A stretch of DNA of 64,000 nucleotides, taken from positions 62,001-126,000 of the forward strand of contig NW_022279581.1 of the NCBI RefSeq assembly GCF_000004075.3. The letters run 5' to 3'. Both the position numbers and the translations under genes were made by a program. Shown piece after piece: positions 1 through 64,000 of this stretch. Within the stretch, counting starts at the first letter, position 1; each line of letters begins with the position of its first letter. The notes beneath the pieces were generated by a model that saw only the letters and a program-made list of their open reading frames with translations, was not told the DNA's origin and made no database searches. Source of the DNA: Cucumis sativus (taxonomy: Eukaryota > Streptophyta > Magnoliopsida > Cucurbitales > Cucurbitaceae).

Positions 1-1261
1 TTTTATGCTATGCTTTCTTCTTCTTTAGTTAACCGTTTATTAATTTTCTTTTTATCTTTTAATATATTCTCATCACTCTCTCTGTATTGGCTTGATTATT
101 AGCACGGTTGGTATCGGTATGAAATGGAAAAAAATCGTATTGAATTTACAACTTCATCCGCTATATTACTTGATCGACACTGAATATGAGTGGTTGGGTG
201 GATAAGTTATGGTGAATTTGATATTTTATACTATATCCCTACGAATTTCACAATAATAGAGTTATGCATATTGGTGCTGAATGAGGTTTAAGCTGATATA
301 TGATGTTGTGGGGTATGACCGCTTGATAGAGAATGAATGGAACGAGTGAATTGCGAACTAAACTAAACTGATTCTTTGAAGAGAACCTTTAAATCCTTAA
401 TTTTTCCTTGCTCCTCGCTCCTCGCTCCCTCTCATTTTTTGAAACAAAAACAAAAAAACGTCTTTATTTTTTAGCTCAACATGGTAGAAGATAGCCTTAT
501 TAACGTTAGACCTCATGAACTTGGTTTTTCTTTCAATGAAGACTGCTAATATGGAAACACTGTTGTACCAAGTTTAAAAGAGAATTCTCACCAAGGGGCT
601 GGTACATTTTCCACTCAACCTGTAAAATATAGGAACGTTTAAACAGGTAACATTCATTTACACATGCTTTCTGAAGAGTATGAAGCAATCAATCTACTTA
701 TCTGCTATTTGCTGTTGGATCACATAGTTTGGAGATGATACAAGAGTTCAATGACATTTGTGAAATAGACCTTAGAGAGGACATGTTCAAGTCATAGTGG
801 CCCTCTATCTAAAATTTAATACCATCTGAAATTTAATATCATATGAGTTTATTTGACAAGTAAATGAGCAGAGCTACCAGCCAGATTATTGCCCTGTGAC
901 AATTGTTGAAGGTGCTCAAGTTAGCTGGAATACTCTCAAGAGAAGAAATTTGTGGAGTTTTGATAGATTTAATATTTCGATGCTCTTCCTGTCCATGTTC
1001 ACATTCTGGATCTTCGATTAAGCGGTCTTTGTCATCATTTTCATTTGTAGAATCTTTTTTTCTTTGGGTTGGCATCTTGTCTTCCCTATTTTATTATCTT
1101 TATATTGAAAATATTTCCTAGCTTTATATTACCTTTTAAAATGTAGAACCTAATTACTGGATGGAATGTGTACTCTGGTGTATCTTAATTGGGTAGAAGC
1201 TTCATTTTTGGTACATATCAGAAGGTTTATTCCTTTTCCTTTTCATGCACTTTTTTTACAG
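1..1261. other. Left edge, presumed intron or 5' region of the thymidine kinase gene
   Basis: No coding exon was recognised here. A polypyrimidine stretch ending in CAG at 1259-1261 is the acceptor for the first recognised exon of the thymidine kinase gene. I looked for the expected upstream exon with the P-loop (G-P-M-F-x-G-K-T/S) and did not find it in any plus-strand frame. It is either left of the window or absent. Short ORFs at 839-1121 on both strands resemble nothing I know and are probably chance. Confidence 0.5.
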
Positions 1262-2210
1262 AAGTGTAGCTATAATTAAGTCGAATAAAGACACAAGGTA
1301 TGGATTGGATTCTATTGTTACACATGACGGCATGAAACTCCCTTGCTGGGCAATACCAAACTTATCATCTTTCAAAAAGAAATTTGTCAAGGTTCTCTGA
1401 CAAGTATATAATCTCTCTCTCTTTATGATGCCAATATCATGCTTAGACATTTTATTAATTAAAATACGAAATATTCAAGCCCTTATAAAAGGTAGCAAAG
1501 TATTTAAATCTATGAGGCTAAAAATTTGATTTCCAATTAGAATGAGCAGAAAACTGAATGAGTAGACTTCTGAATTAACCGTAATAATAGGAACTCCTGA
1601 TTTTCTTGGTAACAGAATTGTTAATTTACATATGATGTTGGGGTGACAGCTAGATGTGATTGGAATTGATGAAGCTCAATTTTTCGACGATCTATATGAT
1701 TTCTGTTGCGAAGCTGCTGATATTGATGGCAAAACAGTTATAGTTGCTGGGCTGGATGGGGATTACTTGAGGTATAATCAAATTTTCTGGCTTACTTTTG
1801 TTTCATACGTTTAATTTCAATGATGTTCTTAGAAACTGATGGCATTTCATATGGTAAAACATTCAATAGAACTTCAGATTGGTTTCTAAATTGACTGATC
1901 ATTAGTAACTCAATTAAAGCTTTTGTGTTGGGGTTTATACAAAAAACTGAACAGGAGGAACTTCGGTTCAGTTCTCGATATAATTCCTCTTGCCGATTCT
2001 GTAACCAAGTTAACTGCTCGATGTGAAATCTGCGGGAATAGGGCTTTCTTTACTTTAAGGAAGACACAAGAAAAAGAGACTGAGCTGATTGGTGGTGCTG
2101 ATATGTACATGCCCGTATGTCGACAACATTACGTCAGCGGGCAAGTAGCGATAGAGACAGCAAGAACTGTAGTAGAATCACGCAAGGTTGGGTATAGGAC
2201 TCCAGCATAG
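1262..2210 (+). CDS. Thymidine kinase (TK1 type), 3' exons only
   Basis: Cytosolic or organellar thymidine kinase phosphorylates thymidine to dTMP with ATP in the pyrimidine salvage pathway. Exons read from splice signals: 1262-1391, 1650-1771 and 1955-2210 (stop). Exon 1262-1391 carries [18 protein letters not shown]. Exon 1650-1771 carries the family hallmark [13 protein letters not shown] and [15 protein letters not shown]. Exon 1955-2210 carries the zinc-site pairs CEIC and CRQH and the substrate-loop segment [13 protein letters not shown]. The P-loop exon is not in the window. Using the AAG|GTTCTC donor at 1391 keeps the frame into LDVIG but gives a segment about five residues shorter than the usual KFGxxAYxK. 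Reading past that donor meets TGA at 1398. The gene may therefore be a 5'-truncated or slightly damaged copy. Family assignment is secure; functionality is not. Confidence 0.88.
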
Positions 2211-4689
2211 TTCTTAGTAGGTAAAAGTAGGTCTTCGGCATCATATACATCCCCATGGTGAGCATAGTTGTAGGGTTAGGGATATTGTTTTGTTTAGAAA
2301 CTGTAATTGAGTTAATTATGCCTGTATTTTGATGGCTGCTTTGATTGATTGGATTAGATGGAAGGAAAAAACGAGTCAAATGTTGTATGTAACCAACAAA
2401 ATTGAAAACTAATACATTATTGGGGGAGGAGACATTCAAAGTGGCAACCATGTGTTAGTTTGGGAAGTTGTTGATCAGCCAGCTGTTTAGTTTGTTGATT
2501 GTAATTTCCAATAACTAATTTTCATAGCTTTTTTTCATAATTAAAGACATGAAAAGTTGTTAATAATTGAATTGGACCAAATACTATTCTCTTTTTTCAA
2601 AATTAATAAATAAAAGTATGTGGGGTGTGGTGCATGTAATCACAAAAAATTGATACCTATTGTAAAAGTTTAATGGATAAACAATGGTAGTTTAATTACC
2701 CACTTATGTACTCCCAAGTATGTTATTGTTAATAACCAAAAGGCAGTAATTAATACGTTATGTCTTAATTAGGAATGTGGAAGTAATTAATATGTTTAAA
2801 GATATTTTTATACATATATAATGATGAAGTTTTGTATTTGTGTTTGATAATAACTAAAGTGGAAAGAGATGTTTGATAATAGATGGAGGAGAATCCACGT
2901 CTCCTCACTTCTCTTCACTCAATTCTACCAAATTTCAACTAAACCTAAGCATCCACCCTCACTCACAACTATAATTAACATCAAATTTATTCTATATCTT
3001 CTTCAGATTTGTGGAAATCAATCTAGATTATGTTGTAATTCGAATCCAAACAATGCAATGCTTTTTTATATGATTTTAATGTATCATGATTTTGATTTTC
3101 CAATTTATATTTTTAACTTAATATATGTATTGCCTTATAGCTTTAAATTTGAATTATACATTTTTTTTAGAAAAATTACTGTAAATGGCGAATCCGTCAA
3201 AATACTTACAAACACATAAGCAAAATTTTATATTTTATTAATGTTATTATCGATAAAACTAAAATTTTGCTATCTATTATAAATATTTTGATTTATTTTG
3301 CTTTACTAAAAATATTTCAATGTTTTAAAAAAATATTTCATAAATTAATTAATAATGATCCATTTACCTCATATTTAATGGTTAACTACAACTAGTTTTA
3401 TAATTTATATAGGATGCATTTTTAAATATAGCAAAATTTTAGATTTATTTAATGTTTTAAACGTTGATAAACTTCTATCACTTTCTATGGATAATAGAAT
3501 CTAAAATTTTAATATATTTTATAAATATTTTATCAATTTAATCTCTCTCTTTTGTTTTCTTTTTTTTTTCACAATTTCCCTTTATAAATATATTATCGAA
3601 CACAAAAATAGTTGTTTAAATTAGAATTCAGTTCTTGAACATGCTACCATATGAAAACATAATATATATATATATAACAATTTTGATTAAGGTTTCTAAA
3701 GAAAAAAAAAGTGTTTAAGAAAACTTGTTTTTATTTAATTTTGTTTGGAAAAGAACAGCATAAATTTAAGTCTAAAAGTATTTCAAAATTAAAGTGATTT
3801 AGTGATCTTCAAATATTTTAATTTGTTGGAAGATAACTTATTTTTTAAAAATACATATTTAAAAATGTATTTCAAAAATACAATAAATCTATTGTTTCTC
3901 AATTTTTTGTATTAAGATACAATAATAAATAGACGGTGTGTTTGACACCCAGCTTAGGAATCAAATTCCTAATGCATGTGGCTTATCTGATGGGGGTTTT
4001 GATGTCTGAAAAATACAAATATGCATCTAATGCCTCTACTTGGACCGTTGATTTTAAATTAATAGGTTTAATTAATCTATTTGATTTTTTTAACTGTATA
4101 TCCTAAATTTATCCTCCTTCAATTCTTTAATTGATCTTTTTCATATTCTGACCTCTAATTCAATTTTTGTGCTCTATTAATTTTCACGAAAATAAGGTAA
4201 AAACGAGAAATTTTAGCATTCAATGACAACAATTTTGATTACAGATGAATTAACATGAATTGTTTAATTATAAATATTACAAATCATTCACAAAATATAA
4301 CAAATCACCTAATCTGATGGTGTTTATAAAAGTTCCAATTAAACAACATGAAAGGGTCTAATAGGTTTCATAATAAGCATAACCAAAAGGGTCAAGCAAA
4401 AATAAAAGTCATCTGGAGTTTTTTTGTTAAGCCCATCCAAATAAGTTGTCTTTTAGTCAAATTGACCAACAAAAAAAATGAAGAATATATGTGTGAAATA
4501 TTTTACAATTTTTATTATATTACCAATATATTAATATTTGACTTATACTTGATAACATAATAAATAGGTTTATCAATTTTCACCTTAAAAAATATTAAAA
4601 AATAAGTCAAATTTTGTGATTTAATCAAAAACGTATTTGGAATGACTTAGAAGGAAAAAAAAAAGCTTTCAAAACTAATCTTAATTAAT

Positions 4690-5210
4690 TTTTCAAGGTT
4701 AATGATGGTCGTCAAAAGTTCGCCAACGAGTTGTCAAAAATGATACTCATTGGCCATTGGTCGGCCAACAATGGTCACTGAGGGCGGTGTCCGGTGTTGT
4801 CCAACAAATTTTCAATATTGAATTAGAAAAAAAAAAGAGTAATCTATGAGCTTGAATAGTGTTTACTATTCAAATCCATGAGAAAAAGTATAGGAAGTCT
4901 TGGTGAAGACAATCATCAATCAATGGTGAAGACAAGACACTAACAGTCATCAATGATTAAGGCTATTGGGTGATCACCAACCATCATGACAATTGGTCAC
5001 CTGAGATTATAGCTATCGGTCATTGACCATCATTGCCACCTTTTGTTAATAGGCACGATGATAGATCCTAGATCATTAACAATAACTATTGTTCGCAGAA
5101 GATCAAGATGTTCACTCAATGACACTAACATCCAAAGTTATAGAACACCAACAATCAAGATGATTGATCACTAACGATCAAGATGAACAATAATCAACCG
5201 TCAAAAGTTT
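4690..5210. repeat. Degenerate minisatellite-like block
   Basis: The words GACCATC, CCAACAATGGTCAC, CATCAATG, GATCACCAA and GATCAAGATG recur many times with variation over about 500 bp. The block is less AT-rich than its surroundings. No unit is repeated exactly enough to give a firm period. No reading frame stays open through it. Confidence 0.45.
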
Positions 5211-6024
5211 GAAAGCTTACAATATTTAAATTAGTATACATTAATTTGATTAGAACATTGATTTTTATAGAATATTTGGAAATCATTAACATTATGTTTG
5301 GTTATATTAATGAGTAAATGCAATATAGGTAATAAAAAGCAAAAATTGGAATTCTGGTAAAAAATTGACTCAATTTCTCAAGATACTAATCATTGCTGTT
5401 TTTATTTTTAATTTCCTCTCAACTAATGTGATGTGCTGTTGCTTGGGTCCAACGCAAGCAATGGCCATCTTTCAAGGACAGGTTGGCTAATGTATTTTGG
5501 TGGATGAGCAATGAAATTAGAAGCTATATAATATCACAAACTTAGCCCCACTTTGCTAAACATTAGAAACGAAAAATATATACATTTATGAACAAACTAA
5601 AATAATAATAACAATAATAAAGATTAGTCAAACTCAATTCAACACATAGCTCTAATCTAAAAACACGTTTCAGAAGTTTGGTCAACTCAATCGCACTGTC
5701 CAAACAGAAACTTCAACATTTCTAGTAATTTTGATTACAAATCCCATACTATTCATTCGCTCCTGAATCATTGTGTTCTCATCTATCACATGGATCTTCC
5801 ATGATGCATCATTCAGTGGCTTCTGTTGAGGCCCTTTTATCCTTTCTCAACAATGATTCTATTAGTTCAAGAAGTATCTAAAGAGTTTTCTTCAATTCTT
5901 CATGCGACTTTCTCTCCCTCCACTCCCTCCACTCCCTCCAATGTCCTTGCTTTTCTTCACTAAGGTTTAAATTTCAAAGAAACAAGGGTCACAATTAATT
6001 TAGACTTCAACCACTTGTCCAACT

Positions 6025-6044
6025 TAAGGGGGGATGTTATATGA
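6025..6044 (+). other. Possible LTR 3' junction relic (purine tract plus TG)
   Basis: A purine run (AAGGGGGGA) is followed directly by TGTTATATGATG. A polypurine tract next to an LTR starting TGTT is the usual arrangement at the 3' end of a Ty1/copia or gypsy element. I could not find a matching LTR end or coding domains nearby, so this may be a decayed fragment or chance. Confidence 0.25.
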
Positions 6045-6119
6045 TGATATAACCCATAAGAACTTTTGCCAATCTGAACATAGGTTAGTGAACATAATTA
6101 CTTATCTCAAATGCGACTT

Positions 6120-6178
6120 GAACCCAAACAATCCATCTATTTCATCTTTGAACCCAAACAATCCATCTATTTCATCTG
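6120..6178. repeat. 30-bp tandem duplication
   Basis: A 30-bp unit beginning AACCCAAACAATCCATC occurs twice in a row (6121 and 6151) with no visible difference. It keeps any frame open across it. The near identity suggests a recent event. Confidence 0.8.
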
Positions 6179-7608
6179 ATTGTTTTCAACATCTTGGTTA
6201 CACTTTCGTGATAAGATTTTGGAGGATCGACACCGAAAGGAACAACAAAAAAAGGTTCTACATACTGAAAAATATGAAATTCATCGTAGTAAACACAACC
6301 ATAACTTAGTGGTTGAAATATCTATGAAGATTGGAAGTTTAACCTCCCACTCCCACATTTGTGATAATAAACAAAACAGACTTTATAAACTGGTCACTCA
6401 TACAGCCTTCTTTATTCCAGACCATACAAAGACTGAAATCTCACCAATGATGCAAATCCTCAACCCCCCTCTATTGGGAAGAAGAAATCGTAATACATAA
6501 CCAAGATTTCTTCATCACTGTCAGAATGAGAGATGATAGATGATATATAGCTGCAACAAGTATAATCTACATCATACATTACCCTTTCATCCAATGAAAT
6601 TAAGCACAAAATAGTAGATGGCTTAATGTCCCTCAGCCATAGGAACTTGCAAATGGAAGCTATCCTTTTACATGGAAAGAGAACATATAAAACATCAAGA
6701 AGCATTTCTAAATTAACCTCAACAAATTGCAACACATGAAAGAAAAATATTTGAACACTTGTTCTCCCGAAATAAAAGGCCATAGGGGAAAAGAGTAACA
6801 AGCAAAGGAAGAAAAAACAAAATTGAGCGGCAATTTTGCTTAAACTTTCTCAGGAATTGATAAACATCCAAAGGCTCAAACAAACAAACTTCATATTCAT
6901 CACCAGATTTCTAGACAACTTCTGCAAATAATCTACCCTCCTAAATAGTTGTCACTGCCATATAAAGGAAAAGCAACAAAAAAACCTGATATGAACGATC
7001 AATATCTGCCCATTACTCTGAAGTGCATTACCATATGTAGATGACAACCACATAATTAGAGCACACAAGACTGCTAGAAGGATGAAATGCAACTAATAAA
7101 GCACAAAAGATCAGATGAAAAACTACCGAAGTAAATGCAACAGAATAATTTTTCAAGATCATTTGGCGTTGGGGTACTCTTTTGATACAATCATAAAGGA
7201 CATCTTTCTCCCACTTGAGGCTACTATTTTCTATTTTCTGATACTCTGCGGAAATAAAGAGTAGTCATGGCAATATGACAACAAAATGTAATCTAATGAG
7301 ACCACTTTGAATTAAAAACGGACTACTAACTTACAATGGCACAACAGACGAGTATATGATTCATCCGTCCAAATCCCTTAATGGGTCACCTTTGTTTATT
7401 GATCAAAACAAAGAATCATGTAATTTTTCAACTATTTCATTTAGACGAAAAATGGGCAACACAGAAAACAGTGAAATTTCAATTTGCTTATTGATACAAC
7501 CCGGTTGCACGCTTAATAACTGAAACATCGTGAAGATGTCCACAATTAGAACTCAAATTTGAGGAAAAAAGCAAAAGAGAAAAAGAAAAAACCCTAAATC
7601 GCACAATC

Positions 7609-8005
7609 TTATTTCTTATAACGAGCTACCTCGCCATCATTGGGGAAGAATCCCATAAGCCGACCCGCCGAGTTCTGATAAGCGTACATGAAGCCTCCCA
7701 TCAGGCCAATTAGACCACCGGTCACCATTGATGGGCCCCTTATCCCGGGCTTAATCCCTAAAATGCAGAGTCAGGGGAAGAGATTTTCAAGATGGTTCAA
7801 CGAAATGGAAGATAAAAAAAAAAAAAGGAAAAGGAAGAAAGAAATTGATACCGGAAAGATAACCGACGGTGACGGAAACGCCGGTGATGGTGACGAAACG
7901 GAGGTAATCGAGAGTGTCGAAATTGCCGACGACTTTAGTGAATGGAGGGTTCCGATCTACTACTGGGTACTCTGGCTTGGTCGACGCTGTAATGTCGGTG
8001 TTCAT
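7609..8005 (-). CDS. NADH dehydrogenase (complex I) 21-kDa-type membrane subunit
   Basis: This is a small nuclear-encoded subunit of mitochondrial complex I, like the plant protein annotated as NADH-ubiquinone oxidoreductase 20.9/21 kDa subunit (Arabidopsis At4g16450, from memory). The CDS is the complement of exons 7852-8005 and 7609-7757, giving 100 residues, close to the family length. The 94-bp intron has clean signals: donor G|GTATCAA, acceptor CATTTTAG|GG. The protein starts MNTDITAS, continues EYPVVDRNPPFTKVVGNF, has a hydrophobic segment around residues 35-52 and a second one (MVTGGLIGLMGGFMYAYQ), and ends FFPNDGEVARYKK. The junction restores the SGIKPGIRGPS motif in frame. The reading frame is intact. 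A Site II cluster lies upstream. Confidence 0.93.
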
Positions 8006-8138
8006 CTTGTCTTCTCCGTAGCTAAAGCTGCTGATCTCCGCCGTCTTCCTCTCTCTCTAAAACTCGCTTGGCCAACTCGTTGAGGTTGAAGACGATCAAG
8101 TGAGTGTCTGCTGAGCTGACAGATGAATGAGTATTTCA

Positions 8139-8181
8139 TGGGCTGGGCCCAAATTAATTGGGTTAGCCTCCACACGGCCCA
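8139..8181 (-). promoter_or_regulatory. Site II element cluster (TGGGCY) upstream of the complex I gene
   Basis: TGGGCT (8139-8144), the palindrome TGGGCCCA (8144-8151) and GGCCCA (8176-8181, TGGGCC on the other strand) lie within 43 bp, about 135-175 bp upstream of the ATG at 8005. Site II elements are known promoter motifs of plant nuclear genes for oxidative phosphorylation and are bound by TCP factors. The position and multiplicity fit; the function here is inferred. Confidence 0.6.
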
Positions 8182-8264
8182 TTTTAAAAATGTTTTGATG
8201 AATTTTTGAAGGAAAATTGCAATTCATAACCCTCTCATCCATAATAATCAACCATATAACAAAA

Positions 8265-8419
8265 TTTTAAAAAAATTGCAAATATAGCAAAATTATCGTT
8301 GATAGACTTCGTACGGTCTATCAGTGATAGACTAATATTTGCAACATGATCTATCAGTGATAGACTTATATCATTGATAGAATTTGACAAATTTTGCTAT
8401 ATTTGCAAATATTTTAAAA
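8265..8419. mobile_element. MITE with 30-bp terminal inverted repeats
   Basis: Left arm 8265-8294 and right arm 8390-8419 are reverse complements over 30 bp with about two mismatches. The core word is GCAAATATAGCAAAATT. The 95-bp interior carries repeated GATAGACT/CTATCAGTGATAGA words that can also pair. There is no coding capacity. Total length of 155 bp fits a miniature inverted-repeat transposable element. I could not settle the target duplication because the flanks are A/T runs. Confidence 0.75.
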
Positions 8420-8880
8420 TATTGTTATATATTTAATTATTTTGAATTTAATTGTTAAATTTGTAATTATCTCATTTTTAAAAAAGATAGATATAGAATT
8501 GTTCTACTAATGCCAAAAATATTTCATAAATGTAAACTTTAATTATATTTCACTCGAACGCTTCAACTTCGGGTTGTTGAACTAAGGGACTAAGGGGAAA
8601 AAAACTAGATTTTTGTGCAACTTTAGGAACACTTTAACCTTACTACATTCTCTCTCATATTAAGCTTTCATATTGTTTTATAATTAAGATATTAAAAAAA
8701 ATCCAACCAAATTTAGAAATAATCATTAACTATGATTACTTGTATTTCTACGATTTATTCTATCTAAAGGTTAGGATATTTAGGTGTTTTAAACGAACAA
8801 CAAGTGAAAATGTATAAAGACGAGGAAATCTCATTTTCATCACTAATGCATTGTATTTACAGGAGTTATGGATCAAATTT
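8420..8880. other. Intergenic, AT-rich, nothing recognised
   Basis: No ORF, RNA gene or repeat could be supported here. Confidence 0.5.
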
Positions 8881-8883
8881 TGG

Positions 8884-9063
8884 AGACACGGGTGTCTTGC
8901 AAAAGCATAGCAAAGCAAACAAGTGATCGAGAGTTTTAAACTCTCATGTTGTACTAATAGAGCGTTGAGAGTGATTAATTCTCAATGCCCTGCATTTTCG
9001 ACGTTGGAATTCCTTTCTCAATGTGGTTTTTCTGACCACATTCTTGACAACCGTTTAGTTGTC
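8884..9063. other. Cluster of five short hairpins, left part
   Basis: Five inverted repeats follow one another in 180 bp: AGACAC/GTGTCT (8884-8897), GAGAGTTT/AAACTCTC (8929-8945), TTGAGA/TCTCAA (8965-8985), AATGTGGT/ACCACATT (9020-9042) and GACAAC/GTTGTC (9046-9063). Stems are 6-8 bp with loops of 1-9. The cluster ends just before the solo LTR and more hairpins appear just after it. I do not recognise the host sequence. Confidence 0.55.
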
Positions 9064-9069
9064 AGGAGA

Positions 9070-9074
9070 ACTAT
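9070..9074. repeat. 5-bp target site duplication, left copy (ACTAT)
   Basis: ACTAT precedes the LTR start and is repeated exactly at 10495-10499 after its end. Confidence 0.8.
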
Positions 9075-10494
9075 TGTTACACCCCGCCTCACAGACACCC
9101 TTGCTTGCCATTCGAGACATGGTGTGACTTGAGTGTTCTAACGTGTTTAAACGCCAAAATACTCGATCTTAGGGTCCTTAAGCTTTGCTTAAACACCTAG
9201 TCTCTTAAACTTAAACTTAGAAATCATACTTTAGGAGATATAACAACTTAAAACATAAAGTAATCAACAAGTCCTTTATTAAACTTTATTAAACTTAAGC
9301 CACAAGATTACAACACTTTGCAGTTTACAAAGTACAAAACTTAAACTAAAACATCTTGCAGCTCTTCTTGCCTAGTAAGCTCATCAACTATTCTTATTTG
9401 GCCTTAACGTCTTCTTCTGAAAGATAAGATTTAAAAACGTAAGTAACAAACTTAATTAGGTTTAAGAAATCATTTTTGTAATACCTTTGCAAATATCATT
9501 TCATCAAGCATAACATAAAATAAAAATATATATCAGTTCATATAAACGCATCATTTTGCTTTAATGTTTCATCTCGCATAAACATACATTAGTTATCAAA
9601 CATTCCTTTTGCCAAATATCCCAAAATAATTCTCTACGTTAGGTCTCATTACTTCACGTTTAGACTACTATATTAACAACGTTCGAGAATATACTAATTC
9701 ATCCTTGTTGCTCAGACAACTAAACTTAATACGCTTCTTTCAACGTATTATCCAGCTTTTCATCACCATGTGACCCCTTTCACTCATGGTTGCCTTGACT
9801 CATTATGTGCACACAATAGTTAGCTCATTTTTATAGGAAGTAATTAATGGTTTGAACATCATTTCATGATAAATTCTATTTTGAAACACATAAAACATAC
9901 TTTAAAAATGTAAGATTTTTCATAAAATATCTCTTATAGAAACGTTTGAATTGAAAATCAACATTTCAAATCAGTAAAGACTTTATAAAAGAAGCTTGTT
10001 GCTTCTATTTTCCTCTTCTTATGTAGCAACATTGGCAGCACTTCAGCTCCTTAGTTTTTCTCTTCAAAGTAACAATACTCAAAATCTAATTAAAAACCTT
10101 TATTTATACTACTTTCCAACAAGCTTAGTCACTCTTAAACTCAGGCAACTTGCTAGCTTTACTCTTAGTGTGCACATGTAAACTTAAGGTTTCTCAACTG
10201 CTTAACTTCTCTACATGTGGTCTGCTTAAGCTTTGACTCAACCATGCTTAACTTAATCTCTACACGTGGCCCATTAAACCTACTTAAGAATTCTGAGAAT
10301 TTTTTTCTTCTTCTTGTGGAACATCTTTTGCAAGGTAACACATCCTTCACAAATCTTGCCCCCAACTTTCTTGCGAACTAACTTGATTGCCAACTCTTTT
10401 ACTTCAAAACGCCTTCTTTTTTCCAAATCACCTAGTTCAGAACACTTAGCTAAATTTTAACCTCTTAGCTCTTAATTTATGTGTGGGTCTTACA
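9075..10494. mobile_element. Solo LTR (probably Ty3/gypsy), 1420 bp
   Basis: The element begins TGTTACACCCCGCC and ends GGGTCTTACA, so it has the TG...CA ends of an LTR. It is flanked by the direct repeat ACTAT on both sides. The 1.4-kb interior has no second LTR, no gag or pol domain, and no ORF over 70 codons that resembles a protein. This is the usual product of unequal recombination between the two LTRs of a full element. TGT-A-C-A-C-C-C-C starts are common in plant gypsy LTRs, but the lineage cannot be fixed from the LTR alone. Confidence 0.82.
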
Positions 10495-10499
10495 ACTAT
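10495..10499. repeat. 5-bp target site duplication, right copy (ACTAT)
   Basis: It matches 9070-9074 and marks the insertion point of the solo LTR. Confidence 0.8.
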
Positions 10500-11324
10500 T
10501 TCCAACGTATTTTGGTATATGCCCCAACAACTTTATGCGTTGGGAGATCTCCCATTTCTTGTAGTGGTAAGGAGTGTCTGATGTGCATACAGAGTGAGGT
10601 GTAGAGCGATGTCACATGGCCAAGGGCGTGCGGCATGGTGAGCCCGAGGCAAGAACGCAACAGGCTACCTAAAGGTCTGTGCGCGAGCGAGTGCTGACTG
10701 TCGCCCACATACCTAGTTGCCAGTCATGTCACGACACTAGTTTTGAGCAGTTTTGGTGTTCTTGAGATTTTTGGGCTGAGTTTTGATGTTTTTGGATTTT
10801 AGAGGTTTAAAATGAATTTAAATTCTCTAATTTCAAGGCAAGAGAGGATTTGAAAAATTTATAGACGAAGGAATTTAGCTATCATCTACAAGTGACAAAA
10901 TGAATTTAAAAATGATTTCTAAACATGATTTACTAAGTTTACGTTAAAAGCATGCTTTCATATTTGAAACTACACTTGATTTATAGAGTTGATTTCCAAA
11001 GCATGTGTGAGTTTCAAGTTTAGAAAAAAGTTTAAAAAGCATGAGCTTGACGGATGAGTTTGACTGAGAAGAAGTCGAAAGTTAAATTTTAGAAACAATA
11101 TGATTAGGAAAAAAATGATTTCAGCAATCAATAATAATAAGTTTGAAAAACAAAGTATATCTATATTAAGTGGGAACCATGCATATACATAGAAATATTA
11201 ATACAAAAATGAGGTATTTTTAAACACACTCGTTTAATTTTCAATATATTGAAGTACTTTTTATTCAACCATAAACTTACATATCTTGCGTTCCAACAAC
11301 AAACTATATTCAAAAGATATAACC
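10500..11324. other. Intergenic; GC-richer repeat-like block, then AT-rich spacer
   Basis: The first 240 bp continue the hairpin-rich unit interrupted by the solo LTR: CCAACG (10502) pairs with CGTTGG (10538), and GGGAGATCTCCC (10542-10553) is a perfect palindrome. The stretch to about 10735 is clearly GC-richer than its surroundings (gcgcgagcgag, gtgcggcatgg) and looks like part of an old repeat. Its ORFs are not recognisable. From 10740 the sequence is AT-rich with nothing to report. Confidence 0.45.
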
Positions 11325-11863
11325 CTAGAAAAGTTCATTACTAAGATTACCATAAGTAGCTCTACCATAATTTATGACCTTATTAACCCCATGGCACTTA
11401 ATACCCAAAGAACTAGAACAAACATTAGGAACATTGACTACAGCATTATTCACAACAAAATGGCCTCTTCCATTGTTATGGATTCTGATCATCCTATTAT
11501 GGTAACCCGAAGGAACAATGGAACCCGTCGGAAATCGAATCAAGTCACTGAATTGAAGCGGCATGAGGATCATATGGCTGAGCACAAACGCCTCGAGACG
11601 GTCAACAGCGATGGAGATGTTGGAGATCTGGGGGTCTTGGGGGATGAAAAAGGTGATTTCTTTTAGGGTCAGTTGAGTAGTGATGTTGAGCATTTGGAGA
11701 AGGATGGCAAAGCCATAGAAGGATTGGGCCTTCATGTCTTCAATGGCAGCTTGGAGGTCTGTTTTGTTTGAGGTTTGGGATGAAACTATTGAGGCAGCTG
11801 AAGAGACATTAATTAAGAATAAGAGAGAAACAAGAACACAAATTCTAGGAATAATTATGCCAT
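11325..11863 (-). CDS. Fasciclin-like (FLA19-21 type) secreted protein, start out of frame
   Basis: The open frame runs from 11735 down to 11325 (136 codons) and reads as one fasciclin domain: an FFIPQD segment, the H-box-like LEAFVLSHMIL, FSDLIRFPTGS, and the closing FVVNNAVVNVPNV...HGVNKVINYG. Upstream in the same frame (about 11855-11735) lies a good signal peptide (RICVLVSLLFLINVSSA), but no ATG precedes it in frame. An ATG at 11863-11861 is followed by GCA TAA; one extra base there would join it to the signal peptide and give about 179 residues. Fasciclin proteins of this kind are secreted, usually arabinogalactan-modified, and act in the cell wall. It is either a gene with a one-base assembly loss or a recent pseudogene. 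Confidence 0.72.
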
Positions 11864-13780
11864 TAGTTAGGTGTTGAATGGACCAAGAAACAAATGAGGA
11901 ATTTGAAGTTATTTATTAATGAGTTTTTCAATAATGTGTTTTATGTATGTTTTTGGTTAGAGATTAGGTTGGTCATGGATCATACCCATATATATTTTCC
12001 TTATGTCAGTGTTGATCTAGAGTTTAGCTTTTTTTCATCAACTTTGTAGTCCTCTCAAACATTCAGAGTGGATGGGGTTATAATAAAATTAATTATACGT
12101 TGATACCTTCCCCTTTATCATCTTTCTTGGTTTTATCACGTTAAATCATAACTCAATCTACTCAAAACTTTGGTTTTATAATCTTTGGTTCTCTTTCTTG
12201 TAACCTTTTCATGTTTGATGAACCCTATACAAACAACTGCACCAAGTTCTTTTTAGGAGTATCTGTCAACATCCGTTTTGAAAGGAAAAAAAGAGTAATC
12301 TTACAAAAGGTTGTTTTTTATTTTTAGAATTTAGCTACTAATCAAATTTTAACTATTATTTTTATTCTTTAAGAAAATTTAAATTTCAAGTCAAGATAAG
12401 ACGAGGACAAGACAAAAGTGAGCAAGAAATTAGCACATGTTTTAAAAATACTCAAACCGAAAAGAGAAAAAAATATCAAAGAAACATAACATATACGAGT
12501 TTTGATAAACTGAATTATTAAGACTCAACAATTTACGGTGAAATATGACAACAAAACGCTCCTACTCAGTTCTTCGCCCTGCTCCGATTCTACTCTAATT
12601 CAGTTTTGCTTTGCTATGCTTTTGTTTTGTTTTATCCTTGAAATTCTTTGTGTGCTTGTTCTCGTGGATTTCTAATTCTATTCTAGATCTACTTATTTGA
12701 TTATTTTCATAACAAATTCAAGTTTGTGAGACTAGAACATTGAGTTTGAGGGAGAGTATTGTCCTAACTAGAGTATTTTGTGAGATATTATTTTCTTTAA
12801 GTGTTTTGTTCTTTATCTATATAATTAACTATCCTTGTACTTCTCCTAATTTATGGATGAAATAGAGAATTATTTCAGGAAAACAACTAAAGATATATTT
12901 ATATATAGAGGAAAGAAAGGTAAAGATATATATTATGATATTAACTTAAAAACAAAAAGAAAGAATTGGATTGAAATGGAAGTGGAGGTGGATGCCACAT
13001 CTTCTTCCAAAAGATAGATCCAAATAAAAGGTATTAATGTTAAATATCACATCTTTGGCTCTCTCATCACACACACATTAACTGATTAAGTTTATTTTCC
13101 ATTGGCTATTGCATGCTATTGGGGTCAGAAAGCACTTTCCACCTTCCACCTTCCACTACTTAATTTGAATTCACTGACTTGATTCTCCCTTCCCATAACT
13201 ATTCCATTCAATTAACTCCAAATTAATTAAAGTCATCTAAAGTGTTAAGCATGTGGCTAATGTTTTTTAAAAAAAAAAAACAAACAAAAAAAAAAGTATT
13301 AAGACCCCAATCTATATTTAAGAATAATAACCAACCTTTTTAATTATCCTCTAACTTAAACATATATAGCTCAACGCAGCTCAAAGTATCACTAAATTAA
13401 TTTTTCCTCACATTAATTATAATGTTATATTCTAAACACACAAATGTCTTCTAATGCCTAATTAAAGTGTAGATTGTACTGTTCTAAAATAAACATGATA
13501 TTATATTTGTGAAAAGAAAATATACAAATAAGATGTGATTTTGTGAAAGTAATGCATTTGGTTTGAGTAGAAAGAGTATTGAATACGCGCAGGACCAATT
13601 ACCCAAAAAATAAAGCTGTTTATTATTATTATTTAACGTAAGATTGAAGGAATGAATTGTTTTGTGGATGAACATAAGAATCTAAACTTTCTCGAAGGCT
13701 GTGAAATGAAGCCCTTAAATTAAAGCTTTCTTCAAATTTGGCCACTCACATTTTCAAAACCCACACGCTGTGTATTGTTG
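11864..13780. other. Intergenic, AT-rich
   Basis: This holds the upstream region of the fasciclin gene (leftward) and of the X8 gene (rightward). I see poly(A/T) runs, for example at 13266-13295, and short ORFs without protein-like composition. No gene or mobile element can be supported. Confidence 0.5.
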
Positions 13781-15367
13781 ATGAAGAAACAAATGTCTTC
13801 CTCTACTCACCTCATCATTCTCTCTCTCTCTTTCCTCCTGCTTTTTATCATAACTCCAACCATATCAGGTAATTCATCTCTTTCTAATTAATGTCGATGT
13901 GAGTTCTTGATATCGTTTCATTTTAGATATACATTATTATCGTTACCTTTATTTCTTATTCGTCAAACTATTTCATACAATAATTATTAGACATATAGTT
14001 GTTTTCCTTTGTATACAAATCCAAGATCGTTTTCTTACTAGACTTTGATTACATTATTTGTCGAACAAAAGGGACTGTCAAAATCAAAATGCTATGGTTG
14101 TTTTTCAAATTTTTTCCACTTTCATTACTTCAATAGATGAACATTTATTGTTTTTAAAAGTCTTGTTTATTTAGGTTTCCACTAAAATGATTTTGTTTCT
14201 AGCCATCTACTTTTAAAATATATGCTTGTTTTTCTCAAATTTTCAGTCACTGATTGAAGGATGTATTTGAAAACTTTTGTCAAATTCGAAAAGCAAACAC
14301 TGCATATATATACTTTTTTTAGTTTTAAAATTTTGCTTTGGTTTTTCCAAAACATTAATAAAAAAAAAATGAATAGCAATTAAAACAAAGAAACTTATAG
14401 ATAGAAAAGTGTTTATAAGTTAAGTTCTTTTATTAAAAAATTAAATGAAGAAACTAGGAAGTTGGTCCTTGATGGTTACAAAAGAACAATGTTGGGTGGA
14501 TGCTTCTCACTTTGAGTTTCCCTATCAAACTTTTCAACTTTAAAATGAATTTTTGGTAGTGGCTAAAAAACATCAGTGGGATCCACTTAAAAATGCAACG
14601 AAAATAGAAAAGTAATTAGAACAAAACCATATTAAACATAAAATATTCGTACTTAAAACCAAATTAATCAATAAAATAAGAAACAGAAAGGTTATATATA
14701 TATATGAATCCTTTGCAGAGAAGATAGTGTATTAATAAAGTTTGATTTGGGACAGGTGATGTATCGTTTGATGAGGAGTGGTGCATAGCTGATGAGCAAG
14801 TTCCAGATGACGAGTTGCAAAGAGCTCTTGATTGGGCTTGTGGAAAAGGAGGAGCTGATTGTAGAAATATTCAAATGAAGCAACCTTGTTTTTACCCAAA
14901 CACTGTTAGAGATCATGCTTCCTATGCCTTCAACAGTTACTACCAAAAGTTTAAGCACAAGGGAGCCACTTGCTATTTCAATTCAGCTGCCATGGTCACT
15001 TCTCTTGATCCTAGTAAGTATAACATCAAACTACTTAACCATAAACGCTCGTTGGGATTAGGGTTAGAAAAAATTTGTCAAGAGATTACAAAGAACTCTT
15101 GACGCTATCCAAAAGGCATCATAATAATACCACTCTCGACGTTGTATATACGACCTCGAGAGTTCTCCATGATCTCCTGACGCATCATGTTGTGCGTTGG
15201 AAGATCCTCTATTTCTTTTTATTAAAAAAACACTGTCGATTACCCTACGTCACCTTTTTTATTGTTACAATTTCATTTGTTTTCTAACACTTTGATCTAA
15301 AATATTTAACAAAACTTGGTATTCTTTGGCAGGTCATGGTTCATGCAAGTTTGAGTATGTTCCTTGA
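13781..15367 (+). CDS. Secreted X8 (CBM43) carbohydrate-binding protein
   Basis: Three exons, 13781-13868, 14756-15013 and 15333-15367, give 126 residues. Donors GGTAATT and GTAAGT and both CAG acceptors are clean and the phases fit. Residues 1-30 form a signal peptide (a K/S-rich start, then a long Leu/Ile core ending TISG). The rest is a single X8 domain: EEWCIADEQVPDDELQRALD, WACGKGGADC, then QPCFYPNT, YAFNSYYQ, GATCYFN and a final GSCKFEYVP. Six cysteines are present, as expected for three disulphides. X8/CBM43 domains bind beta-1,3-glucan (callose), and stand-alone forms include plasmodesmal callose-binding proteins. There is no hydrophobic C-terminal tail, so GPI anchoring is unlikely. 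An alternative in-frame start is M5. The frame is intact. Confidence 0.93.
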
Positions 15368-18300
15368 AGAAGAGCATATTTATATATATAATTAATTGAT
15401 GGATCAAAGATGGTCCCTGATTATAACTGGAGCTTCTTTTCAAATTCCATTCTTGATTTTCTACTTTGGATGTGAAAGCATTGTTTTCCCATTTTCAAAT
15501 TTTAAGGTAGGATGGTTGCCTTAATATTTTAGAACCTAAGGTTTATTAATTAATCAATCAATGGAAGTATGGATGTTTGATTTTGTCTTTTAATTTATGA
15601 TGATGAAATATTCAATCCAAGTTTGAAGAGTCCACACACTTCATGTATTGATTGAGTTTCAGATACGTGCTTCCCCTAAACTATGACAATGAGGGAGTGA
15701 GATAAAAGATTGTGTGATCACCTGTACGAATTTGGAGTATAACCAATGTTGTGATGGAAGGTTATGGCACACTATAATGGTGAATTTGATTAACTATCCA
15801 TAGGTTACATGGACTCGCTCCAAGTTTTCTAAAATTGTTTTGTTCTCTCTTTAATTGACCTCTCAATGCGCTAGAACATCTTTTTCAATTTATTCCTTCT
15901 TAAATCGTTTGTTTAGATTTATTCTCAAACAAGAACAAAAGTTCCAAAATTTGGGTCATTTGGTTATGAATCCTTTTATATTATATGTGTAAAAGATATA
16001 AATAAATAAATAAATAATTGTAATGGGTAGTAATTTTGATTTATAATTATTTTTATATTCCATATTTCTCCCTTGACAATTAATTGATACATAGAGAAAG
16101 AAAAGAAAGATAGGGAGATAAAAAAGACGACTAGTAAATAAACGTGTGACATTCAACAAAGTGGTGAGGAGGGTGGAGCGGTGGCCGATGGCTTCTATAT
16201 CCCTCATTCCCTTCTTCCTTCTTCCCTCTTCCACTTTCCCCTTTCCCCTTGGGTGTTCACCGTAGTCGGTTAGGAAGATTTTGGGCCTCATCTTCTTCTG
16301 TTCCATGAAGAGGTAAGGTTTGGGTTTCTTTGTTTAGTAGAATTTTGGATGAATTCTTTGTAACTTTGAAGAATTTCATACTTCATGATGTATATAATAT
16401 TCTTGGAATAGGTTTTAATCTGATTTCTCTGTTTTTGAATGGAATGATTTTATTGTTGTGATCAAGGACCAATGATTAATCGTACCATTTGAATGATGGA
16501 TTTTAGTCAAAATCAGATCGCAATTTTATTCCAATTATCATCACTAATGTTGAACTACTATCCTTCAGATTTAAAATTGAGTTATGAGTCTGGATGGATG
16601 AAAGAATGGAGAGAAAGAAAGAGAGGAAATATAGAGGAATTGGACTTTGAAGTTAAGAATTTGGAAGAGGAAAAAAATATTTTGTGAACAATATTGCAAA
16701 ATTCCAGCCAAATACTCATTGACCAAAAAGTCTTCTAAACGAATTTGATAGCTCATTTTATAGTAAAACGGCATCCAAAGTTTGCATATTTGAAGAACAT
16801 CATTAGAGCTGTTTTTTTTAAATGTTTTTGTTATTTAATGTAATTTTTCTTTTAATAGTCTTATGTTGTTATAATTATGATTTGAAATATTATTCTTCAT
16901 TCAATTCATCCATGTCTTAAATGTTGATTCTAATTCAACTCAATTTTACGTAAATGCTGTGAGAAATATTAAAGATAACGAAAGTGAGTATTTTAGTAAA
17001 ATAATTTATATAAAGTTGAGCTAAAAATAATAAATTTAAATTTAAAATAACATACAAATATTGCAAAATTGAAAACTTAAAATTAAAAAGAAATATTTAA
17101 ATAAACATATTAAATATTCAAATTTGAAAAATGAACATAATATATAAATTTAAATATTCAAAAGTTTAAAATTCAACATTAAATTAGAGAGGTAAATAGG
17201 AAAAAAATAAAGGTAGCTAAATAGAAAAGAAATTAAATTAAATATGAAATTTGAAAATATAATACATCAATCTAAAAATTAAAAAAAAAAATCAAAATTA
17301 ATAATAATAATAAAAAACAATACAAAATCATCAATGTTAGAGTTAACCCATGAATCAAAAGGCCATTCCAAGCATGCCTCCTTGTTAATGAACCAAACTA
17401 GGAATTATAAAAAACTAAAGTAATGCAATCAAATAAAATGGAAATAAAACTAGTTTTATAGTTTCTCAAAATTTTAACCAAAAACACCAATGGTTATCAA
17501 ATACATTTGCTTCTTAAAAAAATGAGAAATTGAAACAAGTTACAATAGTTTTTGTTTGGTAGGTAGATTATTTTAGTTGAAAAATTGCGAAAAAAATGCT
17601 AAAATAGAAGGATAAAAGATTTTTGGAATTGATTTTGAAAAAGTTGATTTTTATGACAAATTGAGGATGAATTGTCTAAATCAGCCTTCTTTAATTTTTC
17701 CTTTTATCTTCCCTTCCATTTTCTTCTTTTATCTTTTCCTTCCCTTCCATGGCACTTTTATTTTCTTCATCAATCGACACATTCTTCTACTCACAAGTGT
17801 AAAGGCAATTCTTTCCTTTTCATCGTTCTCTATTATGTCTCTATCTTTTTTTTCTCTCCTTGTAAAGTTGATTTTGAAACTAATGGTGAAAGTTTGAAAT
17901 GTGTGAGATGTGTGCAAAATAAAACATCAAGCCTAATAAACTTACTAAACATGTACAAAATCACTCTAAATGATTTATGAGAGATAACAATTTGATTGTG
18001 AAACTCATAGTGAACATTTGAAACGTGCAAGATAGATGCGAGATAAAATATTATGACATAATACTTTAATGGTCACCTATTTCTTAATCTTTGGTGCTAA
18101 TCTCCTCTTCATTAGCATTATAAGTCCACTCCAAATATCAACAAATTTTCATTGAAGCTCCATTTTTACATCAACTTCTTAGAGACAATCCTTCAAACTC
18201 ACTCTTCTTTGGCTCTTTCTATCACTTAAATCAAATACAAAAATGGGAATTCATCTTTGGCTCTTTCTATCACTTAAATCAAATACAAAAATGGAAATTC

Positions 18301-18816
18301 ATCTACCTTCGCTTCTCCTCAATGCCAAGCAAATATTCAGAATGCAATTTGTTTCAACAAGATGTCCAAGTAGAATACTATTGTATATTGTTTTTCTGTA
18401 TAAATTTTAAAGCAATACAAACAAACAACAAAATCATACTCAGCTCAGTCTCCATGATCAATTTAGTGTTCTTTCTTTTCTGTGCCCGTGTCTAAACAAC
18501 AAAATCACATTTTCACCCAATCTCTTCTAGCACATTGCATCATAACCGCAATGAAAAACTACAAAATATCGGTCCAAATGCAACCCATAATGAAAATTTT
18601 CCGTAACCATTTGCCACACCCACAATCACAATCTTCTTCAAACATGATGAAAAGAAAGGAAAAATGATGAAGTACTAACCAAATTCGCTGGAAATGAAAG
18701 AAAATAAATCGCTTGAATGGAGAAGAAATCGTCCGACGATTCGAAAAACTAAAACCTAAACAGATTAAGAACGAAAAATTTGATTCTGAAACCTAAACAA
18801 ATTAAGAACGGAAAAT
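15368..18816. other. Intergenic spacer, AT-rich, with one exon-like island
   Basis: This holds the 3' flank of the X8 gene and 3 kb of AT-rich sequence. Items seen: an (AATA)n stretch near 15998-16015, a pyrimidine-rich island at 16160-16320 ending in a good donor (GAAGAG|GTAAGG), very A-rich sequence at 16990-17300, and a 48-bp tandem duplication at 18207-18302. No ORF here is convincing. Confidence 0.5.
18207..18302. repeat. 48-bp tandem duplication
   Basis: Two consecutive copies start CTTTGGCTCTTTCTATCAC at 18207 and 18255, differing at about one position (ATGGGAATT against ATGGAAATT). Confidence 0.8.
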
Positions 18817-18842
18817 GTTATAAAAAGGGACTTTTGTTGTAG
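18730..18842 (-). mobile_element. Possible CACTA transposon end
   Basis: Read on the minus strand, the sequence ending at 18842 begins CACTACAACAAAAGTCCC, the form of a CACTA (En/Spm) terminal inverted repeat. Just inside are two copies of a subterminal word (CCTAAACA-A/G-ATTAAGAACG) near 18750 and 18792, as CACTA ends often have. I did not find the other end, so this is a fragment or a chance match. Confidence 0.4.
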
Positions 18843-18922
18843 TGACGGGGGCTTGACCATCGACGATGGTGAAGAAGACGACGACCGAGAGTAGAGAGAA
18901 GAGTTGAAGTCGGTTGGGTTTT

Positions 18923-18927
18923 GCCTC
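18923..18927. repeat. Target site duplication of the gypsy element, left (GCCTC)
   Basis: GCCTC directly precedes the left LTR and is repeated exactly at 32257-32261. Confidence 0.88.
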
Positions 18928-19813
18928 TGTTCGCACGAGATTTCCGGAGAAATTTAATTCGTGGACTTGAACTTGGAGTTGATGTTGTATTTTTGTTGAT
19001 TTGATGCGATGCGGTTCAATCTCTAGAATTTGATCCTCTGATTCTCTCTCAACTGTATGTCTACGCTTGATTTGGAGGAAGCGGAGCACGTGATGTTCTT
19101 GAAGTTTGTTGAACGTCTACGCTTGATTTGGAGAAGCGGAGCACGTGATGTTCTTGAAGTTTGTTGAACGTCTACGCTTGATTTGGAGAAGCGGAGCACG
19201 TGATGTTCTTGAAGTTTGTTGAATCTACGCTTGATTTGAGAAGCGGAGCACGTGATGTTCTTGAAGTTGTTGAATGCTACGCTTGATTTGGAAGCGGAGC
19301 ACGTGATGTTCTTGAAGTTGGAGTCTTGGAAGAAAGTTTGTATCTTCAAAACAGCTTCAATCTTCGAGGATGGTCAACTTCAGAAGTTAGGGAGTCTTCT
19401 AGCTTTTGGAAGAATTCTCTCTGGATCTTCTAGAGTCAAAATTTTCCAACCCCTGCAAATGAGGAGAATTCCTCTATTTATAGAGTTCACTGGTGGGCTT
19501 TATGGGTTTGAACTTGGTTGGTCCATGGACCAGACCCATGGGCTCAACCATATGGACTTAGGTTATATTTAGTCTTTGGGCTCAATTAAGCTTATTTTTT
19601 TGGCTTAATTGAACTAAAATGATTAACTTAATCCAACGATTAATATGAAAACATGTGGCATTATTAGAATGACCAATTTATTTATTTTAACTCTTTAATT
19701 TGGGGCATGTGTCAATTTTAATTAGTCCCAAATTTAATTATTTGTACTTTTCATCATTAACTTAATAAATGATGTGGCAACTTGTGATTGGTCTCAAAAT
19801 TTCTTATTCAACA
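18928..19813 (-). repeat. 3' LTR of the gypsy element
   Basis: It is bounded by TGTTCGCACGAG and TTATTCAACA on the plus strand. It contains a five-unit tandem array with a CACGTG in every unit (19087-19305) and a TATAAATAG box on the minus strand at 19474-19482. It is 886 bp long; the right copy has 892 bp, with the length difference confined to the array. Confidence 0.93.
19060..19330. repeat. Tandem array (51-55 bp unit) with G-boxes in the 3' LTR
   Basis: Five units contain GCGGAGCACGTGATGTTCTT. CACGTG starts at 19087, 19142, 19197, 19249 and 19300. Later units have lost a few bases compared with the first. Confidence 0.9.
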
Positions 19814-19828
19814 AATGCCCCCTTTTCG
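19814..19828 (-). other. Polypurine tract of the gypsy element
   Basis: On the minus strand CGAAAAGGGGGCATT lies directly before the 3' LTR start TGTTGAATAAG. This is the expected primer site for plus-strand DNA synthesis. Confidence 0.75.
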
Positions 19829-20777
19829 AGATTTATGCACGTATATGGGTGAATGAATCTCGGAAAAGATAAATTTGAAGTCAAAGTACGAGCTTTTTTT
19901 TTTTTTTCTCAATTCAGCATATCAAATTAATCAAACTATGAATTTAGTACGTGAGTTTGATTTAAATTTAAAATAAGGGTTGGAATATGGCCAAACCTTA
20001 AAAAAAATTCAAAGTTTTATTTCCCACTTAATTTTATTTGAGGGGAAAAAAAAATTAATATGATGATTTTTTTTTTTAAAGTAAAATTTGGAATATAACC
20101 AAAATTTTAATTTTGAAATAAGGATAAGGTTTCTACCGTACCTTAATTTATCTTGGGATGCATAAGAATTTGGAATGACCAATTTTAATTTGAGATAAAA
20201 AAATCAGGTCCTCAATCTTAGGTAAAGTTGGATTTATGGCTCCGATTTAAATTCATGATAAAAAGGAGGTCATATATGCAAGTTAATTTAACTTGAATTT
20301 TGAAATTGAGAATATTTATATATATATATGTATATATTTTTAAAAATGTTGAAATTTTTAAATATTTTAAATATCTCAATAAAAGTTAAACTTGAGATTT
20401 ATCCAAAAAAAAAGAAATAATTTAAAATAAAATAAGATAATTGGATTATCTTTTCTTTATATATATATATATTTTTAAAAATCATTCCTATTCCTTTTAG
20501 GAATTGGATTTGTTTTTTTTTAAAAAAATAATTAAATATCATTCCTAATCCTTTTAGGAATTGGATTTGTTGGGCTATAAATAGACTCATACTACTCACT
20601 TATACCTCATCCAACGCTTATTCCTCATCAAATCGGCAGAAAGGTATAGAAAACTTTTCTTCTCCCTTTCTTTTTTTTTTTTTCTCTTTTTTTTTGTGTG
20701 TGTGTTTTTTTTTCTGTTTTGTTTTGTTTTTTTGTTTGTTTTTTTTTTGTATTTTTGTTTTTGTTTTTTTTTTTTTT
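19829..20777 (-). other. Non-coding AT-rich tail segment of the gypsy element
   Basis: It lies between the polypurine tract and the first tandem array. It is T-rich and A-rich with several homopolymer runs, including long T tracts broken by G at 20670-20778. No coding domain is present; ORFs here are low-complexity. Confidence 0.7.
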
Positions 20778-21448
20778 GCAGGAATGACTTTGTCGAGCTT
20801 CTTCTAGGGACGATCGGGCTTCTGCCGTCAGATCTATCGCCCTAGTAGGAGAGATCGACTCTGTCATCGTCGGGCTTCGATCTTCGTTTGCAGAAATGAC
20901 TTTGTTGAGCTTCTTCTAGGGACGATCGGGCTTTTGCCGTCAGATCTATCGCCCTAGTTGGAGAGATCGACTCTGTCATCGTCGGGCTTCAATCTTCGTT
21001 TGCAGAAATGACTTTGTTGAGCTTCTTCTAGGGACGATCGGGCTTTTGCCGTCAGATCTATCGCCCTAGTAGGAGAGATCGACTCTGTCATCGTCGGGCT
21101 TCGATCTTCGTTTGCAGAAATGACTTTGTTGAGCTTCTTCTAGGGACGATCGGGCTTTTGCCGTCAGATCTATCGCCCTAGTAGGAGAGATCGACTCTGT
21201 CATCGTGGGCTTCAATCTTCGTTTGCAGAAATGACTTTGTTGAGCTTCTTCTAGGGACGATCGGGCTTTTGCCGTCAGATCTATCGCCCTAGTAGGAGAG
21301 ATCGACTCTGTCATCGTCGGGCTTCAATCTTCGTTTGCAGAAATGACTTTGTTGAGCTTCTTCTAGGGACGATCGGGCTTTTGCCGTCAGATCTATCGCC
21401 CTAGTAGGAGAGATCGACTCTGTCATCGTCGGGCTTCGATCTTCGTTA
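20778..21448. repeat. 112-bp tandem array inside the gypsy element, six units
   Basis: Units start at about 20778, 20890, 21002, 21114, 21225 and 21337, a period of 112 (one unit 111). Each contains ATGACTTTGTTGAGCTTC, GGGACGATCGGGCTT and CGCCCTAGTAGGAGAGATCG. Units are nearly identical, differing by single bases, so the array was amplified recently. The period is not a multiple of three, so the partial ORFs across it are not a protein. Confidence 0.95.
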
Positions 21449-21456
21449 TCACCAAT

Positions 21457-21715
21457 TGAGCTTCTTCGTTTTTTTTTTCTTCTTCTTCTTATTCTTCTTT
21501 CTTTTTGTTTTTTCTTCTTTTGCTTCTTTCTTTTTTGTTTTCTTCTCTTCTTCTTTCTTTTGTTTTTTTGTTTTTTTTTTGTTTTTGTTTTTTTTTTTCT
21601 TTTTCTTCTTTCTTTTTGCTTTTTTTTTCTTTCTTCTTCCTTCTTTCTTCTTCATCATTTTCTTCTTTCTTCTTCTTGCTTCTCCTTTTTTTTTCTTTCT
21701 TTCTTGGTTGTGGTA
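21457..21715. repeat. Pure pyrimidine tract, about 260 bp
   Basis: The plus strand is almost only T and C with rare G, mostly TTC and TTT triplets, between two tandem arrays. Read on either strand it gives F/S/L-rich or K/E-rich ORFs, which are composition artefacts. Confidence 0.9.
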
Positions 21716-22975
21716 CTAGGGAGAAGATGAAGATGAATCATCTAGCTTGCGACACCTTAGAGCTGATGAAAATGAATTCCATCGGCCGGGTTGCGACACC
21801 TGTTAGATGATAAAGATGAATACTCTCAGCTACGACATATAGGAGAAGATGAAGATGAATCCTCTCGGCTATGACATATGGGAGGAGATGAAGATGAATT
21901 CTCTTCAGTTGCAGCACTTGGAAGAAGATGAAGATGAATCCTCTCAGCTATGACATATGAGAGAAGATGAAGATGAATCCTCTCGGCTATGACATATGAA
22001 AGGAGATGAATCCTCTCGACTATGACATATGGGAGGAGATGAAGATGAATCCTATTCAATTGCAGCACCTGGGAGAAGATGAAGATAAATCCTCTCGGCT
22101 ATGACATAGGAGAAGATGAAGATGAATCCTCTCGGCTATGACATATGAGAGAAGATGAATCATTTTCGATTGCAGCACCTGGGAGAAGATGAAGATGAAT
22201 CTTCTCAGCTATGACATATAAGAGAAGATGAAGATGAATCCTCTTTGATTGTAGCACCTAGAAGAAGATGAAGGTGAATCCTTCCGGCTACGACATATGA
22301 AAGAAGATGAAGATGAATTCTCTTTGGTTGCAACTCCTAAAAGAAGATGAAGATGAATCTTCTTTGGTTGCGACACCTGAAAGAAGATGAAGGTGAATCT
22401 TCTCGGTTGCGACTCTTAGGAGAAGATGAAGATGAATCTTCTCAGTTGCAATTCCAATGAGAAGATGAAGATGAATCCTCTCGGTTGTAGCACCTAGAAG
22501 AAGATGAAGGTGAATCCTTCCGGCTACGTCATATGAAAGAAGATGAAGATGAATCCTCTTTGGTTGCAGCACCTGGAAGAAGATAAAGATGAATCTTCTT
22601 TGGTTGCGACACCTGAAAGAAGATGAAGGTGAATCTTCTCAGTTGCAATTCTTAGGAGAAGATGAAGATGAATCCTCTCGGTTGCAACACATAGGAGAAG
22701 ACAAAGATGAATCCTCTCACTTGCGACACCTTAGAGCAGATGAAGATGAATCATCTTCGGTTGTTACACCTGAGAGAAGATGAAAATGAATCTTCTTGAT
22801 TGCGACTCCTAGGTGAAGATGAAGATGAATCATCTCGGTTGTAACACATGGAGGAAGACAAAGATGAATCCTCTCACTTGCGACACCTTAGAGCAGATGA
22901 AGATGAATCATCTTCGATTGCAAAACTTAGAAGACGATGAAGATGAATCCTCTTCGGTTGCAATAAGCTGAAGAT
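21716..22975. repeat. Degenerate array of GAAGATGAAGATGAAT units
   Basis: About 25 variable units of roughly 45-60 bp each hold the core AGAAGATGAAGATGAATCCT followed by a spacer such as CTCGGCTATGACATATG or TTCGGTTGCAACACCT. Two spacer families alternate and cluster (GGCTATGACATA mainly at 21840-22240, GGTTGCGACACC mainly at 22320-22960), a higher-order pattern. ORFs through it (HLHLL... on the minus strand) are repeat artefacts. Confidence 0.9.
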
Positions 22976-23423
22976 GAAGCAGAGGTTAAAGCTTTAGCAT
23001 TGCATGCATCTTCTTCAAGAGGCAGAAACGATGTTACACTGTCGTTTTCATCTTGGAGAGGCGAAGGCAGAGCTGCCGATCGTCGTCCTATCAAAGTTGT
23101 ACCATCGTTATCCTCTCAAAGAGCTGGAGCTGCAGCATCGATGAAGCCTTCAAACTTGAATATAAGGAATCATCAATGAAACTTTTATGCTTGAATTTGA
23201 GGGATCATTAATGATGCCTTTGAGCTTGATTTTGAGATTCTTTTTTTTTTTCTTTTTACATGCACTCAACTTGTACATAGTCTTTGCACGGAGTTTGTAC
23301 ATCTTCAATTTATTTCATCTCATTGTTACTAAAGATGAACATCTTGAATTTAGGGATTTGCCCCCAATTTGTTATGATTCCTTAGTAGAGATGAACACCC
23401 TTTGAAGAAAAGAATTAACTCAC

Positions 23424-23990
23424 GACGTAGTTCAAGGTTTTTTTTTTTTTTTATAATGGTGGACTGAACTTAAAGTTTTCTTTAAGTTGCCTACGTACCC
23501 TTTATAATGTAAGGATCAAGTCATAACGTAGTTCAACTTTTTGCTGGACTGGCTTAAGGTTTTCCTTAAGCTGCCTACGTACCCTTTATAATATAGGATC
23601 AGTCATAACGTAGTTCAACTTTTTTTGCTGGACTGGGCTTAAGGTTTTCCTTAAGCTGCCTACGTACCCTTTATAATATAGGGATCAAGTCATAACGTAG
23701 TTCAACCTTTTTTTTTTTGCTGGACTGGGCTTAAGGTTTTCCTTAAGCTGCCTACGTACCCTTTATAATATAGGGATCAAGTCATAACGTAGTTCAACTT
23801 TTTTTTTTTGCTGGACTGGGCTTAAGGTTCCTTAAGCTGCCTACGTACCCTTTATAACATAGGGATCAAGTCATAACGTAGTTCAACTTTTTTTTTTTGC
23901 TGACTGGGCTTAAGGTTTCCTTAAGCTGCCTACGTACCCTTTATAACATAGGGATCAAGTCATAACGTAGTTCAACTTTTTTTTTTTTTT
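23424..23990. repeat. 83-91-bp tandem array next to the integrase end
   Basis: About six units with starts near 23513, 23596, 23681, 23772, 23862 and 23951 share GGATCAAGTCATAACGTAG, a T run of 5-14, GCTGGACTGGGCTTAAGG and CTGCCTACGTACCC. Length differences come mainly from the T run. The last unit abuts the end of the integrase reading frame, so the array begins right after pol. Confidence 0.93.
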
Positions 23991-25099
23991 GCTAACAAAA
24001 TTAAGCATAAAATTTTTTAAGAAATTTACCATTGATTGGGCCAATTCGTAGTCCGTCTTGATCAACGATCTTGTATGCGCCATTTGTATAAACTTCTTTA
24101 ACAATGTAGGTCCATCCCATTTAGGTGTGAACTTATTTCCTGTATGCCTTGTTGTGATGATCGGTCTCCTTACGGCAAGTACTAGATCACCGACTTGAAA
24201 GGAGCGAGGTTTAACGTGTTTATCAAAAGCTTTGGACATTCTCGCTTGATAACATTCCAATGCTTGCTGAGCCTCTAATCGCTTTTCGTCAAGTGCTTCT
24301 AATTCTTGAAGACGTAACTTCACATTATCTTCGGTAGTCAATCCCTCTTGTACTGCCATTCTTAGTGACGGAATCTCCCTTTCGAGAGGAAGGACAGCCT
24401 CCACACCGTAAACAAGCGAATATGGTGTAACCCCTGTAGGGGTGCGATGAGTCGTCCGATAAGCCCATAATGCCTCGCCGATCTTTTCTTGCCAATCCCT
24501 CTTTGACTTGGAGACAATTTTCTTTAAAGATTACACAATGTTTGTTGAATGCTTCTGCTAGTCCATTCGCAGCTGCGTTGTACATGGATGACTTATATTG
24601 CTTGAATTTGAATTTTTCACAATAACTTGTCCATCATACTATTGGAGAATTGCTTTCCATTATCCGTCACGATTCGATGTGGAATACCGTATCGATAGAT
24701 GATGTGTGTTCGAATAAAGTCTGCCACGTTCTCCTTCTTGGCTTCTCTCAATGAAATGGCCTCAGCCCACCTTGAAAAATAGTCTGTTGCTGCTAGGATA
24801 TAAGAATGTCCTGCTGATGATTTTGGTGTAATGGGGCCAACCAGATCGAGTCCCCAAGCCTCAAAAGGCCAAGAAGCCACAGTTGGATGAAGAGGTTCTG
24901 GAGGTTGGTGTATGAAGTTTGCATGGTATTGACAAGGCTCACACTTCTTCACATAGTCTATTGAATCTTGGATCATCTTAGGCCAGTAGTAGCCCATTCT
25001 TCTTAGCTGGAATTGAAGCTTTGTCCCGATTGATGTGCTCCACAAACACCTGCATGTACTTCCTTTAGAGCTTTTACCGAATCTTCCTTTCCGAGACAT
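23955..25099 (-). CDS. Integrase region of the gypsy element (broken frame)
   Basis: Integrase inserts the element DNA. Parts lie in three frames: 25099-24617, 24585-24325 and 24404-23955. The first holds the second half of the zinc finger (CEPCQYHAN; the histidines HAGVCGAH lie in the previous frame), then the core with Asp in GLDLVGPI and Asp in VTDNGKQF. The catalytic Glu lies in the second part (ANGLAEAFNK). The third part holds the C-terminal DNA-binding region (FQVGDLVLAVRR, KFTPKWDGP). One-base changes of frame occur near 25045, 24605 and 24390, so no intact integrase is encoded as the sequence stands. Confidence 0.88.
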
Positions 25100-26217
25100 C
25101 GAAGGAAGAGCCCTTCAAGAGAACGGCGATATAAAGTTCCCTTGTAATAAATGAAGTGTGCTGCCCTTCTTCGTATCTCAATTTTATGACGAGAATCCTT
25201 TGGAAGCTTTCCATGTTCAAGATACTCTATGATGGGTTGACGCCAATCTTCTTCATCAATCAAATAGGATGTTGCCATGTTCACTTCCTGACATTCAGGC
25301 CTAACTGGGGGTATAATCCATCGTTGACAAAGTGGTATGTTCAGAGTTACATCATCTGGCATGGTCAAGGCCGTGGCTAAATTTGCCAATGCATCCGCTC
25401 TCTTATTTTCTACTCTAGGGACATGTTCTAACATCACATTATCAAACTTTTCCATCAATTGTCGAGCATAAGCAAAATATGGCTTCAAGTCTTCATGTTT
25501 CACGTCATATTGAAGCGAGAGTTGATTGATTATCAATTTTGAATCACCATAGACCTCTATGAATGACACTCCGATTTCTAATGCTATTTGAAGGCCAATT
25601 ATCAAAGCCTGATATTCAGCCACATTGTTTGAACACAATTCGGAAAGTGCAAAGCTATAAGGCAACATATGCTTCTCAGGAGAAATGAGGACAATGCCTG
25701 CCCCCGCACCACTTCTTCGAGCTGCACCATCGAAGTACATAGTCCAAGGTTCCATAACTTCTGTGAAGAAAACCTCATCGTCTGGTAGGTCATCACATAA
25801 CTTCCAATCCGAAGGAATTGGGTGGTCTGCTAAAAAGTCTGCTAGCGCTTGTCCTTTTATCGCCTTTTGGGGAATATAGACAATGTCATATTGTTGGAGT
25901 AGAACCGCCCATTTGGCTAAGCGTCCAGCGATGATTGGCCTGGATAGAACATACTTTATAGGGTCTGCTTTTGCCACTAGATGAACCGTGAAGGCCTGCA
26001 TATAATGCCTCAACTTATCAATGGCAAAGAAAAGTGCAAGACACATCTTTTCGATAGGAGAATAGTTAACTTCAGCCCCAATTAATGTTCTGCTTAGATA
26101 GTAGAGAGAACGCTCCTTTCCCTTTACCTCTTCTTGTGCCAGTAATGCTCCTAAGGACCTTTCTTGTGCAGCAATGTACAATATTAGTGGTTTGTCAGGT
26201 ACTGGAGCTCCCAGCAC
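25003..26217 (-). CDS. RNase H plus second, archaeal-like RNase H of the gypsy element
   Basis: One 404-codon open frame. Residues 1-130 are the normal gypsy RNase H and its tail (LSRTLIGAEVNYSPIEKMCL, KWAVLLQQYDIVYIPQKAIK). Residues 158-290 form a second RNase H with acidic residues at FDGAAR (D163), NNVAEYQAL (E201) and YGDSKL (D225), and a later ADALANLA. A second RNase H between the first and integrase is the diagnostic feature of Tat-type elements. The end runs into the integrase zinc finger (HAGVCGAH) before the frame changes. This is the longest undamaged part of pol. Confidence 0.92.
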   Translation of the reverse strand: MLGAPVPDKPLILYIAAQERSLGALLAQEEVKGKERSLYYLSRTLIGAEVNYSPIEKMCLALFFAIDKLRHYMQAFTVHLVAKADPIKYVLSRPIIAGRLAKWAVLLQQYDIVYIPQKAIKGQALADFLADHPIPSDWKLCDDLPDDEVFFTEVMEPWTMYFDGAARRSGAGAGIVLISPEKHMLPYSFALSELCSNNVAEYQALIIGLQIALEIGVSFIEVYGDSKLIINQLSLQYDVKHEDLKPYFAYARQLMEKFDNVMLEHVPRVENKRADALANLATALTMPDDVTLNIPLCQRWIIPPVRPECQEVNMATSYLIDEEDWRQPIIEYLEHGKLPKDSRHKIEIRRRAAHFIYYKGTLYRRSLEGLFLRCLGKEDSVKALKEVHAGVCGAHQSGQSFNSS

Positions 26218-26299
26218 TGGGGAGTAAGCAAGTATTTCTTTATGCTATCAAAAGCGTTCTGACAAGCTTCATCCCACACAAAATTTTCTCCTTTTCTCA

Positions 26300-27264
26300 T
26301 CAACTTTTGAAAAGGTTGACACCGACCGGCCAAGTTAGAGATGAACCTTCGGATGTAAGCCATCGTCCTTGGAGACTTCTTAGGTCATGCAAACTTTTAG
26401 GTCTTGACATCTTCTGAATGGCATCAATCTTGGACTGGTCTATTTCGATCCCTCGATGCCTTACAATGAAGCCAAGAAATTTTCCTGAAGTTACACCAAA
26501 CGCACACTTGAGAGGGTTCATCCTTAGCTGATATTTTCGCAAGCGATCAAACACGACTTTTAGATCCTTCAAATGGTCTTGTCGTCTCTTTGTTTTGACT
26601 ACAAGATCATCAACATAACATTCAACATACCTGTGCAACATATCATCAAACACTTTCTGCATGGCACGTTGATAAGTAGCGCCGGCATTTTTCAATCCAA
26701 AGGGCATCACCTTGTAACAGTATATTCCCTTTGGAGTTCTGAAAGCTGTCATTTCTTCATCTGAGAGGGCCATCCGTATTTGATTATATCCAGACGACCC
26801 ATCCATAAACGACAACGCCTCGTGTCCAGTAGTTGCATCAACCATGATTTCGGTGATGGGCAAGGGAAAATCATCTTTAGGGCATGCATTATTCAGATCG
26901 CGAAAGTCTACACAAACGCGAAGTTGTCCATTTTTTTTCTAACAGGGACAATGTTTGCTATCCACGTTGGATATTTGACCTCGCGAATGAATCCTGCTTC
27001 GATCAACTTGTTGACTTCCACCTCGATTTGAGGGATAAGCTCCGGTCGAAAACGTCGTTGTGCTTGTTTAATCGGTCGATATCCGGGTTTAATTGCAAGA
27101 TGATGGACTGCTACTTTTGGGTCAAGTCCTGGCATCTCCTTGTACGACCACGCAAAGATGTCCCTGTATTCGGTGAGCAAACTCATATATTTATCCACCT
27201 CTTCATTAGAGAGGGACGCACTAATGAAAGTCGGACGTGGTTCCTCTATTGTACCAAGGTTCAC
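26300..27264 (-). CDS. Reverse transcriptase region of the gypsy element (broken frame)
   Basis: Two frames carry one reverse transcriptase. 27264-26908 holds the N-terminal part (ending TWIANIVPVRKK), and 26863-26300 holds the palm with FMDGSSGYNQI, the active-site YVDD (about 26617-26606) and the KCAFGVTSGKFLGFIV motif. Between them the frame is lost at an A8 run (plus-strand T run 26931-26938), where one further base would continue the frame. The second part ends near 26300 and the frame resumes in the RNase H ORF at 26217. Confidence 0.92.
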
Positions 27265-27301
27265 CTCTTTTAGCTCGTCTACAGTAGATTGCCACCATCC
27301 T

Positions 27302-28730
27302 CTAAACTTTGTGGGGCATTTTCTGCGTCTTCTTCATGAGTTCCAGTCTCTGATTCCTCAATAATGGTGATGTGATGACATGAAGTTTCACTTCCCCTTG
27401 TTCCGACCCTTCTTTTTCAGGATTCGTTAGTATAACATCATGTCTTTTTACCTTTAACGAACCTTGACTTGTATTGAGAGTAACAAAAGTTTTTCTTTTC
27501 ATGCGAGAAGGAACGTTGCTATGAATTTCTCCATTTTCCTTTGTCTCGCAAGGAAACTTCTTACTACGATAATTATCGACATCTGTATGCTTAATTCGAC
27601 GCCAAACTTTCACACGAGACATTGGTTCCTTCTTCTTTGTATCTATGTTGGAATCAATGTTGTCGTGTGATCCTTTATCCCGAGATGATTAAAAATCGGA
27701 GCACGGGGTGCTTGTACATTTTTCTTTTTAGACACACCTAGCCTTTCAAAGGCTGATGGTCTTGTAGTTGTCAAGGCATGGCATGTGCTTTCTTCCTTTA
27801 TGGGAGTCGTAGTTAGCCTTCGAAAGACCGAATGTCTCTCAAGGTTTGGTACTGACTGGAGCCTTTCTCTTTCTGCCTCTGTCATGCTTAGCCTTTCAAA
27901 TACTACGGGACGTGCAACAGATGGTCTAATTCGATCAAATACTGAGATTCTCTGATTATCACCTTCTTTTACGTCAGTATTGTCATCCTCCTCTATAGTT
28001 ATATGATTGATGTCAACCACTTTTTCCTTCCCCTTTTTAGTTATACGGATCGGTTCTGGCGACTTGTATCCGAGTCCTTTTCTCGACACGGGTATAGAAT
28101 GTCCTTCCCGTAGAAGCTTCTTTTGAGTTGAGGAGAGCTCAGGTCGGTCATGAATTTCCAAGCTTTTAAACTCGGTGTGAGCTGTGAAGTCATAACCTGC
28201 TTTCGCCATCAATTTGTAAGCCTTGGGGTCGAATCCGTCTTTCGTTCGCCTTTGGGGCAAGTTTGCTTCCACCAGATCTACCTTTACCTCTTGCTTCGCT
28301 ATCTTAGTTAGTGGTGTAGTGAAGCTTTCTTTTATGATTTCGATGTCACCAACTTTCAAACCTTTTGGAGACTCCATGAATGGTGATTCGCCTTTCTTGC
28401 GCCTTGACAGAGGGACATAACGCAAAACAAAACTGGTGTGTTTGCAGCATTTTCATCCTTCAAGATCATACCCTTTGTGCTGCTAGTGTATGCTTCACCC
28501 TTTCCAGAGTTAAAGGTTCTCGCACTTTCATGTGGTTCTGTGGTTGCGAGTGATTTCAATTGTGAATTATCTTCTCCTTTTGTAAGAGGGGTTTCTGCAG
28601 GCAAAACTTCTAAAATATTATTATTCTTTGAATAAAACTTTGCATCTGCGAAGTGAGACTCAGCTTCTGAGAATGGATTAGAGTCGGCTTCAACCTTCTT
28701 TACACCCGTCCTGATAAAATTTGACAGCAC
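27302..28730 (-). CDS. Gypsy element linker between protease and reverse transcriptase
   Basis: Three ORFs in different frames (28730-28356, 28425-27643, 27622-27302) cover the long hydrophilic linker that Tat elements have here. It contains repeated RLS/RPSVARPVVFERL-like motifs (SVFRRLTTT, SAFERLGVS, PIFNHLG). No enzymatic motif is visible. An in-frame stop at 28896 separates it from the protease. Confidence 0.7.
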
Positions 28731-28895
28731 TGATGCAGTGTTGAAGTTACTACTCCGTTTCCATGAATCAAGGACGCCCTAGTAACAACTTGTAAGTAGT
28801 CCTTGAGTCTATGACATGAAACAATGCACTGGCCTTTAGGTCGCCAATTATGAGTTCTAACCGTATCATGCCTATTGCTCTTTTGGCTACCTTGG

Positions 28896-30311
28896 TTAAA
28901 ACCTATGAATTACTAGCTTGCTATTTGAGAGCTCGTCCATCAAGATGCCTAATTGCCACATAGTCGACTTTGGCATTATGTTGACAGCTGAGCCATTATC
29001 AATGAGGATTCGATCGACTCTCTGTTCTCGAACGTATCCAGAAACATACAAAGGTCTATTATGAAGTTTAGATCCCAACAACAAATCCTCATCTGAGAAG
29101 TCTATAGACATACAATAAGAACCACTCTCATATGTCATAGTCGGAGTACTCGAACTTGATGCTCTTGAATTTAGCAATGCATCAATAAGGATGGTTTTGG
29201 TCTCTTGAGGAAGTGATAATAGATCCTCTACATTAAACCTTGAAAGGTCTTTTGATACTCCCTCTCCTTCTAGTGATCTTGGAGGGATTATTTCTTCCTC
29301 CGTTGTGTTGATAGCATGACACGCAACGACTTCTGGGTCTTCATCCTGATGATCACAAAGGAAGCTTTTTGGAAGGAAGTCTGCCAAGGTCACTAAGCGT
29401 TGAGGTCGAGAGAAATTCATGTCTTCATTATGTACGAGCTTAAGCTTATGAGTCTTCTTCTTTTTCTTATTCTTTTGAGTCTTATTTCCTCTTCTATAGT
29501 TTTGGTAAGAGCGAGACTCTCTTTGGGTCGGGATCGACTGTCTTTTCTTTCGGTGGGTCACCACTATCCACCCTTCATCGTCTTCTTCAATTGGTCTTTT
29601 CTCTCCTTGAGGATCCTCGTATGAGATTTCCTGAAAGAATTGGACAACTATAGGCTCAAAGGTCCCGAACTGGACCAAGCTTTTCCTTTGCTCAAAAATC
29701 AATCTCGACGAAGAAGCCTCAGACATTATCGTCACTTCAGCGTGGTTTGTTTGAGCTACTTCCTCCAAATCTAGCTCAATCCTTTTCTCACGAGCCAACC
29801 TTAGAATTAGCTCCTTCAGCACGAAGCATTTCTCTACTGGATGACTGATGACCCGATGATACTTGCAGTAATTGGGATCATCTACCTTTCCTGCTTGCTC
29901 AGGTCGTTTACATTCTGGCAGCTGGATCAGCTGCTTCTCTAGTAGTTGCTCTAGCATGTCAGCGATATCTGAATCAGGAAATGGGTAAACTTTTTCCTGC
30001 CTTTCTTTTAAAGTCAGACGTCGCCTTTCGCTTCCATCATCCTTCTTTTCAACCCTCGCTTCCTTTCCTTTGGAGAATTTCAGCGGGGTTGTGTTTACGA
30101 CCATAGATTCTTTCGAGGTGCTTTTCACTATCTTTTCAGCACCTTTCATCTCTTTCTTATCTTTCTTTACTTCAGGAACAAGAAAATCTTTAGTTCCTCT
30201 ACTGGCGATGCTCAACTCCATATCATGAGCTCGAGTTGCCAGTTCTTCAAATGTGCGGGGCTTTATTCCTGCAAAATGTAGAGGAGTCCCCAGTGCATGC
30301 CTTGGGTGCAC
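28896..30311 (-). CDS. Gag C-terminal part and aspartic protease of the gypsy element
   Basis: The frame has 471 codons. A gag-type motif lies near residues 145-165 (YCKYHRVISHPVEKC), the middle is charged, and the end carries the protease site (RILIDNGSAVNIMP, Asp at about residue 438). The classical D-S/T-G triplet is D-N-G here, as in many plant gypsy elements. The frame stops soon after the active site, so the protease is cut short in this copy. Confidence 0.85.
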   Translation of the reverse strand: MHPRHALGTPLHFAGIKPRTFEELATRAHDMELSIASRGTKDFLVPEVKKDKKEMKGAEKIVKSTSKESMVVNTTPLKFSKGKEARVEKKDDGSERRRLTLKERQEKVYPFPDSDIADMLEQLLEKQLIQLPECKRPEQAGKVDDPNYCKYHRVISHPVEKCFVLKELILRLAREKRIELDLEEVAQTNHAEVTIMSEASSSRLIFEQRKSLVQFGTFEPIVVQFFQEISYEDPQGEKRPIEEDDEGWIVVTHRKKRQSIPTQRESRSYQNYRRGNKTQKNKKKKKTHKLKLVHNEDMNFSRPQRLVTLADFLPKSFLCDHQDEDPEVVACHAINTTEEEIIPPRSLEGEGVSKDLSRFNVEDLLSLPQETKTILIDALLNSRASSSSTPTMTYESGSYCMSIDFSDEDLLLGSKLHNRPLYVSGYVREQRVDRILIDNGSAVNIMPKSTMWQLGILMDELSNSKLVIHRF

Positions 30312-31293
30312 ATTTCTACAGCCGACAGTTCGGTGAGCCGATCTTTACAGTCAAGACTTAGAGCTCTCCATCTATTGATGTAGTCGATGACTGGTTCTCC
30401 CTTTCTTTGTTTCGTATTTGTAAGCTCCATCATGCTTACAGTACGCCTGGTGCTGTAGAAGCGATTGAGAAACTCCTTTTCTAGTTGTTCCCAACTCTCA
30501 ATGCTTTCTGGCTCCAGATCAGTATACCATTCAAAAGCATTTCCTTTCAAGCTTCGAACAAATTGTCTGACTAGTTGATCTCCTCTTGATCCTGCATTCT
30601 CACATGTTTCGACGAAGTGAGCAACGTGCTGTTTTGGATTGCCCTTTCCGTCAAACTGCTGGAATTTTGGAGGCTGATATCCAAGCGGCATTCTCAAGTT
30701 GTCGATTCTTTTGGTGTATGGTTTAGAGTACATGAAAGAAGTCTGAGATGGGCCTCCATATTGTGCTCTGATGGAGTTGTGATCATATCTTGTAATTGTT
30801 GAACCGAGAGAGAAGCCACAGAAGTTGATTGTTGTTGTGGCTGATTTTCTTGTACCACGTTCTTCCCTTTGTCATCAACTTTAACGACAGGAGTTTGACT
30901 CGATTCAGCAGTTTCACGAGTCTGCATCTGCTCCTTTAAAGCTGCAATTTCGTGGTCTCGTTCATCAACAACCTTCATCAGGAGATTAATTTTTCTCTCC
31001 ATCTCCGCCATGGCAGTCTCGACTGCTACATCAGCCATCATGACGGACATCACATCTGGGTGTGCTTCTTTCAGTGACCTGCTAGAGGCAGAATCATAAT
31101 CATTATATAGAGGATTTTCCTTGATGACAATTCCAGCTTTAGGAGATTCCATCAATTGCTTCAGGATGCTCTGCGCGATGGCGGAACCTTGGTCTTGCCC
31201 TTGGATGATCCCCTTGGAACGACTACGGGTGATAGGTCCCGTGTAGGTGTCGCTTGCAGCTGAAGATTTGGATGCAGCTTTCTTTGATGCCAT
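30263..31293 (-). CDS. Gag of the gypsy element
   Basis: Two overlapping frames. The first (ATG at 31293, to 30694) starts MASKKAASKSS and contains a predicted coiled coil (MERKINLLMKVVDERDHE). An upstream TTG reading through the primer-binding site is not a credible start. The second frame (30733-30263) holds the retrotransposon gag domain (FQQFDGKGNPKQHVAHFVE, AFEWYTDLEPESI, FLNRFYSTRR). Gag forms the particle. A one-base frame change near 30700 separates them, and another near 30290 leads into the next ORF. Confidence 0.9.
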
Positions 31294-31344
31294 TGATTTG
31301 CTTGTAGATCTAGATGATGAGAGAGAGATGAGAGGTAGAGATGG

Positions 31345-31362
31345 TCCCACTGGGCGTGCCAA
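31345..31362 (-). other. Primer-binding site region of the gypsy element
   Basis: On the minus strand, two to three bases after the 5' LTR end, lies TTGGCACGCCCAGTGGGACC, whose TGG can pair with a tRNA CCA end. I cannot name the tRNA with confidence. Confidence 0.6.
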
Positions 31363-31364
31363 TT

Positions 31365-32256
31365 TGTTCGCACGAGATTTCCGGAGAAATTTAATTCGTG
31401 GACTTGAACTTGGAGTTGATGTTGTATTTTTGTTGATTTGATGCGATGCGGTTCAATCTCTAGAATTTGATCCTCTGATTCTCTCTCAACTGTATGTCTA
31501 CGCTTGATTTGGAGGAAGCGGAGCACGTGATGTTCTTGAAGTTTGTTGAACGTCTACGCTTGATTTGGAGACGGAGCACGTGATGTTCTTGAAGTTTGTT
31601 GAACGTCTACGCTTGATTTGGAGAGGCGGAGCACGTGATTTTCTTCAAGTTGGTTGAATGCTTTACGCTTGATTTGAGGAAGCGGAGCACGTGATGTTCT
31701 TGAAGTTTGTTGAACGTCTACGCTTGATTTGGAGAAGCGGAGCACGTGATTTTCTTCAAGTTGGAGTCTTGGAAGAAAGTTTGTATCTTCAAAACAGCTT
31801 CAATCTTCGAGGATGGTCAACTTCAGAAGTTAGGGAGTCTTCTAGCTTTTGGAAGAATTCTCTCTGGATCTTCTAGAGTCAAAATTTTCCAACCCCTGCA
31901 AATGAGGAGAATTCCTCTATTTATAGAGTTCACTGGTGGGCTTTATGGGTTTGAACTTGGTTAGTCCATGGACCAGACCCATGGGCTCAACCATATGGAC
32001 TTAGGTTATATTTAGTCTTTGGGCTCAATTAAGCTTATTTTTTTGGCTTAATTGAACTAAAATGATTAACTTAATCCAACGATTAATATGAAAACATGTG
32101 GCATTATTAGAATGACCAATTTATTTATTTTAACTCTTTAATTTGGGGCATGTGTCAATTTTAATTAGTCCCAAATTTAATTATTTGTACTTTTCATCAT
32201 TAACTTAATAAATGATGTGGCAACTTGTGATTGGTCTCAAAATTTCTTATTCAACA
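31365..32256 (-). repeat. 5' LTR of the gypsy element
   Basis: 892 bp, same ends as the left copy. On the minus strand it has TATAAATAG at 31925-31917, so transcription should start about 30 bp further left. The five G-box units (CACGTG at 31524, 31577, 31632, 31688, 31743) are then downstream of the start, in the transcribed leader part of the LTR. Confidence 0.93.
31917..31925 (-). promoter_or_regulatory. TATA box of the gypsy 5' LTR
   Basis: TATAAATAG on the minus strand, a strong plant TATA match, conserved in the other LTR at 19474-19482. Confidence 0.7.
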
Positions 32257-32261
32257 GCCTC
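32257..32261. repeat. Target site duplication of the gypsy element, right (GCCTC)
   Basis: Exact copy of 18923-18927. Confidence 0.88.
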
Positions 32262-33165
32262 ACTAGAGGAGAAAGTGAGGGAGAATAAGAAAGTCGAAAG
32301 TGAGGGAGAAGGTGAAAGGTGACAACGAGGGAGAAGGAAAAAGATAATAATAGAAAAAAAATTGATTTTAAGGGTTTTTTTTTAATTGAAGTACAATACA
32401 GGCCTTTTATGCAACATGACCTTAGCTCAACTCATATAGTGTATATTCATTTATTTATCTTAAAACCCATCTTTTTATAAAACTCATCTCAAAACTCTTT
32501 ATACCCTTAAAAATAATCCAATTGTTTATTGTACCCAATTGAAATTTTTTAAAAATATTTACTAGTGGAAATTTTTAAAAATATTTACTAGGGTATACAT
32601 AAGCTGGGTTGGATAAATAATATAGACCGACCTGAAAAATTGAACATTCAATATGCAATGGTCAATTCTACCTAGTTGGGTTGGGTGAGTTGTTTAGATT
32701 TGAAGCACTCTTTTAATTGTTTAAAAAGAACTACACGATTTGTGTATATTATCTAAATAATTGTTTACCTAGTTAATACGATTGTTTAGATTTGAAGTAA
32801 TTTTGAATATGGTTTAAATGATTGCTTATTTAGTTAACACGGTCGTCTAGATTTGAAGTCCTTTTCCATCGTTTAAAAATAATTACACGATCGTATGGAT
32901 ATGATCTAAACGATCATTTGCCTTGTTAACACAATCGTTTAGATTTGAAGTCGATAAGACTAAATGACGTGGCTCAAGTGTTTTTATTCTCCAAATTTCT
33001 AACCCAATCTAACTAAATACGAAATTTAACCCAACCGAGTGTAAAATTGGGTTGGATAATCCAAGTTGGTCGAATTAATTTAAGATAGGATATGCTTATT
33101 ATACTCTACATAATATTTGCCTAACTAAAAATAAAAGAAAAGTTAAACATGGTATCATAAAATGG
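32262..33165. other. Spacer between the gypsy element and RPN2, with a diverged repeat
   Basis: A GAGGGAGAA-rich purine stretch (32270-32340) continues the pre-insertion site. From 32690 to 32960 the phrase GTTTAGATTTGAAGT returns four times (about 32691, 32782, 32845, 32936) with ACACGAT and GTTAACAC words between, a worn tandem repeat. No gene is seen. Confidence 0.5.
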
Positions 33166-33175
33166 GCCACGTGGC
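33161..33175 (+). promoter_or_regulatory. G-box / ERSE-II-like site in the RPN2 promoter
   Basis: GCCACGTGGC (33166-33175) is a perfect G-box palindrome. With the preceding bases it reads AATGG-G-CCACG, one mismatch from the ER-stress element II (ATTGG-N-CCACG). It lies shortly upstream of the RPN2 5' UTR. ER glycosylation genes are often induced by the unfolded protein response, so a role is plausible but inferred. Confidence 0.4.
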
Positions 33176-33412
33176 AGTAGGAAGTTTTGGTCTAAACGAA
33201 TCCTAAAACCCTTCCCTTCCCACTCCACTCTCCCAGCGGCGCGCCCTCCGTTTCAAAGCCTCGCTTCTCTTCATCTTTTCGATTCAAAGCCCAGCCCGCC
33301 ATCCAGCGTCCTGTTGTTCCCGATTCATTTGCATGTCGCCAGTCCACCAGCCTGCCCTCTCTCTCATCTATTAGTTTCAGTTGCTTCTCTCCTCTCTATC
33401 ATCTTCTCCGAG

Positions 33413-33870
33413 GTACTTCATTCACTTCAAAACTGCTTCAGCCAAATCTATAGATCAGTAATTTAGATCCAAAATTGGAAAACCTATTATGATCTGATTT
33501 CAATTTAATTTTTTTTAAGGTTTCGTTTGGTTTAAATTCAGATCAATCTGTTTGGTGGTTGACTTCAGTGTTACCGGAACGTGTATAACTCTCAAATTTG
33601 GGAAATTGTAGATTTAAAATTCTTCTTTGAGCAGTTTTACCAAAACGTAGTTAAAAGCACGATTCTTCCCCCATTCCACACGACCCCCCTTTGGCTAATC
33701 TACCTCAATTCTTTCAGAAGCTTGTCTCTTTAATCTATACCCTAGGATTCTTCAAAATCCATTTCTATTTGCTAAATTTTATATGGATTAGCTTTGTATT
33801 TAGGAATTGCATCATATGTGGAATTGATTGGATCACACATTAATGTTTCTTCACTGCTACTCTTTTGCAG
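33413..33870 (+). other. Intron in the RPN2 5' UTR
   Basis: Donor CCGAG|GTACTT after 33412 and acceptor TTTTGCAG at 33863-33870, two bases before the ATG. The pyrimidine-rich stretch before it (about 33200-33412) is the likely first, non-coding exon. Confidence 0.6.
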
Positions 33871-33872
33871 CA

Positions 33873-36800
33873 ATGGCTAGAAACCTAGTTCCATTTCTGG
33901 TGCTACTTTTTTGGATTTCGATCTGCCAAGCTGCAAACATTTTTCAGCCGATCTCAGATTCACATAGATATGCGGCTCTAGAGCTCTTCAGGCCTACTGA
34001 CGGAGTATTTGGAAGGTACTACTATTAGACGCTTTTTACTTGAGGAGTTTTTGTGTTTATTTTCTTTTCGCCTCCCTCGGTTAGATAGATTTAGTGCATT
34101 AAAAGGTGGCAGTCAAATTTTTGGACTAATCATGAGTGAGAAGGTTCGTCATCAATTCTAAAATAGTTATGGGAAAACGCCCATTTGATTAATGGTACTA
34201 ATATCCCCCTTTTTGCCTTCTGATCTGGAAATTGTTTTTCTTTTTAATATAAATTATCTTGTCAAACTAAGTTTTTACATCAACTACTTTCATGATAGCA
34301 TTGGGAAGGAGGTTTCATTTGTGATTCCATTCACAAGCCTTTCTGAAAGAACTAATTTGACCTCTTAAGGTCTTAATTTAGGGATTCTAACAAACTTTAA
34401 GTAAGTGAAAACCATTTGGCTTGAGATTTTCACTCTCATAACTCAAATAACATGTATTTTCTTTAAATTGATTGGCCTCCTGCAACAACCTTAACGTGGA
34501 AATTGGAAACCATGGGTAGAGGGAAGAAGAAACATTTAAGAGAACATTAATTTGGGCGTAATAAACATTTCATTGATGAATGAAATAATTTAAGGAAAAT
34601 ATGAAGGAGATACACTGAAAAACAGAAGAAGCCCAAATGTGAGAGAACAATTACATCTAAAAAAGAACAAAAGAACAAGAGAAGAAAAGATGAAAATGTA
34701 CAACTGAATATTTTGGATAAAAACAATAAAGCAGTGGCCCAAAACAAAAGCAGTGAGGAACTAAAAAACGTAGAGTGAGAGGAAGACTGATTTTTTCAAT
34801 TGAAACTTGTTCCTATGCATCTGATATTTGAAATAGGTTACAACAGATAATACAATCTGGAACATAGTGGCATATTGTTCTCTAAAAATTTATCATGCAT
34901 TGGTGATATTAACACATCAACTAAAACATATCAGTTTATACATGAGTATATTACCCGTGGTGTTAGTGGACGTGAGGACCAATTGATTGTCCATATATTG
35001 ACCTATGTGGTAATGCATCGGTGTATCTATGGAGGGGAGGCTTAATTTGATTATGCTTATCCGTAGAATTTGACTTCATCAGAGTGGCACCTTTGTGTTA
35101 CCTTTTAAGCGTATGGTGTTGCTATGTTCCAACCCTTTGGTTCATAATATACACGAGTATATTTGAATGTATTCACATTCTATGTTCATTTCATTTTAAA
35201 AACTAACAAAATTAATTGATAAACTAAGATAAAATATAAAACACTTATGAGATTGTTGATTAAATAATTATAGATTCTAACGAACAATGCGTTTTGAAAT
35301 CTCAAATAGTTATTGTTCTATTTTTGTTGCAGAATACTACTTTTGAACTGGTGGTTTTTGGTTTTACTTTTGTTTTTGCATGAGCTACTAAGCCTGCTAT
35401 TATTGTGTGCGGTCTCTCATTACGCCCTTGTTTCTTTTTCTTTGTTTTTTAAAATTTCTATCAGTTTGGAAGAGACACATGAAGCATTAAAACATTTGAC
35501 ATTCTTGGAATTCAAGAGAAACCTGATATTAATGCTGCCACTTGCAAGTCTGTATCAGAGGTTCTTGGTTCATCTGCAGTCCTAAAGGATCTGTTTTATG
35601 CTCTGAGAGTCAACGATGTTTTGAAATGTGACATTAAGGAGGAGACATTTGAGGTATTCTTATACTCGCAGGTGTTTCAATTTCTAAGACTTGAGCTTTG
35701 TGTCAGATCTTTTTTACTTGCTACTTTGAAAATTAATTCTTAAAACATTTTCAATATAACATTTTGTAGAAGTTTTGTTTATTTATTGAGGTGGCATAGT
35801 AACAAAACTTGTATTATCGACAAAAGCTACAGAAGAAGGATGGTATAACCCCACTAAGCATAGGGGATTACCAAAAAGGACTCCCAATGACAACTGATGC
35901 AAATATGCATCATATCATGATTAAAAATATTGTTTTTTACAAAGATTGCTGAGTGACAAAAACAGGTTAGCTGAATCCTAAAAAGCATCAAAACAAGCCA
36001 TATCTGCTTGAACACTCTTTAGTTTCTTTGAATTCAAAGCCTCCAATTATGGGATGCCATTGAATTAGACCATGGAGTTCTAGTATGCCCTTTAAAACCG
36101 GAATAACAAGAACTTGATGCAGAGCTTCAAGGCCTGCTAGGGAAGCACCACATCACATTGGAATAAGTGGGCTTGATCCTCTAAATTTGATTTGCACAGA
36201 AGACACCAGTTGGAAAATGAAGGTGTAGTGAAACATTATTTGGATCATGCAAGTTTGCAACCAGTATTCAGTTTTTTGAAGGAAGAATGTAAAAGAAATC
36301 CTTCATCTTTCTAGGCTTTAGCTTTCCGAATCAAACAAGGTGACTGAGAATGACATATTTTTCTCATTTTTCGTGGGCAATACCAAGAAAAAACACATGA
36401 AAATGGCTAAGTACTTGCATTCTTTTCTACCTTTTTGTTATAAAACCCATCCTATATTTTAGGCCAAGGAATTATTTATTGTTCTTTTCTATCTCTATGC
36501 ATGACTTCCAAACAACTCTTATGTCATTGGTTGTGATCCATGTTCATGATGTGATTTTTTCTTTTGATTTTGTGAAGAGCATTACTTAAGACTTACAACT
36601 GCTCTAAATGATGCGCGATCACTGTTTGACTTCTACTACTCTATAGGAAGTTTGTTACTTCTGAAGGTAACATGACAACACATTGCATTTCTTCTTATTT
36701 TTTATGATGATTTAAAATTCAAATATGAACTGTTTAAAGTTCTTATTACCCAATGAATGATGTGATGAGAAGACTTGCAAATTCTTACAGGTGTATATCC

Positions 36801-39800
36801 TTAATTCCATTTTGATCTTTGGATTTAGTAATTTTCTTTCATTATTTGCAGGAACGAAGTTCTGGAATTGATCTATCACTTAATGACGCTGATGGTACTT
36901 TTCAGTCGATCAAGGTTAGTTTATGTTAGTTTTCAGCATTGGAGAAATGGAATTATATATAGGCTAGGAATAGAAAGTCGAAAAATCTAGTTTCCATTTG
37001 GGGCTTACATTTTGCTTTTCCTTATATTGATGAGAAGTTGTTTTGAACTAAAAATAATAATTAAAACTGCATCAAGCTCTGTAGATTAGATTAAATATCA
37101 TCTAGAAATCATATGTAGATATTTTACCTTATCCCATTTTTTTACTATTAACTGTATTGTGCTTACCGAAAGTATCCATATTGTTTACCCTTCAGTCTAC
37201 TTCGTGCATAATTTGCAGGCATTGAGCCAAAGTGATGGAAGGTGGCGGTATAGTTCTAATAATCCTGAGTCTAGTACTTATGCTGCTGGTACTAATTCGT
37301 CCATAATTCTTCACCTATCATAATTAAAAAATTTCTTTTGACATTCTTGTTGTATGCTATTGTAAATAGTGATATAACTCTTTAATGCAACAGTGAAGCT
37401 TCTTAGTTTTCTCATTGTATTAGGATAACCGAAAGACAAAAGCATAATTTCTCTTCTTATCCATATTTTAAAAAATATTACTTGTCATCTTAGTTGCCAT
37501 TTTAACTTAGACGGTTAGATGGAGTTTAAGAAAATAATCATTCTAGAAATGACTGTGTACTTTAATGTGTGTTTGGGGTAGTGATGAAAATCCTATGTGA
37601 AGTTAGTTGCAAAGGAAATAGTTACATTTTCATGACTAGGCAGTAGTACGCAATACCTTTCTCCCATGAAGTTTAATCTTAAACATTATTATAATTTACA
37701 AGCGTCAACACTAATGAATTTGACAACAAGAACCATTTCTCTTTTCTTAATTGCTAAACAAGTGGGAGGTGTAATTGTTTATCACTTACCATGACTGAGC
37801 TTTTTTGGAGGTATGCATGTATTTAGGCTAGTATTTTTAAAATTGTATTCCTATCCAAATTTGCAACTTGTATGAAAATTTAGAATCTCTCTCTCAAGGA
37901 AGTTCCTTGCTTCTTTCTGAAAATTTTAAAATAATTTATTAAATTCCAGAAATTTGTGAAAGTGAGATTTGTGTGGAACTTAGATTATGAATAATTGTAC
38001 ATTCTTTTTATATCATGCCTGGTTATCATTTTAAGTGATAAGTTAAAAATTTTCAGTTGCTTGATACTTCGTTGCCTTGTATTGTATTTGTTGTTTGTTA
38101 TTTGCTTTTGTTCTTGTTTTTTGTTTTTTGTTTGGTTTTATTCTTTTATTTGAGTCTAGATGGCTTAAACTTTGTAGCTTAAGCCATATGCTTTTATTAG
38201 CACTTGAATAAAATATAACTTTGTTATTTACGCTATATAACTCTATAGGATTGGCACTTGAATCCCTTGCTGGTGTTGTGTCATTAGATCATCGGACATT
38301 GATCAAATATGGTACTCTCACCTCTTCTTTTCTGTCATATTGCTGTTTAGCTCTGAAATCTTACGTTCCTTTCTTGTGAAAAATTTCTCATACCTTTTCT
38401 TTTACTAGTGTGACTAGTCACGATTATAGTTATTATTAAACCTAGATCTCAATTTGGGATTTTGAAAAATTTGAGGAAGCTCTTTTTTTTTTGGATAAGA
38501 TACGATTTCATTGATTGAATGAAATATTCAAAGATATGATGCGGCAGCATGGCTTCAATCAAACGGTATACAAAAGAAAAAAAATGTTTCCAATTAGCAA
38601 TGAGAAAGGAAAAGCTATGGTTATATAGGCTGGTATATCAATACACCATAGAAAGCTGAATGATACTGTTGCCAATAATGTCCTTTGTTATTCTATATTT
38701 TCCTTGGAAATGCTTGAATTCCTTTCGTTCCAAATCTTCCACTAAAACCACCGATAATGCTTAACTATAAATGCCCCTTTGATGCTTTTTAAGGGTGGTA
38801 ACATATCAGCAAATGAAGCCAACTTTGTATATTCATGGGGGAGAACAACGACCAGTTAAACGCCTCAAGAATCTCGAACCATATCTCTCCAGAGAAAAGA
38901 TAGTAAAAAAATACTTGTACAAATTCACTGTTCTTTTTGGCAGAGGCTATGATGGAGTGAGGTTGATCCAAGGGCCGTGCTTTTTGAAGCCTATTCATTG
39001 TATTAAGACAAGAGTGTGTCACTTCCCAAATGAGGAATTTCACTCTTTTTGGACAGGAGCATCTCCAAACATCTTGAATAAATTGTCAGTTTGAAATAGC
39101 ATGCTAGTTGGTGAGATGAGTGTATAATATTGATTTGGTGGAGAAACTTTTAGGCTCTAGCTTCCATGACCATGCATCTTCACGGTCAGTAAGGGCAGAT
39201 TAAGGAGGAGATGGGTGAGTGCAGCAGCCCATTCAAGAATTTCATCATCCTTTAAGAGTCTTCTGAAGTTATCCTTCATATGCATTGATCAGAATTCTAG
39301 ACTTCCTTTCACAGAAGCATATTTAGTGCAGTCAAATGAAAGAGCTTAGGAAAGATCTGTTGAGAGGGGATTGACCGAACCAAATGTCGTTCCAGAATGA
39401 TGCTATAGTGAATATTTTCGTATACAAGGTTTTTGCTGTAGAATGTATTTCCAAGGGCTTCTAGATGATGAAATTCTTCAGCTGATGCCTTAAGATCAAA
39501 ATGTTAATCATATTTTGCCTTTCAATTTACGCAAAGAGTTTCCTTTTTTAGTAAAAACGCCAAAGCCATTTGGCAAGGAGGGCATTGGTGTGCTGATTGA
39601 TGTCGATGATTCTCAACCCTCCAACCTTCAAAGGTTTCTTGAGGCAGTCCTAGCTCAATAGGTGAGTTAAGTTTTGTCTCTGTGGCCAGTCCATAAAAAT
39701 TACTGAAAAAGTGTCAATCCATCAATGATTTTTGTGCGGGCATGTAAGAGGGGTAAATAATAAATGGGCTGAGTGGATAGAGTTGCATTAAGAGAGTCGG

Positions 39801-42800
39801 GTGAACTCCTTTTGAGAGAAGAATAGGACAATGCACTCTCACCCTGTCCCTCCACTTCTTTCCTTTTCAAACACCTCAATCCTTGAAACATTACCACTCA
39901 GGGATTGGAAGTTTGCTTCATCAAGTGATCCATCAACATCAACCAAAAAACCTTCTCCCTTGTTTGTCAAATGCATAGAAAGGCAAATGAACTAGATTTA
40001 CAGAGATTGGTTCTAATCCATAATCCAGCTAGTGGATCTCATACCTTTCTCAGCCTTTTGGCCAAGATCAAGTGTAACCATCTAGTGGATCTCTTTATCT
40101 TGGTTAATCATCTTAAAATTAATGGGTGATTGTTGCTCGAGCTTTTCAAAGAACAAAGAAGTAAACTAGTAAAGTTTTCATTAAAAAGCCTAACCAAATG
40201 AAGGTTTTGACAAAAATGGTGATTGAATTCGTTTGTCACTCTTACTGGATGGAATAGAAAAAAAATGAGGAGTTTTGAAAGGACTAAAAAAGATCATAAA
40301 TACCTTGAAAGTTATCACACAAAACAACGCTTTGGATAGACTGTTTGGAGTCACAGAGATATCAAGCCTTCTCCATTCTTCCCAAGTGGTCACTCTTTAA
40401 GGGACAGTGAAAATCATTGTGTGATTATGAGAGCTTTCTTAAAGACTTTTTGGAATGACAAAAGCATTTTTGAAATCAAGAACTTCACTCCGTTTTCTCT
40501 TTACAGAGTTGTTAGAGATATGATCAAGGTGTACCTCCTCAATCTGTCGTTTGGGGAGAAAGACCGCTTTCTCTGGTGTGCTAGCATCAGTGCTATTCTG
40601 TGGGTGCTTTGGGATGAGAGGAATAGTAGGTTCTACAGGGGTTTTGATAATGGGAATAAAGGTTTATGGTCTCTTGTTCGCCTTCATGTTTCCCATTGGT
40701 CTTTGTACGAAAATCTTTTGTAACTATCCTATGAACATGATTTTGTCTAGTTGGAGTCCTTCTTATGGTGGGATTCCTTCTTTTTGTGGGCTTGGTTTTT
40801 GTATGCTCATGTATTTTTTCATTCTTTCTCAATGAAAGTTGTGTTTCTCATTAGAACAAAAAAATAAAAATAAAAGGAAAGAATGGTGGCTAATTGGTTG
40901 TTTATTATTGCGAACTGCCAATTGTCTTTAAAAATTTAAAATGTAGCCGCTTGGGAATTGTTATGCAATTTCCTGACTATCTGACATTTAGAAGATGCTT
41001 GGTCCTGGTTCCCCCAGTCTGTAGTATCCTTTTGATGGTCTTAATTTTGTAGTTAGACTATGTCTTCACTTCTTCTGTGACCTTAAGTGATTTTGAAATA
41101 CATGAAGACGAGTTACTTCCTAATATGAAGTCTTTTATTAAAGGAAACTAGGATGAACATGAAAGACGAAAAACCGAGTCGATTGACCCAACCTAAGTCA
41201 GTCGGTCGGAAAATGAGGGGGTCGGTTTCGGAAAGTTTCAAATCGAAAATTTCCAAAAAGTATTTCAAGCGTTAAACCAACCTGACAAAAACCGACCAAC
41301 CCTACTCATCGATGTCGAGGGTCGAGGTCAGTTTGAACATTTACTAAATCGACTATGGTTTGTTTGGTGGCGGTTTTGTAAGAAAAACCAACTTTGATCG
41401 ACCGATGATCACCCCTAAAGGAACCAAAATTTGAAGTCATAGTCACCAAACATGTTGTCATCTTCTGGTTCGCTTGTTATGACTATAGACTTTGTGACTA
41501 TTTTTGTTTTATCATGTTCGTATTCTAATTCTACTGCTTTTACTGCTTTTGTCAGTTTCAAACTGTAGTTTTTTAGCTTGCCAATTTCATATTTGTATGT
41601 ATCTTTTTTTGTAGATTGATACGGTAAAGAATGATATATTGAAACTCTTTGACAGTATTGAGAAATATGGTAAGCTTTCGCCTCCATTATTCGGACCTGG
41701 ATTTTATTGAAAAGCTTGTGCAATTTGTCACCTTCATCTTGAATTATTACTGTTCCATTTGATCTTGGAGTACGGGTGGATGGTCCGGGTCTGTTCCATG
41801 TACTTGCCCAGTAGAAAAGTGGAAGCAGAGAAGCATTGAATTTAGCCCTTTTTAGCCTCCACTTGATCTGTTAACTTATATTGAAAAGTTTTATAATTTC
41901 TTTAGTTTGCAGCTGCCATTAAATATCTTCTATAGAATTTGGCATCCAACCATGCAATCTTTGTTTTCCTTTTGAAACTATACCCAACTTGTTTGCTGTA
42001 TGTTCTATCTAGTTGAATCTTTAAAAGCCTGATGTTGATTTACTATTTTTATTACCAGCTTTCTTTAAAGCAAATGAAAGAAATTAAACATAAACTAAAC
42101 AACCAGAAACAGAGGAGGGTCATGAAAATTTAAGAAATCATGGGCCCGCCAGCAATAGAATCTTTCAAAAACCACAAATTATTTCAGGAAACTGTCACAT
42201 TCTTGGTGACAAAATTAATTTTCACTAACTTTACCTTTGCTTATTAGGTAGTCCAAGCCTCGAATCTTTGGGGGTTTTTCCCCTTGAATATTTGTATAAA
42301 TTTATTTATTTAAGTGAATAACTGAACTTCTCTGTGAAAATAAAAAACAAGTGCGTACACAAATAAAGCCCAAAAAGGGGAGGGAAACCAAAAAAAATGC
42401 AACTCTAGTGCAAAAGTGGACTTGTGGGGATAATTACAAAATTGCTCGCCATCAATGCCAAAGAGAAATGAGCCCTTTAAAGATTTTATTGTTTTTCTTC
42501 TGTGGGCCCCATGAAACGTACGGACTTGAAATCTCTGGTAATATAAAAATGATTGTATAAATTGAAGTTGGAAGGATTTTGTCTAGTTACTGTTTCCTTC
42601 AAATTTCAATTGTTGTAGAACTCAATAACATGCTCTTTTCTGTCTCTGTGCATATTCGGAGTAAGATTATAATCCAAATTGGGAACTTCCTTCTTAATAT
42701 CTGCACCTTTTTTATTGTTGGCTAACTACTCTGCATAGTTAATTTGTTGAAGTCTTTGTCTTTCAGATGATGGAGCTTTATATTTTGAGGAAAAAGTTGT

Positions 42801-45800
42801 TGATGCATACGAACATCATGGGCCTCTTGCAACCACATCTTCAGTTGTCGAGGGTTGACAGCATTTACTTCTGTTACTTCTGGAAGCTTAAATGTGAGTG
42901 CAGACATAAATTTGTATTCTGGTTCCTTAATTTAATATATAACAATTTGGTTTTCATCTGCAGCTTCCTGGGGATACAATTTTTGGTCTGGCAAAATTCT
43001 TCCTTGGCATTGGAATTCCTGGTGATGCAAAAGACTTATTTGACCAAATAGATTCCTTGGCTTGCTTGGAGACAAATAGGTAAGTATTTTTTTGTTAGTC
43101 ACAGTTAGACTTGGTTGGTCAGTAGATTTGGAGTTTTATATGGAACATTCTTTTTAATATTTTTTTCATTTTTTAAATCGTATTGTTGGTCTAAGGATCA
43201 ATTGCACTATTTGGCAAATGATTGGTCTAACCTTTGGATGGGTAGACTTTCGAGACTTGAACTACTGGCCTACTGGGAAAATGTTTGGTTGTCTTCTTGG
43301 GTTTTTAGAAAAGGCTAGGACTTTCAAAACCAATGTTTTTCTGAAACTCACGGTGCACTGATGCAAATTGCCTGTAGGCCTTAGGTGCGAGGTGCAAAAT
43401 TTTACGACGCAATAATAGAAAAATATAAAAATATTTTTATGTTTGAAGAAAAATGGTGTTACAAATGATGAGATGATGAAAAAGTTCAACAAAATATAGC
43501 TTTTATTCTAGATGATAGGGAAGGAAGTGAATATCTCATGGGTTTCTTTCTTAAATGCTACAAAAAGAAGAAAGAGGAAAAAGAAGAAAAGATGGGAAAT
43601 TGAGCTTAAGGTGTTGAGGTGCACACCATAAGCTTTGAGGCTAGCGCCTCAAGTGGCTTTCATTTGAGCTCTATATATATGTTATGTACCCTACCCATAA
43701 TCATTCTTTTTTTATTACGAATAAAAAATATGAACGCTAGTGCTTCTTTTATTTATTGCTTGAAGCCTTGGAATGCCTTATCTTTGTATACTTTGGTATA
43801 TATATATGTATATTTCATTTTTATTGTCTCTCAAGAAGGTAGAGGAAATATATATCGTTTTGCTATTGTCAATTGGAAGGTTAAATAACCTGTGGACACA
43901 CTGGAACTATTAGTTTACTTTGATATAGAACTCAGTTTGTCTATCCTTTTCAATTGTAAGTGCTGCATATTCTGAATATTTGTTTCAGTTGAAGGGGCAA
44001 ACTATTGTCTTGTATTTTCTGTAACTTGTATTGAAGGTTTGTTTCTTTTTTTGGTAAGACTAGAGCCTCTCATGAACTTCAATAAAAAGAAATAGATTGA
44101 CTTTTTACAATAGGGTTGGGTGTCTTGTTTGGCCACTTGGTCTTCTTTACATGATAGAATATTTTGTTTCTCATACCATTATTGCTTGGATTTCTTGTTT
44201 CAATTCTGTTTTCTTGCCACAGGTTTTCTATTCCGTTGATTTTATCTCTTCCAGCTACTGTTCTTTCATTAACAAAGGAAGACAAACTGAAGGTTTATTC
44301 TTCTTCTAAACTTGCTTTAATTACCATAGCATCTTCTAGAAGTATTCTCAAAATTTTGTTTGTTCACCAATGGGTTAAGGGGTATGGGCATTTCATTTGT
44401 TTTATTCGTGAGTTTAATATAGAATCTGGTTTAGATCACTATGTTATGGTTTTGATACAGGCATGATATCAGAATCAAATTTAGCCTACAGATTTTAGCA
44501 TTAAAGGAGGTGCATTGTTGTTAGTGCTGTTGTGCCACTGGTCTTTTGTGCTTATGACTTTCTTAGGGAAGTTTGTTTTATGAAAAATAATTGGTGAACG
44601 AATAAATATAATTTAATGGAGAAAAGTAAGAACCAAGTTTAACTTAATTTTATAAATTTGGTATAAGTTAGTTTTGGTTCCTGAAATATTTTTTGGAAGT
44701 AACAATTTAGTCTTGAACTTTATCTTGTAACTTTCAATTTTGTAACAATTAAGTTTCTAAATGTTAGTTTGTAATAATCTAGTCCGTTTACTTCAGGATT
44801 TGAATTAGGCTTATCATAAAGTATTGTTTAGATTTAATGAGTTTTTACATATGCATATTGATAAACTAATTGGAAACGAATGTGTACGACAAAATTGTTA
44901 CAAAAGTTGTCTTCTGGTTGATGTTGTGCATTCCTTTATGTCTTTTGAGCTTACAGCCTGTTCGAGATGGAGCCTTTTATTCAAATTCATTGGTGGATTA
45001 TAATTAACGTTAAATTTTATCAGGTTAGCATGAATACTGTGCTTGGTTCAGCTGCACCTCCTTTAACTGTGAAGATAGTTAAAGCTTTTCTATCTGGTTC
45101 AAAAGACACTTCCATTATCAGCAGCCAGGTCTGATAGTTAATATTCTTCATATTTGCTTCATTGTATTTGAATGTTATAAACTGAAAGCGTTCCATTTAA
45201 TTCAGGTGTTTGTTTTGAATTTGATAAATTAACGTCACTTCATTTGTTACTTACTATTGTTCTTCTTTGTTTTTGGAATTATAGGAACTCAAGTTTGATC
45301 CTCTGTCTGGTCTACATATCTTGGATGCTTTCCCCAAGACCTTTGATGTTGGAAACTATGTCTTCGTGTTTGAGGTAATTTATTTTTCTTATAATTTTAT
45401 TTAGCACATGCTTTTGGAGTTTGTCCATGATCTGTTGAAAATATTCTTTACACTTTTTCTAGGTTGTTCTTCATGATTCAGAGCATATGGATAAATATGC
45501 CACTGGTGGGAAGATTCAAGTTCCAATATATATCTCAGGAGTTGTCAAAATTGAGAATGCAGAGATTGCAGTTCTTGATAGCGATCTAGGGAGTGTCGAG
45601 ACCCAGAAGAAGTAATCATTATTATGCTATTTTCATTAATGTTTTCAAATCAACTAGTTATTGATTTAATATGGAGTTCTCTAAATGCTTTTGATTGTCT
45701 TTTATGCTTTTAATTTTGGAAGTAAAGAGATATAATTTTTCATTCGGATTCATCCAGGCTTGATCTAGTTGGTGAGAGTGTTGTTTCATTGTCAGCAAAC

Positions 45801-47499
45801 CACCTGCAGAAACTGCGTCTATTATTTCAACTGGCCACACCACAAGGGCACGGTTTTAAACCGCATCAAGTATGTAATCGCGTCTCATCGTTCCATCACT
45901 GTTTCTTTTACTGTTTTGACAAATGACAAGTTTGCTTTGTTGTAGGCTTTTCTCAAGCTGAGGCATGAAAGTGGTGTTGAACATATTTTTGTGGTCAACG
46001 GCTCTGGCAAAAAATTTGAACTAATTCTAGTTAAGTTTGTGAAACCCATTTTCCCTATTTTCATGAAACTTCCTTTCATTTTACAATTTAGTGAGCTGTA
46101 TAACTGGTGCTGCTGCTTGTTAAAAAACAATACAACACAACTACACACCTATGGATCTGAATATGTTGTCAGAAGAGGATTCCTTGTTGATGTAACTGTA
46201 ATGTTCAGCATAAGTGACAATTTGCTCTCCGTTGCAATCAAGCTTCTTAATGAACTTGTTCAAGCTTTGTGCCTCTGAACAACATTAAGGTGGACAGAAC
46301 ATCAATATTTTGATAATCATGAGAATAGAGACTATGTGAAAAGAAAAGAAAAAGTTCTGAAATTTCTTCAAATAGTTCTATAGTTAGTAAATAGAGTTAT
46401 TTATTATTTCTACTGGAAGAAAATTGTGAAGTTATGTTCATGTTCTTCCCAGAATTCTCATATTTCTCTTATTGTGAGATTGACATTTATTTATGCCAAC
46501 TAGTTTCTATATTTGATTAGTTGATGAACCAAGTTAAGTAAAATTATAATTGTGCTCATGTTTGGATTTTTTTCTCTATAGGATTTCCTTGGGTTGGTTG
46601 AGAAGTTTTTCTATCTCTCAGGTCAATACGACATTCAGTTAACTGTTGGTGATGCTGTCATGGTAATTTCAGTTTCTATTTTTAATATCATTTCTACAAT
46701 TTACTTTGGAATCTTCTAAGTAAGCCTGGGTTTTCCTTTCTTCAGGAGAATTCTTTCTTACGGGTTATTGGTCATATTGACTTGGATCTACCGAGGCACC
46801 AGAGAAGGCAGCTCGTCCACCTCTACAGCCTGTCGATCTTTACACACGTTATGGACCCAAAGCTGAAATAAGTCACATCTTCAGGGCTCCTGAAAAGCGT
46901 CCACCTAAGGAGCTCTCTCTTACTTTTTTGGGCCTCACATTTTTACCCTTCCTTGGATTTCTGGTTGGGGTGAGTCCTTTTATTTCTGGAGTATCAATTG
47001 ACGTTCATATTTGCATCAAAATGTCCATGATTTTGAGAGTTGATGTTGAACCCGTTGATATACATCCAATTTTTTTTATTTTGTATATGCTTTGCAATGT
47101 GTCACCATCAATCAACTCTTAATAACGTATTAACCTTACCTTTGTTTATGTGTGGATAGCTATTGCGATTGGGTGTGAATCTAAAGAACTTCCCGACTTC
47201 AACAGTACCTGCCACCTTCGCCTTTCTCTTCCATCTTAGCATTGCAGCAGTTATCCTGCTTTACACGTTCTTTTGGTTGAAGGTAGGTGCCATATGTAAA
47301 TTCTATGGTTTGGATGAGAAAAATTACATGAAATTTTTGTTTCAACATGGCTTTAACGATGAAATTCATTCTCTTTGCGCAGTTGGACTTGTTTACAACC
47401 TTGAAAGCAGTGGGCATCTTAGGTATTCTTTTGGTATTTTTGGGACACAGGACCCTTTCCCACCTTGCTTCAACTTCAGCTAAGTTGAAATCTGCCTGA
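33873..47499 (+). CDS. RPN2: Ribophorin II, oligosaccharyltransferase subunit 2
   Basis: Subunit of the ER oligosaccharyltransferase that moves the glycan from dolichol to Asn; the Arabidopsis counterpart is HAP6. Nineteen coding exons: 33873-34015, 35465-35653, 36580-36666, 36852-36914, 37219-37288, 38249-38311, 41615-41669, 42767-42893, 42964-43079, 44223-44292, 45024-45128, 45285-45374, 45463-45611, 45758-45869, 45946-46029, 46582-46662, 46746-46969, 47160-47282, 47383-47499. Exon 1 has a signal peptide ([11 protein letters not shown]). Later exons give [50 protein letters not shown] and [18 protein letters not shown]. Three membrane segments lie at the C terminus; the end is [12 protein letters not shown]. 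Splice sites are canonical, but the frame is lost by one missing base in exons 2 (35507), 6 (near 38291), 8 (42855) and 17 (46791), and probably at the start of exon 7. This suggests sequence errors rather than decay. Confidence 0.93.
34540..34800 (-). mobile_element. LINE-like 3' fragment in RPN2 intron 1
   Basis: Read on the minus strand it ends TTCATTCATCAATGAAATG, the usual tail of plant L1-type LINEs in this genome (compare 38484-38530 and 62560). No coding motif remains. The rest of intron 1 (34016-35464) shows nothing recognisable. Confidence 0.4.
35788..36300 (-). mobile_element. Probable LINE remnant in RPN2 intron 2
   Basis: The composition and phrases (TTATTGAGGTGGCATAG, CCCACTAAGCATAGGGGATTACC, GGACTCCCAATGACAAC) are unlike the rest of the intron and resemble antisense LINE 3' regions. 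No open frame remains. This rests on pattern memory. Confidence 0.35.
38484..39690 (-). mobile_element. 5'-truncated L1-type LINE, antisense in RPN2 intron 6
   Basis: The minus strand ends in a TCAATGAAATCGTATCTTATCC tail with poly(A) (plus-strand T run 38487-38494). Upstream, 39043-38789 reads as the zinc-binding reverse-transcriptase tail ([33 protein letters not shown]). Near 39410-39390 FWNDIW-like sequence and near 39640-39560 GGLRIIDIN...[13 protein letters not shown] sequence are typical of the LINE RT C-terminal region. The frames are broken, so this is an old copy. Confidence 0.75.
40029..40093 (+). pseudogene. Retroposed U2 snRNA 5' fragment with 12-bp target duplication
   Basis: Positions 40041-40077 match the first 36 or so bases of plant U2 snRNA: ATACCTTTCTCAGCCTTTTG, then GCCAAGATCAAGTGTA. 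Only two or three substitutions differ from the U2 I recall (CTCGGCC and GGCTAAG in U2). The match stops before the branch-site-pairing region is complete. It is flanked by the direct repeat CTAGTGGATCTC at 40029-40040 and 40082-40093. A 3'-truncated snRNA with a target duplication is the known form of reverse-transcribed snRNA pseudogenes made by LINE machinery. It is too short to function. Confidence 0.8.
40190..40862 (+). mobile_element. LINE 3' end, sense orientation in RPN2 intron 6
   Basis: From about 40420 the plus strand reads the end of an L1-type ORF2 ([36 protein letters not shown]), followed by the typical tail (TCTCAATGAAAGTTGTGTTTC) and an A-rich end at 40857-40880. The W-x-x-W-x-E-R-N motif is common to plant LINE RNase H or zinc-tail regions. 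The upstream limit is uncertain. Confidence 0.7.
41147..41420. mobile_element. Possible hAT-type MITE in RPN2 intron 6
   Basis: It is bounded by CTAGGATGAACATG on the left and, on the opposite strand, TTAGGGGTGATCATC on the right, resembling hAT ends (TAGGGGTGNNCA). The interior is rich in GGTCGG/CCGACC words. The ends are imperfect and I could not confirm an 8-bp duplication. Confidence 0.4.
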
Positions 47500-48710
47500 G
47501 ATTGTCTTTTTTGTTTTTGTTTTCTTTGGAGGAAAGAACTTTTAGGAAGTTTTACTTTCAAAAACTAGTTTTAGGCAGCCTCTTATATTTATATGGTTCA
47601 ATCCAGGTTTTGTACACGGCTCAACAGTTTGATTAGCTAAGAATAACACAATATTTGTGCGCCCTCCACTCCTTCATGTTGTGTGGTGCATTGGGAATAG
47701 CTTTTTAATCCGTAATATATCAGAAATTACATTTGAGATTAGAATAGCATTATGAACATTTGTTCCCCTTTAATTTATTACCTATGTCAGCCATAGATTA
47801 CTATCGGTATTTATTATTCTACTTTTCTTTTTATTTATTTTTTTTTAGTTATTAAGTTTTAAAGCCCTACACCACTAATTGTTTTTGGAACTATTAAAAT
47901 CTCTCTTTTTTAAAAAAGAAAAAAAAATTTGGATAGCTTTCTTAGGTTCAACAAAAACTTTTTCCTACAAAATATTTGATGCAAACTCTAAAAATTGCAG
48001 TGCAAGAATTGTAAAGACTCGTGTTTGTTCTGTTTAAAAACCTTAGACCTATCACCTATTGTTATGCAGAGAACTGCATCAACTTTAGAAACAATAACAA
48101 AGAAATGCATTAAAAGCAACACAAGAACAGGGACAACTATCTGTAAATGGTGACAAAGGTTAACAATCAAATAAGTTTTTGGTTTTTTGGTTGATGTAAG
48201 GTTTGTTGAGGTTCATATGAAATCAAATTATTGATCCAAAGCTTTTGGATTCAAGAATTGCGATGACAAGTAACTTTAATGGACTCAGTTGGCTTCCTTG
48301 TGTTGGTGTTTTAGGTATAGTTTTCTTTGATGCAATGTTTTCTAACATAAATAATTTGTTTTTATAGCAATTATTTTTGTTTGGAAACTTGTTTATTCAG
48401 TAATCTTGCATATCTTTTCTTTTAATTAATTAAGGATTGCATTTTATTTGTTTATTTATTTTAAAAAGTACATGTCTTGTTGTGAGTTTTGGAGAATGGG
48501 GTTTAGGGTTTACTTCTCGATCATACATTTCATTTTGTTTTTTAAGTTTAAGTGATCATTTTACAAATTTGTGATGTGAAGTTTCTAGTTAAATTGGACA
48601 AATTTAAATTTGGACTTACATTGTGATGAAATATTCTACGTGACCCAACTTATTTTGACATAAATATTTCACTAATGGACTAAGTTGTCAAATATGTTCC
48701 TTCACAGATT

Positions 48711-48790
48711 TTGAAAGAAAAATTATGGGATATTTTACAAAATATTAATAATTTGAAAGAAAAATTATGGGATATTTTACAAAATATAAC
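48711..48790. repeat. 42-bp tandem duplication
   Basis: TTGAAAGAAAAATTATGGG starts at 48711 and again at 48753, followed in both copies by ATATTTTACAAAATAT. Confidence 0.8.
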
Positions 48791-50690
48791 AAAACGCTAA
48801 AATATTTTCACTCTAAAGAACAATTTAAAAAACGTCACACGCGTAATATATTTGGTTATCCAAATCTAAATGATTTTTAAGGATTATTTGGTACACGACG
48901 TTTAGATTTAATTTTTATTTATATAAAAATGGTTTTTATTTATATAAAAATGTTTTAAAAGAGTAAATAATTATATCTAAAAATGTTATTTTAAAATATA
49001 GCAAAATATTTATAAACATGAGAAAGAATTGTAATTGTAGTATCACATAATCAATCTAAATAAGATGTGAATGACATTTTAAGATCATATACCATATTGG
49101 CCATTGGTACAACCAATTCAAAGTTTGAATATTGGCAAAAGAAACTACCAATCAAAATGTTGTGGTTGAGTTATGTGTACTCTTAAGTTCTAATAGTTCC
49201 TTTAATTTGAAGTACATCTGCCTACGCTACTTCCAATTTAGCAACTTTCCTTGTACAACACAAACTCTACTTCAATGAAAGATCAAATGCCTTTTTCTTT
49301 ACAAATTAGAAGTTGGAGAGACCAATCAAGTTAACTCATCACTTATAATATATATATATATGTGTACATATATTCCCTACAAAACAAGAATCAATCAAAG
49401 AATGATAAAATCGACTTATTCTTACGTGTAAGATTCACTTTTGTCTTTTTTTCAAAAAAAAAGAAATTTATAATAAATACTTTATCGATTCATAAATAGA
49501 TGATTTCAATACATCATGTCAACGTGACCAAATGAGTCACTTTTACCAACAACACAACCTACCCTACCACCATACCAAAGTAGTGTATATATATATAATA
49601 CAACAATGTGAATGCCTTTAAGTTCATCCTAAATTTAATAATTGTGTCCATCAAATGGATTCACCTTTTTCTTCACCAAACAATTTCTTCCTCCACTTTT
49701 CCAAATTAATCATTCCCTTTCTCTTACTTTTCTACTTCTTTTCCTTTTATTATTCATTTTCGGTTAAAATATCACTTTCATACTTCTACTTTTAAATTTA
49801 TATATTTATGTAATTTCAATCAAATTTAAATTTAACCTCTTAAAGTTTTTGTTTCTCTCTCTCGTTTTTGATCAAAATTGGTAATATAGTCTTATTGATG
49901 AAAACAAATAAAATATGTAAATTTGTTATCAAATTTTACCGTGAAAATATTGATAATTAATATACTTTTTTTTTAAAAAAAAAAAAACCATGATTTGAAA
50001 ATAAGGGATAAAAGTTTGACAATATTTTTATTTTCTTTTTATGATTCAATTTAATATACATGCGTCAAAAGAGACAAGTGGACAAAATATATTTATTAAG
50101 TTTAGAAAATTTCTGTATGAATTTTTTCTTGTAAATAGTTTTGTTTGATTGTTATTGAAAAAACCTCTTTAAACGTCCATTTTTTAAAAAAAATAGCAAA
50201 AATGGGAAATTATTTATAAAATATACTTTCTCTACAAAAAAAAAAAAGTTAAATGAGTTAGGAATTATTTTATTTTATGAATAATGAGTTTAGAAGGTAA
50301 TTTTTGAATTGGTTAAGATTATAATGGGTTTTAAATAAATTGTAGTTTAGTCACAAATTTTTTGAAAACATACCTGAAAAGTTGCCAAAGAGTATCCTTT
50401 ATTTAATATATTTATATAGAGGATGGGGAGTTTATTATTTTATGTTCACTAGAAATATATATAATAGGATAGTCTACTAAAATTAATAAAAGAAAGATAA
50501 GAGAATTTATCAGGACTGACCAAAATTTGATGAACATTTATCTTATCAATCTTCGTAGTTTTCAAAAAAACATAAATAATCGTTCCATTCACTCACTCTC
50601 CAATTTTAACCAAACTTTAAATTCCCTTGGTTCAATTAAACTTCAAATTTGAATAAAGCATTCCTTATAAATATATTAATGGTATTGAAA

Positions 50691-50727
50691 ATGAGTGAAT
50701 GAGTGAATGAGTGAATGATTGAATGAA
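50691..50727. repeat. (GAGTGAAT)n-type microsatellite
   Basis: Four consecutive GTGAATGA units, the last with T for G. Confidence 0.85.
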
Positions 50728-51462
50728 GAAATAGTAATTATGAAGAATTTAAAAGAAAAAAAAGCGTAATAGTCCAAATATTGTATGAACTGAAACAAAA
50801 GAAGTGGATGGAAGGCGTGGTAAAGTTAAAGGGTTGAGTGAGAGATTAGGTTGATAAATTCACAAAATTAATTAATTGAGAAGAGAAAGAGAAGAAATGA
50901 AAATTGTAAGAGCATTGGAAGGTCCCCACCTTATCTGACGCCATGCTTTCTTGGGACTAAGAAAACTCTTTTCTTTCCTTCTAGACAATGGAAACCAAAA
51001 AATCATTAGAGAAGAAAGACAAAGAAATGAGTCTTCTCATCCATCTCCTTCAACCTTGATTTCCAAATACAAATGGCTCTTCCTAGTAGACTCATTCAAT
51101 GCTGAACCACACGCCGATCAGACTCCATTAAACACCCTCTTTATTTCTCACCACCATCACCTCCCTTCCTCACTCAAAAAAAATCATCAACCCCCTTCTC
51201 CCTCTCTCTCTTCTTTCGCCACTTGTCCCCAATTTTCTTCCTTTCCTACCCATTTCCCCACCTCCTCCTTTTCTCTAATTTGTATCATTTTACCTATTCA
51301 TGCCACTAATTTAATTGCCACTGCCTTCGTGCAGAGTGCTTATAAGAGGGCTTCCATCCTGCATGCCCACCAAGTGTTTGATCCTTTGTCTGACTCTAAA
51401 TTGAGATTCTACCTTCTAAATTCTTGCTTCTCTTTTTGTTTTTGGCTGTTGGGTTGGACAAA

Positions 51463-51787
51463 ATGAGCTATGCTGGAATCGGTATTAGTCCAGGGAATGT
51501 CCCTGTGTATCATGGCTCCAATTTGAAGGTCTTTGATAAGAGGGTGAGGGTGGTTGAATTGGTGTTGCGGTTTCTGATTTGTGGCCTTGGTGTTCTTGCT
51601 GCTGTTCTTGTGGGGACTGATACTGAAGTTAAAACTATATTTACCATTCGAAAGAGGGCCACATTCACAGATATGAAAGCTCTTGTGTAATCTCTCATTC
51701 TCTCTCTATGTTTGTTTCAATCTTGTTACTGCGTATTTTGTTTCTGTAGCTGGTCGGATTTTGGTCCTACGTATTAACTACTACTTC

Positions 51788-51830
<43 letters not shown>

Positions 51831-53699
51831 GTCCTGTTTCTTGGTTTGGTTTGGTTTTACAAATTAAACTATTGGTAGACTCAAAGCTAAATTAAACAAG
51901 ATTGAAATGATGGGCCTGTGGCTCTAATGTACAAAATTTCCTTTCACTTGTAGGCTATAAAAATTGGCACGTAATTCATTATGGAGGTTACCTCTTAGTA
52001 TTGACACAAGCTTCTCTGATGCTATGATATATCACAGGTTTTTGGTGGTAGCAAATGCTGTAGCAGCCGCTTACTCTTTGGTGCAAGGATTGCGATGTGT
52101 GGTGTGCATGGTGAGGGGAAAAGTGCTCTTCAGCAAGCCTTTAGCTTGGATTATTTTCTCTGGCGATCAGGTACATTTTAGATCTGGGAGATTCCCTCTG
52201 AAAATCCAAATTTCTTAGCCCTTTTTTCCATTTTTACTCAGATAACTAGATGACCATATTACCCTAGGAAATTGTTCTTTATATGTTTTTTGCTTCATTT
52301 TTTTTTTCTCCTGCTACGGGTAATATCTGATTCTGGCCGTGAATAAATCGACTTATGACTTTGGCTGGTATTGTCTGAGGATTCTATTATCATAAACTAA
52401 AGAACAAATCACTTGTTGTATGGTTAAAGTAATAAATGCAAGTTCCAACTGAAATTTGGTGCTACCAACCTCTGTCCAAAAAATTTATGTGGCCTACAAT
52501 AAGTATTCTTCTGGACTTCAGTATCTTCTTATCTTCCTCTCTTGCTTTCTGTCCTTACAATTTTACATATGTATTTTAGGTTTGGTTAAATCAGAATTCC
52601 TTTTTGTTTTTATCTCCATGTCCTTTAAGCTTAAGCTCAACGGGTAGTTTATTGTAGTTCTCAACTCCTCATAGTTGCAGAAGTTCCATTACCCTATAAT
52701 TCAATTAAGCTTATCCCACAGCCTTGTTCTTACTTAAAAGTATTATAGATTATTTGTTGTTATTGGTTGTTGATACCAAAAGGAGAGAAATTTTGCGGAT
52801 TATGGTGGCACTGCAGAATCAGATTAGTTCTATTCTTAAAATTTTCCTTCCAATGTAAATTATCGAAACTCTGCCCAAATACTTGTTTATTAACCAATAT
52901 TAACTTGTCAGACCCACATTAATATAATACTTGAAGCTTACCTGTGTCGTATTCATAACTTATTGCCATGAAGAGTGGTCCAGATTCTAAACAAAGGATT
53001 GTCCAGATTCTAAACCACTTTCAAATTTTGTCACCGAACAATTTGTTTGTCTATTGGTCTCTATATTTTCAATGTTTTTTCTTAAATTTAAAAAGTCTAA
53101 TTGATTCCTAAACTTCAATTTTGTATCCATGACCTCTTATACAGCATTTCTTAAAATAGACACAATTTTAAGTTTGAGATCCTCCTAGAAGTGAGATTCA
53201 ACTTTAAATCGGATCACTTAAATTTTAGAAGTTTTGAAAATTTCAGGATATCTAGCTTCAGCCCAAAATTAGAAGTTAAAAGATTCAAAGATTTATCGGA
53301 CACAAAATTGAAAATATACTTGAAAATATACTGTGTCTTGTACTTACAAGACACAAAATTGAAAATTGAAAGTATAAATATTTTAGATACATTAAACACG
53401 TAAGAGAAGAGAATGTTGAAGTTTAACAAGTATTGTTACTGGTGCAGATTATGGCGTATGTCACAGTGGCAGCAGTGGCATCGGCAGCCCAGTCAGCAGT
53501 GTTTGGGAAGCTGGGGCAGCCAGAGTTGCAATGGATGAAGATATGCGATCTGTACAAGAAGTTCTGCAACCAAGTAGGGGAGGGACTTGCAAGTGCAGTG
53601 GTGGTCAGCTTGAGCATGGTGGTTTTATCTTGCATTTCAGCCTCCAGTCTCTTCCGCCTCTACAATGGAGGCAAGAACAAGAGCAACTCAAGATGGTAA
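51463..53699 (+). CDS. CASP-like protein, 2B group
   Basis: This is a four-span plasma membrane protein of the Casparian-strip membrane domain protein-like family (DUF588/MARVEL-like), which forms membrane scaffolds. Exons 51463-51686, 52038-52170 and 53448-53699 give 202 residues with intact frame and clean junctions. The start [20 protein letters not shown] is typical of the 2B group. Membrane segments: about 30-52 ([21 protein letters not shown], with the conserved Arg), 75-98, 120-140 and 168-192. The loop between 3 and 4 holds [13 protein letters not shown] and FCNQVGEG. Intron 1 carries a long (CT)n microsatellite. Confidence 0.93.
51789..51828. repeat. (CT)n microsatellite in intron 1 of the CASP-like gene
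   Basis: About 20 uninterrupted CT units, roughly 100 bp after the donor site. Confidence 0.9.
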
Positions 53700-54839
53700 G
53701 CCTTTAGAGTTCACAAGTGAAACATTCGAACCTCCGTAGCCTGATCCCCACTCTGAGCTTTCTGTGAGGAAATGTTGGGATTTTCAGTGATTCTGGTTCA
53801 AAGAAATGCATGTTAAAAGTGTCCAATTCTCATGAAAAACAATGGTACATCCTTCTTTAGTAATAAATTTATAAGTTGAGGAATAGACTTGTATTTATGA
53901 GAATTTTGACCTCCTTCGAAAAAAATGCAAGTATGTAGCTGAAGATAAATGTGGGTCAAAATCAAAGATTGGTCTATGCATATTGGGTGTGTACTAAAAG
54001 AGAGAAAGAAATCCAGTCTGGAAACGCAATTAAATTAGAAGCCAAAGTAGTAGTAGAGCTAAGTAGGAGAATTAGATTTAGGAATGATTAAGGTAAAGTT
54101 TTGAATTGATGGATCCTCTCGAGCTCAGCAATGCAGCATTTGGTTATAAGATGTTAATTAGGCAGTTGTAGATAGGGAATTAATTACCCTACCATAAATG
54201 TTTAAGGTGGATTTTCGAAACACAATGTATTTTTCAAACTCATGACCGAATTTGAGACTTACATTTTGGACTTATTTGCGGTAGAATATTGAACCAAATA
54301 TTTGCTATATAAATCTCTATACTAATATCTTCAATTAGTTATATCCTAACAAAACTTTTATATCTAATAAACATTTACATATTTATTTTAATAAAATTTT
54401 GTCTTAATTGACCCTTTATCTTTAATAAATGTTTATGTATTTATTCTATAAAATTTTCAAAATATATATTTAACTAATCCATCCTATCTATTTTTTCTAA
54501 GATTTAAAACATATACATTTAATAAAGTTTTCAAAATATATATATATAATTTTTTTATTAATTTATTATCTAAAATATGGAAATAATTTTTTCAAAATAT
54601 CTGTTTTGTCTAATTTAGAAATCATCCTATTTCTTAAATAAAATTCAAACTCTTATCAAAAATTTTATTTTTACTTTTTCTATTGTTATAATTAAAGATT
54701 GTCTTTTTTGTTATAAAATAAAGAATAATGAAGTTAAATAAAAACAATCAAACAACACAAAAGAATAGAATGAAAAATAAAAATGGTAGAGAACAATTGA
54801 GTAATAAAAATTAAAAAGGTAGAGAACAGTTGAACTCAA
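53700..54839. other. Intergenic, AT-rich
   Basis: 3' flank of the CASP-like gene, then sequence of very high A/T content (54260-54800). No gene or repeat is supported. Confidence 0.5.
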
Positions 54840-57700
54840 TTGTTGTTGTGTATCTCAAAGAGGCATCACATGTCATGATATGGGTTACATTATAAAACTC
54901 AAATGAGATGAATGTTATAACATAGAATTGAGGGAGAGTTATAGAACTCAAATGAGATGAATGTTGTAACCTATTGTAGGTCATGAATATCTACGTAATT
55001 ATATTTACTATCCCTTAGATATTCATATTATATAAGATAAATGTCGGAAAAAAGTACATCATTTTTATATATTAATAACTGCCTCATTAAAAATTTTGCT
55101 AGAAAAATTCAATGAAAAAAATAAAGTTAAAGGAAAAAGAGTGCAATACTTCAATTCTTTAAAGACAATATTTCTACCTCTAATACATCACTTGAGTTTT
55201 CTGAGTCGTCGCATTCCAATATTGTACCCTAACTTTTCAAATGTTAACGTGGGTAATGCCTTTATGAACAAGTCTCCCAAGTTATCCTTTTAAGAGTTTT
55301 AGTGAGATATGTTTGATTTTATTTTCTTTATATACCCTCCTTTAATGTATGTTATACATGCAATATTGTTCTCAAATAATATTGTTGGTAGATTTTTACT
55401 GAAAAACAAACCACATGTTTCTTGAATATGATGAGTCATTGACCTCAACCATACATATTCTCTAATAGCTTCATGAATTGCAAGAATTTCTGCATGATTC
55501 AATGAAGTGGTTGTAATGGTTTGCTTTACAAATTGTCAAGATATAACAGTTCCTCCACATGTAAACAGATAATTTGTTTGAGACCTTGCTTTGTGTGGAT
55601 CATATAAATATCCAGCATCTACATAATCAACTATATCAAAGTGTGATTTGTTTGAATAAAACAAACTCATATCAATCGTCCCTCGAAGATAACGAAGTAC
55701 CTGCTTAACTCCATTCCAATGTCTTTTTGTTGGAGAAGAAGTATATCTTGTTAATAAATTTACTAAAAGTGTTATATCTAGTCTCGTGTTATTAGCAAGA
55801 TACATTAGTGCACATAAGGTAGGACCAAGTAATTTTTCATTATCTTCTCGAGGTCGAAAGATATCCTTATTGAACCACCATTGGAATGTAATAGGTGCTA
55901 AAAAAATTTCTACATGGGTGTGCTTTGCAAATCAAGCATTTACCCATTGGAAGAGCTTTGGAATGGTCAAAACACACCCATCTGTTTTTGCATATGTTGA
56001 TTGCTGAATAAAAATTTAATTGGCTAAATGGTTGATTTGGACAAAATTTTGTTTTGTCAAGGTCTTTCGTCTCAAATTCATTTTTGAGATATTCTATTAA
56101 TTTTGAAAGCTCTTTAGTAGTTTCAATTATATTTAAATCTTTAACATATACGGCTATAATAGCAAATCATGATTGTTATTTTTTAATAAAAATACATTGA
56201 CAAATTGAATTATTTTTATAATCTTCTTTCAATAAATATTCACTTAAGCGATTATACCACATTCGTCCGGGTTGTTTCAATCCATGTACTGATCTTTGTA
56301 ATTTGATTGAATATAATTCTCTAGATTTTGAATTATATGATTCAGGTATCTTAAATCCTTCAAGAATTTTCATATAGATTTCATTTTCCAAAGATCCATA
56401 CAGATATGTTGTAACTATATCCATAAGATGTATATCAAGTTTTTCACATACAGTTAGACTAATAAAATATCTTAATGTAATAGCATCCACTACAAGATAA
56501 TATGTTTCTTCATAATCAATGTCCGGTCTTTGAGAAAATCTTTGTGCAACAAATCATGCTTTATATCTAGTGACCTCATTATTTTCATTTATTTTACGCA
56601 AAAATACTCATTTAAATTCCAAGGTTTTACACCTTTAGGTGTATAAACTATAGGTCCAAAAACTTTATGTTTCGAAAGTGAGTTCAATTCTCCTTGAGTG
56701 ACTTCTTTCTACTTGGGTCAATCCTTTATATTATAACATTCGTCAACAGATTTAGGTCCAGAATCCTCATTTTCATGAATGATATTATGTGCAATATTAT
56801 ACGCAAAAAAGTTGTTCACAACTACATCAGTTTTATTTCATCTTTTCTCTGTCATGGTATAATTTATCAAAATCTCATTGTTATTTTCATATACTTGAGT
56901 CTCTTCAACATTTTTACCATTAGTTGTGTCCAAGACTTCTTCTTGAATGTTCCTATTATCAACACAGTCATTTCGACTATTGATCATTTTTCTTTTTAAG
57001 GATTTTTATCTTTTGAACCTATCGGTCTACCACACTTTTGTTGCAATAATGTTGATTCATTAATTGTAGCAACTTGCTGAATTGAAATTTCAATTTTAGA
57101 TGAGCATTTGCAGTTGGAATATATGACTTGATCACTTTCTTAGTATCTGTAAATGCATATGGCATTTGGTTTCTTCACTTTGTAAATGATGTTGTGGTGG
57201 AAAAATTGGAATATGTACTGCACAACCAAATATTCACAAATGAGAAATATTTGGCGACCATAAGCTAATTGTATCGAGGAGTATTTATGATAACATGTCG
57301 ATCTTATACATATAAGTGATGTTGCATGCAGAATAGCATGACTCCATACGGATAATGGAAGTTTTGCTCTCATAAGTAATGGTTGGGCAATCAATTGTAA
57401 ATGCTTGATAAATGATTCTACCAAACCATTTTGTATATGAACATTAGATAGAGGATGTTCAATATTTATCCCAATTGACATGCAATAATTCATAAATGTT
57501 TGGGATGTAACTCACCAGCATTATCAAGTAGAATGTTTTTATTGTATAATCCGAAAATTGTGCTTTTAATTCGATTATTTCGACAAATAATCTTGCAAAT
57601 ACAAGATTTCGACCTGATAATAAACACACATGTGACCATGATGCGTCAGTTAAAACCACGAAATATCTAAATGGTCCACTTCACCATAAATTCGTTCTAA
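54840..57700 (-). mobile_element. Decayed Ty1/copia retrotransposon
   Basis: Pieces of a copia polyprotein in order on the minus strand: integrase core (57659-57140: DASWSHVCLLSGRN, EHPLSNVHIQNGLVESFIKH, LPLSVWSHAILHA), reverse transcriptase (56490-56176: TTYLYGSLENEIYMKI, SVHGLKQPGRMWYNRL) and RNase H (55805-55299 and on to about 55170: QVLRYLRGTIDMSL, NHAEILAIHEAIREYVWLRS, then DNLGDLFIKALP). The frames are broken by stops and gaps. Gag and the 5' LTR were not found. The tail 54840-55077 may be the 3' LTR; it contains a 50-bp repeat (ACTCAAATGAGATGAATGTT at about 54897 and 54946). This is an old, dead copy. Confidence 0.88.
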
Positions 57701-58978
57701 AAAGCAACGTTATCTAACAATCACAATAGTTCTTTTAATTATCTAACAATTACAATAATGCTTTTGTTACTTTTTAATAAAAGAGATGAAATGCATACCT
57801 CACCTTCACTTGTGAAGGATATTGGTTCTTTTGAAGTCGGTTTCTTTGAACCTTTATTCCAGCAACGCTTAATCGTTCGTTTGCCCTTGAACAAGTTCCT
57901 TTGTTTTTTCATATCCTTAATATTTATTTGGATATATTAGATAGATAATCATTTTTAAATATTGATTAGTCCTGCATTGTGTAGAAGAAATTTCTTACCA
58001 CTGAGTAATCTGAGATGATGGATGGAATCACTTAGGTGAGTTTGTTGTCACCTGTGCATATCCCAATCAGCAAGGATTAGAGCTTTCTTCGTGTTATTGC
58101 AGAAATCGACGAAGATATGTTTCCAATATACGAACCCTAGACAGGAGAAGAAAAGGTTTTTATACCTTAATTTTGCCAAGAAAAGGTAAATGACAGAGAG
58201 GTCGAGTTTGCAGAGAAGGTTTTTCTTTCACCACTGGTTTCAACGATTAGGTTGGTGTTGATAAATGAAGATGGATATTATTCCATTTTTTCATTTTCGT
58301 TATTCTATAATTAAAATAAAATTGTGCTAGCCTACCCCATAAATCTGCCCCTTAATTCTACTAATATGGTAGATTATACTTCTGTAAAATCATTAAATTT
58401 GTTTCTTATTTATGGTTTTTTGACCTGTTTTTCAAGGAAACAATTGAACCTAACAAGATACATCAGATACAAATATTAACATGACAAATATTTGATACCT
58501 GCAGGCATTACAATTCCACAGAGAGGCACGAAGAAATAGGACATTCGCTCAACAATATATTTAGACAGTTGAATCTTCTTCATCAACAGAGAGTATGTTT
58601 GAGTATGTTTATTCATAAAGAAGAAAAACAAAACAATAATAAATACCAAAAAGAAAAGAAAAAAAACACTGGTTATAAAAAATTGTAACAAGAAATCAAA
58701 CTATTTCCTTTTTCTTCTTCTATCTTACAACATAAATACAGATCATGTACAGGATGAAGACCTGCAGAGGCCAATTTAGGTGAGGTGGAAGAACAAGAAT
58801 TACATTTTCAAGTGTTAAATTCTATCAAAATTGGGCCTTCTCTTTCCAGGAGTGAACCACAGGTGACTATCGCATTCACAGCAAAGCATGAGGCATAAAT
58901 CTCTCCAAAACTCGGTTATAATTCATCTAGTTTTCAGCTTTTGTGCTACAAAATTCTATGGTTAAGAGTGGTATTTTG
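57701..58978. other. Spacer between the copia relic and NAR1
   Basis: It contains a small tandem duplication (TATCTAACAATCACAATA/TATCTAACAATTACAATA at 57711-57756) and AT-rich sequence, and ends with what is probably the NAR1 3' UTR (58700-58978). Nothing else is supported. Confidence 0.45.
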
Positions 58979-61900
58979 TTACCAGTTGTGGAGTTGAGCA
59001 GTAATGCTTTTTACCACTGGGTGGTATTCAGTGTGCAAATGCTTCTTTGCCTTCTCTGAACCTGGTTCCTCCAGCCACTCCTTGTAAATTTCTTTCACCA
59101 CCGGATTATCAAAAGGATCTCTCATTAAAACCTGCCACGACATTAACAGCATGACCCAATCGAGTTATATAACACAAGTAGCTCAACTGGACATTGAAGA
59201 TAGGAATGGGGGCTAATTAAGAACATTGAGCTATATTACAATATAAAATAACATCTGCAACTTCATAAACAAAAAACTTTCCTCCCAACTCAAATAGCTG
59301 CTAAACCACCCGACCCCATTTAACAGATCGTCCCACATCACAGTAACAGAGTGAAAACATGAAAGAGCTCCAAGTTCAATTGCAGGATGCCAAGCCAGGA
59401 AAAAACCATCCACTTCTCTCCCTACCATTCCCTAACTAATACTGATTACCTCACTCCTAGATTTCAAATGGAACAGACCATATGCAAGCTCAACTCAAAT
59501 CCCACGTAACCAACACAAGTGTGATAAGTAGATCTAGATATATATAAGAACACGAAATGTTTGCTGCTGCTGGCCATCCCAACACAAGTGTTTACTGCTG
59601 GGAGCCTACCAGTAGCTTATCAATTCATAAGTTTGTCTACCAGCATATTGCCACTGCTATTATTTATAGTTTGTTTTCTCAAATTTTATCAAGTAGGCTT
59701 CAGACAAATGGTTTCATATCTACTTATGACTTGATAAGTAATCTAGATATATATAAGAACACGAACATTGTTTAGAAGGAACTACCAAAATATGTTCCAG
59801 ATTGAGCACAGGACGCCATAACGATAAATTCTACATGGACTTACGTTTTCCTGATAAGCAGCTTCTAATAACTCAATCAAGTCCTTTGAGATTGTCCAGG
59901 CTTGGGTTTAATTTGACCCCCTCCATTTAGACAACCTGTTTTTAACAATAATTGACATTAAATATAAGCTCTATTTACCATTCAAACAACTTTATTCGAC
60001 CACAGTTAATCAGATTGCAGAAATTCACCTGAAGGGCAAGCCATAATCTCCAGAAAATGGTAGTCACATTTTCCTGTTTTTATTTTCTGACAACATTTGT
60101 GATTTCGAATCCATAACATAGTGCAAACTTCAACAAAGTCTTCCCTTCCACCTATAACAAACATAGATGGTCAGACATATGCATAAGATAATTATACATT
60201 CACAAGGACTAAAGGAAGAGGAAACAAGATGAAGGTAAGTAATCATATGCGACAAGGTCCACAACTTCAATAATGCAATTCTAAATATGCACGACAGGTG
60301 AACAATAACTAGTGGGATGGGGGGGGGGGGGGTATTATGGGCAAAATTTGGCTAAAAACACCACACAAGAATCATATTAATATTTAAGCTTAGACCTCTA
60401 ACTATCAACGCTTGGTATTTCGAATACTCAATAATTATAAGCCCTTAGTGCCTAGCTCACCTCAAGCGTGAGCTCCTGGAAATCTGAATTTCGAATAAGT
60501 TTGAATTCCAAAGGGCCTTCAATATCTTTGCCAAAGAGTATCTTTGCAGCATGCCTAAAAATTGTTTCTGCATAACCACCAGAACTTCCACTAACTCCAA
60601 AAAGATGCCCTTCTTCATTAACATTAGTCAGCCTGCATGAAAATAGCCCAGCATGATAGCCGTAGATGTCATTACATAACTAAACTCTAAATTTGGAAAG
60701 GCTTGAGAAACTCATTTAGCCTTACATTCTATCCAAAGGGGATTCTTCTAAGCTCTTAAAATCCACCTCTTTCATCTGCAAGCATTGACAAGCAAACAAA
60801 AATAAATAGATAAATAAAGATTTGTGGAAGCAAAACGAAAGATGCAGGCATACTACCAAATAGGAAAACACGCACACACACACACACAAACAACACGAGA
60901 CAAAGGTGAACCTGTATCAATTCTAGAACTTCACCAGATGTCAATACTGAATCTACTTCTGTGATTCTGTGGGCCTCAGCCTCCAGAGTTTTGTTGCCGA
61001 GTCCAACTGAAAAACAAAATCCTCCCTGGCTGCCTCCAGTTTCTTATCATAACAGGGCATCACAGTAACATGGTAAACATCATCTGACCTGCCAAATAAA
61101 CATGAACCATAAAGAAGGATCAAAATCTCAACCATTCAAGCACTACCCTAATGTCACCGCAAAGAAAATCTCTCTAAAAGGACCTTCTAAGCATTGTTCA
61201 AGAGCATGGAAGAGTCAGATATAATTTGTCTATATTATCTCCAATTCTAAGTAGTTGAGAAAATATTTAGGAAATACCAGTATGAAACAGTCAAAAAGCT
61301 TCTACTTGTTCATTCTATAAATACCATAACCATATTTTATCAGTCTATCTCAAACATCATCATCGTTCCACTGTGAATAGCAACCTCACATACCATCACA
61401 ATTTCCAAACAAGTACATCAGAAAGATCAGGAATAATTGATGTAAAATGCAATTATATTTCGTCAGCACTCTTTGGCATTGACCCTCTTCCAAATGCACT
61501 CTGGACTTTGGAATCATCTGGGAAGTATACAGTTAAGTCCTTGTCAAAGCATTTGACAACTTCATCTCACCTTGCAAAAAAGTTATTTTTACAAATTGTC
61601 TGGAAATCTAAGACCCCTTAGAGAATCAATTTTCTGATTTGGATAACCGCTTTTGGATCCCTTATTTGTTTGGATACCCTACAACACACAGTTTCAATCT
61701 TACTATTTATCTCCCTCCATTTTTTTTGTTTTTATGTTCGTGAGTGTCTGGACCAACTTAAGTGCATCTCAACTAATTTCACAGATTAACCCGTCTGACC
61801 CTACAACATTTGGTGTCAAACTTGTAGGAAATTAATTCCTAGGGAGCCACCATGGATTTATCTCCCTCCATTTGTCCCCTATGTTTAGCAAATAGTGAGC

Positions 61901-62751
61901 ATTTAAAGCATTTATTATTTGATTGCTCCTATTCATGCAGAAGAAGTTGGATGAAACTATTCTCTTTTAATCTACATTGGACTTTTGGGCTTCATTACAA
62001 AAAATATTTCTGAGTGTTGGCTGGTCTATCATTACCACCTAAAGCTCAGCTACTATACCATGATCTAATTCAGTCGAGGCATTATCATCAGAAATTTGGT
62101 TGAACTATACTATTCTCTTTTAATCTACATTGGACTTTTGGGCTTCAATTCAGGAAAAAAATTATGTGTTGGTTAGTCTATCATTATCACCTAAAGCTCA
62201 GCTACTCTACTATGATCTAATTCAGTCATGTCATGGTCATCAGAATTTGGTCGAACCAAAAGAGTTTTCCATGACAAGTCTATAAAATGGTCTAATTGTT
62301 TTGAGCTCGTCTTCTAGCTTCTTCTCCGCATACTCAATCCAAGTTTTTTATTGACTATTCTATACAGGATATTTGTTTAAATCGGAACACTTTCATTTTC
62401 TCAGGGTAACTTTGTTATTAAGTCTCGAGGGAGAATATGAGGGATGATAGGGTGTCCCTAGTTGAAGTGCATCTACTAATGAATTTTCAAGTTTCTTATG
62501 CTTATCATGTCTCATTGTAATTTGAGCAATAGTATCCTTTTATTTTGTGATTTTTATCAATGAAAAGTCTTGTTTCCGTTTTCTAGGGAAAAAAAAGAAA
62601 AGAAGAAAGAAACAATGCAATTACCTAATACCCAACTTTTGGCACATATGATGCTTGACTATTGATCCAATCATTTGCTGAGGACTCTTCACTGATGATA
62701 TGTAAGGCAAAATGTAGGATCCATGTTGCTTCTCAGCATAGCATATCCATC
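58979..62751 (-). CDS. NAR1/GOLLUM, cytosolic Fe-S cluster assembly factor, 3' exons
   Basis: An iron-only-hydrogenase-like protein that hands 4Fe-4S clusters to the CIA targeting complex. Seven 3' exons are present: 62625-62751, 60912-61088, 60726-60775, 60461-60632, 60029-60151, 59845-59935, 58979-59131; the 5' exons lie right of the window. Motifs: [73 protein letters not shown], then [19 protein letters not shown] with ligand cysteines, and [11 protein letters not shown]. It ends in Trp, as CIA-targeted proteins often do. Three exons each lack one base at a homopolymer: T run at 61010-61014 (exon 60912), A run at 60083-60086 (exon 60029), A run at 59885-59887 (exon 59845). Splice sites and all other positions are conserved. 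Confidence 0.92.
60319..60332. repeat. G14 homopolymer in a NAR1 intron
   Basis: Fourteen consecutive G on the plus strand (C14 in the sense strand), within intron 60152-60460. It can form a G-quadruplex in the strand opposite to the transcript. Confidence 0.9.
61370..62600 (+). mobile_element. L1-type LINE 3' part, antisense in a NAR1 intron
   Basis: The plus strand reads [20 protein letters not shown], then RINFLIWI and (from about 61855) [23 protein letters not shown] sequence, the zinc-binding end of plant LINE ORF2. Near 62270 it has [12 protein letters not shown] sequence, followed by the tail with TCAATGAAAAGTCTTG at 62558-62575 and an A-rich end (62587-62612). It sits in the intron 61089-62624, just before the NAR1 exon at 62625. 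It contains an internal duplication (61956-62262). Confidence 0.75.
61956..62262. repeat. About 153-bp tandem duplication within the LINE
   Basis: ACTATTCTCTTTTAATCTAC occurs at 61956 and 62109, and the sequence after it runs parallel (TGGACTTTTGGGCTTCA, ACCTAAAGCTCAGCTACT, ATGATCTAATTCAGTC) with substitutions and small indels. Confidence 0.85.
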
Positions 62752-63229
62752 CTGAAATCATAGAGATGTGAGTATTTAAGAAGAAAAGATGCCGACATGT
62801 AAAAAAAGAATGCCTTAAATTTGTCAAACAATGATAAACTACAAATCCCAATAGGTATTCCAAAGAATGAAATTAAATTCTCATAAAAATCATTTCAATA
62901 GATAAATAAAAATAATCACTTGAAATCATATTAATAATAATTATATACAAATTGTTGGCATTTTGTCCATATATTATTTGGCATCTTATTGAAAACATAA
63001 TAAAAGGCAGCCACAGGTATCCCAAAAACGTTATGAAATCAAATTAACTCATTGAAAATATTTAAGTAATAAGTCAAAATATATCACTTTAAATCACCGT
63101 GAGTCAAATAATTGTGGAGGTGCAGAACCCAACAATTGATCAACACAACCCACCAGCCCCAGGAAAAATGTCAAGAACAAACTGATAACAATTAATCATG
63201 GCGTCTTCAATAGTTTCCCATTCCCAGTA

Positions 63230-64000
63230 AGCTATCACATAAAGATGAATGGATCTGCGGCTGATATGTGGAACTCCTAATCCTCCTCTTGGAAATTCGT
63301 CCTAGGATAAATCTGACAGAGACCAAGAGTGAAATTGAAGAATGGTCCTCTCTCTCTCCCTGAGTCTTCAGACACTTGGCTCTGGAGTTTAGAGGAGAAT
63401 GGGGTTTTCTCTACGAAATCCCTCACAAAATCCTTATCATTGATGGGTTACATGGCCTGTAAAGATATATCTATCCATTTGAAAAGGATAGTATCCCAAA
63501 AGATGAGATTCTGTCCAATGTTTATCACAAGCTCCAAAGGCACTCCCTTGTATAAACATCTGACCAAACTGCTGTATTATGTGCAAAAATAAAGGGGAAT
63601 TGCACAGCCACCTCTTCTTTCAGTGTCACTTTACCAAAACTGGTTCATCTTTCAAAAATTCACATGGAAGAACACTTTTCCTCAAGATGTTCGGATAAAC
63701 TCCACTTAGTTTCAAAGGCCATCCGTTCAAGAAAGATTGATACTATAGTTGAATTTCACTCTGGCTTTATTTTGGTGGTCAACAAGATTGAAGGGTAATT
63801 CTTGTATCCGAACAGATAAGGAACAGGACACTGAATCTTTTCTTACATCCACATCTATTTAGCACTTAACTGGTGTATACTGAGTCCTTTTGTAATTATA
63901 GTTTATCTAATATTTTGTCCAATTGGAAAACTTTTTTGTAAACCATTGGGATGTCCACATTATTGTGTAAATTTATTTTATCAAGGAAATGACTATGTTT
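63230..64000 (+). mobile_element. LINE 3' part at the right edge (NAR1 intron)
   Basis: Plus-strand WLWSLEENGVFSTKSLTKSL (63378-63437) and a degenerate KMRFCPMF segment match the LINE zinc-tail region. The last bases (ATTTTATCAAGGAAATGACTATG) resemble the LINE 3' end, so the element stops at or just beyond the window edge. It is another copy of the family seen at 61370, in the same orientation. Confidence 0.65.

What the first reader, a model, noticed from the sequence alone, without database searches (positions are those of the whole stretch)
35507..61014. Single-base losses at homopolymers break otherwise conserved genes
Read exon by exon, RPN2 lacks one base in exon 2 (GG where GGG is needed, 35507), exon 6 (near 38291), exon 8 (TT for TTT, 42855), exon 17 (CC for CCC, 46791) and probably at the exon 7 start. 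NAR1 lacks one in three exons (61010-61014, 60083-60086, 59885-59887). The fasciclin gene lacks one after its ATG (about 11858). All are losses, almost all in short runs, and residues and splice sites on both sides are conserved. Pseudogenes would also show substitutions, stops and splice-site decay. Residual long-read assembly error is the best explanation; if wrong, two essential genes would be dead here.
Basis: partly seen in the sequence, partly recalled or inferred. Interest (0 to 1): 0.75.

Follow-up and report, generated by a model that had tools for sequence, protein, structure and literature searches.

The report
Unpolished duplicate contig breaks cucumber genes
Two essential plant genes look broken here most likely because this stretch is a second, error-ridden copy of a chromosome region whose genes are intact: an assembly artefact, not biology.

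Summary
The base losses are in the window but almost certainly not in the plant. The window is part of an unplaced 160-kb contig (G000:C79) of a 226.6-Mb Cucumis genome; every stretch of C79 that I compared (80.8 of 160.0 kb) has a second copy on C1. From window 28,292 to 64,000 the copies differ by 155 indels (123 missing in the window, 32 extra) and 7 substitutions. All 12 differences inside RPN2 and NAR1 exons are single-base losses in the window; the C1 exons read open, and searches hit neither gene elsewhere. Window 7-28,291 is identical to C1 bar one 2-base gap, so the fasciclin break is in both copies and stays unexplained. The contig joins two C1 places 156 kb apart inside a 13.3-kb LTR retrotransposon present twice on C1, as expected for a mis-join across a repeat longer than the published sub-read N50 (10.8 kb). 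Best reading: a redundant, chimeric contig of a PacBio assembly (probably cucumber 9930 v3) that short-read polishing did not reach. Ordinary; low interest. No reads could be examined.

The parts
28292..64000 (.). Error-laden copy of C1 (minus strand, ending at C1:11342671): 123 places with bases missing, 32 with extra bases, 7 substitutions
7..28291 (.). Stretch identical to C1 (minus strand, from 11562000 downwards) apart from one 2-base gap in a T-rich stretch at 20757
18928..32257 (-). 13.3-kb LTR retrotransposon (Ty3-type domain order), hybrid of two C1 copies: A (C1:11529758-11543079) and B (C1:11374531-11387188)
27292..28292 (.). Interval in which the contig switches from element copy A to copy B: the join
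33873..47499 (+). RPN2 (ribophorin II, OST subunit 2) locus, 19 exons, six single-base losses against C1
35492..35493 (+). RPN2 exon 2: one base missing against C1
36587..36588 (+).
38287..38288 (+). RPN2 exon 6: first base missing
38307..38308 (+).
42849..42850 (+). RPN2 exon 8: one base missing
46792..46793 (+). RPN2 exon 17: one base missing
58979..62751 (-). NAR1 (cytosolic Fe-S assembly), last seven exons; first exons lie beyond the window
60996..60997 (-). NAR1 exon 60912-61088: one base missing
60086..60107 (-). NAR1 exon 60029-60151: four single bases missing (60087, 60099, 60101, 60107)
59888..59889 (-). NAR1 exon 59845-59935: one base missing
11325..11863 (-). FAS1-domain gene: ATG at 11863-11861 is one base out of frame with the 178-codon frame; same letters on C1

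Best explanation
The window belongs to a redundant, chimeric contig. Shown: the compared parts of C79 repeat two stretches of C1 that lie 156 kb apart, joined inside a repeated 13.3-kb retrotransposon; its copy of the RPN2-NAR1 side carries about 4.3 indels per kb, mostly single-base losses, in exons, introns and spacers, with almost no substitutions; the C1 exons of both genes are intact and no third copy was found. Inferred: C79 is a left-over long-read contig of the same plants. Illumina reads aligned better to the clean chromosomal copy, or fell under the mapping-quality cut-off, so polishing did not correct C79. No gene is dead in the plant.
For: Second copy on C1. 123 missing, 32 extra, 7 substituted in window 28292-64000. 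All 12 coding differences are losses in the window, and C1 RPN2 exons 2-19 and the seven NAR1 exons are open to the final stop; the C1 proteins align over 100% of their length to Cucumis melo OST2 (96%) and, for the 298-residue NAR1 part, Cucurbita pepo NAR1 (92%). Published cucumber variation is 2,902,954 SNPs to 1,388,197 small indels (PMC8813957, passages); 155 of 162 as indels has binomial p 4e-66 (over-stated, since events cluster). Losses favour runs: 79 of 106 against 53%. NAR1: 6.7 coding and 6.6 non-coding events per kb. The 13 NAR1 and 34 RPN2 protein matches in the genome all lie on C1 and C79. C79 left end: 29 losses, 1 gain, 0 substitutions in 9.1 kb; another unplaced contig, C66: 7 losses, 0 gains, 1 substitution in 3 kb against C5. 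Published pipeline of 9930 v3: 46.2-fold PacBio, sub-read N50 10.8 kb, six pre-assemblies merged, Pilon with -minmq 10, 78 unplaced super-scaffolds (PMC6582320: abstract, passages, sections 5 and 14). The Polypolish paper describes repeat errors left because reads align to the error-free instance (PMC8812927, passages).
Against: No reads, coverage or RNA-seq could be examined. Window 7-28291 is free of such errors, so the polishing explanation does not cover the whole contig, and the patchiness is unexplained (variance/mean 5.2 in 35 one-kb bins). In RPN2, exons have fewer events than the rest of the gene (2.9 against 7.6 per kb; within 35300-42900, 7.6 against 11.2). The right part of C79 beyond the window has 4 adjacent substitutions to 9 indels, less extreme. 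The identity of the assembly as 9930 v3 is inferred from size and contig number (226.6 Mb in 88 contigs here; 226.2 Mb in 85 super-scaffolds in the paper).
Confidence: 0.95

Rival explanations
1. C79 is a real rearranged haplotype or copy: recombination between two same-strand LTR elements removed 156 kb, and the base losses are low-coverage sequencing errors on top of a true structure.
For: The join lies within a 13.3-kb element present twice in the same orientation, the classical substrate for a deletion; window 7-28291 is nearly free of differences.
Against: The same geometry is what a mis-join across a repeat longer than the reads gives (sub-read N50 10.8 kb). The presumed line is inbred. 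Substitutions are nearly absent, so C79 is not a diverged haplotype.
Confidence: 0.05
2. A recent genuine segmental duplication whose RPN2 and NAR1 copies are decaying as pseudogenes.
For: Two near-identical copies exist in the assembly; one has frameshifts in both genes.
Against: 155 indels to 7 substitutions, against about 1 indel to 2 SNPs in published cucumber variation. No splice border is lost in the exons checked and no coding substitution is seen.
Confidence: 0.01
3. The breaks are real and read through by programmed frameshifting or RNA editing.
For: Losses sit next to conserved residues and intact splice sites.
Against: Introns and spacers carry the same kind of losses (150 of 162 events lie outside the coding exons considered); an intact copy of each gene exists. 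No Rfam family reached its gathering score in the window (weak evidence).
Confidence: 0.005
4. C1 is wrong and the window is right.
For: None found.
Against: All 12 coding differences keep the frame in C1 and break it in the window, and the C1 products align end to end with melon and squash proteins.
Confidence: 0.005

Closest known systems
Residual indels of long-read assemblies left in repeats after short-read polishing (Polypolish paper, PMC8812927, passages read)
   Same: Mostly missing bases, favouring short runs, frameshifted genes, errors left where a second, clean instance attracts the short reads.
   Different: That paper treats bacterial repeats; here the 'repeat' is probably an artificial duplicate of a plant chromosome region, and a 28-kb part of the contig is nearly error-free.
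Redundant or chimeric unplaced contigs in draft genomes (recalled concept)
   Same: Near-identical to a placed chromosome stretch, joined at a repeat.
   Different: Join is inside a hybrid LTR element, with 156 kb of C1 absent between the two halves.
Unitary or duplicated pseudogenes (recalled concept)
   Same: Frameshifts in otherwise conserved genes.
   Different: No excess of substitutions, no splice decay in the exons checked, losses also in introns and spacers.

Membership tests
Residual long-read consensus error | Indels far exceed substitutions | tested here: met
   155 indels, 7 substitutions, window 28292-64000
Residual long-read consensus error | Mostly single-base, biased to losses | tested here: met
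   136 of 155 are one base; 123 of 155 are losses
Residual long-read consensus error | Enriched in homopolymer runs | tested here: met
   79 of 106 one-base losses in runs of 2 or more, 53% expected; modest
Residual long-read consensus error | Blind to coding status | tested here: inconclusive
   events per kb, coding vs non-coding: NAR1 6.7 vs 6.6; all 4.1 vs 4.6; RPN2 2.9 vs 7.6
Residual long-read consensus error | Accurate reads disagree with the assembly | not testable with these tools
   no reads held
Redundant chimeric contig | Contig covered by placed chromosome sequence | tested here: met
   80.8 of 160.0 kb compared, all matched on C1: window from base 7 on, C79 1-9112 and 126001-133665; the rest of C79 not compared
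Redundant chimeric contig | Joins distant places at a repeat | tested here: met
   hybrid LTR element, switch at 27292-28292
Decaying duplicated pseudogene | Substitutions accumulate with or above indels | tested here: not met
   0 substitutions in 2,963 coding bases
Decaying duplicated pseudogene | Splice-site decay | tested here: not met
   AG and GT present at the borders of RPN2 E2-E19 and NAR1 Ea-Eg

The most novel reading that the evidence does not exclude
C79 records a real 156-kb deletion allele, made by recombination between two LTR retrotransposons, that was carried by some of the sequenced plants and was sequenced at low depth; and the one-base-out start of the fasciclin gene, shared by both copies, is a true loss of that secreted protein in this line.
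Probability: 0.05. Interest if true: 0.35.

Novelty: not a real feature. Interest (0 to 1): 0.1.

Why it matters
Anyone annotating or comparing this assembly would count a second, dead RPN2 and NAR1 that most likely do not exist. The same signature in a 3-kb sample of C66 suggests that unplaced contigs of this assembly should be checked for redundancy before copy number, pseudogenes or structural variants are called from them. There is no biological novelty.

Tried and rejected
Real pseudogenes: rejected on the indel to substitution ratio and the intact splice borders. Programmed frameshifting or editing: rejected because introns and spacers show the same losses. Wrong exon borders as the cause: rejected because the same exons in C1 join into one open frame.

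Fasciclin as the same kind of window-only error: rejected, since both copies are identical there. Of 8 database hits, P0241 (source not shown) has the same 178 residues preceded by an in-frame Met; three named cucurbit relatives begin Met-Gly (P0242 Benincasa, P0246 Cucurbita, P0247 Momordica); two unnamed ones begin with Met and another residue (P0243, P0244); and two begin at an internal Met downstream (P0245, source not shown, and P0248 of Cucumis melo var. makuwa), so a melon record also lacks this start. The break is an error common to both copies or a real change; I cannot tell.

Rfam (gathering threshold) and ARAGORN scans of the window were empty. A literature look-up of the length of C1 as a number gave 20 papers, of which the 5 listed were unrelated. 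No paper describing errors in unplaced 9930 scaffolds was seen among the 10 listed of 19 papers; from that list I read only passages of PMC12395194, which mention 15 Mb of unanchored scaffolds and, in the passages shown, no such errors. The listing led to PMC8812927. An attempt to align C79:52001-62000 with the C1 piece held found no overlap, so that stretch is untested.
Full report
Where the window lies. A whole-genome search with window 45000-48000 placed the window at G000:C79:62001-126000 in a genome of 226,625,048 bases and 88 contigs, and found a second near-identical place at C1:11358718-11361721, minus strand. C79 is 160,003 bases long; C1 is 32.9 Mb. The RPN2 protein is 96% identical to that of Cucumis melo. 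Size and contig number fit the PacBio assembly of cucumber line 9930 (226.2 Mb, 7 chromosomes plus 78 unplaced super-scaffolds; PMC6582320, section 5); this identification is inference.

What the second copy shows. I fetched C1:11335001-11425000 and aligned it. Window 23799-64000 matches C1:11382990-11342671 at 99.4% (174 indels, 18 substitutions). Leaving out the part left of the join (below), window 28292-64000 has 123 places where the window lacks bases, 32 where it has extra bases, and 7 substitutions; 136 of the 155 indels are single bases. Right of the retrotransposon (32258-64000) the counts are 119, 27 and 5. Published variation among cucumber lines is 2,902,954 SNPs to 1,388,197 small indels (PMC8813957, passages), so about one third of differences should be indels, not 96% (binomial p 4e-66; the p-value treats clustered events as independent and is over-stated).

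The genes. RPN2 here is ribophorin II, the oligosaccharyltransferase subunit (four Pfam Ribophorin_II domains). In C1, exons 2-19 joined at their AG/GT borders give one open frame that ends in the terminal stop; the window copy lacks one base in exon 2 (35493), one in exon 3 (36588), two in exon 6 (38288, 38308), one in exon 8 (42850) and one in exon 17 (46793). Exon 1 (33873-34015, read) has no difference in the list. NAR1 (Fe_hyd_lg_C and Fe_hyd_SSU): the seven exons within the window are open in C1; the window copy lacks one base in the exon 60912-61088, four in 60029-60151 and one in 59845-59935. Its first exons lie further right; a frame beginning with the recalled NAR1 start motif is at C1:11339745; the first exons were not compared. 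All 12 coding differences are losses; there is no coding substitution or gain in 2,963 bases. Protein searches of the whole genome gave 13 (NAR1) and 34 (RPN2) matches, all on C1 and C79, so each appears to be a single gene shown twice.

Signature. Of 106 single-base losses 79 lie in runs of two or more, against 53% of all bases (p 3e-6); of the 12 coding ones 9 do, which alone is no more than chance. Events per kb, coding against non-coding: all 4.1 and 4.6; NAR1 6.7 and 6.6; RPN2 2.9 and 7.6. The RPN2 difference is partly regional, since exons 9-19 lie in a stretch with few events (0.8 and 1.8 per kb in 42901-47499), but within 35300-42900 exons still have fewer (7.6 and 11.2). Events cluster: variance over mean 5.2 in 35 one-kb bins, densest at 35-41 kb and 62 kb. 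This patchiness is not explained by the comparison.

The left part and the join. Window 7-28291 is identical to C1 from 11562000 downwards apart from one 2-base gap in a T-rich stretch. On C1 this stretch lies 156 kb away from the RPN2 side. The bridge is a 13.3-kb LTR retrotransposon (window 18928-32257; gag, reverse transcriptase, RNase H and integrase domains found in separate open pieces in Ty3-type order on the minus strand; the order rule is recalled). C1 has two copies in the same orientation: A at 11529758-11543079 and B at 11374531-11387188. The window agrees with A up to at least 27292 and with B at 28292 and further marker sites; the first difference from both copies is at 28429. 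The element is longer than the published sub-read N50 of 10.8 kb, so a mis-join is the simple reading; a true deletion by recombination between A and B is not excluded.

The rest of C79. At its left end (C79:1-9112) there are 29 losses, 1 gain and no substitution against C1; right of the window (C79:126001-133665) 7 losses, 2 gains and 4 adjacent substitutions. So I compared the window but for its first six bases, and these two stretches: 80.8 of 160.0 kb of C79. Arbitrary 3-kb samples of three other unplaced contigs (C52, C66, C78) each have a near-identical place on C5; of these only C66 was aligned letter by letter, with 7 losses, no gain and 1 substitution. The C52 and C78 samples lie in repeats with several near-identical places, so they say little.

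Mechanism. Shown: redundancy of the parts compared, chimeric join, differences nearly all indels, intact C1 exons. Inferred: the published 9930 pipeline merged six long-read pre-assemblies and polished with Illumina and Sanger reads through Pilon, twice, with a minimum mapping quality of 10 (PMC6582320, section 14). Where a clean copy exists, short reads go to it and the flawed copy stays uncovered; the Polypolish paper describes this for repeats (PMC8812927, passages). Why window 7-28291 escaped errors is not known.

The fasciclin gene. The FAS1 match is at Pfam's cut-off (22 bits). C1 has the same letters (window 10600-13400 fully identical; 9100-14900). A database protein with the same 178 residues begins with Met in frame (P0241, source not shown); Benincasa, Cucurbita and Momordica relatives begin Met-Gly; a melon record begins only at an internal Met. 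So the break is either an error common to both copies, which are not independent here, or a true change.

Verdict. It is an artefact of the assembly, to the extent that can be told without reads.

Noticed in passing
G000:C5:7508814-8092558 and C5:8262218-8845908 (outside the window): Repeat hits on C5 pair up at a nearly constant offset of 753.35 to 753.40 kb, and a 2,000-base sample is identical in both places: a block spanning about 580 kb may be present twice on C5, either an assembly duplication or a very recent segmental duplication. Only the sample was compared.
   Followed up: partly
G000 contigs C52, C66, C78 (L038, L039, L040): Three of three sampled unplaced contigs have a near-identical place on C5; C66 shows the same loss-dominated signature.
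   Followed up: partly
18928-32257: LTR retrotransposon with several tandem arrays inside (112-base unit at 20775-21447, 39/79-base unit at 21720-22960, 89-base unit at 23460-23987) and 55-base repeats in both LTRs; copies A and B on C1 match each other less well in the array region.
   Followed up: partly
11325-11863: Start codon of a FAS1-domain gene out of frame in both assembly copies, while P0241 and several cucurbit relatives keep it in frame; a melon record (P0248) begins only at an internal Met.
   Followed up: partly
56000-57600: Minus strand looks, by eye, like decayed Ty1/copia-type polymerase remnants next to NAR1 (read, no search made).
   Followed up: no
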